A stretch of DNA of 64,000 bases from Sinohyriopsis cumingii (taxonomy: Eukaryota > Mollusca > Bivalvia > Unionida > Unionidae), in NCBI GenBank assembly GCA_028554795.2, contig CM068829.1, forward strand, positions 133,178,825-133,242,824, written 5' to 3'. This document shows positions 1 through 64,000 of this stretch, piece by piece; the first letter of the stretch is position 1; each line of letters begins with the position of its first letter. A program made the position numbers and the translations under genes. The notes beneath the pieces were generated by a model. That model worked only from the letters and a program-made list of their open reading frames with translations, searched no databases and was not told the origin of the DNA.

Positions 1-340
1 CGATGTCTTCATAATTCACAAAGATTAAATCTTCACTTGGCTTTCCACGTGTTTAACGTGTGATGTCCACATGTTTAATTAGTTTCCATGTATCGTCGAC
101 GAGTTAAAAGTGTTGACTTGGATCTACCAAATAGCGAGCTAGTTCTTCAAGCAAAAAGTATACCTTGACCTTTACCAACAATCGCCTTCCTTCGTTATTT
201 TAATTCCTCTTTGTCTTCTTGCTTAAGTTTTAGAAATTTACTGACGTACCTTGAAATAAATGCGTAGAAGATAAATAGACTCGAGCCGTCGTCTCGTTCC
301 AAAGTGCCAAGGTGTGTGTGTGTGTTCTCAACACCTTCGC
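1..340. other. AT-rich stretch, no gene seen
   Basis: No reading frame with coding character, no tRNA-like boxes and no terminal repeats were recognised on either strand. Confidence 0.5.
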
Positions 341-565
341 GTCGGATAGTGTCGAAAAGGTGGGTGTTGGATAATAATCAAAAAGTGATTTGTTGGTTAG
401 TATTCACTAACATGGATGTTGGATAGCAATAAAATAACATGTGTTGGATAGCAGTCAAACACTGGGTGTTGGATAGACCTCGAAAAGTGGATATTGAATA
501 GCGGATAACAATAGCAAACAATCACTGGTGTGCTGGTTAGATTACTACGTGCTAGATAGTAGATA
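341..565 (+). repeat. Imperfect minisatellite-like repeats built on TGTTGGATAG
   Basis: The core GTGTTGGATAG and variants (GGATGTTGGATAG, GGGTGTTGGATAG, GGATATTGAATAG, GTGCTAGATAG) recur about eight times at irregular spacing of roughly 25-50 bases. A 77-codon minus-strand frame through it is a by-product of the repeat and is not called as a gene. Confidence 0.5.
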
Positions 566-1786
566 ACTGAGACATTTTTCATTCCTGTTTTCCGCAAAGT
601 GTAAATGTACGGCTTAATGTTAATTAACATTTGTCTCCAGATTTCACATTACAATTTCCGTCTACCTCGTTAGAAACCCACACCCATTTTCCCAACATGG
701 AGACATAATCGTAATTTCCCGTTTTATCCCCCGATTGACCCACAATACGAACTTGCATCGTAATGTTAATTCCGTTTGTTCACAGGGTGACACATATTAC
801 GAATGATCTCTCTTTTCGGGTATGGCGAGCAAAGATATTGCACGTGTGCACATGGAAAGAATACCCAAACTGGATTGACTGGGTATGTGATTCGTATATA
901 AAAGTCTATTGCAAAATTTTAGAATATTCCTTTTAGTCGACTTTTTTACTTTATCATTTTATTTTAACGTAAACTGACGAAACTTTAATAGGAAAATTTA
1001 CGAGAGCTTTGTTGATGTATTTTTTTATTTATTTACTTGATTTATCGGCGTTTGACTGAGTGATTCACTTATTTCTAATTATATCGTCTCACCTTTTTAT
1101 GTTTTACAAGACGTAAAATAAACGAAACATTGCAAAAGTGCCAATAATCGAGGTCTAATGTTTTCGCATACACACCTTGCATGCAGTCTACATTTGCACC
1201 CGTACCGTCACTGTGAACTACTTTTTCACACTCAGGCGAACACGGTCAGTGTTTACTTTTAAATTAAAGAATAATGTTAGTCGAAATGTCACATACTTCC
1301 TCACCTTCCTGATTCTGAAGATCTCATATAAAACAGACAGACCGAAACAGGCAATTATTCACTTTAATACATCAATAGTAATGGGATGCAAATGATACTA
1401 TCAAGACTACAATTATATATGTATTGAAAATAAGGTACTAATAAACAATCTACATGAATACTTACAACAGCCTTGCCTAAGAGGTCTACATTAAGCTTGT
1501 ATAACGTTTTATCACAATACGTTAACGTTATTGGGGTCTTGACTCGCTGTCATAAAAGGAATTATACTTTTTATAACACATAGCACTCCACTTATCAACG
1601 TTACTGAGCAAATAAATATCCCTATAGTTATACGATAATAAAAAAAAACTGTTCAACATCATGTGACAAAACATATGAAACCAGTTACATTACACAGCTC
1701 GTGGCGTATAATATTACTCACTTAATTTATGCATTTCAGATAAAATTTACACCTGTGTAAACTCATTCATATTTCCTTCATTTGCA
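566..1786. other. Non-coding stretch, nothing recognised
   Basis: AT-rich sequence with only short incidental reading frames, such as a 72-codon one at 1177-1395 that has no family resemblance. No repeat or RNA gene seen. Confidence 0.45.
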
Positions 1787-1807
1787 TTATATATATATAT
1801 ATATATA

Positions 1808-1890
<83 letters not shown>
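1787..1890. repeat. (AT)n microsatellite
   Basis: About 104 bases of alternating AT with one TCT interruption near 1809. Confidence 0.95.
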
Positions 1891-1893
<3 letters not shown>

Positions 1894-2432
1894 TGATCAG
1901 CATTCTGTGAAGTAAATGTTATTTCATGGAAATATTTATTTATGTCATGCAATTATTTCACCCAAAAGGCGAACATCACTGGATTTATTTGAAAGAAAGA
2001 AACCGGATATTTGAAATAGAAAGCGTGTACATATTTATAGGGGACGAGACGGGGTTGGTAGCGTGTTTTATTCGCATTCCCAAGACATGGTTTCAAGCGA
2101 TGAGATGCGGAGAAATTACTCAGTGCACTAAACGTTTTTTTTTTTAAATTCAAGACCAAGATGTCAAAGGAAAACGGTTACTGGTAAATATATTACATTA
2201 TAAATATAAATATATCATTCTGTTCATTTCTCAAGTTAATACTTTGCCTGAAGCTGAGACCCGTTTTCGTAGTTTTCTTTTTCGTTTTTTGCCTTTTTTG
2301 TTTGTCTGTCTGTTTGTTTGATTTTTCTTTCTTAATAGCTACATTTAAGCAATTGACAATACGTATTTTCTATATTAGTGTATCTCTCCATGAAGACATA
2401 TACTCATTGGTCTAGATAAAGCAAGTTAAGAT
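1891..2432. other. Non-coding stretch, nothing recognised
   Basis: Overlapping 68-73-codon frames on both strands (1926-2159) contradict each other and resemble nothing known to me. A poly-T run lies at about 2135-2144. Confidence 0.4.
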
Positions 2433-2821
2433 AAAAAGACACGTAATGATGAACTTGTATAAAAACTGTATCAAATGGACAGAAAACGTTGACTTGGAAA
2501 GGAAATACAGCTTGTTAGAGGCACAGAAAGAAACTATCTGAAAAATGAACTTGAAAAGCTTTTGACAGAGAAAAAGACACGTGATCATGAACTTGTCAAA
2601 GTAACAACCAAACTCAAAGAAGCGGAGCAAGAGTCCAGACAGTAAAGGAGCGAAATCTTACGACTCAAACAAATTACAAACCTTCAGGCCCTTGAATTAA
2701 AACATGAGCGGCAGAAAATCGCAAATCTCAAGGAAGAGTTGAAATCAATGGAAAGGAAACTTCAAGAGCAAAGACGCGCTAGAGATGAAGCTGAGAAAGC
2801 AAAGGAGGATGTGATGACCAG
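2433..2821 (+). pseudogene. Broken coiled-coil exon of a MIEAP-like gene (copy 1)
   Basis: The plus frame that reads KKTRDHELVKVTTKLKEAEQ and later RQKIANLKEELKSMERKLQE is a Glu/Lys/Arg/Leu-rich heptad coiled coil, and it ends at a possible GT donor (2822). A short internal duplication of the KKTR-DELV segment lies near 2433. The frame is interrupted by several stops (TAA near 2460, TGA near 2490, TAA at about 2643), so the exon cannot be translated as it stands. Its place upstream of the exon at 4323 mirrors the coiled-coil exon at 59227 upstream of the exon at 63174, which suggests two copies of the same gene. The family is inferred from the downstream exons; another coiled-coil protein is possible. 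Confidence 0.5.
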
Positions 2822-4159
2822 GTTAATCTATAAAATAATTTATGGCGTTTATCTGAGCTTGTTCATCTTGTCGTTTTATTAATACTTTGTAACCATTTTT
2901 TTAAAAACTTTTAACATGGAAACTTTGGATTTTATCCGTAGAAACGAAATCATCTGCAACGCGTATATGATAAATAATTTATATCAATTTACTCTTATGA
3001 CAGGCAAAGGGGAATACAAATGATAAATTAATATGTATCTGCCCAACTATTTACGTGCCAAAATGCACCACACAAGTTTTTTTTTTTTTTTTTTTTTGTG
3101 CTTTTCAAACTGAATAATCAAAATCTAAGAAAGCATCGTTAATTTGACAATGGTTCAGTTTTTGATAAATGTGTTCAGAAACATACCAGTTTTTAAAAAC
3201 GTTAATCAGGAATTATATATCACAAACGTAAACAAAATTCAAAGCAACTTACAAGTCCACACCTTTAAACGAAAAAGCTTGTCTGAGTTACCTCCGCCTG
3301 AAATAGAAGAGCAATATACGTATTCGAACGCAATCGATTTGTCATCGGTCTTTTTTCTTATCGCATTGGCCCAGGAACATTTACGCCGCGAGATGAGATT
3401 ACCGAATATAACGTAAACACTGCTTTTTCTTGTGTGTCGGCTTATTAAAGTAAGAGAATATGCTTTAATTGTTATGAATGAGGAGCCTAATTTCTACTTT
3501 GCGATTTAAGGATGCAGAGTTTAATACACGGTTACTTAATGTTACCAACCATGGTATGCAAAAAGACTACCTACGTGGATTGCGCTCTGATCTTCCACCA
3601 CAGCATAATTGTCTAAATATCTAACACAGTTTGGGTAAGGTCTAAACTGACTAAACTTAAAGCCCATTTAGACCCATGATATTAAATAGACCTGAAGAAC
3701 AGATTGTAATGATTTATCTTTCTTTTCTTTTATAAACACGCTTTGATATGTGGTCCAAACGTTTCGTGACAAACAGGGCCTAGTATTTCAATTTTCAATG
3801 AATTCAAATGTTAAACACCGCGTGAAGGCACGGTGTGCAATCATATAACATTTAATCTATTTTAAACGAGAATTATCAGAACCTTAGTTTCAGAATGGAT
3901 GACATTTTAAAAAACATAGTATGTACAGATATGACACATTGGTAAATGATGAAGATAACGCTGGATTTATAGCAATAAAATATGAGATACATGCATATAT
4001 ACATACATGCAAAGATATACAATTGCATGCAATTCAAGCAACATACATGCAAACATATATCTTTTTCATATGAGCATTATATTTTGTATATATAGCTTAA
4101 TAGTACTGTTGATAAAAGTGAACCTCGGTACCCACTAGAGCAATCCTGAAAACTGCATT

Positions 4160-4210
<51 letters not shown>

Positions 4211-4322
4211 TTCATTCATGTTGTATGGCATTAAATGAAGTTTCTCAGTACTAAATGTTTTATATTCAGACTCATTCGCCAAATGGGGTTAAAAGTGTCC
4301 GAGGGTAACCCCACCATTACAG
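2822..4322. other. Intron-like stretch of MIEAP-like copy 1
   Basis: AT-rich sequence between two candidate exons. It holds a poly-T tract (3079-3097) and a (TTTA)n tract (4157-4213). A 90-codon plus frame at 3144-3416 has no recognisable motif and no convincing splice sites. Confidence 0.4.
4157..4213 (+). repeat. (TTTA)n microsatellite
   Basis: About 14 tandem copies of a four-base unit. Confidence 0.95.
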
Positions 4323-4452
4323 ACCTAGTAAGCTGGTAGAGCAATATTCAGATCTGTATGACAATGAATGGACGAATGCATTCGATGTTCTGACAACTAA
4401 GTTCCATTTAGAGGACAAAAAAGCAATTGAAACATTGCAAATGATTGTGCCT
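4323..4452 (+). CDS. Exon of a MIEAP (mitochondria-eating protein)-like gene, copy 1
   Basis: The exon follows a ...CCATTACAG acceptor and ends at CCT|GTAAGT. It encodes a segment containing the block [20 protein letters not shown]. The same block, as [20 protein letters not shown], occurs in the exon at 63174-63360, so the two are clearly homologous. A 'YDNEW..A' segment opening the C-terminal domain, after a coiled coil, is how I remember the MIEAP/SPATA18 family (an outer-mitochondrial-membrane quality-control factor); the name rests on recall and needs a domain search. The exon itself is open, but the coiled-coil exon upstream is disrupted, so copy 1 may be a pseudogene. Confidence 0.65.
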
Positions 4453-4847
4453 GTAAGTTCGCAGGCAATCGCATTTTTATCTCACTTTGTTTAATCGCGA
4501 AACAAGAAAAACCAAATACTGATGCATGAAGAATGGAATTAGTATCTGTGAGCCACTAAATAAAATGAAATTAATTAAATGTAAAGTTTTGATGACAATA
4601 CAATATCATTTGATTTGACTGTACTTTCAGCAGGAAAAAAGTATAATATATGTATATTTTTAATAGTTTTCAATCCTAACGTGCTTCTGTAGGTAAACAT
4701 TGCTTGAAATTCTTCTACTTTGCACTCAAGTATCTTTTCATTTTTCGACGAATCCCATTCGTATGCTGTCAGATTGTCTCCGAGACAAATCTTAAGGGCA
4801 GGGCATATATTATCTGGATCATCAGAAGAGGTTTGTGTTTATGCATG

Positions 4848-4880
<33 letters not shown>

Positions 4881-5365
4881 GATTTAAAACTTCATGCGGT
4901 ATCCTGTGTTTGACTCTAAATCGTATAAGTATCTTATGCGTAAGTTTTGCTTTACAGCTTTAAAGAGTGATCTAGAATCTTAAAGTCAATATGCTTAGAA
5001 TCCAAATACGATTCGCAATAATTGAAGAAAGTCTTTTAGTAAGGTTAAAGAATTATCCATAAAACATCCAGCCAGTGTAAAAATATGTTTATTTGTATTT
5101 ATGTCATAAAGATGGCTTTAAATCCTATTCAGTGTGTTCCCACATAAATGGAGTAAAGTTAGTGGATGTATTTGGATCTCCTGGAACACAAATGTTCCTT
5201 TATAATTATTGCCATAATCAATATCACTATTGTTGTTTTTATCATTATTATCACGTTTATGTGTGATATGTGTAGTATTAGACCAAAAGAGAACGAGTAT
5301 AGAAGAATGTATTTTTGAAGATGCCATTTTTATTTATTTTTTGGCTCTCTTGATAGGTTGGTCAG
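4453..5365. other. Intron-like stretch
   Basis: AT-rich, with an (ATT)n tract at 4850-4880. The short frames here are not supported by any motif. Confidence 0.4.
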
Positions 5366-5433
5366 AGTGCACAGGGTTGCTGAGAGAGCCACGTAAACAT
5401 GTCGACATCAAGAAGGCGGATGATCTTTTTAAG
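5366..5433 (+). CDS. Candidate small exon of MIEAP-like copy 1
   Basis: This short segment lies between ...GGTCAG and AAG|GTAGAT and encodes a Lys-rich peptide beginning E-C. The matching exon in copy 2 (63816) begins GAATGC (E-C-Y) directly after a clean CAG, whereas here the acceptor junction looks shifted by one base, which may be another lesion in this copy. The call rests on order and length, since sequence similarity between the two short exons is weak. Confidence 0.35.
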
Positions 5434-5629
5434 GTAGATTTTAAAAGGGTTTGTCGTATATCGATACTTTACAAAATTCATATGTGTGCAAATATTAGAT
5501 GCAATATTGTCTCGCATAATCGGTATAAGACCTATTTGAAGTTTAATTTTGTATTCCATAACGTATGCGCTGTATCGTGATCCCAGTAGATTTTACATAA
5601 TTTTAAAATTAAAATTACTTTTCTTACAG
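5434..5629. other. Short intron of MIEAP-like copy 1
   Basis: Starts GTAGAT and ends TTTTCTTACAG, a good polypyrimidine-AG acceptor. Confidence 0.45.
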
Positions 5630-5938
5630 GGTTTCATCAATAAAACACTTGACACGTCTATTGGTGAATGCACGAAGGAAACTGTCATGATGCTTTTTGC
5701 AAAGGAGTGCTTCCAACTATGCTGGCTCATGTCGATTCAAGATCCCCAGGCTGTTTTTGCCAAGAACCCAGATCACTGTGACCGTTTCGATACAAACATA
5801 TGCAAGCATTACACTATTTCTGGTGACGAGGTCGACTATATTGTTTGGCCAGCAGTATTACTCCATAAGAAAGGGCCAGTTCTTGTCAAAGGTGTAGCGC
5901 AACCCGATCTAAGAAGAGGGCCAAGTAAGCACCAGTAG
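5630..5938 (+). CDS. Terminal exon: MIEAP-like C-terminal domain, copy 1
   Basis: Open for 103 codons from the acceptor to a TAG stop. The translation has features I associate with the end of the MIEAP/SPATA18 C-terminal domain: the segment CFQLCWLMSIQDPQAVF, then HYTISGDEVDYIVWPAVLLH and GPVLVKGVAQ. Trp, Pro and the 'VDYIVWPA' strand are typical of that fold as I know it. The exon is intact, unlike the coiled-coil exon. It gives the best family identification for both gene copies; the matching exon of copy 2 would lie beyond the right edge of the window. Confidence 0.65.
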   Translation, partial: GFINKTLDTSIGECTKETVMMLFAKECFQLCWLMSIQDPQAVFAKNPDHCDRFDTNICKHYTISGDEVDYIVWPAVLLHKKGPVLVKGVAQPDLRRGPSKHQ

Positions 5939-7433
5939 CTGACCGATTTAAGGACATAACCGATCTTACTCGACACGAAGGCAGTGTATGACATATAAAG
6001 TCTGCATATGACACATCAAGACAGAATCAGTGTATAGATAGATGATCATGGGTCAGCGGTGGAAGACTATTACAACCAGTCAACGACTCGAACCGATTAT
6101 ACACATACTACCTGGTACCAAGGGTCAGCGTCTACCGCAGAAACGACACGAAAGAGTGTGAAACCAGATGACATGTTTCTACAACAAGAGTAAACATTGC
6201 GCAATGATAATGATAAAGAGAGGTTTAAACCATTCTGTAACGTATATACTGCAGATGGTCACGAATTGTAGCAAGGATTTTATGGTCACAATTTTGATCG
6301 ATACTACGATCTATACATACAACCATGTTACGAAAGAGACAGCACAGCTTGACAGTGTCGGCATTTTATTATATCCTTATTTCTTTTTCTCCATTAACTT
6401 TAAGTTGTCAGAATCGTGCAGTATTTCTCCATACTGCACTGCTTTATACTGTACGACACGTGTCTAAAAACAGTATCGGATAGTAGAAACTACTTTTTAT
6501 TTTAAACAATGTACACTCTTGTAGCAGACGCGAGAGCCTTTGATTAATTAGATGTTAGTGGATGAAGTAAGCAAGCTGTTTCGACCATTTGAGAGTAGCT
6601 ATGATAAAGTTAACGTTGAGGATGAATTAAATGAGTCGCAGAAGTAACTTTCAATCAAGCAAACGACTGAACGTGATATCCGCAATGTCCAGCGATGGAT
6701 TTAGGACAAAAAACGTGAGGTTCCTGTATTGAAAATATAATTTTGATCATTTAAACACTTATTTTGCAGAAATATCTATAATGATTCCCAAATCGAAGGA
6801 TTAAGACTATAAGCCATGCAATCTAGAGTCTATACATAAAGATCATAGAATGGCATATTAAGGCCAAGGGCTATCCCGCCTGTCTCAGAGACCGCCCATT
6901 TTACAAGTTAGTCCAATCACTGAATTCGAAAACAAATGCAACTGAAGAAGGCGCAGTCTGGTAGAAAACGAAGAGCCAATAAGCCAAGATGGCGACAAAG
7001 CCTTATTTTCCGCTTGCGAATTGTGATGTCACAGCACAGATTCTTTGTAATTTTTCCTGTTTTACTTTATTGAGAAAACGCTTGGAATTATAGTACAAAG
7101 CTTGTATTTATAGTGCAAGTCATACAGGTTATGTAAACTGGTTCCCCCAGCAAAGACTATGCAAGTGACAGGGCATAAAAATATGCCATCGATAGCTGGT
7201 AACAACAATGACAATAAATGTAATTAGCTTTCTGCATCATATATTTCCTCATAAATGTATTTTCTTAGTTACGTCTGCTAATTAAAATTACATGGGTTTC
7301 AAAATGTTAATCCTCGGCGTGAAAATGTTCTGCAATTGTCTAACAACATTTCGACACAGAAATCATATTCCAAACGAGAATTTACTTCACTTCAAAACGA
7401 AATTAATTTTATATTCTCAACAACAAGACATAT
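5939..7433. other. 3' flank and intergenic stretch
   Basis: Nothing coding was recognised. A 99-codon plus frame at 6168-6467 has no motif and low-complexity composition. Confidence 0.4.
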
Positions 7434-7682
7434 TTAATCCTGCATTTTCTTGAGAGTTTCGATTAAAAGAGTGTCATATTTGTCTGCAATATGATTCCAA
7501 GATATCAATGGCAGACGAGAAACACGCGTGTAGCTTTCTTCAAGACCAGACCCTCCAAAACATTTTACATGATACGGAAATGATCCCTCTAATACCTCTA
7601 GATAAGCCAAATTTAGCTGGATCGACATGAAAGCAATCTGCGTCGATTCTATACAAACTAGAAAAGTTGTTCCAAGGCGCAA
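7434..7682 (-). CDS. Hypothetical small reading frame
   Basis: 82 codons on the minus strand with mixed, protein-like composition (ends ...IETLKKMQD and contains SWNHIADKYDTLL). I do not recognise a family, there is no clear promoter or splice signal, and it may be a chance frame or an exon fragment. Confidence 0.2.
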   Translation of the reverse strand: MRLGTTFLVCIESTQIAFMSIQLNLAYLEVLEGSFPYHVKCFGGSGLEESYTRVSRLPLISWNHIADKYDTLLIETLKKMQD

Positions 7683-9383
7683 TCATTCACAATATTTACT
7701 CTAAATTTCAATTTTAAGTAGACCAAAATGAGATTTCCTTTTTAATCTAATGACAGCTCCCGGTACACTATCAAATGATAAGGTCGGTGGGCGGTACTAT
7801 GTGTGCATGAATACTGTTATGTTTGTACGTTTACTTTGGAGTCATGTAGAAATTCATTTACTTTGTTTCTTATAGTGTGTACTTTTTATTATTGGGACTT
7901 AGGCACAGAAGCAAAGTGAGTATAGAATGATCAAGTTACTACATTTGTATATAAAAATTTGCACTCGTTTCTTCTGAGTTACACTATACCTTTAACGTCG
8001 TGCAGCATTACTCAGAAAAATTGCTCTTATTTTGACACACAAATGCATTAACATACATATGTCTGGCTCATCAAAACCTTTCGGAGTAATATGGACGAAA
8101 ATATACAACAACGAATGGAATACATACGTGAATCGTTTACTTTACTAACGCAAAACGCTACCATCAATGCTGCTGGTAAAAAAATGGCAATTACCGCGTA
8201 GAATAAATATCTGAAAGGATTCATGGCCTCAAATTAAAATGTGAAGATCTTTGTACCTGAAATCGTGAAATTACACCATTCTTTATAAAAGACCTTCACA
8301 CATCAGGGAAATGCCGATTTAGCATATTTGGTTTGTGTTACCTTTGATGGGATATTTCAGCCTTGTAATTTGTCTAAAGAGAGAAATGCCATGTTTTAAG
8401 ATGTTGGGTTGGGCTTGCACCTATATCTAGACAGTACTAGTATTATTATATGTTATAATTTATTGTTAACTTTGACGGAAACGAATGATTTACAACATTG
8501 TTTATAGTAAGTTGATAGCAGAAAGCAGATGAATATTTTTAAACAGATTATACAGTAAGTTGATATAAGAAACTGAGAAATTTACAAAATAATTGAGGAA
8601 TATATAAGATACATGTAAAATGATTCCAAATTAGTGAAAACAATAAGATTGTCAAAGATAAAAAGTATATATTTAAAAGTTTTGATTGAATGTCACTAGG
8701 TAACCTGAAAAAGAGAAATAAATAAATTCCTTTAATTCTGAAAAAGGTGCACTTGCCTCGCATATTTTGGGTGAAGTTGCGGAAATATGCTCTGCTTCAC
8801 TGTTTTAAAAACCAATTGAATTTTGCCATGAACTTTTATTAAATGTTATTAGTAAATTGCACCAGTAAAAGAAACGGTCTTTTATGGTGATCTGACTGAA
8901 TGATACTCTATCAGATATGTTCTAATATACAGATCCAGTTCTTACAGTATTGATGTATTACTTGTTTGATGGAGTTGTTTCATAATAAATCCAATGGAAA
9001 TTAGTGGCTCGTCTTCGTCTATGCTTCTTGGATTTCCCATAGTTAATAAATGAAGTCAGGTGATAATATTAGTCACTTTGCAATCAACCATACCTTCCGG
9101 GCAATTCACATACCCCCACGCCTATCAATTGGTCGTCTGCACAAAGATTCCGAACTATTATCATACGTACCATAGGGCAGGAACAAAGTTGAAACGGATG
9201 CATTTGTCCTTTGAGTAACTATTCGAAAGTTATGATTCAAAACGTTTAATATTTTGTCAGGTACATTATATATGTTGGATGATGATTAATTGGTTGACAT
9301 ATATCCCACGGTTAATTTGGATGGATATAACTATATCTCAGCCTACATACAGTATAATACATTCATTGTAAATTACCATGCTT
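7683..9383. other. Intergenic AT-rich stretch, nothing recognised
   Basis: Only short incidental frames were found on both strands. No terminal repeats or RNA boxes noted. Confidence 0.45.
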
Positions 9384-9395
9384 TTTCTCCAAATA
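9384..9395 (+). repeat. Left target-site duplication of the RTE-type LINE
   Basis: TTTCTCCAAATA, repeated exactly at 12529-12540 immediately after the (TGAT)n tail. Confidence 0.9.
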
Positions 9396-12300
9396 ACTCC
9401 GCCAAGGACGGTCCCAAGCCAGGCTGAAAAAGGAGGAGGGTTGGGCGTGGGGCTAGCAACCCCACCCCGTTAAAACAACTCTTGCTACGGAAACGACAAT
9501 AAGGGAACAAACGACAACCGGCGCTGGGAACGAAGCAGACCAGGCAACTGGCTCTATGACGGATGGAGAACAAAACCGCAAGGACGTCCCCATCCCGATA
9601 GCGGAACTCCTGACGCCAAAAGCATGGATCAGAGTTGGATACTGGAACGTGCGAACGCTCAACCAGACTGGAAAACTGGCACAAGCAGTGAGCGAGTTGA
9701 ATCACTACAACTTGACCCTCATGGGTGTAACAGAAGCACGATGGACATGTGCCGGCAAGCAGAAGTTGAACTCCGGATAAGTCATTATCTGGTCCGGAAG
9801 GAAGGGCAATGACCACCTGGAAGGGGTCGCCATCATTATCATCAAGAACAAGACCAATACCGTTCTACAGTGGAAGCCAGTGAACGAGCGCCCGCTGTAC
9901 GTCAGGATGAACTCCAAGTACGCCAAGCTGTCTGTTGTTGTGGCCTATGCACCAATAGACGACGCGGAAGAAGAGGACAAAGACACCTTCTACGACGCTC
10001 TTCAAGCCGTTTTAGAGAACGTCCCTCGACATGACGTGCTGTTGCTACTTGGCGACTTCAATGCTAGGGTCGGCTGCGACAATAAAGACAGAGGGAGGAC
10101 CATGGGGCGCCATGGAATAGGTGTGATGACCGACAACGGGGAAAGACTGGTCAACTTTTGTGAAGAGAATTACTTGGTCATAGGAGGGACCCTGTTCGAG
10201 CACAAGGACATTCACAAGCTCACATGGACGTCACCAGATGACAGAACTCAGAATCAGATCGACCACATCATCATCAACGGCCGATGGAAACACTCCCTGC
10301 AGGACGTGCGAGTGATGCGGCACGCTGACATCGGCAGCGACCATAGTCTTCTGGTGGCCAAGGTGACTTTGAAGCTTAGGAAAGTTAGGATAGGGGTCTC
10401 CAGGAATCGGCGCATCGATGTGGCCAAGCTGAAAGATCCAAAAGTGAAGGAAGAGTTTAGGCTGGGCCTAAGAAATAGGATTAGTGTTCTAGAAGATGAG
10501 ACAGCGCTGACCATCGACAATTTCAACAGAGCAATGAGGGAAGCAGGAGAAGTAGTTTTAGGTTATAGGAATAGTAAGAAGACAGAGTGGATATCAGGAG
10601 AGACGTGGACTCGCATAGACGAGAGAAGACAGATTAAGAAGAGACTTTTGGACACCAAGTCACCAAGCCTGAAAGAGAGAATTTCGAAGGAGTATAGAGG
10701 AAAAGACACGGAGGTGAAGAAATTAGCAAGGAGAGACAAGAGAGAATACACAGAGAGACTGGCAAAGGAGGCGGAGGCAGCAGCAGAGCAGAAAGACATG
10801 AAGACGGTGTGCCAGAAGACCAAGAAGCTGAAGGGCGACTACGGCCAGCACCACGACCTTCCAGTGAGAGATGAAGATGGAACTCATGTCACAGTGGAGG
10901 AGGAGAAGCTGAAGAGATGGAAGCAACACTTTGAGTCCATACTGAATCGCCCAGACCCACCAGTACTCGCTGACATTCCTGAAGCAGAGGAGGACCTTGA
11001 CATCAACTGCGACGACATCACTGTTGAGGAGGTCAAGCAGGCCATCCACAAGCTGAAGAATGGGAAGGCACCTGGCGATGATGGAGTATGCCCCGAGATG
11101 CTGAAGGCGGAAGACACAAAGACACCGCAACTTCTTTGCCAGAGTCTCCAAAAGATCTGGGATAGTGAAGAAGCACCGAATGACTGGAAAACAGGAATCA
11201 TCGTCAAACTTCCCAAGAAAGGAGATCTGGGGAACTGCAACAACTGGCGAGGAATCACCTTACTATCCATCTCCAGTAAGATTTTCAGTCGCATCATTCT
11301 CCAACGCATCACAACAGCTGTGGACGGCATCCTACGCTAGGAACAGGCAGGCTTTAGGAAGGGCAAATCCTGCATCGACCACATCTTCGTTCTGAGACAG
11401 TCCCATGAGTGGAGTGGATCCTTTTATGTGGTCTTTGTGGACTTTGAGAAGGCCTTCGACAGCCTGCACCGAGCCTCTCTGTGCAAGATCCTACGACACT
11501 ATGGCATTCCCCAGAAACTTGTCAACGTCATCAAGCCCCTGTACGAGAACTTTGAGTGCAGAGTCATCCACAACAACCTACTCACTGAACCATTCAAGGT
11601 GGAAACCGGAGTGAAGCAAGGATGCATTCTCTCGCCGATCCTCTTCTCACTGGCCATTGACTGGATCATGCGCCGCACCACAGAGGGCAGGAGGCAAGGA
11701 ATACATTGGACGCTGACCTCAATGCTAGATGACCTGGATTATGCCGACGACATCGGGTTGCTGGCAAGTAGACACCAGGATATCCAACAGAAGACACAAT
11801 AGTTGGTACAGACAGCAAGCACCATAGGTCTTCGAGTCAATATAGGGAAGACACAAGTCTTGAGGAAGAACACTAGAGTGGGCGAGCCAATCACCATCAA
11901 CGACCGGCCTCTGCAAGAAGTAGACGAATTCACGTACCTGGGCAGCAAGGTCGCCACGGATGGAGATTGCACAAGGGTAGTCACCACAAGAAACTGCAAG
12001 GCCAACCAGACAATGCTGAAGCCCATCTGGAGGACAACAAACCTCAGCGCCCACACGAAGATCCGTATCTTCAAGAGCAACGTGCTGAGCGTCCTTTTGT
12101 ACGGGTCAGAGTGTTGGAAGACCACTGCTAACATAGAACGCAAGCTGGAAGTCTTCCAGACCAAGTGCCTGCGACGGATCATGAGGATCTTCTGGCCAAA
12201 CATGATCTCAAACGAGGAACTCCGGCACAGAGCGGGCGCAAGCACCATCGATGAGACCATTGCAACTCGTCGATGGAGATGGCTCGGCCACGTCTGCAGA

Positions 12301-12528
12301 ATGCCCCCTGACTCACTACCAAGGGTGGCGCTGAGATGGACTCCATAGGGGAAAAGGAACCGTGGCAGACCCAAAGAGACCTGGCGCCGAACCGTGAAGC
12401 GAGAACTCAAGACCAGAGGCCTCACCCTGCAGACCGCCCCCATAACAGCAGCCGACAGATCAAAATGGTGCTTCCTTGCTGTCGCCTCAAGCACCAGACG
12501 GCGCAGAGAGGATTGATTGATTGATTGA
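9396..12528 (+). mobile_element. RTE-superfamily non-LTR retrotransposon, near full length, inactive
   Basis: A 3.13-kb element bounded by the 12-bp duplication TTTCTCCAAATA and ending in a (TGAT)n/(GATT)n tail, as RTE-type LINEs commonly do. The length is typical of RTE elements, which have one ORF coding for an apurinic endonuclease followed by reverse transcriptase. The 5' leader is GC-rich and contains GGGGCTAGCAACCCCA. The GC content is well above that of the flanks. The precise clade (RTE against RTE-X/Proto2) needs an RT phylogeny. Confidence 0.9.
9556..12516 (+). pseudogene. LINE ORF: endonuclease-reverse transcriptase with four in-frame stops
   Basis: One continuous frame runs from ATG 9556 to TGA 12514 and is cut by TAA at 9778, TAG at 11338, TAG at 11800 and TAG at 12346. 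Order: an exonuclease-endonuclease-phosphatase (APE) domain with GYWNVRTLNQTGKL, LLGDFNARVG and NQIDHIIINGRW and a catalytic GSDHSLL; a basic linker; reverse transcriptase with KNGKAPGDDGV, FVDFEKAFDS, GVKQGCILSP and the YADD catalytic box at about 11737; then a C-terminal segment with RRWRWLGHVCRM, seen in many such LINEs. There is no frameshift, only substitutions, so the copy is moderately young. It cannot supply its own enzymes. Confidence 0.9.
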
Positions 12529-12540
12529 TTTCTCCAAATA
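12529..12540 (+). repeat. Right target-site duplication of the RTE-type LINE
   Basis: TTTCTCCAAATA, an exact copy of 9384-9395. Confidence 0.9.
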
Positions 12541-14100
12541 TGCTTTAAAGAGGATATTCGAATAAATTTTTAAAAAATTCAACATAGTACAAAAAGACTA
12601 AACACAATGGCGTTTCCACATTATTATTTGTATAAATGGAATCTATTTATCATAGCGGTTGGATTCTTGAAAAAAATGGAATTCCAATGTTGACCTATCT
12701 TGAGATAGGCAAGAAAAAGAATCGATGGCTTGATCTTGAAAATAACATAGTTCATGTTTAATAAGGTCTTAAAAGCTACCAAACCATACTTGTATATTAC
12801 TCTTAAAGTGCATCAGATGAAATGGAGACAAAAGTATCTGTTTCATAAAAATATGAAGTAGATTGCCTTCTCATTTGTACATAAATTACGTTACAAAATA
12901 GTAATATAACACAATGAAGACTAAAGAAAAGATCTTCAATATACCAGTATAATATACAAATTCGAGCACATAGGCAAAACATGTATACTATGCAATATAT
13001 TTAAACGATACAAATGAGGAGGGTAGGTGTGTCTTCATAATAGAATTACATTTATTTCGTCGGGTTTACTACCAGTTTTGTTTTCTCTTTTTATGTAATC
13101 TTTAGATAATGTTATATTTCTCTCGTTCGGAGTTTTGCTTCTGTCTATTGTACTTATGTAAGTATTGTCAAAACAAACCAAACACTTGCACTTAAGTTTT
13201 GTTTTGATTCCTCTCTTGAGATGGGGTTCGATTTATTCATATATAGATCTATGCCATAGGCAAGGACAAGTTCATACATCTTGATGCTACATTCCATATA
13301 TGTTGTAAAACATTCCTAGCGTTTATTGTAGCAAGGCCACTCACGTATATAAAGACGACTGAGAACGTCCATGTGGAGAATTTGTAACACTGAAGTTCAG
13401 TAGAATATACGTAAGAAATCGCTGCATAAATTCAGCTAAGACGTGTGAAACACTGCTGAAAGTCATTGTGAAACGAGTTCTAGATACATCTCTTTTTTGG
13501 AAACCACATTTTAAATGAGTGGACCAGAAAGCTTGAGTAAATTCGATATAGAAAAATAACTTGAATTACGAAAATCACAGTGTTGTTAGATTTCAAGTTA
13601 TATACATGGAAAAACTAGTACATGCTTTATCGATTTACATGTACTCTGACGTCACTGAAACTAAAATACACAAACTAATCTAAAATTATAACGATTAAAG
13701 TCGCGTAACTCGTGTGACACTGCCACAACTATGTACGAGTAGGGTGTAAACATACAAATGTTTCCATGTTCTGTGTGACTATACATCAATCGTTTCTGAA
13801 GCATTCTCATGATAATTGCAGTTGCAATGTAAAAACAGATTTAATACATGTGATGATATTAAGGAAAAAGAAATAAAAGAATAAGACTTCCATTCAGGAG
13901 CATTATAATTTTTGTTTAAAATTAAAAAATATGCTTAAAAATCTATCTGAATATCATCAATAATATACTTGAAAGGACATTGTTTTTTGCCTGTGCTTTT
14001 GTAATTGTTTCTGTCGTATAGAATGGATGTAAATCTCTATATGAACATAAGTCTGCATTTATTTTTTATTATTATTGCTATTATAATTGCTATTATTATT
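12541..14100. other. Intergenic AT-rich stretch, nothing recognised
   Basis: No coding frame of note. A short ATT-rich tract lies at about 14060-14100. Confidence 0.45.
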
Positions 14101-14330
14101 ATCTGGCATCAGCATTATCTCGATTGATATAGCGTCTGACTCGTAATCCAATGGTCGCGAGTTAAATACCAGTCCATACCAGTCTGGGTCGGCTGCCACA
14201 GAGTCCGGAGGAAAATACTCATGTCACCTTTCCTTGGCACGGTAAACAGACAAAACCACAAAAGTGTTTTGCTCCTAGTGGGAGGAAAGAACGAGTTTGA
14301 TAGAGCGTAGAAATATGTCGAGGCCGTCAG
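14101..14330 (+). mobile_element. Degenerate tRNA-derived SINE-like sequence
   Basis: GATATAGCGTCTGACTCGTAA followed by TCGCGAGTTAAATACC resembles an eroded tRNA head (A-box region, anticodon-loop-like GACTCGTAATC, B-box GCGAGTTAAATACC). The body that follows abuts the Polinton-type terminal repeat at 14346. The boundaries are uncertain and no target duplication was found. Confidence 0.35.
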
Positions 14331-14345
14331 ACTGAGACGTATGTT

Positions 14346-14720
14346 AGTAGTATATGGGGCCACCCTAGCGTCAATGGGACTTACCATGCAAAAAACGGTC
14401 CATGCACTCTGGCGTCAAGGGGAATTTAACATGGGGAGCACAGGATATGGAATATAGCGTCAAGGGAAATTGAACATGGGAATATATCGTGGGCCTGTAT
14501 AGCGTCAAAGGGAATTGAACATGGAAATTGAACAGGACCGGTACTTTAGCGTCAATGGGACTTTAACGTTAAAATATGGAGTTTGCACTTTGGCGTCAGT
14601 GGGAATTGAACATGGGAATGTCACCTGGGAATCAATGGGAATTAAACATTGGTGACGTCATAGGTTTATAGGGTCAAAACCTTTTATAGGGTGAAATGTA
14701 TTTGTAGGGACAAAGGGTTG
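14346..14720 (+). repeat. Decayed terminal inverted repeat of a second Polinton
   Basis: The stretch starts AGTAGTATATGGGGCCACCC and continues TAGCGTCAATGGGACTTACC, which aligns base by base with the left end of the intact Polinton at 30583 (AGTAGTGAATGGGGATACCC then TAGGGACAATGGGAATTACC). As in that element, it then carries tandem units built on CAATGGGAATT and AACATGGGGA. It is strongly diverged from the intact copy, so it belongs to an older or different subfamily. Confidence 0.65.
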
Positions 14721-15128
14721 ATAGGGACAAACATAGACATACAGAAACAAATAAATACACATCCAAACACACAGAAAAGAGGACAGAAATATTCTAAAGA
14801 AAGACTCACAGACAGAAAAGAGACTCGAAAAAGAAAAGTCTGTTGTATGGGTTCAAAACATTTATTCAAGTATATATATGGGCTGTCTGGCCTGTGCTTT
14901 GGTCTAAGCACTATCCATTTAATACATAAACATTTGGACATAAAACAAACCTATTTACGAGTTGTTTAGTTATTGATTCTAGTAAACTAATGTTTAAAAT
15001 TAACGTTTACTCCTTTCTAAAATCACTTCATATGCAAGGAATTTACATTAAATGTTCGTTTATAAGAAAAAGCTAAAACAAAACAAGTAACAAACAATCA
15101 AATAAGAGAAAGTTCATGTTTGTCTCTC
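14721..15128. other. Interior of the second Polinton remnant, no gene recognised
   Basis: Overlapping 85-92-codon frames on opposite strands (14684-14969) lack motifs. A poly-A/T-rich segment follows. Confidence 0.35.
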
Positions 15129-15276
15129 TATTCGTCACACACGTTGTTTAAAATCTGGTCAGCTACCACTTGTGTCCCAGCATAGATGTTTCTCATCACG
15201 TACTCCCTTTCAGTCGTAAATCTGTTGTTACGTCCATCGTGCTAGGTACACTTATCGGTAAGCAGATCAAGAGCAG
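15129..15276 (-). pseudogene. Unidentified minus-strand reading-frame tail in the Polinton remnant
   Basis: Downstream of the polymerase-like fragment a minus frame encodes ...NRFTTEREYVMRNIYAGTQV... and stops at about 15129, with a TAG upstream in the same frame. I do not recognise it. It may be the end of a different accessory gene joined by deletion, or a diverged continuation of the polymerase N-terminus. Confidence 0.25.
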
Positions 15277-15840
15277 TCATCGTCTTCTTCCCATGGAGGT
15301 ACAACATATGCCATATGTTTTTCCATCGGTGATGTCAAATTTTTCTCTCATCGACTGCACGTCTTCAATAGCCCTCAAAGTTATTTCTGCAGGTGTGCTA
15401 ATCAGAGACGTACAGGCGAGTTCAAACTGTCGTGATACATAGATAGGCTCAAACGACCTCGATCTTTGACTTGGCGATGACATTTGAGTTCCTCTAATAG
15501 TGAGTCAAGTAGATCCGTAATGAAACCTGACACTTGAACGTCAGACGCGAAGTCTTTAAATTTCACCGTGTAGTTGTAAGTTGTCGTTCTAAATTTTCTC
15601 CAGGTCGCTGTCTGAGTCATTTGGATGGTAAAATACTCCTTTAGGTCTATTGAACCCTTTCCCTTCTTGAACGAACTTTGCTGTGACGGTATGGTGGTGA
15701 AAGAGGTCAATGATGTTTGTTCCTTCTCTTTTTTCTTCTGCATAGGTTATTCATCTTTCTCGTCGCTTGTCCTCGCAATGAAGTGTGGTTCTTGGAAGTC
15801 GTCACTTGTAAAAAAAAAGTCGACCTGTTTAGGACGAAAA
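15277..15840 (-). pseudogene. Polinton DNA polymerase B N-terminal fragment (second element)
   Basis: A minus-strand frame contains WRKFRTTTYNYTVKFKDF, then GFITDLLDSLL, LSMYHDSLNSPV, and in a shifted frame STPAEITL and KFDITDGK. The intact Polinton polymerase has, in the same order, RKFRTTAYKYTVKFKDF, GFITGVWDSLL, LSIQHDGLKSPV, STPAELTA and QFDITDGK (about 33015-33330). So this is a homologous N-terminal fragment of about 170 residues with a frame change near 15400 and a stop near 15735. Exonuclease and polymerase motifs are absent. It points toward the terminal repeat at 14346, unlike the intact copy, which implies rearrangement or a different gene order. Confidence 0.7.
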
Positions 15841-17035
15841 TAGGTTCATTGCTAATTTTATACAATCTCCTGTCAAATATATTAAAGAAAGTGATACTTA
15901 TCAAAGCTGTAATGCCTTAGGTATGCATTCGTACAGTGCAGAAGTGCTTGAAAGAGATCCCAATGTCAAGAAAGCAAACGAATGAGATCAACGCTGGAGT
16001 TATCTTCCGGTTGTCGATTTTCTTGCTTGGGTGTGATTTTCTGCTAGATATCACGGGATCTGTGATTGCGATGATAATGACACAGTTGTATCAATGATCC
16101 AACGTTTTGTCCTAGCAACATGGGACGGAAAATTATCATCAAGGAAGCATAATTCCCTATTGGGAAATTTACTTGTACTAACTGGTCATATATTTTCATC
16201 AAAGATGCTGATATATTTATCAGAGTCAATAATGCCCTCAATTTTTGTCAAACCTCCAATACAGTTTTAATTTATGCACCCCCAATACACTGCCAAAATC
16301 CTCTTGAAATGTGAGTGTGCAATCGACCAGCTTAAACTTTTCTGGCAGCCATTGTTTATCAGTTTTTTCTCTGAATTTAAACTATATTTTAGTCCAAAAT
16401 TAACTTTTGTTTAATCGCTTAAATTTAATCTTGTGCACTGGTTTTCAGCTGTCTTTTTATGCTTTATTTTACAACACGGAACAATGTTGGAAGCCGGGGA
16501 TGGAGCGGTGTGGGAGGGGTAGATGCATCATTTTATGTAACAGTTGTATATACTGTCATGCTTGAATTATAGGTTTAACCTCTTGACTACTTATAGGATT
16601 AACTTAATTCATATTTAGGTCATGTTTCTAATTTCGTATGATTCTTTAAAAATGTGATAACACGTAAGTGAAAACGTACCTATTTTGGCAGGATTACTCT
16701 TTTTCCACTCTAGTTCCAGCAGAGTTATCTCTCTTAAATGACGTAGAGTGCATGGTTGTCCTCGTGTGTGAAGGTCCGGATCGGGGTATCAGGGGTGTTG
16801 GTGGGGTTTCTGGGGTTTCCGGACACCCCACCCCCGATAAAAGAAGAAAACGTACATACACATAAGTACAGTTACTGGTCACTTGAAATTTGACCATCGT
16901 TTTATTCTTGCGTACATTTATTAGGTATTATGCACACTTTCAGTGCATACTCATAGACTTTTGCTTTCGAGGAAAGTCAGGGCCCCCTAAAAATATTGGA
17001 CCCCCCTCAACACTTGACCTGATCCGGCACTGGTG
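15841..17035. other. Intergenic stretch, nothing recognised
   Basis: AT-rich apart from a short GC-rich patch at about 16770-16845 (GGGGTTTCTGGGGTTTCCGG). No supported gene. Confidence 0.4.
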
Positions 17036-17079
17036 TGTGTGTGTGTATGTGTGTGTGTGTAGTAGTAGTAGTAGTAGTA
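17036..17079 (+). repeat. (GT)n followed by (AGT)n microsatellite
   Basis: About 20 bases of GT and then seven copies of AGT, directly left of the palindromic element. Confidence 0.9.
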
Positions 17080-17213
17080 GTATGTATACTGTATCAATGA
17101 TATACCACGAGATGTATGCATTTTTCATTAAAAGGAAACGAGGCTTGCCTAGTTTCGTTTTAATTAAAAATGTATACAGCCAGTGGTATCTCATTGATAC
17201 AGCGTACATACTA
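17080..17213. mobile_element. Palindromic MITE-like element
   Basis: Two arms of about 65 bases form a near-continuous inverted repeat. The left arm begins GTATGTATACTGTATCAATG and the right arm, read on the minus strand, begins GTATGTACGCTGTATCAATG; the arms share the order ATACCAC, TGTATRCATTTTT and ATTAAAA up to the centre near 17148. There is almost no loop sequence. No target duplication was established, and the element codes for nothing. Confidence 0.6.
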
Positions 17214-17564
17214 TACATATATTTTATTTATATCAGATACAAATATACATATTTGCACTTTGAATGGAGTTACGATATGCTCCGGACATCTGAATATTGA
17301 CCGAGTGATTGAACTCTTCACATCCTTGCGAGTGTGTCCTCTTCAAAATGTAGCTCTACAATTTTTCTTGTTGTTCACAATCACATATGCAAATTGATAA
17401 GTTGATTGTTTTCTTTTTAAGGCATTCACGTACTCCGTATGGAAATTGGCGTGGAATAGAAGCTAAGCGAAATGACTAACCAACAAGAGGTAATTAATAT
17501 TTTAATATATTAACAGTTCATCTAAGTCATTATTATGCTTTAATTAACATTTTTAAAGACTATT

Positions 17565-17613
<49 letters not shown>

Positions 17614-19495
17614 TTGACTAAACTTTGCAATCATTCAGATGTCCAGAGACATCGTCGTATGACAGAAGCAAAAATCTCCAACGCTCGTATTTTCATGGAT
17701 TTTCACCCATATCTAGCTATGATAATCCAGAGGCGGGGGGGAGGCCGGGCGAACATTTGGAATCTTTTGTATTTAATAATTAATAATCGATTTTTGGAAC
17801 ATTATAGTGGGTTTAAGAAACAACAACAACAAATCATCAAATACGCTAAAGTATTTGCCTCGTAACGGACAAATTTAACATATAAGTCTAGTCTCAACTG
17901 GCTATTGCAACAATGTATCATTGATATTATGAACACTGTAGATAGAGATCCCAATGAAAGAGTAAACATACCATTACGACGAACCAGACTAATGTAGGTT
18001 ACTTGGTACAAGTGCAGTTTTAATGTTTTCGTCCAGCGCAATATGTTTTTCTCTCTCAATCCAGAGTTTTACTTATGTTGTCCCTTACGCACGAGAGGGG
18101 AGAGGGGAATGTAAAAAAAAGAAATGATTCCGATGAAACTGTGTACTATTTTAATTTCATTTAGAAAACAGGGAATAATAATACTTTTTTTCGTTATTTT
18201 CATGTCTTTTATTATTAATGAATGAGCAGAAATTCATCATTGATCTATAGTCCTGCAGGTAAAAGATTGTTTATATATTCGTATTATTGCGCCATGGGTG
18301 GATCACATTTTGATATACCAATAGTATTATTATATCAATTTGCTTTATACAAACACTTTAAATGCCATGTTATTTTTAATGTATGAGGTATACACCAGAC
18401 AAAACGGAAAGTGCTATCCATGGATTCTTCCCTATAAAAGAATGCTTGATAATAGTACAAATAATACTATCATACATGTTAGAGAATTTTTAATCCGTAC
18501 TCTACGGAGATTCTAACCCAGGTCCGCGGTAAACGGCACCCATTGCCTTGACTGCACACACGAGCCCATATTCCCTCACGACTAAGCACACATCACCAAA
18601 AAATGATGTTACTTAATCGATGTTCCACGCACTCATGTGTAGCAGACATTCGCATGACGGCCTAATAAAATTATTTCGCATGTATCTACACAATCATTCC
18701 GGATATCAAAGTATATAGCAAATGTACATTATCATTGATGATCAAAGATCGACAGGCTTATGGCAATAAACTGTATAACATCTTCAGAGTAGAGTAGTAT
18801 GGACTGAGGGCTTGGTATCAGTTGTGTTATCGCAAGGAGTGGCATACGTCACCGTGCGAAAGTTAATAAATCATTAAAACACAGTCTCATACAAAATTGT
18901 GTATGCAGGGCAAAACATGTCATACAGTGACCACACTGGTCACCAAGTGTATATTCCTTCCATGTATCCTCAAGCTTTACTTTATACTTTGGGTCCCATG
19001 GCAGAAATCCACAAAAGCAACGGATTATATGGGCATGTTCATTCCACATACCGACATTTTTGTGAACATGAACTATCAAATAAACATGGCAGGCTCCATA
19101 TCTCTAGGAACAAAATTGAATCATACTCTCGTAGTCTCTACTTTACTTATAAGCCTGAACTTTAGGATCGTATTTTGTGAATGAAATGTTTTAAGGAAAA
19201 TTTAAATGCATACAATTTAATCCATTTTTCCATGAATTAAATTTAATGTATGTATTTAATTGAGTTATATCCCTTATACCATACGAGCCATTTTAATAAA
19301 ACAATTTTCAGTGCTAGTTTATAAACATAACGAGAGCTTCAGTAGGAAATATTATATTAGCCCTAAATCTTTATGCAAATTTAAGTACAACTCACTAAAT
19401 AATTTCTCATGGCAAAGTTATAAAGGTTTTGTTGATACATTCAGGGATTTGGTAGTGTCATTGATTTAAATTATTTACACTTTTATATCAGTTTT
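17214..19495. other. Intergenic stretch with few features
   Basis: Contains a (CT)n tract (17571-17611). A possible first-exon-like ATGACTAACCAACAAGAG|GTAATT lies at 17472, but nothing ties it to a gene. Overlapping 76-95-codon frames at 18849-19184 on both strands are unsupported. A degenerate tRNA-like B-box (minus, about 18505) may be an old SINE head. Confidence 0.35.
17571..17611 (+). repeat. (CT)n microsatellite
   Basis: Twenty uninterrupted CT units. Confidence 0.95.
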
Positions 19496-19768
19496 GGTGA
19501 GATCCGGAAGGTAGCGGGTTCGAACCCCGGTGGAATCATGCTCAGACTTATAAAAATGGTACTAGCATCTTCGTCGCTTGTCGCTCAGCATTAGGATGTT
19601 AGTGTTAGTACTGGTCGGCCTGATGTTAGGATAATATGATTTGGTGGGACATGATGCTACATGTCTGCGGCATGATGCCCCAATGTTAGACATCACTATA
19701 AACTGCCACACTGCAGAAATCCTAGTGAGATGATTGAAAAATTGTTAAAGCTACGTTAAAAATCCAGA

Positions 19769-19769
<1 letters not shown>
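19496..19769 (+). mobile_element. tRNA-derived SINE, family 2 (plus copy)
   Basis: Begins inside a tRNA-like head with B-box GGTTCGAACC (19517-19526). It continues with a body containing CTCAGCATTAGGATGTTAGT, GGTCGGCCTGATGTTAGGAT and CATGTCTGCGGCATGATGCC, and ends in TTAAAAATCCAGATC followed by (AC)n. The same body occurs on the minus strand at 27780-28053, so this is a dispersed family. The 5' half of the tRNA head is truncated here. Confidence 0.75.

Positions 19770-19816
<47 letters not shown>
19770..19816 (+). repeat. (AC)n microsatellite at the SINE 3' end
   Basis: About 23 AC units that directly continue the SINE tail. Confidence 0.95.
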
Positions 19817-19818
<2 letters not shown>

Positions 19819-22455
19819 GATTCGGTGCCTGTAAGAGATGTAATAGTGGAGCACTACTTCTACACATTTGTCTGCGGTAAGGTGATTATAACTTTTTCTG
19901 AGTTTCTCTTCTTTGCTGATTTCTCTTCTTTTGCTGATTTCTCTTCGTTTGCTGATTTATCTTTTTGTGCATTCAGAATAAGATAAATGACCCAATGGAT
20001 GCAAATTTTCTTCCTGTTTCTAACTCCCCTTGACTTTGCTGTACCTTTTATTTGTCCTTAGCATTGTTCTGTATTTTAAACCCAAACACTCACCCAAAAT
20101 CAAACATAATTGGTAAACACGATTATTGTTTGAATTTTATTCATTATATTGCGCTCTATTCAACTTAGATAGAAGTTGGGGGAGGTTCAACTGTGTGCAA
20201 GGACCGGGTCTAGTAAATTCTTGATTAAAATTTTATGACGTAGGGGAAATACTTGCAAAATTACTAAATTGACATTTGACCTGGTTTGTACATACTGTGA
20301 CATAATATAATGTATCTCATATCTTCAATCTGAAGTGCAGTAAGTGCTGATATGAATAAAACACAACCCATGCAAATAACAATCCATTTTAATTTTCAAA
20401 AATGATTCAGGAGGCACAGGGGTGGGGGAGGGGAATGCTGCGGTGGTGGTGGAGTGAAAGGTGTGAGAAAACAATGTATTCTAAAATAAGTGACAATGTT
20501 AGCTTTGATTTGTGCAATATGAGACGTAATTTCTGAGAGGATAAGGTTGAATTTTTAGCTATATGTAGGAGTAAGTTAATTTATATTTGCGCCATATTAT
20601 TTTAATGATAAAAACATAAAATACGACTCTTTCCCAGTCAAACTGTCTAATATCCCTTTCTATGGCAATGTGTGACACGTTTGCTGAAGTGGGGCAGAAA
20701 GTATATTTACATATGCATTCAGGTCAATGGAGAAGAAAAAAACAAGTTGTATAGTGATTATCAATAGGGAAAAGCAGCCTCGCAGTGTATGCACAGAAAT
20801 GTTAGAATGAGGAGCCATTTATAAATTATAAAAGAGCGATTTAGGAACATCGGACATTTTGCATCAAATATGGACAGGCGTGTAACACCAAAATTCTTCA
20901 TAAAATAGCAGATGATGGCTTTGGGGTGGGGCTTTTGATAGGATAGTTATTGCATGCAAATAGCTGTACGCGCGATGGCTTAGTATCAGTGGAGTCACTT
21001 CATAGATTCACATACATATGACAAAATACATTTAAACACAATGTACCACGAACAAATTTGCCCTATCTTGTTTTGAATATCCCTTAGGGCACTTATAAAT
21101 TCTTCCAATTTCGATACTTCATTTCTGCAGACGAAATGTTTTGTATGCACTCAGTGCTCGTACAGGACGGCAAACTTTGTGTACACTCGATGCGAGTACA
21201 GTTTCTGTTCTGGTCGTCTCGTTTGAGTTTGCTAAATCCGACCTGCAATTAAAAAGTTACTAGGTAGTAGTTTCTGTTGCATATCATGATATTATCCAAA
21301 CTTATTATCTTTTCTAAAATTTAAACCAAAAGAATGTGATAAATAAACGCCTTTTTTTAGTAATAAAATATTAGCTTTAAAATGTGTTTTATTTTCACCC
21401 TTGAAAAAGGACATATAAAGAATTCTATATTGTTCGACTTTTTGTTTCTCTCTATCCGCACGTACCTCACAATATACCGATATAAGAATCTGAGTGGAAC
21501 TTAGGGCAACAAGCTATAGTATAAATATGTGAGAAATTTATTACCAGATTATAGAACTTATAACAATTTATGAAATAGATTTGTTGATTTCTATGAATGT
21601 AACACGATCAGAAAATGTGTGTGCGGGGGGTTGGGGGTCTAATTTATTTTTGGGTCTTTAAATTCACAGTTTCGGGCAACAACGAAATCTACAAAAATTC
21701 GTACCCCACGAAAACGAGTGAAAGGACATGATGTCGTACATTGCCCCTTAACTGGTGATAAGCCCTTGCAAATTTCAACAATGTTATGTTGCTGAACTTT
21801 TCACCAACATCAGTTGTGTACATGTGGCTCAGGCTCGAAATAGGACAGTAATAGCCAGTTAGTGAAAACTATTCCAAGACTTAACATCTTGGCTAAATTT
21901 TGAAATCGAGGCTTTTTTGCAACAGCGCACGTAGTGACCCTGGCATCGTGTGTATATATTATGTACAGTACATTACTTCCTGGTCTATAGTGCAGTAGTA
22001 GATTTACAATCTAACACTGACATCTTCGGATAATGTAAGATCTGATTTTCATTTCTTCCATATATAACTTTATCGATTATATCAGCATGCGACACGGATC
22101 TAGTCAGTCGAAAATATCAACAGTTTTGTACATAGCCCTTTTAGATCAAGCTTAATTCAAACGCTGACCCGTTGGGGCTGTCTTGAGGGAGATTTGCAAG
22201 CCCGGATTAAAAGTCGAGGAAATGGAGCTCATTCTCCATTGTACTCCTTGCCTCAGGTGAAGTAGGTTTGTTGGGAGGAGGGGGCGGGGGCAGAATTAGG
22301 ACCTGGTACCACCTTAATCCGACCTTGGTATTTGAAGTCCATTTGTAAACAAAGTGGAGCTCACTGTGGTTTCCTGTCATAGAGAACTAAAGATCTTATA
22401 TATACTCAAATGTCGTTTAGTTTCAACTCATTTAGTACAAATTTACTCGGCGAAA
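19817..22455. other. Intergenic AT-rich stretch
   Basis: Nothing coding recognised. Short G-rich patches at about 20410-20445 and 22270-22290. Confidence 0.4.
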
Positions 22456-22560
22456 ATGGAGAGCAGGTCGCCATTATTATTTTCGTCTCTAATCGTTTGT
22501 AGTTTTTCCCTGACTTTTACTATCGATTTGTATCAACAACTTGTTAAAATTAATTACACT
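22456..22560 (+). CDS. Candidate first exon with a signal-peptide-like N-terminus
   Basis: ATG at 22456 starts a 35-codon segment with a short polar N-terminus and then a hydrophobic stretch (PLLFSSLIVCSFSLTFTI), which resembles a secretory signal peptide. It ends exactly at ACT|GTAAGT, a strong donor. No downstream exon was identified and no family is recognisable, so this could be chance. Confidence 0.25.
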
Positions 22561-23106
22561 GTAAGTATCATCATTTATAACAGGCGGTAGCATTTTCAAG
22601 TATCCATAATTAATTACTAAGCTTCAACATCGTTTATATTTTGCTCACTCATGATAGAGAGGAAGCATACTTTAAATTAACTGGTAAATACGAAATGCGT
22701 CCTTGTGTTAGCTAACATCCAGCATAGACGTTTATTTTCAATCAGCCTTCCAATGTTATGCTAAAGCATGTTATAATTATAAGGATATGCTGTACGAATC
22801 AGTTCCCTACCCCCCTTCGACTATAATATTTGCTTTGTACTAGTCTGTTTAACTGATACAAGCTACGAATTCATTTCTCTCCGAACTTAACAGTAAATAA
22901 TCGTTGCCTAATCGTCATTTCTACATGAAACAAAGCGGTCCAAGATTATTTCCGGTATATATTTCCTGCTCAACAAAAAAGCAATAAAAAAGACAGCATC
23001 TTCGTCATGTCTTAGATAATGTCTCAGTCGGATGGGTTATAGATGTTATCGTCGATGAAAGAGGATTTAAAAAAAAAAAAAACGAGGAGCTAAGTTTATC
23101 TGGGTG
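22561..23106. other. Non-coding stretch
   Basis: Nothing recognised apart from a poly-A run at about 23070-23081. Confidence 0.4.
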
Positions 23107-23294
23107 AATAACAGAGTTGTTGTTGGTGGTGGTGTTGTGGGGTTTAACGCCATTTTTCAGCACACGATAGGCTATGCATGGCGGCCAGTATTAATGGGGG
23201 AGGAAGACCCCGGGAAAACCCGGGGAAGAACCACCGACCCACGAAAGCTACTGGCAAGCTTTCTCACATACCCACATTGGCCAATAACAGAGTT
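23107..23294 (-). mobile_element. 5'-truncated SINE, family 1 (minus copy) with target duplication
   Basis: The 3' two-thirds of the family seen at 28230-28472, in reverse orientation: GGTTTAACGCCATTTTTCAG, then CACACGATAGGCTATGCATG and GACCCCGGGAAAACCCGGGG. It ends at CCCACATTGG without a tRNA head. The flanks are an exact 12-bp duplication, AATAACAGAGTT, at 23107-23118 and 23283-23294. The tail (minus sense) is CAA/CCA-rich. Confidence 0.8.
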
Positions 23295-25781
23295 AATCGA
23301 TAGATAAGTAAATATTAGGCATAATAATCGGTGATATTGTAGTCGCAAATGAAAAATCAAATTTATCTGCATAAAAATAAAGTACTCATTTTCACACAAT
23401 TAACTTTGTGATTCTTTATTGAATTTTTTCAACATATTCATATCCCTCAAATTGTAAAAATCATGAACAATTCAGCAATTTATTCTGAATAATTCTTTAG
23501 ATAGTTGTTTGGTTGGGTAATTTAGTAAAAATTTTCAACTTCCTTAGAAACTCTCTTAGCTGTTTAGTTTGGAGATATACAAGATTTTCTTTTTTTACTT
23601 ATATTTGATTTAATTTAATTATATCTGATTTAATTGTTTGCAAGTTTTAAAATCTTTATATTTTTGTTTTAATTTCATTATACGTCAAAATAATGTTTGC
23701 TAGGAACTCATACTTTTTCAAGAAAACAGTTCGACCATGACTGTTTATTTTAATAAACATCAAATGTTGACCTAGATCCTGACCTTGATTTAAAATTAGT
23801 AGCAGCCACGTAAATAAGTTCTATTTTTATTTTAAAATGGTTGGTTGTTGTCGAGGTCATGATGGGACTATGTGGATTAAGAGGTAAACAATTTTTTTTT
23901 AAATTTTATTTCTTAGAGTAAAATGATTGGTTTTCGTCAGGGTCATGTTAGGCTTACGTGATATAAAAACGATCACGTGACCGTTTTTCGATTTCACAAC
24001 TTGGGTATTTTCGAAACTGCGTTTTAGAATACGATATAACCTTTGTTTTGGAGAAAAATTCTCAGCTGGGCGTTTACACCGGAAAGTGTTGTGTCGTTTA
24101 GAGTTATTTCAAATTATTTGGATTCAAAAGGATTTGTTCTTTTATCCTGGAGATATTCGTGTTCTCATACGTAATTCTCGAGAAAAAAAAGACATATCTT
24201 ATAAACAAAATTACTCGGATTGATATTTCTTGTTTCTATAAGGAATTGTAGACTTCAACACACTTCAAGGTTACAGCATACGTCATTGTCTTCCATCTTG
24301 GATTCTTCGTCGGGACTCGAACTTGAAATCATTAGAACGTTTTATTATTAGGGCTTCTAAAATGTTATTCGTGGACTATTCTTGGATTGTTTTGGGAATT
24401 GATTCTTAAAACCGTAAGTTCGTATTTTTTCATTTTTACAGAATTTTTCCAGGGAAATAAATTATTATATTTTTCAAAGCTTGTTGTTTTCACTCTTTCT
24501 TGTGTTACTGTTTATTCGAGCCTAAACACGTAACATAATATCTTTGAATAATTTTTACATTAAAGATATATCTGATATATCATTAACATAAAATCATATC
24601 TGCATTATATGCAGCAGTAAAAGTCCTTTTTCTTCTCAGGTTGGAGGTCTACGACAATATGTTTTTTCAAAGATGTCGTTCTAGACTAGTATTTTTATAA
24701 GTCGTATAAGTGAATACAGTTGGCTATGTCACTGCTGATCTCCTCCCAAAAATAATTTTCGGTTAAAAAAGAGAGAGAGTATTATTAACTTTATTAAGAC
24801 GACTATTTAAATTGGGTTTAATCTGATATTAAGATATTGATTGGTAAGGGGGGGGGGATGTACAGGTGTGTGTGTTTTGTGTGTGCGTGTGTGTGCACTG
24901 AAATATGTCTGAATTGCTAGAAGTGAAATGATCTCTTTTCATTTTATTCAGACAACCTGCACATACAATATTACTTTGAAGAAAAACAGGACAGAATTAT
25001 CATGGTCTAAATAAACTTGTATTGTTCTTGATGTGTTTAAATTTAATTTTGTAGTGATAGTTTGCGGTAAGATTTAGAACATTACATTGGTGCAATAGCG
25101 TAAAAGGGCATTGTTTCTGATTATCCCACACACATACACACACATCTGTGCCCTATTTTTATCTGTTATTTATACGAGTCCTGGCCCTTTTCGTAGAGGT
25201 AATTATTATACATTCATACCAAATCTACTTCTTTGTGACCATATAATTAACTTTTGTTCGCCAAATAAAAGCAATTATTTTTCTTTTCGCTTAAAGTTTA
25301 AATACGAAACTGTTCTTACAGCTTTTTTGCATAAATTGTCTTATAATGAGTGAATAAAAATAATAAGACAGTAAGTTGTACATTTTGCATCTACTTATTG
25401 AGTTCTTTCTTCCATGTACTTAACTGTAAGATGCAGCGTTCCATTTGTAGCTATTGTTTAAGAGATTTTCACTAGGCCACCTTAATCTGGCGGTTTAATT
25501 AGACCCACATTAATCAGAGGATAGGAAAATGAAGTTAATATCATTAAGATTTTATATTTAATAGGTTGGCACTAATGGTTTCAACATAAGGAGTCCGAAA
25601 ATGGTAAGATATATTATCTTAATTAAACAGAAAAAAGAAGACAAACGCCGATTTAATGTCTTACAGTGCTGATATAGTATATATATTGATACACCGAAAA
25701 ATGAAAAAGACAATATTAGTTTTCAAAACCCTGTGAAGAACGGTAAGCAATTTGATTGAACTTAAACCTCCACTGTCGTGC
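23295..25781. other. Intergenic AT-rich stretch
   Basis: Contains two diverged direct repeats of about 33 bases (AAAATGGTTGGTTGTTGTCG at about 23836 and AAAATGATTGGTTTTCGTCA at about 23921) and a poly-G run at 24848. No gene supported. Confidence 0.4.
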
Positions 25782-26014
25782 GTGAAGATCTGACATCAAC
25801 CGCTTATGGGTCATGTTCTGGTGACCGATGTTTATCATCAGATCAGACGAAGTCTTATATTTTAGGATTTGGGTGACTGATCATTATGACTGAGAAGCAT
25901 CAATGTGAAACGAATGATTCGATACACTTTCAAATTTCTGAAAGCTGTATATCCATTGGCTAATTGAAAAGTCACCAGAACATGACTCCTAAGCGGTCGC
26001 TGTCAGATCTTCGC
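25782..26014. mobile_element. MITE with about 44-bp terminal inverted repeats
   Basis: The left arm 25783-25826 reads GTGAAGATCTGACATCAACC... and ends GTTCTGGTGAC; the right arm (25971-26013), read on the minus strand, starts AAGATCTGACAGCGACCGCT and ends GTTCTGGTGAC. The interior of about 145 bp is non-coding. The pattern fits a non-autonomous DNA transposon; the exact edges and target duplication are unclear. Confidence 0.7.
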
Positions 26015-26414
26015 TTAGGACAAAAGAGATCTGATTTTAATAAGATTGGAACTGTAGACCAACCAATTGTATCTTGCTTCCACCAACTTTCATAATCCTG
26101 CCAAGTGCGAATATGTCAGCCACTCAACACATATATCTTCATCCATTAACCCTTCCAACATTGTACATATGCTTTCTTTATTCATTCCTTTCCTTCCTTC
26201 ATCTGAGCATCTATCCAGTAAAAAATAATACACCTCTATACATCGATCTTTCTGCACATACCCCATTTTCTTTATCTTATCGTCATTTCATCTCGTGAAG
26301 AATAGTATCGCCTAATAATTTTGTTTTTCTTTTTCTAAATGTTACAAAATATAATTAGCATAAACAGCATAATACGCAATACAAAACTACTACATAGGAA
26401 CTTTTAAATTGCAG
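26015..26414. other. Non-coding stretch
   Basis: A Pro/Leu/Tyr-rich plus frame at 26074-26298 has no motif and looks incidental. The stretch ends in TTTTAAATTGCAG, a possible acceptor. Confidence 0.35.
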
Positions 26415-26666
26415 GTCGTGTTTAGCATATTCAGAGGACCAGAAGGGAAAGAAAAAAACCAGTTTGGCATCCGTTACTCGCAAGGAACTGATAAAAAGTC
26501 CGTTGTCCAGTACTCGCTTCGAATTCACACAAAATGTACCATCCAATAGCCCACTTGCATGGCGTGCATACAGAACCTATCGTCCAGAGAGAATGATGCG
26601 TCCAGTATGGAAGAATTGATAGGTGCCATAAGAGACATTCAAAGCGTGGATTTCGATAAGCTAAGG
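26415..26666 (+). pseudogene. Candidate degraded exon, possibly the N-terminal part of MIEAP-like copy 2
   Basis: After TTTTAAATTGCAG a plus-strand segment reads SRENDASSMEELIGAIRDIQ and SVDFDKLR and ends at AGG|GTAAAT. The Glu/Ser/Asp-rich helical text has coding character, but the same frame has a TAG at about 26547 and the better upstream text is in another frame, so the exon looks broken or mis-bounded. Its link to the exons at 59.2 and 63.2 kb is inferred only from strand and order. Confidence 0.3.
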
Positions 26667-26845
26667 GTAAATTTGTCGCAGGTAACAACATGTTCTTGTT
26701 AAAGGTCTGAATAAGATTGTGAATAATTAACATATTCCTTTAACCTCTCGTTTACAAATCTGAACTTTCTCACTACTGGGCAGCTGTCAAAAATTCACCA
26801 GCAAAAAACAAAATATTTGCAATAAACAACACACACACACACACA

Positions 26846-26928
<83 letters not shown>

Positions 26929-27779
26929 GTGGTGCAATGATCCTATATTGTTAACATTTTATTGCTATCACGATATCTTCAAAGCACAAACTTCTTTTAC
27001 ATGGTGGTCATGGTGTTCAAAAATTCAATACTGCTTACGATTTGGAAATGTTTCTCCATTTAAGAAACGGTAATATAATCGCTATGGTAATGTATATTAA
27101 ACAAGGTCTCGTATATGTTATGAAAACATAAATTTATATATCTTTGTTCTTGACCAAACAATGTAAATTATGTAGATCAGGAAGGAAAAGTCTTGGTTTG
27201 AAGGATTTCGACTTGAGGTGGGGTGAGGAGCCTTTTTGTTGTAGTTGTTATGCAGAAAATATGTTATGATATTTGTTAATTTGCTCTGTGGCTATTGTTG
27301 GTCAGTAAAGTAAGAAAATTTAGCCTTTGACAAATATATGTAGTAACACAATATGAGAATTCCCGCTCCTGGATCCAGTTCTGTTCAAATCCTGTTTTCT
27401 ACGTTAATATTTAATTATATCGTATTTTATTGAATTCCCGATTAGTGTATCAGACCATACCCACATTTTAATGTTCAAGAGAGTGCTAAGAACAGCCATG
27501 TTGCCATGGCAGACTCTGTGTTCGGCCGTAATATGTTAGTAGTTTAATCGTGAGTAACTGCTCTACGAGTTTTAATTTCGCACACCGTAGAAGAGGAAAA
27601 AACAACACCAAAATGAATTTATTCTCTAAGAACCATGTTGGAGGCCAACCTTCGAAGCAGGGTTCTAAGGTCACAGAATTGTCGATCAGTACAGTTAGTG
27701 TAAATATTTACATAATCTAAATGAACATGCATAAAAAAAATTATCTCCTGCTATCCTGTACCACATAACAATTTTTCAG
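26667..27779. other. Intron-like or intergenic stretch
   Basis: Contains an (AC)n-(AT)n microsatellite. No coding segment recognised. Confidence 0.4.
26829..26926 (+). repeat. (AC)n followed by (AT)n microsatellite
   Basis: About 16 bases of AC and then about 78 bases of AT. Confidence 0.95.
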
Positions 27780-28053
27780 TCCTATCGCTACGATGTCTGC
27801 AATGTGGCAGTTTATGTGACGTCTACCACTGGGGCATCATGCCGCAGACATGTAGCATGGTGTCCCATCCAGTCACATTATCCTGACACCAGGCCGGCCA
27901 GTCCTAACACTAACCTCTTAATGCTGAGCGCCAGGCAAGGCAGCTGTTAGTACCGTTTTTGTAAGTCTTTGGTAGGACTCGGCCGGGGATCGAACCAACG
28001 ACCTCCCGCATCCGAGGTGCACGCTCTAACCACTATGCCACAGGAGCAGTAGT
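27780..28053 (-). mobile_element. tRNA-derived SINE, family 2 (minus copy, with tRNA head)
   Basis: On the minus strand: a tRNA-like head with A-box TGGCATAGTGG (28030-28040) and B-box GGTTCGATCC (27987-27996), then the family-2 body including CTCAGCATTAAGAGGTTAGT and CATGTCTGCGGCATGATGCC. It is more complete at the 5' end than the copy at 19496. RNA polymerase III transcription is expected for such elements. Confidence 0.8.
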
Positions 28054-28067
28054 ACTGAACATAGCGG

Positions 28068-28484
<417 letters not shown>

Positions 28485-28545
<61 letters not shown>
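28485..28545 (+). repeat. (GT)n microsatellite
   Basis: About 28 GT units after the SINE duplication. Confidence 0.95.
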
Positions 28546-28547
<2 letters not shown>

Positions 28548-29019
28548 CTTCACGTATAGGAATACAAGGACATTAAGGGCCAACATTTACAATTCTAGCT
28601 AGACTATGGAATATTTTCGTATTGTTTTTGTTCCCATCTCGTCTGATGAAACGAAAAAACATAACATTTTCTTGGCCATCAACTAAAAATCAAAATTAAA
28701 CATCATCAGTTTTTCGTCTTACCACCATCCTTTATGTAGATATGATAACATTTAAGATCAAAATTAAACATTTACTTGACCAGGTAGAAGATTGAGCTTG
28801 TAAAACATTGATCTTAGTAAATTGTTTCAGAAATATATATAAAGAATAGAATAGGTTGCGAAACCAGTCAGCGAACTAGCACAGCCAAATTAGAGTATGC
28901 CTTTGGTACCGGTACAAAACAAAATTTCAGTCGTATAATGGATATAGTGAATCATAATGCAAATGAAAGATAACATTTACATTTTTGGTCTCTATCATCT
29001 GATCGATAAGATGCAAATG
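28546..29019. other. Non-coding stretch
   Basis: Nothing recognised. Confidence 0.4.
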
Positions 29020-30010
29020 TTGTTGGATGTTAGGCTTCTCTCCTGATCTTTCTCTTACTGAAAAATCTTGTATGTTTTCGTCAGTTTGTTTCAGTAGCTC
29101 TGCGATTTCGTTGCCTCTTTTATTGCCACTATGGTCAAAAACTGTTGTTTTATTTTCAATTTATTTGGGTATTACCGCCTCATTGTTCAAGTCGACTAGT
29201 AACTGCATAAACTAATATAGCAGGATCCCGTAAACTGTATAATACATTTATTGCTGTGATTTTGATTAGTATTAATAATTTCGTCAAATCCCCTTTTTTT
29301 CTCAATATTTCAAGGCAAATAAAAGGACCTCTCTTGGGGATATCAGTGCCGTATTGCGCTTGTTACTTCATGTGAAAACCATGTGACACTTGCATATATT
29401 GAAATAACGTTTCCATATTTTAACTTTGATGTTGACAATAAATCTGTTAATTCTACCCATCTGAATTACTTGAATTGATTATTAACATTGTGTGATATTT
29501 TCTTCTTCAAATTGTATTCATTGTAGTTATTACCTTACCTCTTTCTGTTTGAATTTATTGCCTTGCTCCAAAGAATTTTGTATAAGTTTTTCTATATCCA
29601 CGTGCAGTAAGCTTCTGAGGCTTTGTCTTTTTTATTGTTTATTGTCTTCCGCACCGCATTGTTTTATTCAATTGAAACTCTTTTCGACTCAGTTATCTAA
29701 TAAATTGCAGAAGTCTTTGCATCTCTTTCTAACACCTCTATGGCGTTTGATTTCTTAAACCAAATAATTTTATCTCGATATTTATCTTACATCATAAGCT
29801 TAATATCATGGTCAATTATGTTTGTACTGTTTCCAAGATACTCATTTATTATTTCCTAAATTGACTAATAATGTGTTCGCTGTGCCAAACCATTTGCTGT
29901 GTATTAAAAGGCTCAGAAAGGTTGAGTCGCGGATACAAACACTTGCTGAGCAGCTATTTTTTTCTGTAGTTATATTAACCGATCATGTTGTATTAAGCAG
30001 TCAAATGTGA
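29020..30010 (-). pseudogene. Degenerate minus-strand coding remnant, family unknown
   Basis: Read on the minus strand, parts of this stretch give protein-like text broken by stops: around 29040-29200 TTVFDHSGNKRGNEIAELLK and TDENIQDFSVRERSGEKP; around 29540-29740 LLHVDIEKLIQNSLEQGNKF with several stops upstream. Composition (Glu, Lys, Asn, Gln-rich helices) suggests a dead gene and not random DNA. I cannot assign a family. The plus-strand frames here are shadows. Confidence 0.3.
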
Positions 30011-30576
30011 GTTTGAAGAAAGAAAGCGGAATCGTTAATGTAAAATTTCTTCAGAATCTTTGCTTGACTGGATCGATTTTCTACATTTTTTCTCACCTTG
30101 TCTTCAGTTTTATCTTTTTCAATTTCCTTTTGTACCTCCAATACGACATGTCTCCCTTTACAATGCATATGTTTTATACAACTTTATAATCCGTATGATT
30201 TAATCCAAGTTTAAACGAGTTTTTGGATTTCAGTAAATGTTGCTGTATCCAGCTATACTGTAGATTTTCATGAACATGCCACTCAGTAAAAAAAATATAA
30301 AGTTGTCATAACATTATAGTCCACTTGTACCTTTTATACTAGTATAGACTCGTGGAATCTGTGCATACTGTTTCCTCAGTCTCGAAATCTGTTTCACCTA
30401 GAATTTGTTTTTCAGATAATGTATAAGGAGTATCAGTGTAATATATGTTCTTTGTTGAACTTGTGTACCTTATATGCATAAACTTCCAATACCTCCATCT
30501 GTCCAACAGATACTATCTTCTATTAAAGAAAAAAAAAACATTTGGCAGCCCGTTTAATCGTTAGTTCTGTTTTGCT
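30011..30576. other. Left flank of the Polinton insertion
   Basis: AT-rich, no gene recognised. GC content rises abruptly inside the Polinton. Confidence 0.45.
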
Positions 30577-30582
30577 GTCAGT
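30577..30582 (+). repeat. Left 6-bp target-site duplication (GTCAGT)
   Basis: GTCAGT immediately before the AGTAGT terminus; the identical hexamer follows the right terminus at 49993-49998. Six-base duplications are the hallmark of Polinton integration. Confidence 0.92.
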
Positions 30583-30939
30583 AGTAGTGAATGGGGATAC
30601 CCTAGGGACAATGGGAATTACCATTACAGGACCCCTTGGGACAATCTTGGGACTATGTAAATTTAGCATGGGGAAAAATCATGGGACAATCTGGGGACTA
30701 TGTAAATTTAACGGGGGAAAAATCATGGGACAATCTGGGGACTATGTAAATTTAACATGGGGAAAAATCATGGGTCACTCTAGGGACAAGGGGAAATGGA
30801 ACAGGGTATTTTTTTTGTTTTTTTTAAAAAAAATAAAAAAAAAATAAAATAAAATAAAAATAAAAAAAAACGGGTAGGCAATTGAAAGTCGATCTCTTTT
30901 CGAGAGATGTGGGTGGCCCTGAAAAGGGCCTTTGGGTTT
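30583..30939 (+). repeat. Left terminal inverted repeat of the Polinton
   Basis: About 357 bp matching the reverse complement of 49622-49992 at roughly 97% by eye in the outer 210 bp. Structure: the AGTAGTGAATGGGG terminus; three tandem copies of a unit of about 45 bp (GGGACAATCTGGGGACTATG ... TTTAACATGGGGAAAAATCA); an A/T homopolymer tract (about 30811-30870); and, on the minus strand, a histone-type stem-loop. A 101-codon plus frame here is only translated repeat. Confidence 0.93.
30915..30930 (-). terminator. Histone-type 3'-end stem-loop, copy 1 (left TIR)
   Basis: On the minus strand: AAAGGCCCTTTTCAGGGCCACCCAC, i.e. a six-base-pair stem with a TTTC loop and the flanking bases usual for metazoan replication-dependent histone mRNAs. 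A purine-rich GAAAAGAGAT follows (plus 30894-30904 complement), as in a histone downstream element. It lies 19 bases after the stop of the minus-strand gene 30950-31180. Confidence 0.8.
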
Positions 30940-30949
30940 ATATATGCCC

Positions 30950-31180
30950 TTAACATAAAGGGCATCTGTGACTTCTTCTTGTCCTTAGGCTTCGTCTCAC
31001 TGTAGGACCGTAAATCAGGACTCTTTTGAGGCATCCTTGCCTCTCCACGTAAATCCTACGTATCCATAGGTTGCTGGCGGTCCTATGGACAACTGTCCAT
31101 TCGGATCGGACATACATCGGTATGTCCATCCTGAACATCATCGAAGACACAAGGGTTGATGATTCGACTGTGGTCCACAT
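30950..31180 (-). CDS. Small basic accessory protein, Polinton left end
   Basis: 76 codons, intact. I do not recognise the family; the C-terminal half is Arg-rich (RRSLRTRRSHRCPLC end) with two Cys. Evidence that it is a real gene: a minus-strand TATA box CTATAAATAA at about 31224-31233 lies about 45 bases upstream of the ATG, and a histone-type stem-loop with downstream purine element lies 19 bases after the stop. It is divergent from the coiled-coil gene at 31400, with a shared promoter region of 219 bp. The position suggests an early or regulatory product, which is inference. Confidence 0.55.
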   Translation of the reverse strand: MWTTVESSTLVSSMMFRMDIPMYVRSEWTVVHRTASNLWIRRIYVERQGCLKRVLIYGPTVRRSLRTRRSHRCPLC

Positions 31181-31399
31181 CTTGAGGCGCCGAGAACAGG
31201 TGAATCAATGAAGTGAATTGCGCTTATTTATAGGTAGAGGAAGGATTGAAACGGATTGAGTTCATTGACCAATCCAAACACGCGTTACAAAATTCAGTCA
31301 GCCCGCATCCAATCCGAAGAGAACAGTCTGTGACGTCACGTGGTCTATATAGATTCGTTAGCGCTTGTGTGCAGTCAGTCTGTGCGACAGTGATTCAAC
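31181..31399. promoter_or_regulatory. Divergent promoter region with CRE-like palindrome
   Basis: Minus-side TATA (CTATAAATAA, 31224-31233) and plus-side TATATAG (31346-31352), each about 45-50 bases from its ATG. TGACGTCA (31331-31338), the perfect 8-bp CRE/ATF palindrome, sits just upstream of the plus TATA and is directly followed by CGTG. Confidence 0.6.
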
Positions 31400-31936
31400 A
31401 TGACGGAAACTCAGAAAACGATCCATTGGGGTGCACCAGCAATGGAGACCACCCAAGGGAACCCGGACTTACTTTCAGAAGAGGTGAATTGGGATTTTGT
31501 GGATTTTCTTACCTCGCAAGAATTTGTTCCGGAACCTTCATTACCATAGGTGGAGAATTTTAGACAGAGACAGAAAGAAGAATTGGAGAAATTTATACAA
31601 CGACAAAAGGAAGCGGAACAAGCTTTTCTTTTACAGCAACAACAGCAAGAAGAGGTAAGAAAAAAACAAGAAGAAGAAGCAGCAGCAAAGAAACAAGAGA
31701 GTGAAAATCAAACGGTCACGGTACTGTTAGACATTTTAGCGGAGTTAAGAAGTCTGAAACAAATGTATCAGACTTCTTTATCACGACCGAAGAGAATACG
31801 ACCTTCCCGAGCTAAACACGCCAACCCTGTGACTAAGCCTACCGTACCACCCTTAGTGATTTCAACCCAATCATCATCATCAGAAGTAGGCCTCGGCCGT
31901 GGCAAAGGCTTAAGGCAGTTAAAGTTGATTGCTTAA
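31400..31936 (+). pseudogene. Coiled-coil accessory gene with one in-frame TAG
   Basis: From ATG 31400 a single frame runs to TAA 31934, interrupted by TAG at 31547 (codon 50). Before it: a Trp/Glu-rich acidic segment (EEVNWDFVDFLTSQEF). After it: a long Gln/Glu/Lys/Ala helix (RQRQKEELEKFIQRQKEAEQ and a run of Gln) then LLDILAELRSLKQMYQ and a basic, Ser/Pro-rich C-terminus. The pattern resembles a coiled-coil DNA- or protein-binding regulator; the family is unknown. A TATATAG box lies about 50 bases upstream and a histone-type stem-loop begins 25 bases after the stop. Translation could instead begin downstream of the TAG, giving about 128 residues. Confidence 0.6.
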
Positions 31937-31961
31937 ATTCACCCCTACACCAAAAACCAAA

Positions 31962-31977
31962 GGCCCTTTTCAGGGCC
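31962..31977 (+). terminator. Histone-type 3'-end stem-loop, copy 2
   Basis: CCAAAGGCCCTTTTCAGGGC continuing CACCCAC, then TCTCGAAAAGAGATAGAC as the purine-rich downstream element. It is internal to the element, not in a terminal repeat, and lies 25 bases after the stop of the coiled-coil gene. Confidence 0.8.
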
Positions 31978-32138
31978 ACCCACTTCTCTCGAAAAGAGAT
32001 AGACTTTCAATCGCCAATAACTCAAAAAAAACCCAAAAAAACAAAAACATTTTACTCCTATAGTACGTGTATATGAGTGCGTGAGTGTAGCTTCTTATTT
32101 AAAATCAAAACCCAAACACACTTACCTTTTTTACCTAA

Positions 32139-32144
32139 TTTATT
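32139..32144 (-). terminator. Possible polyadenylation signal for the zinc-knuckle gene
   Basis: AATAAA on the minus strand, about 82 bases beyond the minus-strand stop at 32226. No histone-type stem-loop is present at this gene. Confidence 0.35.
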
Positions 32145-32225
32145 CTTTTATCAATAGTTACAATCCAATTCACAATTCACAACAGAGCACTTTAAAAAGG
32201 ACATTCACTTCTTCTGTCTCACTTT

Positions 32226-32669
32226 TTAGTCTCTCTGTTTTTTAAATTTCTTCACCGTCACAGTCTTTTCCTCCTCTTCCTCCTCACTTTCTTCCCTTCT
32301 TGTTTTCTTCTCATGTTTCTTTATCTTCGCCTGTCTGCTATCTTCCTCCTCTTCTTCTTCTTCCTCTGAAGAATCCCTCTATTCTTCTGACTCCTCTTGT
32401 TTCTTTTTTGGGCAATCTGGAGACCAATGTCCTTTTTCTTGACAATAATAACAGGTATCTTGACTTTTGTCTCTTTTAACCCCTGTTTTTCTATTTTGAC
32501 GGTCTGGACACTCTGAAGACCAATGCCCTTTCTTCTGACAGATATAGCAAGTATCTTCACTTTTATCTCGAAAGGAAGGAGACTAGTCCGTCGCCTGGTC
32601 TGAAGAAAATTTTATAATGACCCCTCGCAACGCTCTGATGAAACGTTCCATCTGGGTAGTCTCTTCCAT
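32226..32669 (-). pseudogene. Double CCHC zinc-knuckle protein with two in-frame TAGs
   Basis: A minus frame runs from ATG 32669 to TAA 32226 (147 codons). It has TAG at 32585-32583 (codon 29) and TAG at 32381-32379 (codon 97). Between the stops are two CX2CX4HX4C zinc knuckles in tandem, CYICQKKGHWSSEC and CYYCQEKGHWSPDC, joined by a basic linker. This is the retroviral-nucleocapsid/CNBP type of single-strand nucleic-acid binding module. The C-terminal part is an acidic Glu-rich run then Lys-rich. The second TAG could be a natural stop because the text beyond it is low complexity. TATA on the minus strand (GTATATAAAC, 32733-32724) lies about 55 bases upstream. It is divergent from the polymerase gene. 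Confidence 0.65.
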
Positions 32670-32803
32670 CGTTGTGCTCGGCTTGAGAGTGAAATGAATA
32701 GTGAAAGGACAAGACAAACACCCGTTTATATACGCTGGTCTGCCATGACTATAAATTAGTCCATGGTGTTTAAACTTGAGTCATTTGACGTTTTGCACTC
32801 AAG
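32670..32803. promoter_or_regulatory. Divergent promoter between zinc-knuckle and polymerase genes
   Basis: Minus TATA GTATATAAAC at 32724-32733 and plus TATAAATT at 32750-32757, about 47 bases before the ATG at 32804. Confidence 0.5.
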
Positions 32804-35800
32804 ATGAAACGATCCAATTCATTTGAGAAGAAAGTAAGACGCAGAAACGTGATCTATCGCCTCGTACCAGAGCTGAAGTCTTGGCACAAATTCATGCCAG
32901 TGATTTTGAAGAGGACATGAGTGAACCAGAATCCAAACCCTCTAAACAAAGTTCGCCACCCTTAGAAAACCCTGAAAAATACTATTCAATTCGAGAGACC
33001 GAAAAGCGCTCCTCTAGAAAATTTAGAACCACGGCTTACAAATACACGGTGAAGTTTAAAGATTTCAAGGCTGAAGTACCGTTAGAGAAAGCAGAAGGGT
33101 TCATCACCGGGGTGTGGGATTCTTTGCTCACCACACTCAAGCGACAATGTCAACCCAAAGAAGACGATTGCTTGAGACTCTCCATACAACACGACGGTTT
33201 GAAATCCCCTGTTTGGATCGAGTTTAGCACCCCTGCAGAATTGACCGCTTCCAAAGTCATGGGCAAAATTCAACACGTACAACAATCCAATGACCAGTTT
33301 GACATCACCGATGGAAAAGCCACACTGGACATGACCCACGTCTCTCCTCCTCAAGGGACTGGACGTAAAAAGATGTTCTTGGTGGACGAGCTTCGCAGCA
33401 TTAAAACAAGTCTCGTCCGAATTCACAACCCTCAAGACCAGATGTGTTTAGCCAGGGCTATCGTGGTGGGACGAACCTATGCCAACAAAAACGACACGGT
33501 AGAATGGAAAAGAGCCTGGGAGAATATTCGAAAATCGGACCGAGCCAAACAACGAAGTGAAGCAGAAGTCCTGTTGCAACAAGCCGACATGCCCAAAGAC
33601 ACACCCTGTGGCATTCCTGAAATGCAAAAATTGCAAGATGTCCTAGCTCCACGATACACCTTGAAAGTGTACCCTCAAGAAGGGCGCGGACCTCTGTTGT
33701 TTCGAGGGAAAGACTTTAAGGACGGAAAATACATTCATGTCTTTTATCACGATGACCATTTCGATACCATTACCAGTATCACTGCATTCCTGGGATACGG
33801 TTATTACTGTGAGAAATGTGACTATGGTTATAACAATCGAGAGCAACACAAGCATTGCGGATCGAAATGCTCAGGATATTTGGCCTCTCCACCCTGTCTG
33901 AGCGAAGGACCAGTGCATTGTTCAACTTGTCTGCGCACGTTTATCAGCCCTACCTGTTCCCAAGCAACATTTGAAGACGCAAGGTTCACAGCAGAAATGT
34001 GCTTGTCAACTGCTGCGATTGTGCCCTACGTGTGGACAAGGTCTACGTACCAATAGTACCAAGGCACACGTATGTTCAGGAAAGAAAAAATGTCACATTT
34101 GTCACCACATCGTGGACTTGGAACACCAATGCTACGTGCGAAAATACCAACCCCCACCCGAGAAAGAGGATGGACACAAGAAGAAAGGCAATTACATGTT
34201 TTTCGATTTTGAATGCATGCCAGAAACTGCCATTCACATTCCTAATTTCTGCGTGGCTCATGGAGCGTGCGAGAAGTGCATTCAAGAACCTATCTTCAAT
34301 CATTGCCCTCACTGCAGCAAGATTCCCGGAGGGCGTGAAAAAATCTTTCGGGGACCGAACACGCTAGCCGATTTTGCCCAATGGGTCTTAGACCCCATCG
34401 ACAAGACGTGGAGCCAAGAGGACATCGAACGTTACGGAGATTATCATCGTCATGCCACAGTGATGGCTCACAATTTCTCCGGATACGATGGACAGTTTCT
34501 TTTGAGATACTATACGGAACAAGGCACCGAACGTCCTAAAGTCACTTTGAACGGAGACAAAATCATTTTCATGCAAGTGGGACAAGTGCAGTTTAAAGAT
34601 TCGATGAGTTACTTAGCCATGTCTTTGAGTCGAATGCCTAAAACATTTGGAATGACAGAAATGGCTAAAGGATACTTTCCACACTTTTTCAATACGGAAG
34701 CCATTCTATCCCATTTGCCTGAGGCTCACTATTACGACCCTGACAACATGCGTACCGAACAACGAGAAGCTTTCTACGCTTGGTACCAGGCTCACGCCTC
34801 CGACCCTTTCGACTTTCAGGAAGAAATGTTAAAGTATTGTCGTTCCGACGTGGACATTTTACGGCGTTGCTGTTGAAAATTTCGAGAACTGTTCATGGAA
34901 CACGGAGGGGTCGATCCTTTGAAAGAAGCTTGCACCATTGCCAAAGCGTGTTCCTTAGTGTACCGGCAACGATTCATGCCTGAAAACAGCGTAGCTGTCA
35001 TCAGTCCTCAAACGACCAACTATGTCAAACGTCAATACTCGGTCAAAGCCCTACGCTGGTTACATTACTTGTGCGACAAGGAAGACAAGTAGATTCAGCA
35101 TGCCCGCAACGGAGTGGGCGAAAAGACCATCGGAACGCATTCGGTCGATGGTTGGGACTTAGAAAACCCCAAGATCGTGTACGAGTTTAACGGTTGCTTA
35201 TTTCACTGATGTCCCGTCTGTTATCCTGACCGTGGCACTAAAAATCAGTTTTTACAACGAACCATGGAACACTTGTACCAGGCCACTTGTCAGCGACGCC
35301 TAAAGTTAGAACAGGAAGGATACCAAGTTGTGGAAATGTGGGAACACGAATACGATCACAGTTTGAAAACCGATCCCGAGTTTAAAAGCATCGTGGAAAG
35401 TTACCAGTTCATGGACCCCCTGAACCCAATGGATAGTTTGTACGGAGGAAGAACCAATGCCACCTGTTTGCTGTACCAAGCCGACGAAGAGAAAGGAGAA
35501 GAAATCAAATACTTGGACGTGTGTTCGCTGTATCCCTACGTATGCAAATATTGTCGCTTTCCTGCAGGGCACCCACAATTGTTCACGGAACACATCGACC
35601 TGAAAAACATTTGACAATACGAAGGCTTGATCAAGTGCAAAGTTTTGCCTCCCAAGGACTTGTACCATCCCGTGTTACCTCACCATTGTCAAGGCAAACT
35701 GATGTTTCCTTTGTGCCGTACTTGTGCCGAAACGTGCAACCAAGATCAACCTTGCCACCACACCCAGGAAGAACGCGCCTTGACGGGGACGTGGGTCAAC

Positions 35801-36872
35801 GTAGAATTGTTCAAAGCTCTGGACATGGGATACCAACTGTTAGAAGTGTACGAAATTTGTCACTTTCCCAAGACACAACAATATCACAAGGGTGACCCCA
35901 CGCAGAAAGGCATTTTCGCCGACTACGTGGATGCCTTTTTGAAACTGAAACAAGAAGCCAGTGGCTATCCTTCCTGGTGTCACACTCCCGAAGACCAAAA
36001 GACATTCAAAGAGAAATACTGGGCACAAGAAGGCATTACTTTAGAACACATCGAGGAAAACAAAGGCAGGCGATCATTTGCCAAAGTGATGTTAAATTGC
36101 TTGTGGGGTAAAATGGCACAACGTCCGTGTTTACCCAAGACGAAGTATTTGACAGAACCTTCCCGCTACTTTCAGATGATTCACGACAAAACCAAATTCA
36201 TGAAACACGTGGACGTCGTTCGCGAGGATTTGATCTTGGTCAATTACGAAGAAGATCTGGACTTTGTACAAGAAGACCCTTTTGGAAATGTCATCATTGC
36301 GGCTTACGTGACAGCTCATGCTCGCTTAAAATTGTATGAAGCTTTAGAACTGTTAGGGGAACGCGTCCTGTACTTTGACACGGACAGTTGCATTTACATC
36401 CATCACCCGAGTCAACAGCACCCTGACATCGAAATAGACCGTTTAGGAGCCTGGACAGACGAGCATCCCGACGACAAGTTTCGTCAGTGGCGGTCCAAAA
36501 AATTGCGGCTACGAATACCGGGACCCACAAGGAGAAGTGTACACGAAGTGTAAAGTGAAAGGATTGACTCTGAATTATCGTACCAGTCGTGTGGTCAACT
36601 TTGGGGTATTGAAAGAAGCCTTGCAGTCTGGAGAGGATGAACACTTTAAAGTGACCACCTATCAACCCAACAAGACTGTACGTTTACCCACTCACCAAAT
36701 CGTCAGTCGACCCTTAGAAAAAGTCTATCAAATCGTGTACCAGAAGCGGGTGCGACTTCCCAATCATTTCACCTTACCGTATGGACACGTCGGTATTGGT
36801 CTGTATATAAAAAGGAACCCTAGGCAAGATCGATGGTTCATTGTGACTACCAAGACCAAGCGAACAAGATGA
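32804..36872 (+). pseudogene. Protein-primed family B DNA polymerase (Polinton PolB), broken
   Basis: The replicase of the element. The N-terminus has a module starting RKFRTTAYKYTVKFKDF, followed by a Cys-rich zinc-binding region (about 33800-34130). Exonuclease motifs: FFDFEC (ExoI, about 34199), AHNFSGYD (ExoII, 34466-34489), YCRSDVD (ExoIII, 34835-34855). Polymerase motifs: DVCSLYP (A, 35516-35536), KVMLNCLWG (B, 36083-36109), YFDTDS (C, 36371-36388). All catalytic motifs are still readable. Lesions: one-base frame changes near 32830, 33960 and 36480, and stops TGA 34874, TAG 35090, TGA 35207, TGA 35612. The start is the TATA-proximal ATG 32804; ATG 32917 is an alternative. The length of about 1,350 codons suits the family. 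Confidence 0.92.
36804..36813 (+). promoter_or_regulatory. TATA box of the BIR gene
   Basis: TATATAAAAA inside the 3' end of the polymerase frame, about 55 bases before ATG 36869. Confidence 0.5.
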
Positions 36873-37504
36873 ATACTTTCAGAGAAACACAAAACAAGTT
36901 TAGAAAGGCACAATTCAAGTTTGGGGCTTCTGAAGTGGAATGCGATTGTGAGCCTTGCGATGGGAACGATGCTGTACGCTGTGACCTTAGCGATGCCGTA
37001 AAGCATCATGGGAACTTTGTTCTCACTACCCCTATCATGGAAAGTGATGCTGTGCGTGTCAAACCTGAGGGATGCGAAAGCGATGCCGCTCGTCCTCTTG
37101 GACATTTTACTGGGTTTCGTTTTAAAGGTGGATGTTCACCTTCACGTCTACCTCCCTACGGATGTCATCCAGCCCTGAGCAAACTCCTATCCATGTCACC
37201 CAACCCTCATCGAAACGAACCTGTGAAAGGCGAATATTCGTTTCCTGTGCGTTTGTCGGAATACTGCGACTTTGAAAATCGTCTTCAATCGTTCAAAAGA
37301 AAATGACCTAAGTATCTCGTCGGACCGACCCCCGAAGAATTAGCCAGAGCCGGATTGTTCTCCTTGGGCGAAGGAGATAAAGTCAAGTGCTTCAGTTGCG
37401 GTGTTTCACTTCACCACTGGGAACCACAAGGTTCGGCCTACGTAGAACATGCTCGATGGTCACCGAATTGTCATTACTTACCCTTAGTGGGACCGAGACA
37501 TTGA
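36869..37504 (+). pseudogene. BIR-domain (inhibitor-of-apoptosis-like) protein with one in-frame TGA
   Basis: A frame of 211 codons from ATG 36869 to TGA 37502, broken by TGA at 37304. The C-terminal part after the stop holds the zinc core of a baculovirus-IAP repeat: CFSCGVSLHHWEPQ...VEH......C, spacing CX2CX16HX6C exactly, with the usual Trp and Glu-His. The internal TGA falls in the conserved front part of the BIR. The N-terminal 125 residues are Cys/Asp-rich with repeats of a DAV/DAA motif and are not recognised; no RING follows. BIR proteins block caspases or signal in innate immunity and are often acquired by large DNA viruses. The gene has its own TATA. As written it yields only the N-terminal half. 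Confidence 0.75.
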
Positions 37505-37526
37505 AGTAACTTACCATAATCTGTTT

Positions 37527-37895
37527 ATGGATACTTTACAACAGAACATTCGCACTTTGCCTGTGGAGTTGAGAGAAAGGATTTACCGAGAGCTGGTCAA
37601 AATACAAGTGAAACGTAAAGAACAATTGTATCCGTTACGTCACCGGTGTTCGAACCACTGGTACCTGAATGCTATACAAGGACTGATTCAGTTGAAAGTG
37701 TTCCATTGGACAGACATTGATCAACGATCCCCTAGTTTTAAAAAGGATTGGTTTGCTATTGATGATTCCAAGACGAAACATCTAGACAAACTCTGACGTT
37801 TCGGTTACAGTATGCAAGATGTAGATTCCCTACTGGAGAACGAAGATGTCTAGTTAGAAAGTACCTTTATTGCTTCCGAAACAAAGAGACTATAA
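37527..37895 (+). pseudogene. Unidentified accessory gene with F-box-like N-terminus
   Basis: From ATG 37527 one frame runs to TAA 37893 (122 codons) and is cut by TGA 37794 and TAG 37851. The N-terminus TLPVELRERIYRELVKIQ has the Leu-Pro...Leu...Ile...Leu spacing of an F-box helix, which is suggestive only. The middle is Trp/Lys-rich. The last codons overlap the TATA box of the next gene. There is no family match that I can defend; its place beside the BIR gene suggests a host-interaction role (inference). Confidence 0.4.
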
Positions 37896-37897
37896 AA
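37891..37897 (+). promoter_or_regulatory. TATA box
   Basis: TATAAAA overlapping the end of the preceding frame. The first ATG (37908) is only 11 bases beyond it, so translation of the next gene probably starts further downstream. Confidence 0.4.
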
Positions 37898-37907
37898 TCA
37901 GGAATCC

Positions 37908-38643
37908 ATGCCACGGCTTATGTCACATGTAATTGAACAGATTCCGTGGAAGTAACTCAATGACCATATTCAAACCGTGGATCATTACCATCGATTATTA
38001 CAAGAACTGTATCCATTCAATTTGGGTCGACAAGTGGTGTGTGTCTTAGTGACTTGTTTTCTGGGATTTCGTTTACCAGCCGATTCCTTGTGGACTCTTT
38101 ACGAACAGTACTTACCACCCCAATGGCCTTAAATGGCCACGAAAGACTCCTTTTGCTCAAAGCCTTGCGTTTTCATCTGGATACTTCTCGACCTGTACGG
38201 GAAAAAAAGATTCGTCAACTTTTAGCTACCGAAGACGTGTATGACGATGTGTGTGTAGCTTTTGACTTACACCCCCATTGGACAGATGTCCGTGACTGGA
38301 AAAAAGGGGGTTTTGAGGCTTGGACCCAAGAAGTGGCCCAGTATGCACGAGAGTTGTTCAAGGAAAAAAGTTACTTTTCAACCTGTGTTAGTGACAGTGC
38401 CAGAAGAACCCGTCACCAGAAGAACCCGTCACCCAGGACAGGACTGTCGTGGACATGCCTGAAAGACCCTTTCGGGAGGACACTTGTGTGACCTTACCCC
38501 CTAAAGAACTGGTCAGAACATTACCCAAAACATGTTGTACAGACACTTGTGTTTATTCCACGTTGATGGTTATCATGTGCCTTTTATCGTTGTACTTAAG
38601 CCTTTGGCTTTTATGTATTTTTGTCTTTCGTATTCATGTTTAA
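37908..38643 (+). pseudogene. Accessory protein with C-terminal membrane anchor, multiply broken
   Basis: Coding text continues through all three frames: an early segment with HYHRLLQELYPFNLG (stop TAA 37953 before it), then a helical part with ERLLLLKALRFHLDTSRPVR and FDLHPHWTDVRDWKKGGFEA, then a Pro/Val/Thr-rich part, then a Cys-rich turn and a final hydrophobic helix (about 38560-38637, MVIMCLLSLYLSLWLLCIFV) before TAA 38641. At least three frame changes occur, one near a 16-base tandem duplication (about 38400-38432). The tail-anchored layout could fit a host-directed membrane protein, but no family is recognised. Confidence 0.45.
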
Positions 38644-38672
38644 AACATTCAATAAGCGTGTCCTGAAAAAAG

Positions 38673-38680
38673 TATATAAA
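38673..38680 (+). promoter_or_regulatory. TATA box of the ATPase gene
   Basis: TATATAAA, 46 bases before ATG 38727. The leader after it (TCTCGTCTTGTCTG...GTGTCAC) resembles that of the next gene. Confidence 0.6.
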
Positions 38681-38726
38681 CTCTCGTCTTGTCTGTTTTC
38701 GTGTCACAAGTGACATTCCTAACACT

Positions 38727-39455
38727 ATGGCTACCTCTGCTGTCTCTGCTCCCTCTTCCTCTACTGTCAAAGTCATCGACGAACACTTAGATCGTGCCAG
38801 TTGGGAGGCTTTGTATCTTCGCCATCCCTTTAACATGCTCATTGCTGGACCTAGCGGTTCAGGCAAAACCGAATTCGTCAAACGCTTGATCGAACATAAA
38901 CATAATTTGATCGATCGACCACCTCAGCGCATCGTGTGGTGTTACACAGAGTGGCAATCGGCGTACAGCCTCTTGCGAGAAAGTCAAGGCGATTCCATCG
39001 TGTTTGTGGAAGGCATTCCTAAAGAAGACGAAGTCATCGTCTCTGACTCCCGTCAAACCCATTTGGTCATTTTCGACGACATGTTAGGAGAAGACGAAGA
39101 AGAAATTAAACTGTGGTTCACGCGCAAAGGGCATCATCGTAATGCCAGTGTCGTTTACATCACTCAAAATTTGTTTCAACAAAGTAAAGCCCATCGCACC
39201 ATCAGTCTCAATGCGCATTACGTGGTCTTGTTTAAAAGCCCTCGAGATAAATCGCAAGTGCAAGTCTTAGCCAAACAGTTAGGAACGCCTTGGCTGACTC
39301 AGGCGTACGACGATGCCACTCAAACGCCACACGCCTATTTACTCGTCGATTTGAAACCTACGCCCCCCGATGATTTGCGATTTCGTACCCACTTGTTTCA
39401 CCACTGGTGCCAGGACGGAGGGCCTGTCCTGTACACGTCTCCGTCCTCGACTTAA
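38727..39455 (+). CDS. Genome-packaging ATPase (FtsK/HerA superfamily), intact
   Basis: 242 codons, uninterrupted. Walker A GPSGSGKT at residues 41-48; Walker B HLVIFDDML at about residues 111-119 with the two Asp; then a sensor-like VVYITQNLF segment in which Gln/Asn follow a beta strand, as in the A32/FtsK-HerA packaging enzymes of Polintons, virophages and nucleocytoplasmic viruses. The role by family is translocation of the element's DNA into a capsid. Length and motif order are normal for Polinton ATPases. It has its own TATA. Confidence 0.93.
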   Translation: MATSAVSAPSSSTVKVIDEHLDRASWEALYLRHPFNMLIAGPSGSGKTEFVKRLIEHKHNLIDRPPQRIVWCYTEWQSAYSLLRESQGDSIVFVEGIPKEDEVIVSDSRQTHLVIFDDMLGEDEEEIKLWFTRKGHHRNASVVYITQNLFQQSKAHRTISLNAHYVVLFKSPRDKSQVQVLAKQLGTPWLTQAYDDATQTPHAYLLVDLKPTPPDDLRFRTHLFHHWCQDGGPVLYTSPSST

Positions 39456-39475
39456 CTTCATTCAACAAAAAAATC

Positions 39476-39483
39476 TATAAAAA
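39476..39483 (+). promoter_or_regulatory. TATA box
   Basis: TATAAAAA, 38 bases before ATG 39521, followed by a leader CCTTTTCGTCTGTCTCACAC like that of the ATPase gene. Confidence 0.6.
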
Positions 39484-39520
39484 CCTCAGACCCTTTTCGT
39501 CTGTCTCACACAACATCAAC

Positions 39521-40480
39521 ATGACGTCCCTTCAGTCGCATCTTCCCGTCAAATTGATTCGTGCCTTGTATGGCATCAGTCGAGAAAAAAATCCACAAAC
39601 ACGAGCTCGTGTCTTAGAAGCTAGTCTCAAAGAAGTCTTACGATGGTTCACGGTGACGGCATGTCAATTACTACAAGGGATCATTCAGATTCCTCATCAA
39701 ACCAAACGCTTTTTTGATCGAAACAAAGTTGCTTTGACCCAACTGGCCGATCCCCGCATCGACACTCAAACCAAAAAACAAATCATTTTGAAACCTGGAG
39801 GGAGCGGTACTCTAGCAGGGGTCATCATTCGCTCTCTCTTAAGATGGGATCCTAATGCCCCCAAAGTTCTCCCCAAGAAAGAAGTCAAACGAAGTTCCAA
39901 GAAGAAGAAAAAGACCAGGTCCCCAAGGAGACCCGTGACTCCAAGAACTTCTCCAGTGGCGGGACCCTCCTCTTACCAGTCACCACCCCGGAAAAAGAAA
40001 AGAAGCCCCCAGAAAAAGAAACAGAGAAAAAGTCCCCAGAAAAAGAAAAGCCCACAGAAGTAAACTAGTCGCAAGAGAGGCACTTCGGCCAGGACGCAGC
40101 CTCACACTCGCAAACCACGACCAGCAAAGGCGGTGACCGCGTCTCCGGTAGCCTCAGGTTCATTCACTTCTCCGTTGATGACACCAAGAACTGAAGAGTA
40201 CTTGGAGACGTTGATCACACCAAGAACTTCTCCGTTGATGACCCCAAGAACTTCCCCAGTGGCAGGACCCTCCAATTTAGTGGCAGCGGCTGCTGCTCAC
40301 AAAGCACCTTCTCCCAAAATCAAAGTCCAAGAGAGATCGGGCATGTTACAAAGTTTACTGGATTTGTCCAAGCAAGAACTGGCTCGATTTAGTCCGTTGC
40401 GTACCCCTGCACGACGTATCATGCCTGTCCTGAACTTGATACGACGTAAAGACAATCAGTGGCGACGCGTTCCAGTATAA
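39521..40480 (+). pseudogene. Basic Ser/Pro/Thr-rich virion-type protein with one in-frame TAA
   Basis: One frame from ATG 39521 to TAA 40478 (319 codons) with TAA at 40061 (codon 181). N-terminal 120 residues: helical, with RALYGISREKNPQTRARVLE and PGGSGTLAGVIIRSLLRWD. Then a strongly basic Lys/Ser/Pro stretch (SPRRPVTPRTSPVAGPSS, RKKKRSPQKKK), then after the stop a repeat of SPLMTPRTSPVAGPS-type units and a basic C-terminus. The composition fits a DNA-condensing or core protein. The family is not established. The first half alone may still be made. Confidence 0.55.
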
Positions 40481-40484
40481 AAAA
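40476..40484 (+). promoter_or_regulatory. TATA box overlapping the upstream stop codon
   Basis: TATAAAAAA, 46 bases before ATG 40531; its TAA is the stop of the preceding frame. Confidence 0.55.
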
Positions 40485-40530
40485 GGTCTGTGACCAAGTA
40501 GGGGTATCAGTGTTTTTGGTGCTCCTGAAG

Positions 40531-40935
40531 ATGTCACCCTCCAGAAAACATCCCTCTTCTAAACAACCCCAAGGAAAAAAAAGGAAGGGACTGCCTCCAC
40601 GTTTAGTCAAACATGGGGACATGTTATCTGTCCTGTCCAAAGCTTCTCCGCCCCTACGAAAAAAACTCATTCAAACAGCCTCCAAAGATGTCATCGATAC
40701 CGTGTGCGAATGTTGTTTGAACGTCTTGAAAGGTACGATCCCTTTGTCCAAACACCAAAAACAATGCTTAGGCAAACATCGTCACGTTCTTCGCCACATG
40801 GTTCAAAAGAAAATCCCCATTCGTCAAAAGAAGAAGTTGTTGGTCCAACGTGGAGGCATTTTACCCCTCTTGTTAGGCCCATTGTTGAAAGGAGTCTTGG
40901 GAACCATGTTGGGAAGACTGGTGGGAGCAAGATAA
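40531..40935 (+). CDS. Small basic protein with hydrophobic GG-LPLLL tail (core/membrane-active type)
   Basis: 134 codons, intact. A Lys/Arg-rich N-terminus (SSKQPQGKKRKGLPPRL), a central helix with two close Cys (VCECCLNVLKG), then RQKKKLLVQRGGILPLLLGP and LLKGVLGTMLGRLVG. A 'basic - QRGG(F/I)LPLLL - glycine-rich hydrophobic helix' C-terminus is common in small Polinton/adintovirus proteins compared with adenovirus core protein X. The role (genome condensation or membrane disruption) is inferred. It sits in the virion block. Confidence 0.6.
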   Translation: MSPSRKHPSSKQPQGKKRKGLPPRLVKHGDMLSVLSKASPPLRKKLIQTASKDVIDTVCECCLNVLKGTIPLSKHQKQCLGKHRHVLRHMVQKKIPIRQKKKLLVQRGGILPLLLGPLLKGVLGTMLGRLVGAR

Positions 40936-40984
40936 AAAGGCCCTCTGAAGTCCCAAGATCTCAGAATCGACCCTTGACAACCCC

Positions 40985-41611
40985 ATGGAAGGACGAAAAC
41001 TAGCTTTAGTGTCTTACAAACGATGGATGGAATTCCATCGTTGGCAAGAACAACACACCCCGCATTTACCTCCCAATCCCCATTTGAGCGAAATGTCCCA
41101 GTTACAGCATGAATTCCAGTCCTTGATGGATCGCAAAGATTTGTCCGAAACAGAAAAATCGCAAAAGTACGGTCAACTCTTGCAACGACTGCAACTCTTT
41201 CACCAGAAAGCTTTAGACGAAACAGCTCTACCCACTCTGAAAGATTTTAAGACCTTGATGAAAAGTTCAGCACCATCACCAGTACCACCACCACTACCAG
41301 TGACCAAGACAGAACAAGAAGAAGAAGAAGAAGGGTTTCAAACTCCACCAGAAAAAGTACGCAAGCTAACAACACCACCTACCTCCAGAATTGGATGGAT
41401 TAAAAAGATGATGACCACCCCTTCTTCATCACAAGAGAAAAAGAAAGTGAAGACAGAAGTGAAGACAGAAGTGAAACAAGAACCGATATCCCCTGTTCCG
41501 ACATCCTCCTCTGCGACATCAATTGCTGGTCGCACACGCAAAGCATTGCAATCCAAGAAAGTACCCCAAGAGAAAAAGAGTAGCATCTTCCAAGAGTGGG
41601 TACCTTATTAA
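40985..41611 (+). CDS. Polinton hypothetical protein with acidic/Pro-rich middle, intact
   Basis: 208 codons. N-terminal third: a helical domain LVSYKRWMEFHRWQE... and LQHEFQSLMDRKDLSETEKS with QKYGQLLQRL; the pattern 'M..(I/L)L.D..L...EK...Y...L.R' recurs in uncharacterised Polinton proteins. Middle: Pro/Thr-rich with a Glu run. C-terminal: KTEVKTEVKQEP, which holds overlapping psi-K-x-E SUMOylation-type motifs, then basic. Function unknown. It lies just upstream of the integrase with a 14-base gap. Confidence 0.6.
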   Translation: MEGRKLALVSYKRWMEFHRWQEQHTPHLPPNPHLSEMSQLQHEFQSLMDRKDLSETEKSQKYGQLLQRLQLFHQKALDETALPTLKDFKTLMKSSAPSPVPPPLPVTKTEQEEEEEGFQTPPEKVRKLTTPPTSRIGWIKKMMTTPSSSQEKKKVKTEVKTEVKQEPISPVPTSSSATSIAGRTRKALQSKKVPQEKKSSIFQEWVPY

Positions 41612-41625
41612 CACACAAACACAAA

Positions 41626-42734
41626 ATGGCAAAAGTGTTAGCCAGCATTTACTACGATCCCTCGCATCCTGCAGGTTACGCAGGAGTTCAAAAATTGTAT
41701 CGTGCTGCGAAAATGCGACTGAAAAGTCTCCGTTTACCTCAAGTGCAACGATGGTTGCAAGAACAAGCTACCTACACTTTACACAAACCCATTCGACACA
41801 AGTTTTCCAGAAGTCGCACCCAAGTGGAAGGCATCGATCATCAATGGCAAGCCGATTTAGCCGATGTCTCTCATTTGGCCAGCTACAATCGCGGCTACAA
41901 ATATTTGTTTTGTGTCATCGACGTCTTTTCAAATTTGCCTGGGTCGTACCCTTGAGTTCCAAATCGAGCAGCGAGTTAGTGCGAGCCCTGCAACGAGTGT
42001 TGAAACAAAGCGGTCGTCACCCTCTTCGATGGCAAACGGACAAAGGCACCGAATTTCTGAACCAAGCTTTCCAAAAAGAATTAAAGAAACGTGACATTCA
42101 TTTTTTTACCACCGAGAATCCCGAAACCACAACCAGCATCGTGGAACGTTTTCAACGCACTTTGAAAGAATGTATGTGGAAATATTTTACGCATCACCAC
42201 ACTCTGAACTACATCGACATCTTACCGCACCTGGTGCAAGCGTACAACCAATCTTACCATCGAAGCATCGGACGTGCCTCGCAAGACGTGACTCCCGAAA
42301 ACGAAGTGCTGGTGTTTGAGCGCATGTTTCGTACGTCCCCGACGAGGGCTGCCCCCAAGAAAAGTGGAGTGTTGACCGTATGAGATTGGGTACGCATTGG
42401 CAAAACCAAACGCACTTTTGACAAAGGTTACTTACCTAACTGGACGACCGAATTGTTTCGTGTCACTGGACGAGTGCATGGCCGTCATCCTGCCGTCTAT
42501 AAATTGGAAGACATGAACGGAGAAGTGCTCAAAGGAACGTTTTACTTACCCGAGTTACAACGTGCCACCAAAAAAGAAGACGACGTGTACGACATCGAAA
42601 GCATTCTCGAACGCAGAACCCGTAAAGTGGGCAAACGACGTGTCAAAGAAGTCAAAGTACGTTGGAAAGGATATCCACCCAGTTTTGATTCTTGGATCGA
42701 CGCTTCGCAAGTCATCGACTATAAAAAGAAGTGA
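41626..42734 (+). pseudogene. Retroviral-type integrase with C-terminal chromodomain, broken
   Basis: DDE-class integrase responsible for Polinton insertion. Catalytic core: first Asp in HQWQADLAD (codon at 41854), second Asp in QTDKGTEF (42039), Glu in SIVERF (42144), with 34 residues between the last two. A C-terminal chromodomain (about 42588-42731) shows VYDIESILERR and VKVRWKGYPPSFDSW; chromodomains bias integration toward marked chromatin. Lesions: a one-base frame change near 41930 between the first and second catalytic Asp, and TGA at 42381 between the core and chromodomain. The start is ATG 41626. Confidence 0.9.
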
Positions 42735-42739
42735 CCATC

Positions 42740-43150
42740 ATGCCCTTTCACACAGATTCAACTACGTCGACCACTCCTTCACCTAGTTCTTCTCTGCAAG
42801 ATTCACAAAAACAACCCTTGTGGGTGTGGTGTGGAGAACGTGTGCCTAATACGCAAATCGTCTTTTTCTGCCAAATCTTCGTGGTGTATTGTGTCATCGG
42901 GGCAGCCATCGCCAATTTGAGTTTGCAACAAGGAGACAAACAATTGTGGACCATTTTATTGAGCAGTTGCATCGGTTACCTGCTTCCCAATCCCTCCCTG
43001 AAATTCTCCTCGAACGGGAACCACGGGAACCTTGTGTCCAGTGTCAGTGCCAGTCACCACTCCAACAACAACAATAACCCCATTTTGGGCGGAGACACGC
43101 CTCTGACGTCCAGTAACCCCTCGGACAGCCACATAACTCTGGAATTATGA
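42740..43150 (+). CDS. Two-helix membrane protein conserved in Polintons, intact
   Basis: 136 codons. Two hydrophobic segments, IVFFCQIFVVYCVIGAAIA and LWTILLSSCIGYLLPNP, separated by NLSLQQGDKQ; the signature 'NLx...LWxxLLSSxxGYLLPxP' is familiar from Polinton and adintovirus membrane proteins. The N-terminus is Ser/Thr-rich, and the C-terminus has an Asn run then Ser/Thr. Its stop overlaps the start of the minor capsid gene (ATGA), which suggests coupled expression. The exact virion role is unknown. Confidence 0.7.
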   Translation: MPFHTDSTTSTTPSPSSSLQDSQKQPLWVWCGERVPNTQIVFFCQIFVVYCVIGAAIANLSLQQGDKQLWTILLSSCIGYLLPNPSLKFSSNGNHGNLVSSVSASHHSNNNNNPILGGDTPLTSSNPSDSHITLEL

Positions 43151-44076
43151 GTCACCAAAACCAATTTTACTCAACCTTACCCAGTGACAGTTCCATGGAG
43201 GTGTTTCCCAAGAACACGTTGTGCTGTTACACGGCCAAATTACCTCAGACCATCCCATTAGATCACGAAGCCCATTGGGAAGTGGCTTTAGTAGAAATCA
43301 TTCACCCGACCCAAGTCCTCAATGTCCTTCCCAATCAAAATTGTTTGGATGTGGAAGTTCATGACGAACAATTGCAACAGTACTTGGATACCCATGGCAA
43401 ATATGACAAGAAAACTCCTGGCACAAAAAATCAAAAGTACACCACCTATCACTTGTTCGTTCCCCCAGGCTATTATTTTAGTGGTCAACATTTGATGAGC
43501 ACCATAGCCTCCAGGTTTAATGTCGTGTTTCTGAAAGCTTTGGAAAGTGTCAAAAAAAGTGTCACCATGGAATACCACAAAGCAGCTCGTCGCTTCTTGA
43601 TGAAATTTGACGGGAGTAAAATCGTGTCCATTTTATTTTGTCCTGAATTGTTTGACATGTTGGGCGGAGACATGGACATGAGAATGGCCATGATGAAGAA
43701 AAACGAATTGCCAGTCATTTACGACAACGAGTCTTTTAGCAAGTTATTTCGTGTCTCTGAACTGAACCAAGGACTGGATTTGATGTTTGTGTACTCCGAT
43801 GTGGTGGAGTATAACGTGGTGGGACACACCTCTGTGCCGTTACTGCGTGTCATTCCTTTCAAAGTGGATTCTGCCACGGTCACTGACGAGGAAGGTGGAA
43901 ACACTTACCACATTCACCGCGAATTTGTACATCCTCACTATCTGCCTGTCAGTAAGTCTTATTTGGACACGGTCAACATTGCTATAAAAGGAGATCTGGG
44001 ACAAAATATTTCATTCACCAAAGGAAAAGTCACGGTGAAACTCCATTTTCGAAAACGGTTCTCTCACGACTTGTAA
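43147..44076 (+). CDS. Minor capsid (penton) protein, single jelly-roll, intact
   Basis: 309 codons. It begins with the typical Polinton mCP pattern FYSTLPSDSSMEVFPKN... then HWEVALVEIIHPTQVLNV; further beta-rich segments follow (FVPPGYYFSGQHLM, ...FSKLFRVSELNQGLDLMFVY) and the C-terminal strand VTVKLHFRKRF. By family this forms the pentameric vertex capsomer. The start overlaps the preceding stop by four bases. The frame is clean over its full length. Confidence 0.85.
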   Translation: MSHQNQFYSTLPSDSSMEVFPKNTLCCYTAKLPQTIPLDHEAHWEVALVEIIHPTQVLNVLPNQNCLDVEVHDEQLQQYLDTHGKYDKKTPGTKNQKYTTYHLFVPPGYYFSGQHLMSTIASRFNVVFLKALESVKKSVTMEYHKAARRFLMKFDGSKIVSILFCPELFDMLGGDMDMRMAMMKKNELPVIYDNESFSKLFRVSELNQGLDLMFVYSDVVEYNVVGHTSVPLLRVIPFKVDSATVTDEEGGNTYHIHREFVHPHYLPVSKSYLDTVNIAIKGDLGQNISFTKGKVTVKLHFRKRFSHDL

Positions 44077-44079
44077 GTC

Positions 44080-44505
44080 ATGTATCCAGTGTACCGAGGG
44101 GTTGCTCGACAGCGAGGACACGGTTTAGGAGATATGTTAAAATCGGCCTTTCGTTCGGTGGCCCCGGTGTTGAATCCGATGGTGACACGCGGATTGCATG
44201 CCTTGAAAGATGCGGCACTGACACAAGGCAAAGAATTTCTCCAAAATGTCATCATCGACAAACAAAATCCTAAAGAAGCCTTCTTCAGGGCAGGCAAAAA
44301 TGTCTTGCTGCAAACGGGCAAAGACCTTTTGGGCCGACGAGACACACCTATAAATGCCCTGCACGCTACCGAATCAAGCATTCAGCAAGGACAAGGCAGA
44401 AAGAGACGACGAAGAAAACACCCTTTCACCAGACTTCACACGTCTAAAGCTAAAAAGGCAAAGAAAAGAAGAACCGTTCGAGACTTAGACGTTTTCGATT
44501 ATTGA
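44080..44505 (+). CDS. Small basic virion-type protein (adenovirus pVI/core-like), intact
   Basis: 141 codons, three bases after the minor capsid gene. N-terminal VARQRGHGLGDMLKSAFRSV is an amphipathic, Gly-containing helix; the middle has LKDAALTQGKEFLQNVI; the C-terminus has a strong nuclear-localisation-like tract (GRKRRRRKHPFTR, KAKKAKKRR). Polintons usually carry such a gene between the capsid genes; the comparison to adenovirus pVI or core proteins is structural analogy. Confidence 0.6.
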   Translation: MYPVYRGVARQRGHGLGDMLKSAFRSVAPVLNPMVTRGLHALKDAALTQGKEFLQNVIIDKQNPKEAFFRAGKNVLLQTGKDLLGRRDTPINALHATESSIQQGQGRKRRRRKHPFTRLHTSKAKKAKKRRTVRDLDVFDY

Positions 44506-44519
44506 GAAAGAGAAAAAAA

Positions 44520-45842
44520 TGATGCACCGAGAGTCTTGCGCCTGTTCCAAGTCGGAACTGGATCTGTTTGCCATGCCCCCCACCATGATGACCATGCAAG
44601 AATCCCAATGGGTGGAATTTCATCCCGTCTCCTCTTTGACGGATTCCTCCCGTTGAGTTTGAAATCAAAGGACAACCCGAAGATTACATCGATCTGAATA
44701 GCAGTTACCTGTATTTGAAAGTGAAAGTGATCAAAACGGACAACACCAATCCAGGAGGCGATGCTAGAGTAGCTCATGTCAACAATTTCATGCATTCCTT
44801 GTTCAGCGAAGTGGACTTGTACTTGAATAACAAACTGGTCAGCAGCAGCATGGATACTTACCCATATCGTGCCTACCTGGAAAATCTCTTGACTTACGGA
44901 AAAGAAGCCAAGAATTCTTATCTGGATGCTTGCGTGATATGGAAACCTGACACGGCAGGTGTAGGAACGTTTAGCGACACAGTCCTGACAGAAGATGACA
45001 ATCCTCACAATGTGGGGTTTAACGACCGTCGTAAGAAAATTCTGCAAGGGCGAAGTTTAGAACTGATGGATCGTTTGCATTTGGACATGTGGTTACAAGA
45101 AAAGTATTTGCTGAACGGGGTGGATATCCGTCTGAGACTGAATCGTAGCAGTGCCGCTTTCCATCTGATGGCCCATGCCAATGAATACAAAACTATCATT
45201 CAAGAAGCCCGACTTTACGTGCGTCGTGTGGAAGTGTTACCTAAAGTGGGAAACGACGTCAGTCAGACGTTGAGCAGAACGACCGCCAAGTATCCGATAC
45301 GACGCGTAGAAGTGAAAACGTTCACCATTCCCGCTGGACAGCGATCTATGATCGAACATCATCTGTTCCAAGGACAGTTACCCAAGCGTTTGATTCTTGG
45401 TATCGTCAGGAATTCAGCCTTCAACGGGACCCACGATCAAAATCCTTTTGAGTTTCAACATTACAATGTGTCCAAGATCGAAGTCAGTCGCGACGGCAAG
45501 ACCTTGTGTACCCGACCCTTTGAGCCCAACTTTGGTGTCGCGAAGAATTATTTGAGATCGTACTTGTCCCTGTACGAAGCCACCGGACAGTTAGGAACCA
45601 ACACCAGTCACGGTATTTCGTACGACGATTATGCAGGAGGCTATGCTTTGTGGGGTTTTGATTTCACTCCAGACCAAGGCGGCGACGAGGGACATTTCCA
45701 CCCTATAAAATCAGGTCAGATTCGTGTGGAACTTCAGTTTGCAAATCCACCTCCAGATCACACAGTGAACGTCATCCTGTATGCAGAATTTGACAATACC
45801 ATAGAAATCAGCAGTTTGAGAGAAGTCATTCTAGACTATTAG
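44520..45842 (+). pseudogene. Major capsid protein (double jelly-roll) with one frame change
   Basis: About 440 codons from ATG 44520 to TAG 45840. The N-terminal 40 codons (SCACSKSELDLFAMPPTMMT) are in one frame; a one-base change near 44640 moves the rest to another. The remainder is uninterrupted and has the Polinton MCP layout: GQPEDYIDLNSSYLYLKVKV, HVNNFMHSLFSEVDLYLNN, YPYRAYLENLLTYGKEAK, later LRLNRSSAAFHLM and a long C-terminal jelly-roll with VNVILYAEFDN. The product would form hexon-like trimers. Length and motifs are normal apart from this single lesion. Confidence 0.9.
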
Positions 45843-45847
45843 AAGCC

Positions 45848-46099
45848 ATGGAAGACTGTTATCCTTCTTTGCCTAGTGGAGAAACTTTGAAGATGGAATG
45901 TGAGGAGACCGGGGAAGAAGAATCTCAAGACAAAGACGAAGAAGTTATCATGATGAAGTCAAGATGGCCAGAACAAGAAGCACATTTAGTCTCCTGTTTT
46001 GCCAAACACTTGGTCGAAAAAATGACGAAATTGATCAAGAAAGATTGCTATGGATGTCAAAACGATCATCCCAGTCAAATTCACCACGATAAATGCTAA
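45848..46099 (+). CDS. Small acidic protein with C-terminal Cys/His cluster, intact
   Basis: 83 codons, five bases after the capsid gene. The acidic N-terminal half (EETGEEESQDKDEE) is followed by a helix and the end KKDCYGCQNDHPSQIHHDKC, a compact CX2C...HX4H...C arrangement likely to bind zinc. The 'DCYGC..(H)PSQ..H..C' ending recurs in Polinton small proteins and in my view marks a real conserved gene, function unknown. Its stop overlaps the next start. Confidence 0.65.
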   Translation: MEDCYPSLPSGETLKMECEETGEEESQDKDEEVIMMKSRWPEQEAHLVSCFAKHLVEKMTKLIKKDCYGCQNDHPSQIHHDKC

Positions 46100-46375
46100 T
46101 GCTGAGTCAAGAAGAAAAATTGAACGAGTATCTGGACGAAGCTTGGAGTCTCATCTCGGACGAAGTCGTGTTGCATCAGTGGTATAAAGACTTGCGTGAA
46201 CATTCTTGTCCACCATTAACCACTCAAGAGATCGATCGCATCGAAGTTCTCCTGAATCAGAGTGGGGAGACGAAGCGAAGAAACGGTTATTTGTCAGACA
46301 TTTTCAAGCAAAAAGTCAGGATCGAATTGATGACTTATTATTACCTGTGAAGAAGAAACAAAAACACACAAAATA
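46099..46375 (+). pseudogene. Small helical protein upstream of the protease, probable frame change
   Basis: ATG 46093 or 46099 opens a frame with EEKLNEYLDEAWSLISDEVV and HQWYKDLREHSCPPL. Past about 46255 the more protein-like text moves to another frame (QDRIDDLLLPVKKKQKHTKY), which runs up to the protease start. The reading as written ends at TGA 46348 after 85 codons. Function unknown; a one-base change near 46255 is likely but not certain. Confidence 0.4.
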
Positions 46376-46935
46376 TGGATACCTGGGAACTTTATTACCT
46401 TTTGAACCACAGTTCGTACACGGCTTCTTGGAATCCTGTCGTATGTGCTAAAGATGAACTCCCTCATCGCAAACCTCAAGACCATCTAGCTTATGTGATC
46501 AACACGGACGACAGTCATCTCCCAGGAACCCACTGGGTAGCCGTCTACTTTCCTCAAGAAGGATGTGTGGAATATTTCGATTCGTATGGATTGCCTCCTT
46601 TGGAAGACGATATCATTGACTTTATGAGAAGAAATGCTCAAACCACCCGATTCAATAATGTGAAATTACAAGGCACAGATTCCTTTGTGTGTGGACAATA
46701 TTGAGTGTATTTTCTGCATCATCGCAGCCTGGGCTATTCCTTAGAACATTTAGTGACTCATTTTGATCCTCGTTCTTCTTCTAGAAACGATGTGAAAGTA
46801 GATCAATGGTTTTGTGACCATTATGCTTATCTTTTGTCTCAAGCTAGGAAACGTAGTGTCCATCAATGGCCTAATGACTTCCAACAGTGGAAATCACAAT
46901 TTCATTCACAACGTTGTCAGTCTTGTCCAAAATAA
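46375..46935 (+). pseudogene. Adenain-like cysteine protease (PRO) with one in-frame TGA
   Basis: 186 codons from ATG 46375 to TAA 46933, cut by TGA at 46702 (codon 110). C5/Ulp1-type motifs: His53 in GTHWVAVYF, Asp69 in VEYFDSYG, Gln99 in the oxyanion position, Cys106 in DSFVCGQY; so the stop lies four residues after the catalytic Cys. The rest (YFLHHRSLGYSLEHLV and a His/Gln-rich tail) is open. By family it processes virion proteins. The truncated product would lack the helix that packs behind the active-site Cys. Confidence 0.87.
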
Positions 46936-47184
46936 TGTGTGAGTTGGAAAAAAAAAATGTTTGTCATTTGAAACAAAATGTTTGATGTTATATTGTTGGA
47001 TTATTGTTAAAAATGTTAGAGTTGTTTGTTAGTGTTAAGTGATTTTGAATAAAAAATGTTGTGTTTTGAAAAAAAAATGCCTTTGTGGTTTGTTTGACTA
47101 TAGAAATCTTGATTCATGCTCTTTGACTTCTTACTATCCCTCTCATGGCACTCATTGAACGTTCCGGCTCGAAAACCGTGGAGG
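46936..47184. other. 3' region of the virion block with polyadenylation signal
   Basis: AT-rich spacer with repeated AAAAATGTTTG motifs and AATAAA at about 47048-47053. Unlike the accessory genes at the ends, no histone-type stem-loop is present here. Confidence 0.5.
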
Positions 47185-47220
47185 GATGTTTTCCTTCACG
47201 TCCGCGCTTTGACTTTAAAG
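47185..47220 (+). promoter_or_regulatory. Shared promoter block, cassette A
   Basis: GATGTTTTCCTTCACGTCCG followed by CGCTTTGA and a TATA-like CTTTAAAG (47213-47220), about 53 bases before ATG 47273. The same block precedes cassettes B and C. Confidence 0.65.
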
Positions 47221-47272
47221 CCGGGGTAGCCTCCAGTCTAACCATCCATTGTCGACTCATCCTCCTACGAAG

Positions 47273-47636
47273 ATGTGCTCCAAACTTGCTAAGCTAAACG
47301 AAGCCTACGTGAATTTGCGCAGGGTCAGACACAGTCTGATACCGAAGCCAGAAGAGATAGAGAATGTGAGAATGCTAAAAGTCACTGAAGACCTGATAGA
47401 AGAGCTCTTCAGAGAAGCAGTGAACAGGGAGAAAGAAGAATGGACAGAGAAGTACAGACTTCAGAAGCAGTAGAGAGAGCAGCAACAGCAGCAGCAACCT
47501 GAACCTGACAGAGGCTTTGTCGATTGTCGTATCGACACCAAAGAGTTATTCTTCTCTTTCCGAAGAAGCAGACCTATCGTCAGAAAGTCTATCGTCAGAG
47601 GACATCTCATTCTTAGAAACTAAAAGATTGCCATAG
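47273..47636 (+). pseudogene. Cassette A: small coiled-coil accessory gene, broken
   Basis: ATG 47273 opens 66 codons starting MCSKLAKLNEAYVNLRRVR and including VTEDLIEELFREAV and EKEEWTEKYR, ending at TAG 47471. Coding text continues in frame as a Gln run and then, after a frame change, as an acidic Ser/Glu-rich tail (SSLSEEADLSSESLSSEDIS) to TAG 47634. A histone-type stem-loop begins 12 bases later. The N-terminus resembles that of cassette B (MNTRLAKLLELHVHLEYAR), so the cassettes look paralogous. The family is unknown. Confidence 0.5.
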
Positions 47637-47648
47637 CAAACAAAAAAC

Positions 47649-47664
47649 AGCCCTTTTCAGGGCT
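47649..47664 (+). terminator. Histone-type 3'-end stem-loop, copy 3
   Basis: AGCCCTTTTCAGGGCT followed by ACCCA, with purine-rich CTAGAAAAGAAATAG about 10 bases on. The closing base pair differs from copies 1, 2 and 5 (A-T for G-C) but the pairing is kept, i.e. a compensatory change that supports selection on RNA structure. Confidence 0.78.
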
Positions 47665-48035
47665 ACCCAATACTCTAGAAAAGAAATAGTAATCCATTTG
47701 CCAATGTGTGTAGGTAGAGTAGTGTGAATATAAACACGGACTCTTTTTTATAGTGTGAGTGTATGTGTTTGTGTATATGATTGTGTGTTTGTAAGTGCTC
47801 ACGTACGTTTGTGTGGATAGTAGATTATGATGATGTTTTTTTTTTTGCAGTTTGACGTGTGGGGAGAGTAGATTTGGGGTTTGATTGGATTGCTTTGCGT
47901 ATGTGGATAGTATATTATTTGTTTAATAAAATTTTTTAGAATAGTGATGGGTAGTATAAAAAGTGAGTGAGTGTTTCTTTTAGGTCCGCGCGTTTGTTTG
48001 GTTATGATCTAGGTAAGATCAATTTTGTTTTAGGG
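47665..48035 (+). repeat. Cassette spacer A-B: GT-rich with GTGGATAGTAGATT repeats
   Basis: Post-terminator sequence that is repeated after cassette B (GTGAATATAAACAC, ACGTACGTTTGTGTGGATAG). It contains copies of (G/A)TGTGGATAGTA-ATT at about 47811 and 47901, and a partial promoter-like block at 47982 (TCCGCGCGTTTGTTTGG). Confidence 0.6.
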
Positions 48036-48070
48036 GATGTTTTCCATCACGTCCGCGCTTTCAGTATAAA
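48036..48070 (+). promoter_or_regulatory. Shared promoter block, cassette B
   Basis: GATGTTTTCCATCACGTCCG then CGCTTTCAG and TATAAA at 48065-48070, 55 bases before ATG 48125. Confidence 0.7.
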
Positions 48071-48124
48071 TTAAAAATCGTTCGGCAGTCTAGCTACCCT
48101 TGTTGATTGATCAACACCACCAGA

Positions 48125-48466
48125 ATGAACACCAGACTGGCCAAACTGCTTGAACTTCATGTACACCTGGAATATGCCAGGCGTATAGTGAATGAGCTGG
48201 CTGCAGAGGCCATCGTAGAAGAGGGAAGGATGAAAGAGGAGGAGAGAAGAAACAAAGAAGAGGAGGAGAGAAGAAACAAAGAAGAGAAGGAGAGAAGAAA
48301 CAAAGAAGAGGAAGAAAAGGAGAGAGGAAATTTAAGAATCCCAGAGACAGAAGATTGGGGTTCTGAAGCCACTTATCCCGCCTCTGCTCTCCCCCAAAAA
48401 AGAGTGAAAAGAGACTGGGGAAGAAGATGTGTGTGTGGTGCCAGGCCTGGAAGGTGCCATCATTAA
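48125..48466 (+). CDS. Cassette B: small charged coiled-coil accessory protein
   Basis: 113 codons from ATG 48125 to TAA 48464, open. N-terminus MNTRLAKLLELHVHLEYARR parallels cassette A. A central tandem repeat of ERRNKEEE units gives an almost pure Glu/Arg/Lys/Asn helix. The C-terminus is WGRRCVCGARPGRCHH, Cys/Arg-rich; an alternative frame also has protein-like text, so a late frame change is possible. A histone-type stem-loop begins 29 bases after the stop. Unknown family; likely regulatory or scaffold (inference). Confidence 0.5.
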   Translation: MNTRLAKLLELHVHLEYARRIVNELAAEAIVEEGRMKEEERRNKEEEERRNKEEKERRNKEEEEKERGNLRIPETEDWGSEATYPASALPQKRVKRDWGRRCVCGARPGRCHH

Positions 48467-48495
48467 CCAGGTGTCACTGGAGTTCAAAAACAAAC

Positions 48496-48511
48496 AGCCC
48501 TTTTCAGGGCT
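48496..48511 (+). terminator. Histone-type 3'-end stem-loop, copy 4
   Basis: AGCCCTTTTCAGGGCT followed by AACCA and the purine-rich CTAGAAAAGAAATGG. Same compensated closing pair as copy 3. Confidence 0.78.
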
Positions 48512-48612
48512 AACCAATTGTCTAGAAAAGAAATGGTAATCGATTTGCCAATGTGTGTATGTAGAGTAGTGTGAATATAAACACTGACTCTTTTTATTTG
48601 TGTGAGTGTGTG

Positions 48613-48700
<88 letters not shown>

Positions 48701-48883
48701 GCGCTCACGTACGTTTGTGTGGATAGTAGATTATTGGGTTATGTAAGAGCTTAAGTTGGTTCGTGTGAATAGTAGATTAGGGTTTCATTTTAATGCTTTG
48801 CGTGTGTGGATAGTAGATTCGGGGTTTGTTTATTGCTGTTTCACGTATGTGGATAGTAGATCATATGAAATGAGAAAAGTAGG
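48512..48883 (+). repeat. Cassette spacer B-C: (GT)n tract and GTGGATAGTAGATT repeats
   Basis: Repeats the start of spacer A-B, then an expanded (GT)n tract (about 48616-48698), then four further copies of GTG(G/A)ATAGTAGAT(T/C) at about 48717, 48765, 48806 and 48848. The iterated 14-mer may be a protein-binding or replication-related site; this is inferred from repetition alone. Confidence 0.6.
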
Positions 48884-48985
48884 TGATGTTTTCCTTCACG
48901 TCCGCTCGTTGTTTGGTTATGGTCTAGGTAATATAAATTTTGTTTTAGGGAATGTTTTCCATCACGTCCGCGCTTTCACTATAAG
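48884..48985 (+). promoter_or_regulatory. Doubled shared promoter block, cassette C
   Basis: Two copies: GATGTTTTCCTTCACGTCCG at 48884 and AATGTTTTCCATCACGTCCG at 48951 with CGCTTTCAC and TATAAG at 48980-48985, 50 bases before ATG 49035. The segment between them (GTTTGGTTATGGTCTAGGTA) is also present before cassette B (about 47996), so the promoter unit was tandemly copied. Confidence 0.68.
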
Positions 48986-49034
48986 AACCCACAGTATTAG
49001 TCGTTCGCACCATTCTAAGGAATAAAGAAAGAAG

Positions 49035-49615
49035 ATGGAGGTGACAAAATTATTTAGCGTTTTGAGACATAGCTATTTTTGGATCATGGATGGGACTTAT
49101 GTAGTAGAAAGATTGAATAAGGAAGGAAGATTTGAAGGTAGCCTGAACAATGTGAAGAGTCTTGGAGTAGCAAAAGATCAAATGGGGGAATGATTGAGGA
49201 AGAAGTAGAAAGAATCAGAGGATTCATTGACCCACCTTACGCGAGAGTAGGTACTTTAAAGGAAGCATTGGATCATATCATAGAAGTCAGGAGCTTCCTA
49301 TAAAATAGCTTTCATTGGACTGACTGGTGGTACGTAAAGTGGGGTTATAACCAGTTGATAAAAACAGAAGAACTAATTAGAGGGGTAATGAAAGTAGAAG
49401 TGATGAAGATAAAAGAAAAATGGAGCAAAGAGAGAAAGGAAGAAGAGAATAAGAAGAAATTAGAGTTTGAAAGATTAAATAACAACTGGATGAAGATCCA
49501 AGAGAAATTTAGAGAGATGGGCTATCCTGACTGGATAACAGAGGAGGAGAAGAAGAGGAAGAAGAATGGAATTTTGGGAAAGATAAGGGGATGGTGGAAG
49601 AAGTGGAGGAGTTAG
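49035..49615 (+). pseudogene. Cassette C: Trp/Lys-rich accessory gene, broken
   Basis: Starts at ATG 49035 (MEVTKLFSVLRHSYFWIMDG). A frame change near 49185 lies in a run of five G; the continuing frame has VERIRGFIDPPYARVGTLKE, then TAA at 49301, then HWTDWWYVKWGYNQL and a long charged helix (EKWSKERKEEENKKKLEFER) ending IRGWWKKWRS at TAG 49613. The motif LIKTEELIRGV...KEKW is like VTEDLIEEL...KEEW in cassette A, suggesting common descent. A histone-type stem-loop starts 15 bases after the stop. Function unknown. Confidence 0.5.
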
Positions 49616-49621
49616 AAGAAG

Positions 49622-49992
49622 AAACCCAAAGGCCCTTTTCAGGGCCACCCACATCTCTCGAAAAGAGATCGACTTTCAATTGCCTACCCGTTTTTTTTTT
49701 TTTTTGTTTTTATTTTATTTTATTTTATTTATTTTTTTTATTTTTAAAAAAAAAAACAAAAAAAATCCCCTGTTCCATTTCCCCTTGTCCCTAGAGTGAC
49801 CCATGATTTTTCCCCATGTTAAATTTACATAGTCCCCAGATTGTCCCATGATTTTTCCCCATGTTAAATTTACATAGTCCACAGATTGTCCCATGATTTT
49901 TCCCCATCCTAAATTTACATAGTCCCCAGATTGTCCCAAGGGGTCCTGTAATGGTAATTCCCATTGTCCCTAGGGTATCCCCATTCACTACT
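49622..49992 (-). repeat. Right terminal inverted repeat of the Polinton
   Basis: About 371 bp, the reverse complement of 30583-30939 with a handful of substitutions and a longer homopolymer tract. It ends CCCCATTCACTACT. The plus-strand histone-type stem-loop lies at its inner edge. Confidence 0.93.
49631..49646 (+). terminator. Histone-type 3'-end stem-loop, copy 5 (right TIR)
   Basis: CCAAAGGCCCTTTTCAGGGC continuing CACCCAC, then TCTCGAAAAGAGATCGAC. Sense to cassette C, 15 bases after its stop. Because the signal is inside both terminal repeats, genes read out toward either end meet one. Confidence 0.82.
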
Positions 49993-49998
49993 GTCAGT
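49993..49998 (+). repeat. Right 6-bp target-site duplication (GTCAGT)
   Basis: Identical to 30577-30582. Confidence 0.92.
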
Positions 49999-52025
49999 TA
50001 TTTTGTCATACATTTTAACCTAAAAGAAAAGAAAATTCTAGTCTTCAGACATTTTTTTGATTTGTTAAGTCAATATTACTGCTAGTAGTTAAATAAATTT
50101 TCACCACGTAGAGGTATTTTCGCATTCAGTAATCTCTCTATCTGACAATAAATACGACACCCGTAAAAAAGTTAAACATTTCATAAATTATGTTATCTGA
50201 TGACTGTGAATATGAGATATCACCACTGATTGTTGTCATTAACCTCACCCAGATTATCTAATTCTGTCAGCATCTCATATACAAATCACTGGATTTTTGC
50301 ATACTGTAAAAGTACTCTTCGAAATCGCTTAATTCTTTGTGTGTAAAACAAAACATTTTTCAGTGTTATATTTTAAGTTCGTAAACTTTATTATTACAAT
50401 AACATGATTGGACCGATTATTAAACCGAGTTGCAGGACAACCGTAAGGTCCTGGGTTTGAAAACATTATCTGAAAATTGCTTTTATTGTGCAGATACATT
50501 GATTCTATTTATACATTGACCCTATTTGAACTGGGTTTCTTTTTTATATGGCTTTGTATGGTTTTTTAGATGGCTATGTATGGATTTTTTTCTGGGATGG
50601 GGTGCTTTTCGTTTTGGTTTTGGTTTTTGTCGTTCTTTTAATTGTTGGCATAAAATTCGAGAGAACTTTAAATGTGTTATGACTGGAAAATCATTTAATT
50701 TTGTTGAAGATCTTGTAAATCAGTTTGCAGTCTTTCGCATGGTATATGTCGTTCAGCTTTCTTTAGATAAAAGTTACAATCAGACTTATATTTTTTTATT
50801 TGTGTCTACATTGTTGTCTCCTTATTACATTTATAAGTTGTACCTTTCTTAACTCTCTAGTTTCGCAATTAACACCCAATTTCATCATGACTTAACTCCT
50901 TAATGCAAACTTGAAGTTTTCAAGATTTTTCATACTGCCATATATTCACCTTGTTTCGTTTTTCTTCGGGAGAAAGGTACACCACTTATATAGTGGTAAA
51001 CAATTTTCAGCTGTTCCCCACGCTGTAATACGCTTTTCATCACACACTTTCCATGCCACGTGTATATGCTTTTTACCGTAGATTCCTTTCAAGTTTATAT
51101 ATTGGATTTTTGTTCAGTACAGAGACGCCTTTTGCTCGTAACGTATGACCTCTATGTCTTCCACTTTCAAGTCTTCCGCTCTAAACAAATAACTCGATCA
51201 CCTTACAATAACCTGCCTGATTTTAATGTTTTCTTGGTAAAATTATGAATATAGCCATCTTAAATACTTTACCTGCCTGATTTTAATGTTTTCTTGGATA
51301 ATCTTTTTCACCGATTTAAAATTTTGATGATCTGGTTATTTAGGTTTTTAGGTAAATAAATGGATTAATCCATATTTTAACTGGTTTCTCTCTAGCTCCC
51401 TTCAGCCGGTGTCATGTATATTTATATCTGACGAGGTCTATTGTAACAATTACGATGTTTTATATGCTTACACGTCAACAATGTCTACCCCCGCTGATCA
51501 CCCAAGTGAATAACATACTACTTTTTATATGTTTGAGGGGAATCTCTTTTTCACTTCCTTGTCTAATGCGAGAGTAGACCGTTGGTTTAACAAACTATTT
51601 CCATTCGGCCCTGTTTAATCTTTTCTCATAGTTGATGGAGACCTTTTAAGTATGGACTTTCAGGAGAGTAGAAACGATGTCTCAAATACTGCTTTTTGCG
51701 TTGCTCTGAAAACTCTTTGACGTCGATCATTTGAAACGCTATAAAATTATGCCTTCATAGTCCGCCTCGGAAAGTATTTTGTTTGTTGGGTTTTTTTTGT
51801 TTTTTGTATTTGGTTCTTTTTTCTTGTTCTCATATCCCTTTAATGGATGGTGGAAGTAGATAAAAATGTTAGTGGTCATGTAAATTTGTAATTTTGATTC
51901 CTGAGCAAATTACATTGTCTTACTGGCCTAGTAAAGCTTCATTTTTACTTATAATCTTCTTGTATCCCATAATGTGATGGAAAATACAAACTATCTGACT
52001 GGGTCTGGCTAATAATTATGCACAT
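49999..52025. other. Right flank of the Polinton; intergenic or intronic
   Basis: AT-rich, no gene supported. Contains a 27-base direct repeat ACCTGCCTGATTTTAATGTT+TTCTTGG at 51211 and 51271 (exact 60-base spacing). A 108-codon plus frame at 50526 is Phe/Leu-rich and motif-free. Confidence 0.4.
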
Positions 52026-53441
<1,416 letters not shown>

Positions 53442-53448
<7 letters not shown>

Positions 53449-56400
53449 GTCTCCCAAGCAACCCAGTTAAAACTGATATAAAGTAATGTATAAACAACTA
53501 TCCACTGTTGTGTATTATGCAGTAGTACACTCATTGCAATTTATTTTCACAAGATACTGATGTTGCGTCCCAAGGTATTTAAAATGAAATCCTATTATCG
53601 AATTTTATTTAAGCAATTACAAAACAAATATTCCAGAAGTGTACAATTTTCAATTGTCCAATATTATAATTGTCGGTGCTAAATACATTGAAACATGTAC
53701 GTTGATATAATTTGCCCACTATCAAACTTGTATTGCAGTCGCAGGCTATAGGAGGAAGTCGATGCAGATGCAGGGTATGTCGTAAGCTACTTACATGTTC
53801 TACTGTCTCGAACTGTTTTTCTTTCTTGAATCCTGGTACATTTTCATTGCAATGGTCCACTGTTATTGTACTGGAGACTTAGTTGGCTTTGATTTATGGC
53901 AAACCCATTTCGTACATACTACAAAATGAATTATATCACTCCAAGAGTCCATAGCGTTACGCTACCTTCATGTAATGGACAACGTCATGACGTTTCAGTT
54001 TATTGTGCACCATCATTAAATAACTTAATAATAAAAGCTTCTTTGCCAACGCTTTTCTAAAACTTTGTATCAGGTGCGTATCTGATATAGATTAAGATTT
54101 CTTCCTGTCATATATTGCCTCGCTAACAACGGTCGCATGATGAGACTACCAGTTTTGCTATATTTAAATGTAATGGTCAATGTAAGTAGATAGATGTAAC
54201 CAACGTATAGTTTTACATAAACTCAAAGGTTTTCCTTTTGTTATGAAAGAATTGTTTATTGTATAGAATAATCTCATCATCAGCACATTTACTTGATCTG
54301 GATTCTTGTATTGCGTCTCGTTTTATAGCAGAAGAAACGCGCAGAATATTGCAATGTTAGTGATCTCCTGATGACAATCAGAAGAGATTATAAATTAATG
54401 AATGAACGTTTCGTGCATTTTGTTTACCTTGATTCTATGCACTGTTTAATTCTATGGGGGTAGATTACAAACATACGTGAGGGAAAGCGAATATTATAGT
54501 AACTTATTTCTTATATACTTATTTTTATATCTTGGATATCATGGAGAAAAAGACGAACTTATCTCTCACAAAAGCTCCCTCTTTATGAGGTGAACGCGTA
54601 CCAACGTCAATAACGTTCATTTGGACGTAACATCCCGGCATCATCACCGACACACTAAGCGGTTATTTAAAATTTAAAATTGCAACATTGAAAAGAAGAA
54701 TTATTTTAGACACACGCGTGGTTCACTACAAAGCAATGAGTATTTATCGGTTACTGCATTTGTGTTTATAGGTTACTGTATATGCATGTGCAAAAATAAA
54801 CGAGTTATTCTGAACAATGCTGCAAGACCTTAGGAATGAAGTATTATTCAGAAAAGCTGAGTTTATATTTTTCCATACAAATATAGTAAACGTTTTATTA
54901 TATGCTCATTGTGCTTTTCTACTTATGGCTGAATAAACAGAACACACGAAAAGAAACAAAGTAATTATATTTTTGCTGGACTCCAAGGTAAATACACAAC
55001 TCATGGTCCAATAAGACAGAATAACATTATTAATGCGCACATAGCAACACCCAGGGACCTTTGAACTTGGTAGCTTTTTGCGCGCTCAGTAATTCATTAA
55101 AAAATATGTCTCGTTTTTGTCTACTTTAAATTGAAATTTTGAGTCATATTGTGAACAAATGAGTCTTGAAACCAGACGAGATTTCTTATTTAGGTCAATC
55201 GAACTAAATATGCTTTTCTGGTTGTGATGGACTGGATTCATTTACTGGGTCGATTTCGTACGATGTACATATCGCTGGAGGGACTGACCTTGATACAACT
55301 GCAGATATGTTTTTGTTCTGTCATTGATAATTTCCAATCATAAGGTGAAAAATATCAAATTCATTTAACTGAAACAGTGAACAAGACGCAGGATGAGATG
55401 TTTATTAGGAAATATAAAATTCATTTCGTTTTGGAGTGCAGTGAATTCTCCTTTGGATTTGTGTTGGAAATACAGCCTAAAGCTGAGAACAATTTCATGC
55501 TGCGGATCAAATTTTGGAACCCATGTGATTCTGTTTGACAGAAATAACTAAGAAAGTAAATTGTGAGGAAACTTAAGACGCAGATAAGTATGTATAGTTA
55601 TTGCCATTGTTCGTACCAACTATAGATTGCATATTTTTAAGCCCTCTCACATGTATTTTTTTTGTTGGTGGGACCTCAGCTATTTGCATGACCTGTATGA
55701 CTTTAATCGCTACATTAAATCAAAACATTTTCTCAGAAAAAATGAAAATGGAAATTGCAAAGCAGCTGCGATATGGCAGCCCATTTCGCCAGCAGAAACA
55801 AGACTTCGTCGTCTTGGCTTATTGGTTCCGAGGCCCTTGGGTTTTGTACTAAAATCCGCCTTCTTCAGTTATATTTTTTTCTTCTAATTTATTGCTTTGA
55901 TTGAATTGTAAAATCGGACGTCTCTGCGAGAGAAAGGATATTATTACGACTCTATGGACTTAAACTAAGTAATAGAAAAGATCGAAAGCCAAATAATTTT
56001 GTAAAATTCAACAAATAATTTATTTCATTAGAATACAAAAGTGAACTATTTATAAAGAACTTACAGTATTGCGCATTAAGCCCCAAAATGTCATAATGAA
56101 TAAAGTACTAATTAAATTCCAGTGTTGTTCAAAATAAGATCCAGCCTGAAGGTGTGGATGTGCCTGTGGTCTCAAATGTCCTAATGTAAGAATGATCTAA
56201 AGTTTGATGATGTGCCAATAGTCGTTTGATGTATGACAATAATACAATCCAGGATATCCTTGTTTTTTATTCACTACAGTTCTAAAACAAAATGTTTATG
56301 TCCAAGAATATAAAAAATCTAGAAGATTCTGAGTTTGTCAACAAGATAAAATCTGTTACTAAAATTATAATAAGGATGTGGAAAACATCAGGTAAGCTAG

Positions 56401-59051
56401 GTATTTTTATGGGGAATATCAATGTCCTAGACCCAGACCCAAATAAATAAGTTTACTTCTGTTGTTAATGATCCTAATATCTAACCTACTCTCGGATCAA
56501 GTATTAGCTATGTCTTATTTGGTTACAAAATAAAACTGACCTTAGTGTCTCTAGTCAGAAACATCATGAACGTGATTTTTGACAAGGTCACGTCCAATAT
56601 ACAATTATCCAGATAATGATTTTTTTAAATAAAACAACTTGAAAACACTGCGAATTAAATATGCATAACAATAGCCCTAGGATTATTTCGAGCATCAATA
56701 AATATGTGCATGTCATATTCCGTTTTGAAAATGATATAATAATGTCACTACTATTTTTTTCAAATTGTATTTATCAATCCCTTCTTAAATAATCTAATGT
56801 ATTTACTAGTTTATCCAGTTCTTCTAAACAAGTAAAAAGTTGCAAGGGTTTTCTGACGTCTCTGTTTAAATCTGTCTTGTTTTTAATTTCTTTGCTACTT
56901 TACTGAATTCGTCGAAGACTAGTATGAAGATAGTAAGGTTCTCCTAAAATTTCTTTTTAAAATTTCTCTAATTTGATTTTTAGTTTATTAAATCCTCAAA
57001 TGATATATACACTTTTAAAATATGAACTTTTACAAATAAGTTATAGCTCTTTCTTTATCTTATATATATATATATATATATGCCTTATAGAAATATCTTT
57101 CTTGTAAAATGCAGAGATTATTATTTAACAGTCGGGACACAAAGCAAACGAAATGTTGAAAAAGTGAATGATTTTCAACTTTCTTGGAAGAACATGTACC
57201 TACGATCTTACTGTTGATGGGGAAATCGTTAGCAACTTTACTAAGTTGCAAATAATTTAAATTATTTTGCTATTGCGTTGGTATTGGGTTAGATATTGGT
57301 AAAGTCTCTGATTCATCACTAACAGATATGGAACGTATGTTAAATGAACTTTTCGCACATGTCATTTATTAAGAAATTATTCCTTTAATACTTAAATCAA
57401 ATCTACTGGTATTGATGTCTTGTCTGTTAAGCTCTTAAACTGTCAATAGATTGCTTTGTCGAACCATTGATTTACATATTTAATAAGTCTATATGAACAC
57501 ATATTTTGGAAGACACTTGCAACAAGAGCTATACTTTCCATCCTTTTAAGTCAGGCGACGATTCTAGTATCAATATTTCTAGACCTGTAATTGTTCTACC
57601 TCTGATTGACAGAAATTATGGAAAAAACTTATTTTCAAATCATTTTGCCACATTTGTTATTCGAGAAATAATTTTATTACCCCGCGTCAATCAGGCTTCC
57701 GGCTAAAATGTTCCTGCGATACAGAACTCATTGCTTTTACTGATGACTGGTTAAAAACGTTATCTTTTCGGTAACTTAATTGGATTTTTTATTTTTAGAC
57801 CAAAGTAAGCTCATGATACTGATAATCCTAACATATTACCACATAACTGATCGGCATATAATGTTGCGAACACTATTTATCTCAATAGTATATAAAGCAA
57901 TATGTGAGTTGGAGAGGGACTACCTCGGTGTTTAAGGAAATTTCATTCTGAGTACCACATACATCAAATTCATTTTCTATGTTTCATTTTGTATATAAAT
58001 CATTTTCCGAATGTGTTTGTAACATTCCTCAGGTCTACGTATGTATATGGTAGATAACAGTATGACAGTGATAGAGAGATGATATGTTAGCATTGTTGGG
58101 AGGAAACAAATGAAGATTTACAAATGCGTTACGAAATGGATGTATAACGATAGACTTAGCTAACTAAATTTGACTGAATGATCATTTAAGGCTTATCTGC
58201 ACAGCACAACGAGCAGCCAAATTTAGAGAAATGTACTTAGAAGTAAATGCTACGAAACTTAATCCTTTTAAAAAGGCCACTTTTCGTACCCAAGTAAAAA
58301 ATATTTTATCAGGGTCCATCAGCTATGAAATACTCTTCACAAAACAGATAAGAAAATTGGAATTATGAAAAGGTGTAAATGTTTTATGTCCGATCAAGTT
58401 GATCATAAAGACTCTCCGACAGTTATTTTTCCTTCCACATTTTATAAACTACTGTACTATATGGGTACAACCTTGTAATTCATGCAAAAAATATGCAGCA
58501 TGCATACGGGAGCAGAATTCAGTGTACAAGCAATTGTAGCATTTGTATTATCTCTTTTCAGTACGCTTTAATGAGTACCATATAAAGCTTCTATTACCTT
58601 TAGGAAAAAATCATGTTTTCAGGATCTTAACTAAGTTACTTCCAGAGTATCTTAATGTTTGGGTGTTTATTTTCTTTCTGTTTTTTCCTTTTTTCTGTTT
58701 TTGGTACCGAACATTAGCACATGAAGTACAGGGTCGTGTGAAATCAATGATTTTTATATATAACAAACGTTCGGACATAATATTTTAAAAACTATGTTGC
58801 TGCGCCAATATATTTTTATGGAACAGTTTGCAGCGTGATATTATCAAGTACCCAATGCTACGGCTTTTTTTTAAAAAAAAGTATACCTCTGCAGATATTT
58901 CAATATATGTACGTGTGATAATAATATCTTATTCTTGCATACTTGTTATTAATTTAAACTATATTTTTAATTGCAACAGAAATTAACCTCTTAGATGTTT
59001 AGTCGATATTAACCTCTTAGATGTTTAGTAAATTACGTGTTTATTGGTTTT
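53442..59051. other. Long AT-rich stretch, probably intronic or intergenic
   Basis: No supported gene. Short frames at 53609 (-), 55601/55627 (+), 57060 (-), 57506 (+) and 58543 (+) lack motifs. An (AT)n tract lies at 57061-57080 and a tandem 24-base duplication (ATTAACCTCTTAGATGTTTAGT) at about 58983-59030. Confidence 0.4.
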
Positions 59052-59067
59052 GTTATTATTATTGTTG

Positions 59068-59126
<59 letters not shown>
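59052..59126 (+). repeat. (ATT)n microsatellite
   Basis: About 20 ATT units with some interruption at the start. It may be the tail of an old LINE, but no LINE 3' sequence was recognised upstream. Confidence 0.9.
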
Positions 59127-59226
59127 TCTTCTAGTACTGATACTTTGCTGAGTAAAATATGTTCTGCATCGTGTTATCGTTATGACTCAGATTGAAAGTG
59201 TGATTTTATTCCTTTTATCACGAAAG

Positions 59227-59540
59227 GAGTACGAAGAAATGAAAGCGAGATGCGGCGAAATAGAATCGGACCGGAATCATTACAAAACTGAATTCGAAAA
59301 TCTATTGAACGCCAAAGCCAGAATAGACAACGAATTGGCACGATTAAAGGACGATCTAATGAAAAAAGAGCATGCTTCTTCGGAGCAGAGAAGAGAAATA
59401 TCTAGGCTTCAGTGACATGTGACTTCAGTGGAAACTGACCTAAGATCTGTTCGGGAACAGTTACAGAATTACCAATATCAATCACAAAGCAAAGAAGAGA
59501 AACAGCAAACAGAAAATGAGGCAACGATGAAAACAGAAAC
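59227..59540 (+). pseudogene. Coiled-coil exon of MIEAP-like copy 2, with one in-frame TGA
   Basis: After a TTATTCCTTTTATCACGAAAG acceptor: EYEEMKARCGEIESDRNHYK, AKARIDNELARLKDDLMKKE and SEQRREISRLQ, then TGA at 59413, then SVETDLRSVREQLQNYQYQS up to a strong donor AC|GTGAGT at 59541. Heptad-rich coiled coil throughout. The stop makes a full-length product unlikely unless a different acceptor is used. It corresponds in order to the broken exon at 2433-2821 of copy 1. Confidence 0.5.
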
Positions 59541-61630
59541 GTGAGTACTTTTTCAGGTGGAAATTACGTAATGCGCAAACATTGCTGAGTATTGATTAAC
59601 GACACTGATTAGTCTAGGAAGATGTCCATCAGATCCAAATCTGTAATAAAAGATGACAGAGCGAAATACTAAACGTTGTTTAAAGATCACATGATTAATG
59701 AAATAGTATTGGTTGATAATTGTAGGTTTTGGTGTATATTTTGGAGTCTGTAGATCCAAGAATATAAAAAGGAATATAAAAAACCTGTTATTGTTGGAGA
59801 AAAACAAATTCCGCATATCACTAATTATATCTGTAATAAAGAACGGTTCAACATTAGGTGATATTATGGCTGTATCTTTCGATAAAATAGCTGAAATATT
59901 AAGTAGAAGATACAAGTACACTTCGCTATTTACGAACATTATTTTTCATCATAGATTTATGAATTACTTGAAAAAAATAATCTTCACAGAAAAATAAAAT
60001 TGAGAAAACTGAGTATACTTGACGAGTTAAAAACTGAAATTAATTCTTGTTTATTTCAGTAAGCTATCCATTGTTATTCGATTGTCTATACAAGGCTACC
60101 CCTGCACTATTAAAGCCCCTGTCTTATATTCAGTTCATCGCAACTAATTAAGCGCAGAGATAATACTTGGTGGGTTTTTTAATCAACAATTAGCATTTCA
60201 GGAATGAAGATCTCTTAAGTCATTATTTTAATCGGCATTCGGTTGTTGCTATTAAATTCAATGAAATATATCAAATGTAATAAATTTAAATGTTTATAAA
60301 GCATTGATGTAAAAAGTGTGATCTTGACCTTAAGGTCAAATAGTTAAGCAAGCATATCGCAAGATTATATTGCAATGACTTCATATTGCGCTAATCCAAG
60401 TAGGAACAAAATCCATTAAAGACTTTTGGAAATATAATCAAATGACTAAACGAGAACTAAATTAGTGGAAGCCTTAACTCAGTTGTTCTATGACCATGAC
60501 CTTGATCCCAAGGTCAAAGGTACAAGCTAGTTTTGTTGCAGAAGGAATTGTCGTAGTTTATTGATCCGCGTTCAAATCACAAGAATCTATCAAAGGTTCA
60601 GGAAATATATTCAGACGAAAAGCTTCAAGCAAAACCAAAAGAAAAACTGTTGATAACAACGGCGATGCAGTAATTAAAGTGACTGCTCTGTTTAGCTTTC
60701 CCACTAACAAGGCCTCGAAAAAATCTTTCATTTATCATGGAACATGCCATAATATAAGTTGCAATTAATTTAATTTATCTCAGCAACAACTAAGACAAAA
60801 TGATTTTTTCCCACAGAGTTAAGAACCTCCACTTAACACCCCGCTATATGTACTGTAAACGACATAAAAAGGGGGGCACTTTCATCTGAACAAATAAACC
60901 TTTCAAAATATAAACTCAACTGATAGAAGATTTGCGCATTTCTCGTAACACAAGATGGATAGGATGGGAGTCGTATATTTTATTCTAGGCCGTGAATGAC
61001 TGTATTTTCCAGGTAAAATAATTGTGATAAATTACTCTAGTGAATTACCATAAATATTTTAACTGCCGCGTAGATAATAAATTAACTGTGGTATTCGAAG
61101 ATATTCTTTGATACTTACTTGGCCGTGTGATAAATTTGGCCGCTTACAGTTAACAACGACGCAAATCCAACAAGGCGCGTATTCATTTTTAATTTTATGC
61201 TGAATTTTTAAGGAGACTTATGCAACTGTTTATATCTTCTGTGTGAATAATAACAAAACAAAGCAGAACATAAACCGTAAACAGCTAACACCGCGCGGGA
61301 TCCAGTAAGAAAATCTGCTGCACTGATTGCAGACTCTCAATTTTCAAATGCAAAAATCCATCGATAGAAGTTTACCTGAGAGAGGATATAGTACTCGCGT
61401 CAAGTACTTTTAATTTTTAATACTAATGTATCATCTGATATATCGAATATTGGTGAAGAGTAGCACATTTTGCTCGTGCTTTTTGTGCTTTGTATGTCTC
61501 AGCTTTGTTATCTTTCTTGCAGCTGTTGTTATTAGTAACAATGGTGATGCTATTTTAGTTGCCGATTGTGTTAAGTTTGTTTTCCAGCTTGTATTATTTT
61601 TTAAAAATTGCATTAGATAATAAAAAATCA
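59541..61630. other. Intron-like stretch
   Basis: AT-rich; 59541 starts a consensus donor. Complementary 94- and 128-codon frames at 59553-59997 shadow each other and neither has a motif. Two short tracts with CTTGACCTTAAGGTCAAA / CTTGATCCCAAGGTCAAAGG occur at about 60323 and 60503. Confidence 0.4.
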
Positions 61631-62099
61631 TCTTCGTTATCCAAGGTTCCGATATGTTAACCTATCTAGACCTTGGCGGATCGATCAGATGTTGACATAG
61701 CAAGGATACTTTGTAAGGTTAACATCAAAAGTATCACTACGTACCAGAGAGCGGAAAATTGACCATTTTTTAGTCCATTCCAGTTGTGTACGTTGCACCC
61801 AATGCAATTTAGACCCAAACTACCAATATATCTGATCGATCCTTGGCTAGCGAAGATTGGAAAAAAGTTTTCATTATTAGTTTTGTTTTACATGTATATT
61901 ACTACTTTATGAATTATATTATATATTTCCTTCTTTAACATCATCATTTCTCCACATTATTCTGAAAACTCTGAAATATGAACACCGAAACAAACTGATC
62001 CCAAATTTCAATTTTACACTTACAAAATCCATAAAGCCAAAACTCAATTCAAGATTAAAAATATAATTAGCTGCTAAATTCCTGACACCATCTTCTCTA

Positions 62100-62421
62100 G
62101 CCAAGGTAGCGATATGATAACCCTATCTACACCTTGGCGTTTCGAGCAGATATTTATGTGCTTCGGGTCTGTGAATTTCATTGGCATGCCACCGCATCCG
62201 ATCAAAATTACGTTGTTCAAATTTGAATACTGATCATACATGATCGAAACAAGTGAACACACAACTTGAATGGACCGATAAATAGGCAATTTTCCAGTGC
62301 CGGTCCGTGTTTGTACAAATACATTTGACTCAAATACACCTATAATGACTTCCCTCTGGTACATATTCATACATTCGATGCTAAACTTACAAAGTATCCT
62401 TTTTAGGCCAATTGCCTCCAC
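62100..62421 (-). pseudogene. RecQ-type helicase-like fragment
   Basis: A minus frame has a segment MYQREVIIGVFESNVFVQTR followed by TGTGKLPIYRSI, reminiscent of helicase motif 0/I in RecQ proteins ('QxEVI..VF...DVFV..PTGTGKS..Y'). The Walker A Lys is present, but the usual Ser/Thr after it is Leu, so ATPase function is unlikely. No later helicase motifs were seen. It may be an exon of a dead gene or part of a mobile element, since the repeat at 62096 overlaps its end. Confidence 0.4.
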
Positions 62422-63037
62422 TATTTTCGGCCGATGTACAATGCACCACGCTATTGGTTAGTTGGCGTTGCATACTAAGGGAGGCAACTCACGAAATCCA
62501 ATAGCTGTCGCTAGGACAAATCACTAATGTATATGTTCGATCCGCCAAAGTATATATATGGTTATCATACCGGAATCTGGACCAGCAAAAATGTCCAGAC
62601 ACAGGAGGGAACAGATTAATTCCAGTTAACAGGTACGTATTGAAATGATCTGTGAAGCCAAGACCCGGAAAGTGTCCCAAGGGCACGCGAGGTTAAATCG
62701 ATAGTGCTCCGACACAGATTAAAGCTAACGATAAGTCAGTTTGGTTTTTGCCCCCACAAAACAAACATCTTTTAAGGCTAAGCACGTGTATTAATCACTA
62801 AATGCTTGAAGATAAGTCATTTAAGAAAGTCTACGTGTATCTAATTGTGACTGATGCTGTTAGTTTGTATATATGATCAAACAGAACATCGTGTGCTTTG
62901 TCGACAGACACTGCCAAAGCAGAAATCTAAAAGTCGAATTCACGCAGCTTATTTTATATCGAGAAAAATAAATCACTAATATATATGTTCGATCCGCCAA
63001 AGTATAGATAGGGTTATCATACCGGAACCTGGACCAG
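62422..63037. other. Non-coding stretch within the repeat cluster
   Basis: Holds the two plus-sense repeat copies. No gene recognised. Confidence 0.35.
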
Positions 63038-63040
63038 TGA

Positions 63041-63163
<123 letters not shown>

Positions 63164-63173
63164 GTTGTCACAG

Positions 63174-63360
63174 GGAGCGACAAATGCCCATAGGAGAGTC
63201 CATGATTCCAGACACATGTGACCTGAACGAACTTGCTAATCTTGGTAGCAGATACTCTGACCTGTACGATAACGAGTGGCTGAATGCCTTCGATGTCATG
63301 ACAAGTAAGTTTCATGCAGATGAAAAGAGTGTCATTGAATTTCTTCGACGGATATTGTTG
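63174..63360 (+). CDS. Exon of MIEAP-like gene copy 2
   Basis: Between TTTGTTGTCACAG and TTG|GTAAAC. Encodes [20 protein letters not shown], then [20 protein letters not shown] and [15 protein letters not shown]. It matches the exon at 4323-4452 over the YSDLYDNEW block, with a longer N-terminal part. Open throughout. This marks the start of the putative MIEAP C-terminal domain (family recall as for copy 1). Confidence 0.65.
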
Positions 63361-63815
63361 GTAAACACTCTTAACTGGGCTACATTTGTCTAAGCTAAAA
63401 ATCGTTCAGTGACTATTCATCGCATTTTATTGAACCAAAATATCACTGATGACATCAATATATAATCCAAAGCTTTTTTGCTCCTGAAATCGAAATCATA
63501 CATAAAAACAGCTGCATATATCCACATCTAAATTTCATCAGACGATTGTTTTATATCAAAGTGAGTATCATGTAAATATTAAGGTGTTTTAAATCAATTG
63601 CCTGTTGATCGAATTTAATATTAATGCTGCAAATATTCATCTCTGAATTTATTGGTAGGAAATTTTTAAATCAAAATATATTGCGCATAAATATTGAGAA
63701 AGAATGTTGAATCAATTGCCTTGGATCATTATCACTTGTGTTATGTTGTTGTAAATACTATACACTCCTTCTGATGTTTCTGATGCCCCACATTGAGTCA
63801 ATTTACATTTTACAG
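63361..63815. other. Intron of MIEAP-like copy 2
   Basis: Starts GTAAAC and ends ATTTTACAG. AT-rich. Confidence 0.5.
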
Positions 63816-63900
63816 GAATGCTACAAAAATGCCTTTGAGATGTCTGAAATGCAAATGATGAAAGCCGAACATGTTCTCACTGGAAGCTCAAACAGGGTTA
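63816..63900 (+). CDS. Small exon of MIEAP-like gene copy 2
   Basis: After ATTTTACAG: ECYKNAFEMSEMQMMKAEHV then LTGSSNR, ending at a GT donor (63901 GTGAGT, or GTTAGT at 63897). The gene continues beyond the window; the terminal exon equivalent to 5630-5938 is not included. Confidence 0.5.
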
Positions 63901-64000
63901 GTGAGTTCATGTCATAGTTGTTATAAGTCTTTCTTTTGTCAATAGCTAGTCAGATTAACTTATTAGGTCCAGGAAATAATTACAGATCGTTATGCATGAG

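What the first reader, a model, noticed from the sequence alone, without database searches (positions are those of the whole stretch)
30915..49646. Polinton accessory genes end in histone-mRNA-type 3' stem-loops
Five stem-loops (30915-30930 minus; 31962-31977, 47649-47664, 48496-48511, 49631-49646 plus) match the metazoan replication-dependent histone 3' element: AAAGGCCCTTTTCAGGGCCACCCA or the variant AGCCC-TTTTC-AGGGCT. Each is followed by a purine-rich GAAAAGAGAT/GAAAAGAAAT like the U7-binding downstream element. All are sense to a small ORF and 12-29 bases past its stop. The closing pair changes G-C to A-T with pairing kept, pointing to RNA-level selection. Known: this element replaces poly(A) in histone mRNAs, via SLBP and U7 snRNP. 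Inference: the element ties its small genes to S phase, when host replication factors are available. I know of no description of this for Polintons.
Basis: partly seen in the sequence, partly recalled or inferred. Interest (0 to 1): 0.92.

Follow-up and report, generated by a model that had tools for sequence, protein, structure and literature searches.

The report
Virus-like transposon copying histone gene signals
Small genes of a very abundant virus-like mobile element, in a genome that looks like a freshwater mussel's, end with (and several of them also start with) the same DNA signals as the host's own histone genes, which suggests that the element borrows the machinery that makes histones while DNA is being copied; no RNA evidence was available.

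Summary
All five stem-loops are where stated: three exceed Rfam's Histone3 cut-off (39.2-39.5 bits against 34) and two fall below it (33.0, 26.7). The first and last are one sequence, in the terminal inverted repeat.

The host's own histone repeat has the same hairpin, near-identical spacing and a GAAAAG element downstream. The exact unit occurs 27,441 times in the 2.9-Gb genome; backwards control 0. It follows five small genes with dN/dS 0.03-0.44. In seven copies of one gene synonymous sites differ by 49%, the hairpin at 0 of 336 comparisons.

They look like complete histone-type transcription units.

Non-polyadenylated S-phase expression is the best explanation but is inferred: no RNA data, and U7 and SLBP were not identified. 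Ten literature searches found no description. Other Polinton families are untested.

The parts
30583..49992 (+). Polinton, 19,410 bp, with terminal inverted repeats and a 6-bp target duplication GTCAGT (30577-30582 and 49993-49998)
   Evidence: inverted repeats 30583-30939 / 49622-49992 in pieces of 91-96%; GTCAGT on both sides
30895..30930 (-). Histone-type unit in the left TIR: hairpin 30915-30930, ACCCA, spacer, GAAAAGA
   Evidence: Rfam 39.5 bits over 30890-30935; sequence
30950..31180 (-). Left minus gene, 76 aa, ends 19 nt before the TIR hairpin; no Pfam search was made
   Evidence: ORF; dN/dS 0.14 over 15 copies
31400..31936 (+). Left plus gene, interrupted here by an in-frame stop near 31547; up to 195 aa in other copies
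   Evidence: 17 of 22 loci with an ORF, 12 used, dN/dS 0.44
31962..32000 (+). Histone-type unit: hairpin 31962-31977, ACCCA, spacer, GAAAAGAGAT
   Evidence: Rfam 39.2 bits; 78% identical over 65 columns to the host H2B 3' end, E 1.5e-7
47185..47208 (+). Histone promoter element before right gene 1
   Evidence: 95.8% of 24 nt as before host H2B; 1 mismatch
47273..47623 (+). Right gene 1, interrupted here near 47471; 119 aa in L066 and L067
   Evidence: dN/dS 0.03 over 4 copies, two partial
47649..47687 (+). Histone-type unit, AGCCC/GGGCT type
   Evidence: Rfam 33.0 bits, below gathering 34
47974..47996 (+). Copy of the host H4 promoter element
   Evidence: 23 of 23 nt identical to L085 8242-8264, upstream of the next H4
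48036..48059 (+). Histone promoter element before right gene 2
   Evidence: 24 of 24 nt identical to L085 779-802, upstream of H2B
48125..48466 (+). Right gene 2, open here, 113 aa; conserved C-terminus RCVCGARPGRC
   Evidence: dN/dS 0.19 over 7 copies; relatives
48496..48534 (+). Histone-type unit, AGCCC/GGGCT type, with AACCA in place of ACCCA
   Evidence: Rfam 26.7 bits, below gathering
48884..48905 (+). Second, weaker copy of the promoter element before right gene 3
   Evidence: 3 mismatches
48952..48974 (+). Histone promoter element before right gene 3
   Evidence: 23 of 23 nt identical to the host H2B promoter
49035..49615 (+). Right gene 3, broken here by a change of frame and a stop; related to the 204-aa ORF of L021 by my reading
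   Evidence: dN/dS 0.08 for the other protein found in this slot (5 copies)
49631..49666 (+). Histone-type unit in the right TIR
   Evidence: Rfam 39.5 bits over 49626-49671
33971..36553 (+). DNA polymerase B, in pieces
   Evidence: PF03175 in two ORFs, 53 and 41.4 bits
38727..39455 (+). Packaging-type ATPase
   Evidence: PF04665 Pox_A32, 33.3 bits
41523..42383 (+). Integrase-like ORF
   Evidence: PF00665 rve, 27.7 bits, below its cut-off of 32.6
44715..45842 (+). ORF that I call capsid-type (name recalled; no Pfam family)
   Evidence: 807 homologues, 120 listed; no Pfam hit
47048..47053 (+). Ordinary poly(A) signal AATAAA after the core block
   Evidence: 128 nt after the point taken as the end of the last core gene, which was an estimate

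Best explanation
A Polinton (an integrated virus-like DNA element) expresses its small accessory genes in the manner of replication-dependent histone genes. Their mRNAs would end, without a poly(A) tail, just after a histone stem-loop: SLBP binds the hairpin, the host U7 snRNP pairs with the GAAAAGA element, and cleavage follows the ACCCA. The three right-hand genes also start from copies of the host histone promoter element, so their transcription would rise together with that of the histone genes at the start of S phase. SHOWN: the elements, their identity in layout and largely in sequence with the host's histone gene signals, their strict conservation, and that the genes carrying them are under protein-level selection. 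INFERRED: SLBP/U7 processing, absence of poly(A), S-phase timing, and that the small proteins help the element to use S phase for its own replication.
For: Rfam hits as strong as or stronger than those of the host's own five histone genes (35.0-39.4 bits; 41.2 bits for 4 left ends chosen by another gene). Host histone 3' ends have the same hairpin, 5 nt, 8-9 nt and [CTA]GAAAAG. Promoter element identical over 24 nt to H2B and 23 nt to H4, at a similar distance from ATG (83-88 nt against 104-106; and ORF coordinates). 9 of 10 end stretches chosen by the capsid-type gene have the unit, and 5 of 5 right ends have the promoter element. 27,441 exact units and 6,219 exact promoter elements in the genome, backwards controls 0 (the latter includes host H2B genes). 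Selection: dN/dS 0.03, 0.19, 0.08, 0.44, 0.14; hairpin 0 of 336 pairwise differences where pS is 0.49. Stop-to-hairpin distance like the host's (27-38 nt).
Against: No RNA data. U7 not found: Rfam 0 hits of 65 scored candidates; a pattern search gave fewer hits than its backwards control (38 against 63). SLBP 0 of 14 candidates, not informative because exons are short. Right-hand units score lower: 12 of 14 in the chosen copies fall below gathering, and two copies have lost one base around ACCCA (L067, L068). The left-hand genes lack the promoter element (0 of 5 left ends), and so does the host H3 promoter. Left plus gene is only weakly constrained (0.44). One left end (L074) lost the unit by a deletion of about 270 bp.
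Confidence: 0.78

Rival explanations
1. The units are true histone-type 3' ends, but the point is not S phase: they give a fast, poly(A)-independent mRNA end, or draw on maternal SLBP stores in egg and early embryo, where germline insertion pays.
For: The two left-hand genes have the 3' unit without the histone promoter element.
Against: The three right-hand genes also carry the histone promoter element, which a mere 3'-end device would not need.
Confidence: 0.13
2. The units act in DNA (replication end, recombination or integration), as suggested by the loop at the inner edge of the terminal inverted repeat; resemblance to histone 3' ends is secondary.
For: Two of five units lie in the TIR.
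Against: All five are sense to a small gene 15-29 nt past its stop; the single-stranded ACCCA and the GAAAAGA element at histone spacing are conserved as well as the hairpin; the matching promoter elements are unexplained.
Confidence: 0.03
3. Host histone gene ends and promoter pieces were captured once and hitchhike without function.
For: 31951-32011 is 78% identical over 65 columns to the host H2B 3' end, so descent from a histone gene is plausible.
Against: Hairpin 0 of 336 differences and downstream element 6 of 231 against pS 0.49 in the same copies; conservation 0.98 against 0.76-0.85 in flanks.
Confidence: 0.02
4. The loops are decoys: element transcripts soak up SLBP or U7 and lower host histone output.
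For: Thousands of copies.
Against: The genes upstream are under protein-level selection, so they are more than carriers; no data on histone output.
Confidence: 0.04

Closest known systems
Metazoan replication-dependent histone genes (Rfam RF00032 Histone3; host H1, H2A, H2B, H3, H4 in L085)
   Same: Hairpin, spacing, GAAAAG downstream element, short stop-to-hairpin distance; in the right-hand genes also the promoter element and its distance from ATG
   Different: The genes encode small proteins without a Pfam family (4 searched), sit in a mobile element dispersed through the genome, and the left-hand pair lacks the promoter element
Polintons/Mavericks and adintoviruses
   Same: TIRs, 6-bp duplication, PolB, packaging ATPase, integrase-like ORF, capsid-type ORF
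   Different: Histone-type gene ends and starts; ten searches of an open-licence library found no description. In PMC11071296 the passages shown for 'histone' concern histone-like proteins and 'stem-loop' occurs 0 times
SARS-CoV-2 frameshifting RNA bound by SLBP (PMC12166091, abstract start in a search listing only)
   Same: A viral RNA that engages SLBP
   Different: There SLBP acts on frameshifting in an RNA virus; here whole histone-type 3' ends in a DNA element

Membership tests
Polinton/Maverick | Terminal inverted repeats and 6-bp target duplication | tested here: met
Polinton/Maverick | Protein-primed type DNA polymerase B | tested here: met
   PF03175 in two pieces above cut-off; protein priming itself not testable
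Polinton/Maverick | Retrovirus-like integrase | tested here: inconclusive
   rve E 3.4e-6 but below its curated cut-off
Polinton/Maverick | Packaging ATPase | tested here: met
   PF04665 above cut-off
Polinton/Maverick | Capsid proteins and maturation protease | tested here: inconclusive
   no Pfam hit for the three candidate ORFs; 807 homologues of the capsid-type ORF; names recalled
Histone3 3' element (RF00032) | Score above the gathering threshold | tested here: inconclusive
   3 of 5 in the window; in the ten chosen end stretches 4 of 4 left and 2 of 14 right units
Histone3 3' element (RF00032) | Purine-rich downstream element at host spacing | tested here: met
   same layout as five host histone genes
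Histone3 3' element (RF00032) | Pairing of the downstream element with host U7 snRNA | tested here: inconclusive
   host U7 not identified
Histone3 3' element (RF00032) | Cleaved, non-polyadenylated mRNA bound by SLBP | not testable with these tools
   no RNA data
Replication-dependent histone gene | Encodes a histone | tested here: not met
   no Pfam family above cut-off for four accessory proteins; no tblastn hit of recalled H2A, H2B, H3, H4 in 30 loci
Replication-dependent histone gene | Host histone promoter element | tested here: met
   met by the three right-hand genes, not by the two left-hand ones

The most novel reading that the evidence does not exclude
A virus-like DNA element has turned accessory genes into near-complete mimics of host histone genes, promoter element and 3' end, so that they are made in S phase, perhaps in histone locus bodies, without poly(A). 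It would be the first mobile element or DNA virus known to do so (known to me and to the ten searches made), and the strategy goes with an expansion to thousands of copies in a bivalve genome.
Probability: 0.6. Interest if true: 0.92.

Novelty: new variant of a known kind. Interest (0 to 1): 0.86.

Why it matters
The histone stem-loop pathway is usually regarded as reserved for replication-dependent histone genes (recalled view). An element that carries the promoter and the 3' signals of that pathway would be a natural experiment on what suffices for histone-like, S-phase expression. It would give Polintons a concrete link to host DNA replication and show how a virus-like element can time genes without a regulator of its own. 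It also predicts that poly(A)-selected RNA-seq misses these transcripts, which can be tested with existing methods.

Tried and rejected
Chance: rejected. Insertion of the element into a histone cluster: rejected, since the loops lie inside the TIR-bounded element and none of the 30 fetched loci has a histone match. Passive hitchhiking: rejected by conservation. U7: Rfam, pattern (38 hits against 63 for the backwards control), ten places read and scanned (best U7 match 21 bits, cut-off 34): nothing usable. SLBP by PF15247: 0 of 14 candidates, inconclusive. Relatives in IMG/VR by the capsid-type ORF, PolB, right gene 2: none confirmed; by loop pattern: two contigs, neither with an Rfam hit at E 0.01. 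Genome contigs: two relatives, no loop. Pfam hits of the accessory proteins lie below cut-off and are not believed. The search for other Polinton families with the Mercenaria homologue P0029 did not complete (15 requests), so generality is open.
Full report
WHAT IS THERE. The window is C6:133178825-133242824 of a 2.9-Gb assembly of 1138 contigs. It holds a Polinton at 30583-49992, bounded by inverted repeats and a 6-bp duplication GTCAGT, with PolB in pieces, a packaging-type ATPase and an integrase-like ORF below its cut-off. The ORF at 44715-45842 that I call capsid-type has no Pfam hit; the name is recalled. It has 807 homologues, of which 120 were listed; those bearing an organism name are bivalves (Mercenaria, Saccostrea, Ostrea, Crassostrea) and one MAG labelled Candidatus Thiodiazotropha. 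The only homologue found for right gene 3 is from Sinanodonta woodiana, a freshwater mussel (83% over 64%). The host is probably a unionid mussel; this is an inference, the assembly is unnamed.

THE FINDING CHECKED. Five Histone3 stem-loops lie at the stated coordinates: 39.5, 39.5 and 39.2 bits, and 33.0 and 26.7 bits below the gathering score of 34. Shuffles gave none. The first and the last are the same TIR sequence, so there are four distinct units. ACCCA (AACCA at 48496) follows each hairpin, and after about 8 nt GAAAAGAGAT or GAAAAGAAAT. Stop-to-hairpin gaps are 15-29 nt. Three of the five genes are interrupted in this copy.

THE HOST'S OWN HISTONE GENES. A search with a recalled H4 protein gave 114 matches, most of them in arrays with about 8.3-kb spacing. 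One repeat (L085) carries H4, H2B, H2A, H1 and H3 (tblastn with recalled human proteins; H1 named from its ORF), each followed by a hairpin at 35.0-39.4 bits. Layout: GGCCCTTTT[T/C/A]AGGGCC (H1: GGTCC/GGACC), 5 nt, 8-9 nt, then GAAAAGA in four genes, preceded by CTA, and CCCGAAAAGG in H2A. The element's units are built the same way; 31951-32011 is 78% identical to the H2B 3' end over 65 columns, E 1.5e-7. Stop-to-hairpin distances are 27-38 nt in the host; in element genes with an intact ORF mostly 15-37 nt, with longer gaps of 56-70 nt where the ORF looks shifted or shortened. The histone arrays do not appear among the 75 scored hits, so that list is no census.

THE PROMOTER. The comparison also showed that the repeat upstream of the three right-hand genes, GATGTTTTCC[AT]TCACGTCCGCGCT, is a host histone promoter element: 24 of 24 nt identical before H2B, one mismatch over 26 nt before H1, a reversed copy with three mismatches between H2B and H2A; and 47974-47996 equals 23 of 23 nt before H4. 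It was not found before H3. The four GTCCGC sites of the histone repeat (both strands) all lie in these places; in the element five of six lie in the accessory promoters and one in the PolB region. The element starts 83-88 nt before ATG in the Polinton and 104-106 nt in host H2B and H1 (with the start codons). A TATAAATA box follows in H2B, TATAAA and TATAAG in right genes 2 and 3. With up to 5 mismatches the window has 6 hits, 4 of them in the accessory cluster and 2 elsewhere with 5 mismatches each; 200 shuffled motifs gave a mean of 0.005. Among the 30 loci chosen by loop, all 12 that show only a right end carry it, as does L020, which shows both kinds of end; the other 17 do not. Of the stretches chosen by the capsid-type gene, 5 of 5 right ends and 0 of 5 left ends carry it. 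The core ACGTCCGC resembles the site I recall for HiNF-P; that HiNF-P binds H4 promoters and recruits NPAT is from passages of PMC5706932. The identity of the binding factor here is a guess.

NOT A PECULIARITY OF ONE COPY. Of 75 scored Rfam hits (of 589,472 first-look candidates) the 30 fetched all match the element's ends; in 29 one aligned piece spans the loop. None has a histone match. These loci were chosen by the loop; 29 of 30 carry a second loop-like site (up to 4 mismatches) not used to choose them, L031 being the exception. Ten end stretches chosen by the capsid-type gene: 5 of 5 right ends (2, 3, 3, 3, 3 units) and 4 of 5 left ends carry the unit; L074 lost it with about 270 bp. Within 1500 bases of the capsid-type ORF only 2 of 30 loci have one, as expected from the map. 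The exact unit occurs 13,555 + 13,886 times, control 0 + 0; the exact promoter element 3,008 + 3,211 times, control 0 + 0 (host H2B genes included). At five units per element this is about 5,500 element equivalents, of the order of 100 Mb if full length (my arithmetic; fragments are certain to exist). In the roughly 100 places listed, read by eye, the closing pair is always G with C or A with T although the pattern allowed the other combinations; the wider set holds a few unpaired ones (for example L005, L011).

SELECTION. dN/dS in ORFs intact in other copies: right 1 0.03 (4 copies, two partial), right 2 0.19 (7), right 3 0.08 (5) (copies picked from the 15 loci where such an ORF was found); left plus 0.44 (12 used of 17 found in 22 loci), left minus 0.14 (15 found in the same 22 loci, some of which do not reach that gene). 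In the 7 right-2 copies pS is 0.49, while the hairpin shows 0 of 336 pairwise differences, AGAAAAGAAAT 6 of 231, ACCCA 6 of 105, the spacer 27 of 147 and the next 13 nt 74 of 273. Over 21 units not used for choosing loci, the mean majority frequency is 0.98 in the hairpin, 0.99 in ACCCA, 0.98 in the downstream element and 0.98 in a further TTTGCCAATG box, against 0.90 in the spacer, 0.85 just beyond and 0.76-0.83 in the flanks. This is selection on the signal and much stronger than the single changed base pair.

WHAT IT MOST LIKELY DOES. The accessory genes are run as histone-like genes. An ordinary AATAAA lies at 47048, after the core block, and no AATAAA or ATTAAA lies within 250 nt of the four histone-type genes tested; it was also absent within 250 nt of the other core ORF ends, so the core may share one 3' end. 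That SL plus downstream element give cleaved, non-polyadenylated mRNA, with U7 pairing and S-phase histone locus bodies, is from passages of PMC9756948, not observed here. The proteins are small and charged, without a Pfam family above cut-off (four searched). Right gene 2 has nine relatives in metagenome and other collections with an invariant RCVCGARPGRC motif, whose DNA could not be read. That they prepare the cell for element replication is my guess.

LIMITS. No RNA; U7 and SLBP not identified; other Polinton families and other animals untested. The two relatives with DNA (L003, a MAG contig from an Escarpia symbiont bin; L004) are partial and show no loop. Ten searches of an open-licence full-text library listed no paper on Polintons with histone stem-loops; the three papers and the two that hold the words were seen as listings only. 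Subscription papers and bioRxiv-only preprints are not held. PMC10294476 (passages) reports Mavericks across mollusc genomes.

Noticed in passing
Whole assembly G000; loci L035-L064: 109 scored capsid-type ORFs (of 28,175 first-look candidates), all but the window's own 97% identical to the query and without stops: a recent, very large expansion of a virus-like element.
   Followed up: partly
L066 1612-1992 against L021 873-1487; window 49035-49615: The slot of right gene 3 holds two different proteins in different copies, with similar C-terminal ends (RSWWRKRRN-like and RTWWKKWRS-like), as if cassettes were exchanged.
   Followed up: no
Window 47700-47710, 48545-48555 and 63-nt units: A further box (TTTGCCAATG or CTTTCAATTGCC) after the GAAAAGA element is as conserved as the hairpin; its role is unknown to me.
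   Followed up: no
P0122-P0130 (right gene 2 relatives): Nine relatives from metagenome and other collections, on contigs of 765-4543 bases, share an invariant RCVCGARPGRC end: possibly related elements or free virus in the environment.
   Followed up: partly
Window 9880-12348 and 52131-53123: Reverse-transcriptase-like ORFs, apparently from non-LTR retrotransposons, flank the Polinton (translations; resemblance recalled, not searched).
   Followed up: no
L003, L004; P0018: Contigs with Polinton genes are filed under bacterial MAGs of marine hosts (Escarpia symbiont, Breoghania; Thiodiazotropha protein), probably host contamination.
   Followed up: no
L020, L017: Loci in which ends of two copies seem to lie together, suggesting nested or neighbouring insertions.
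   Followed up: no
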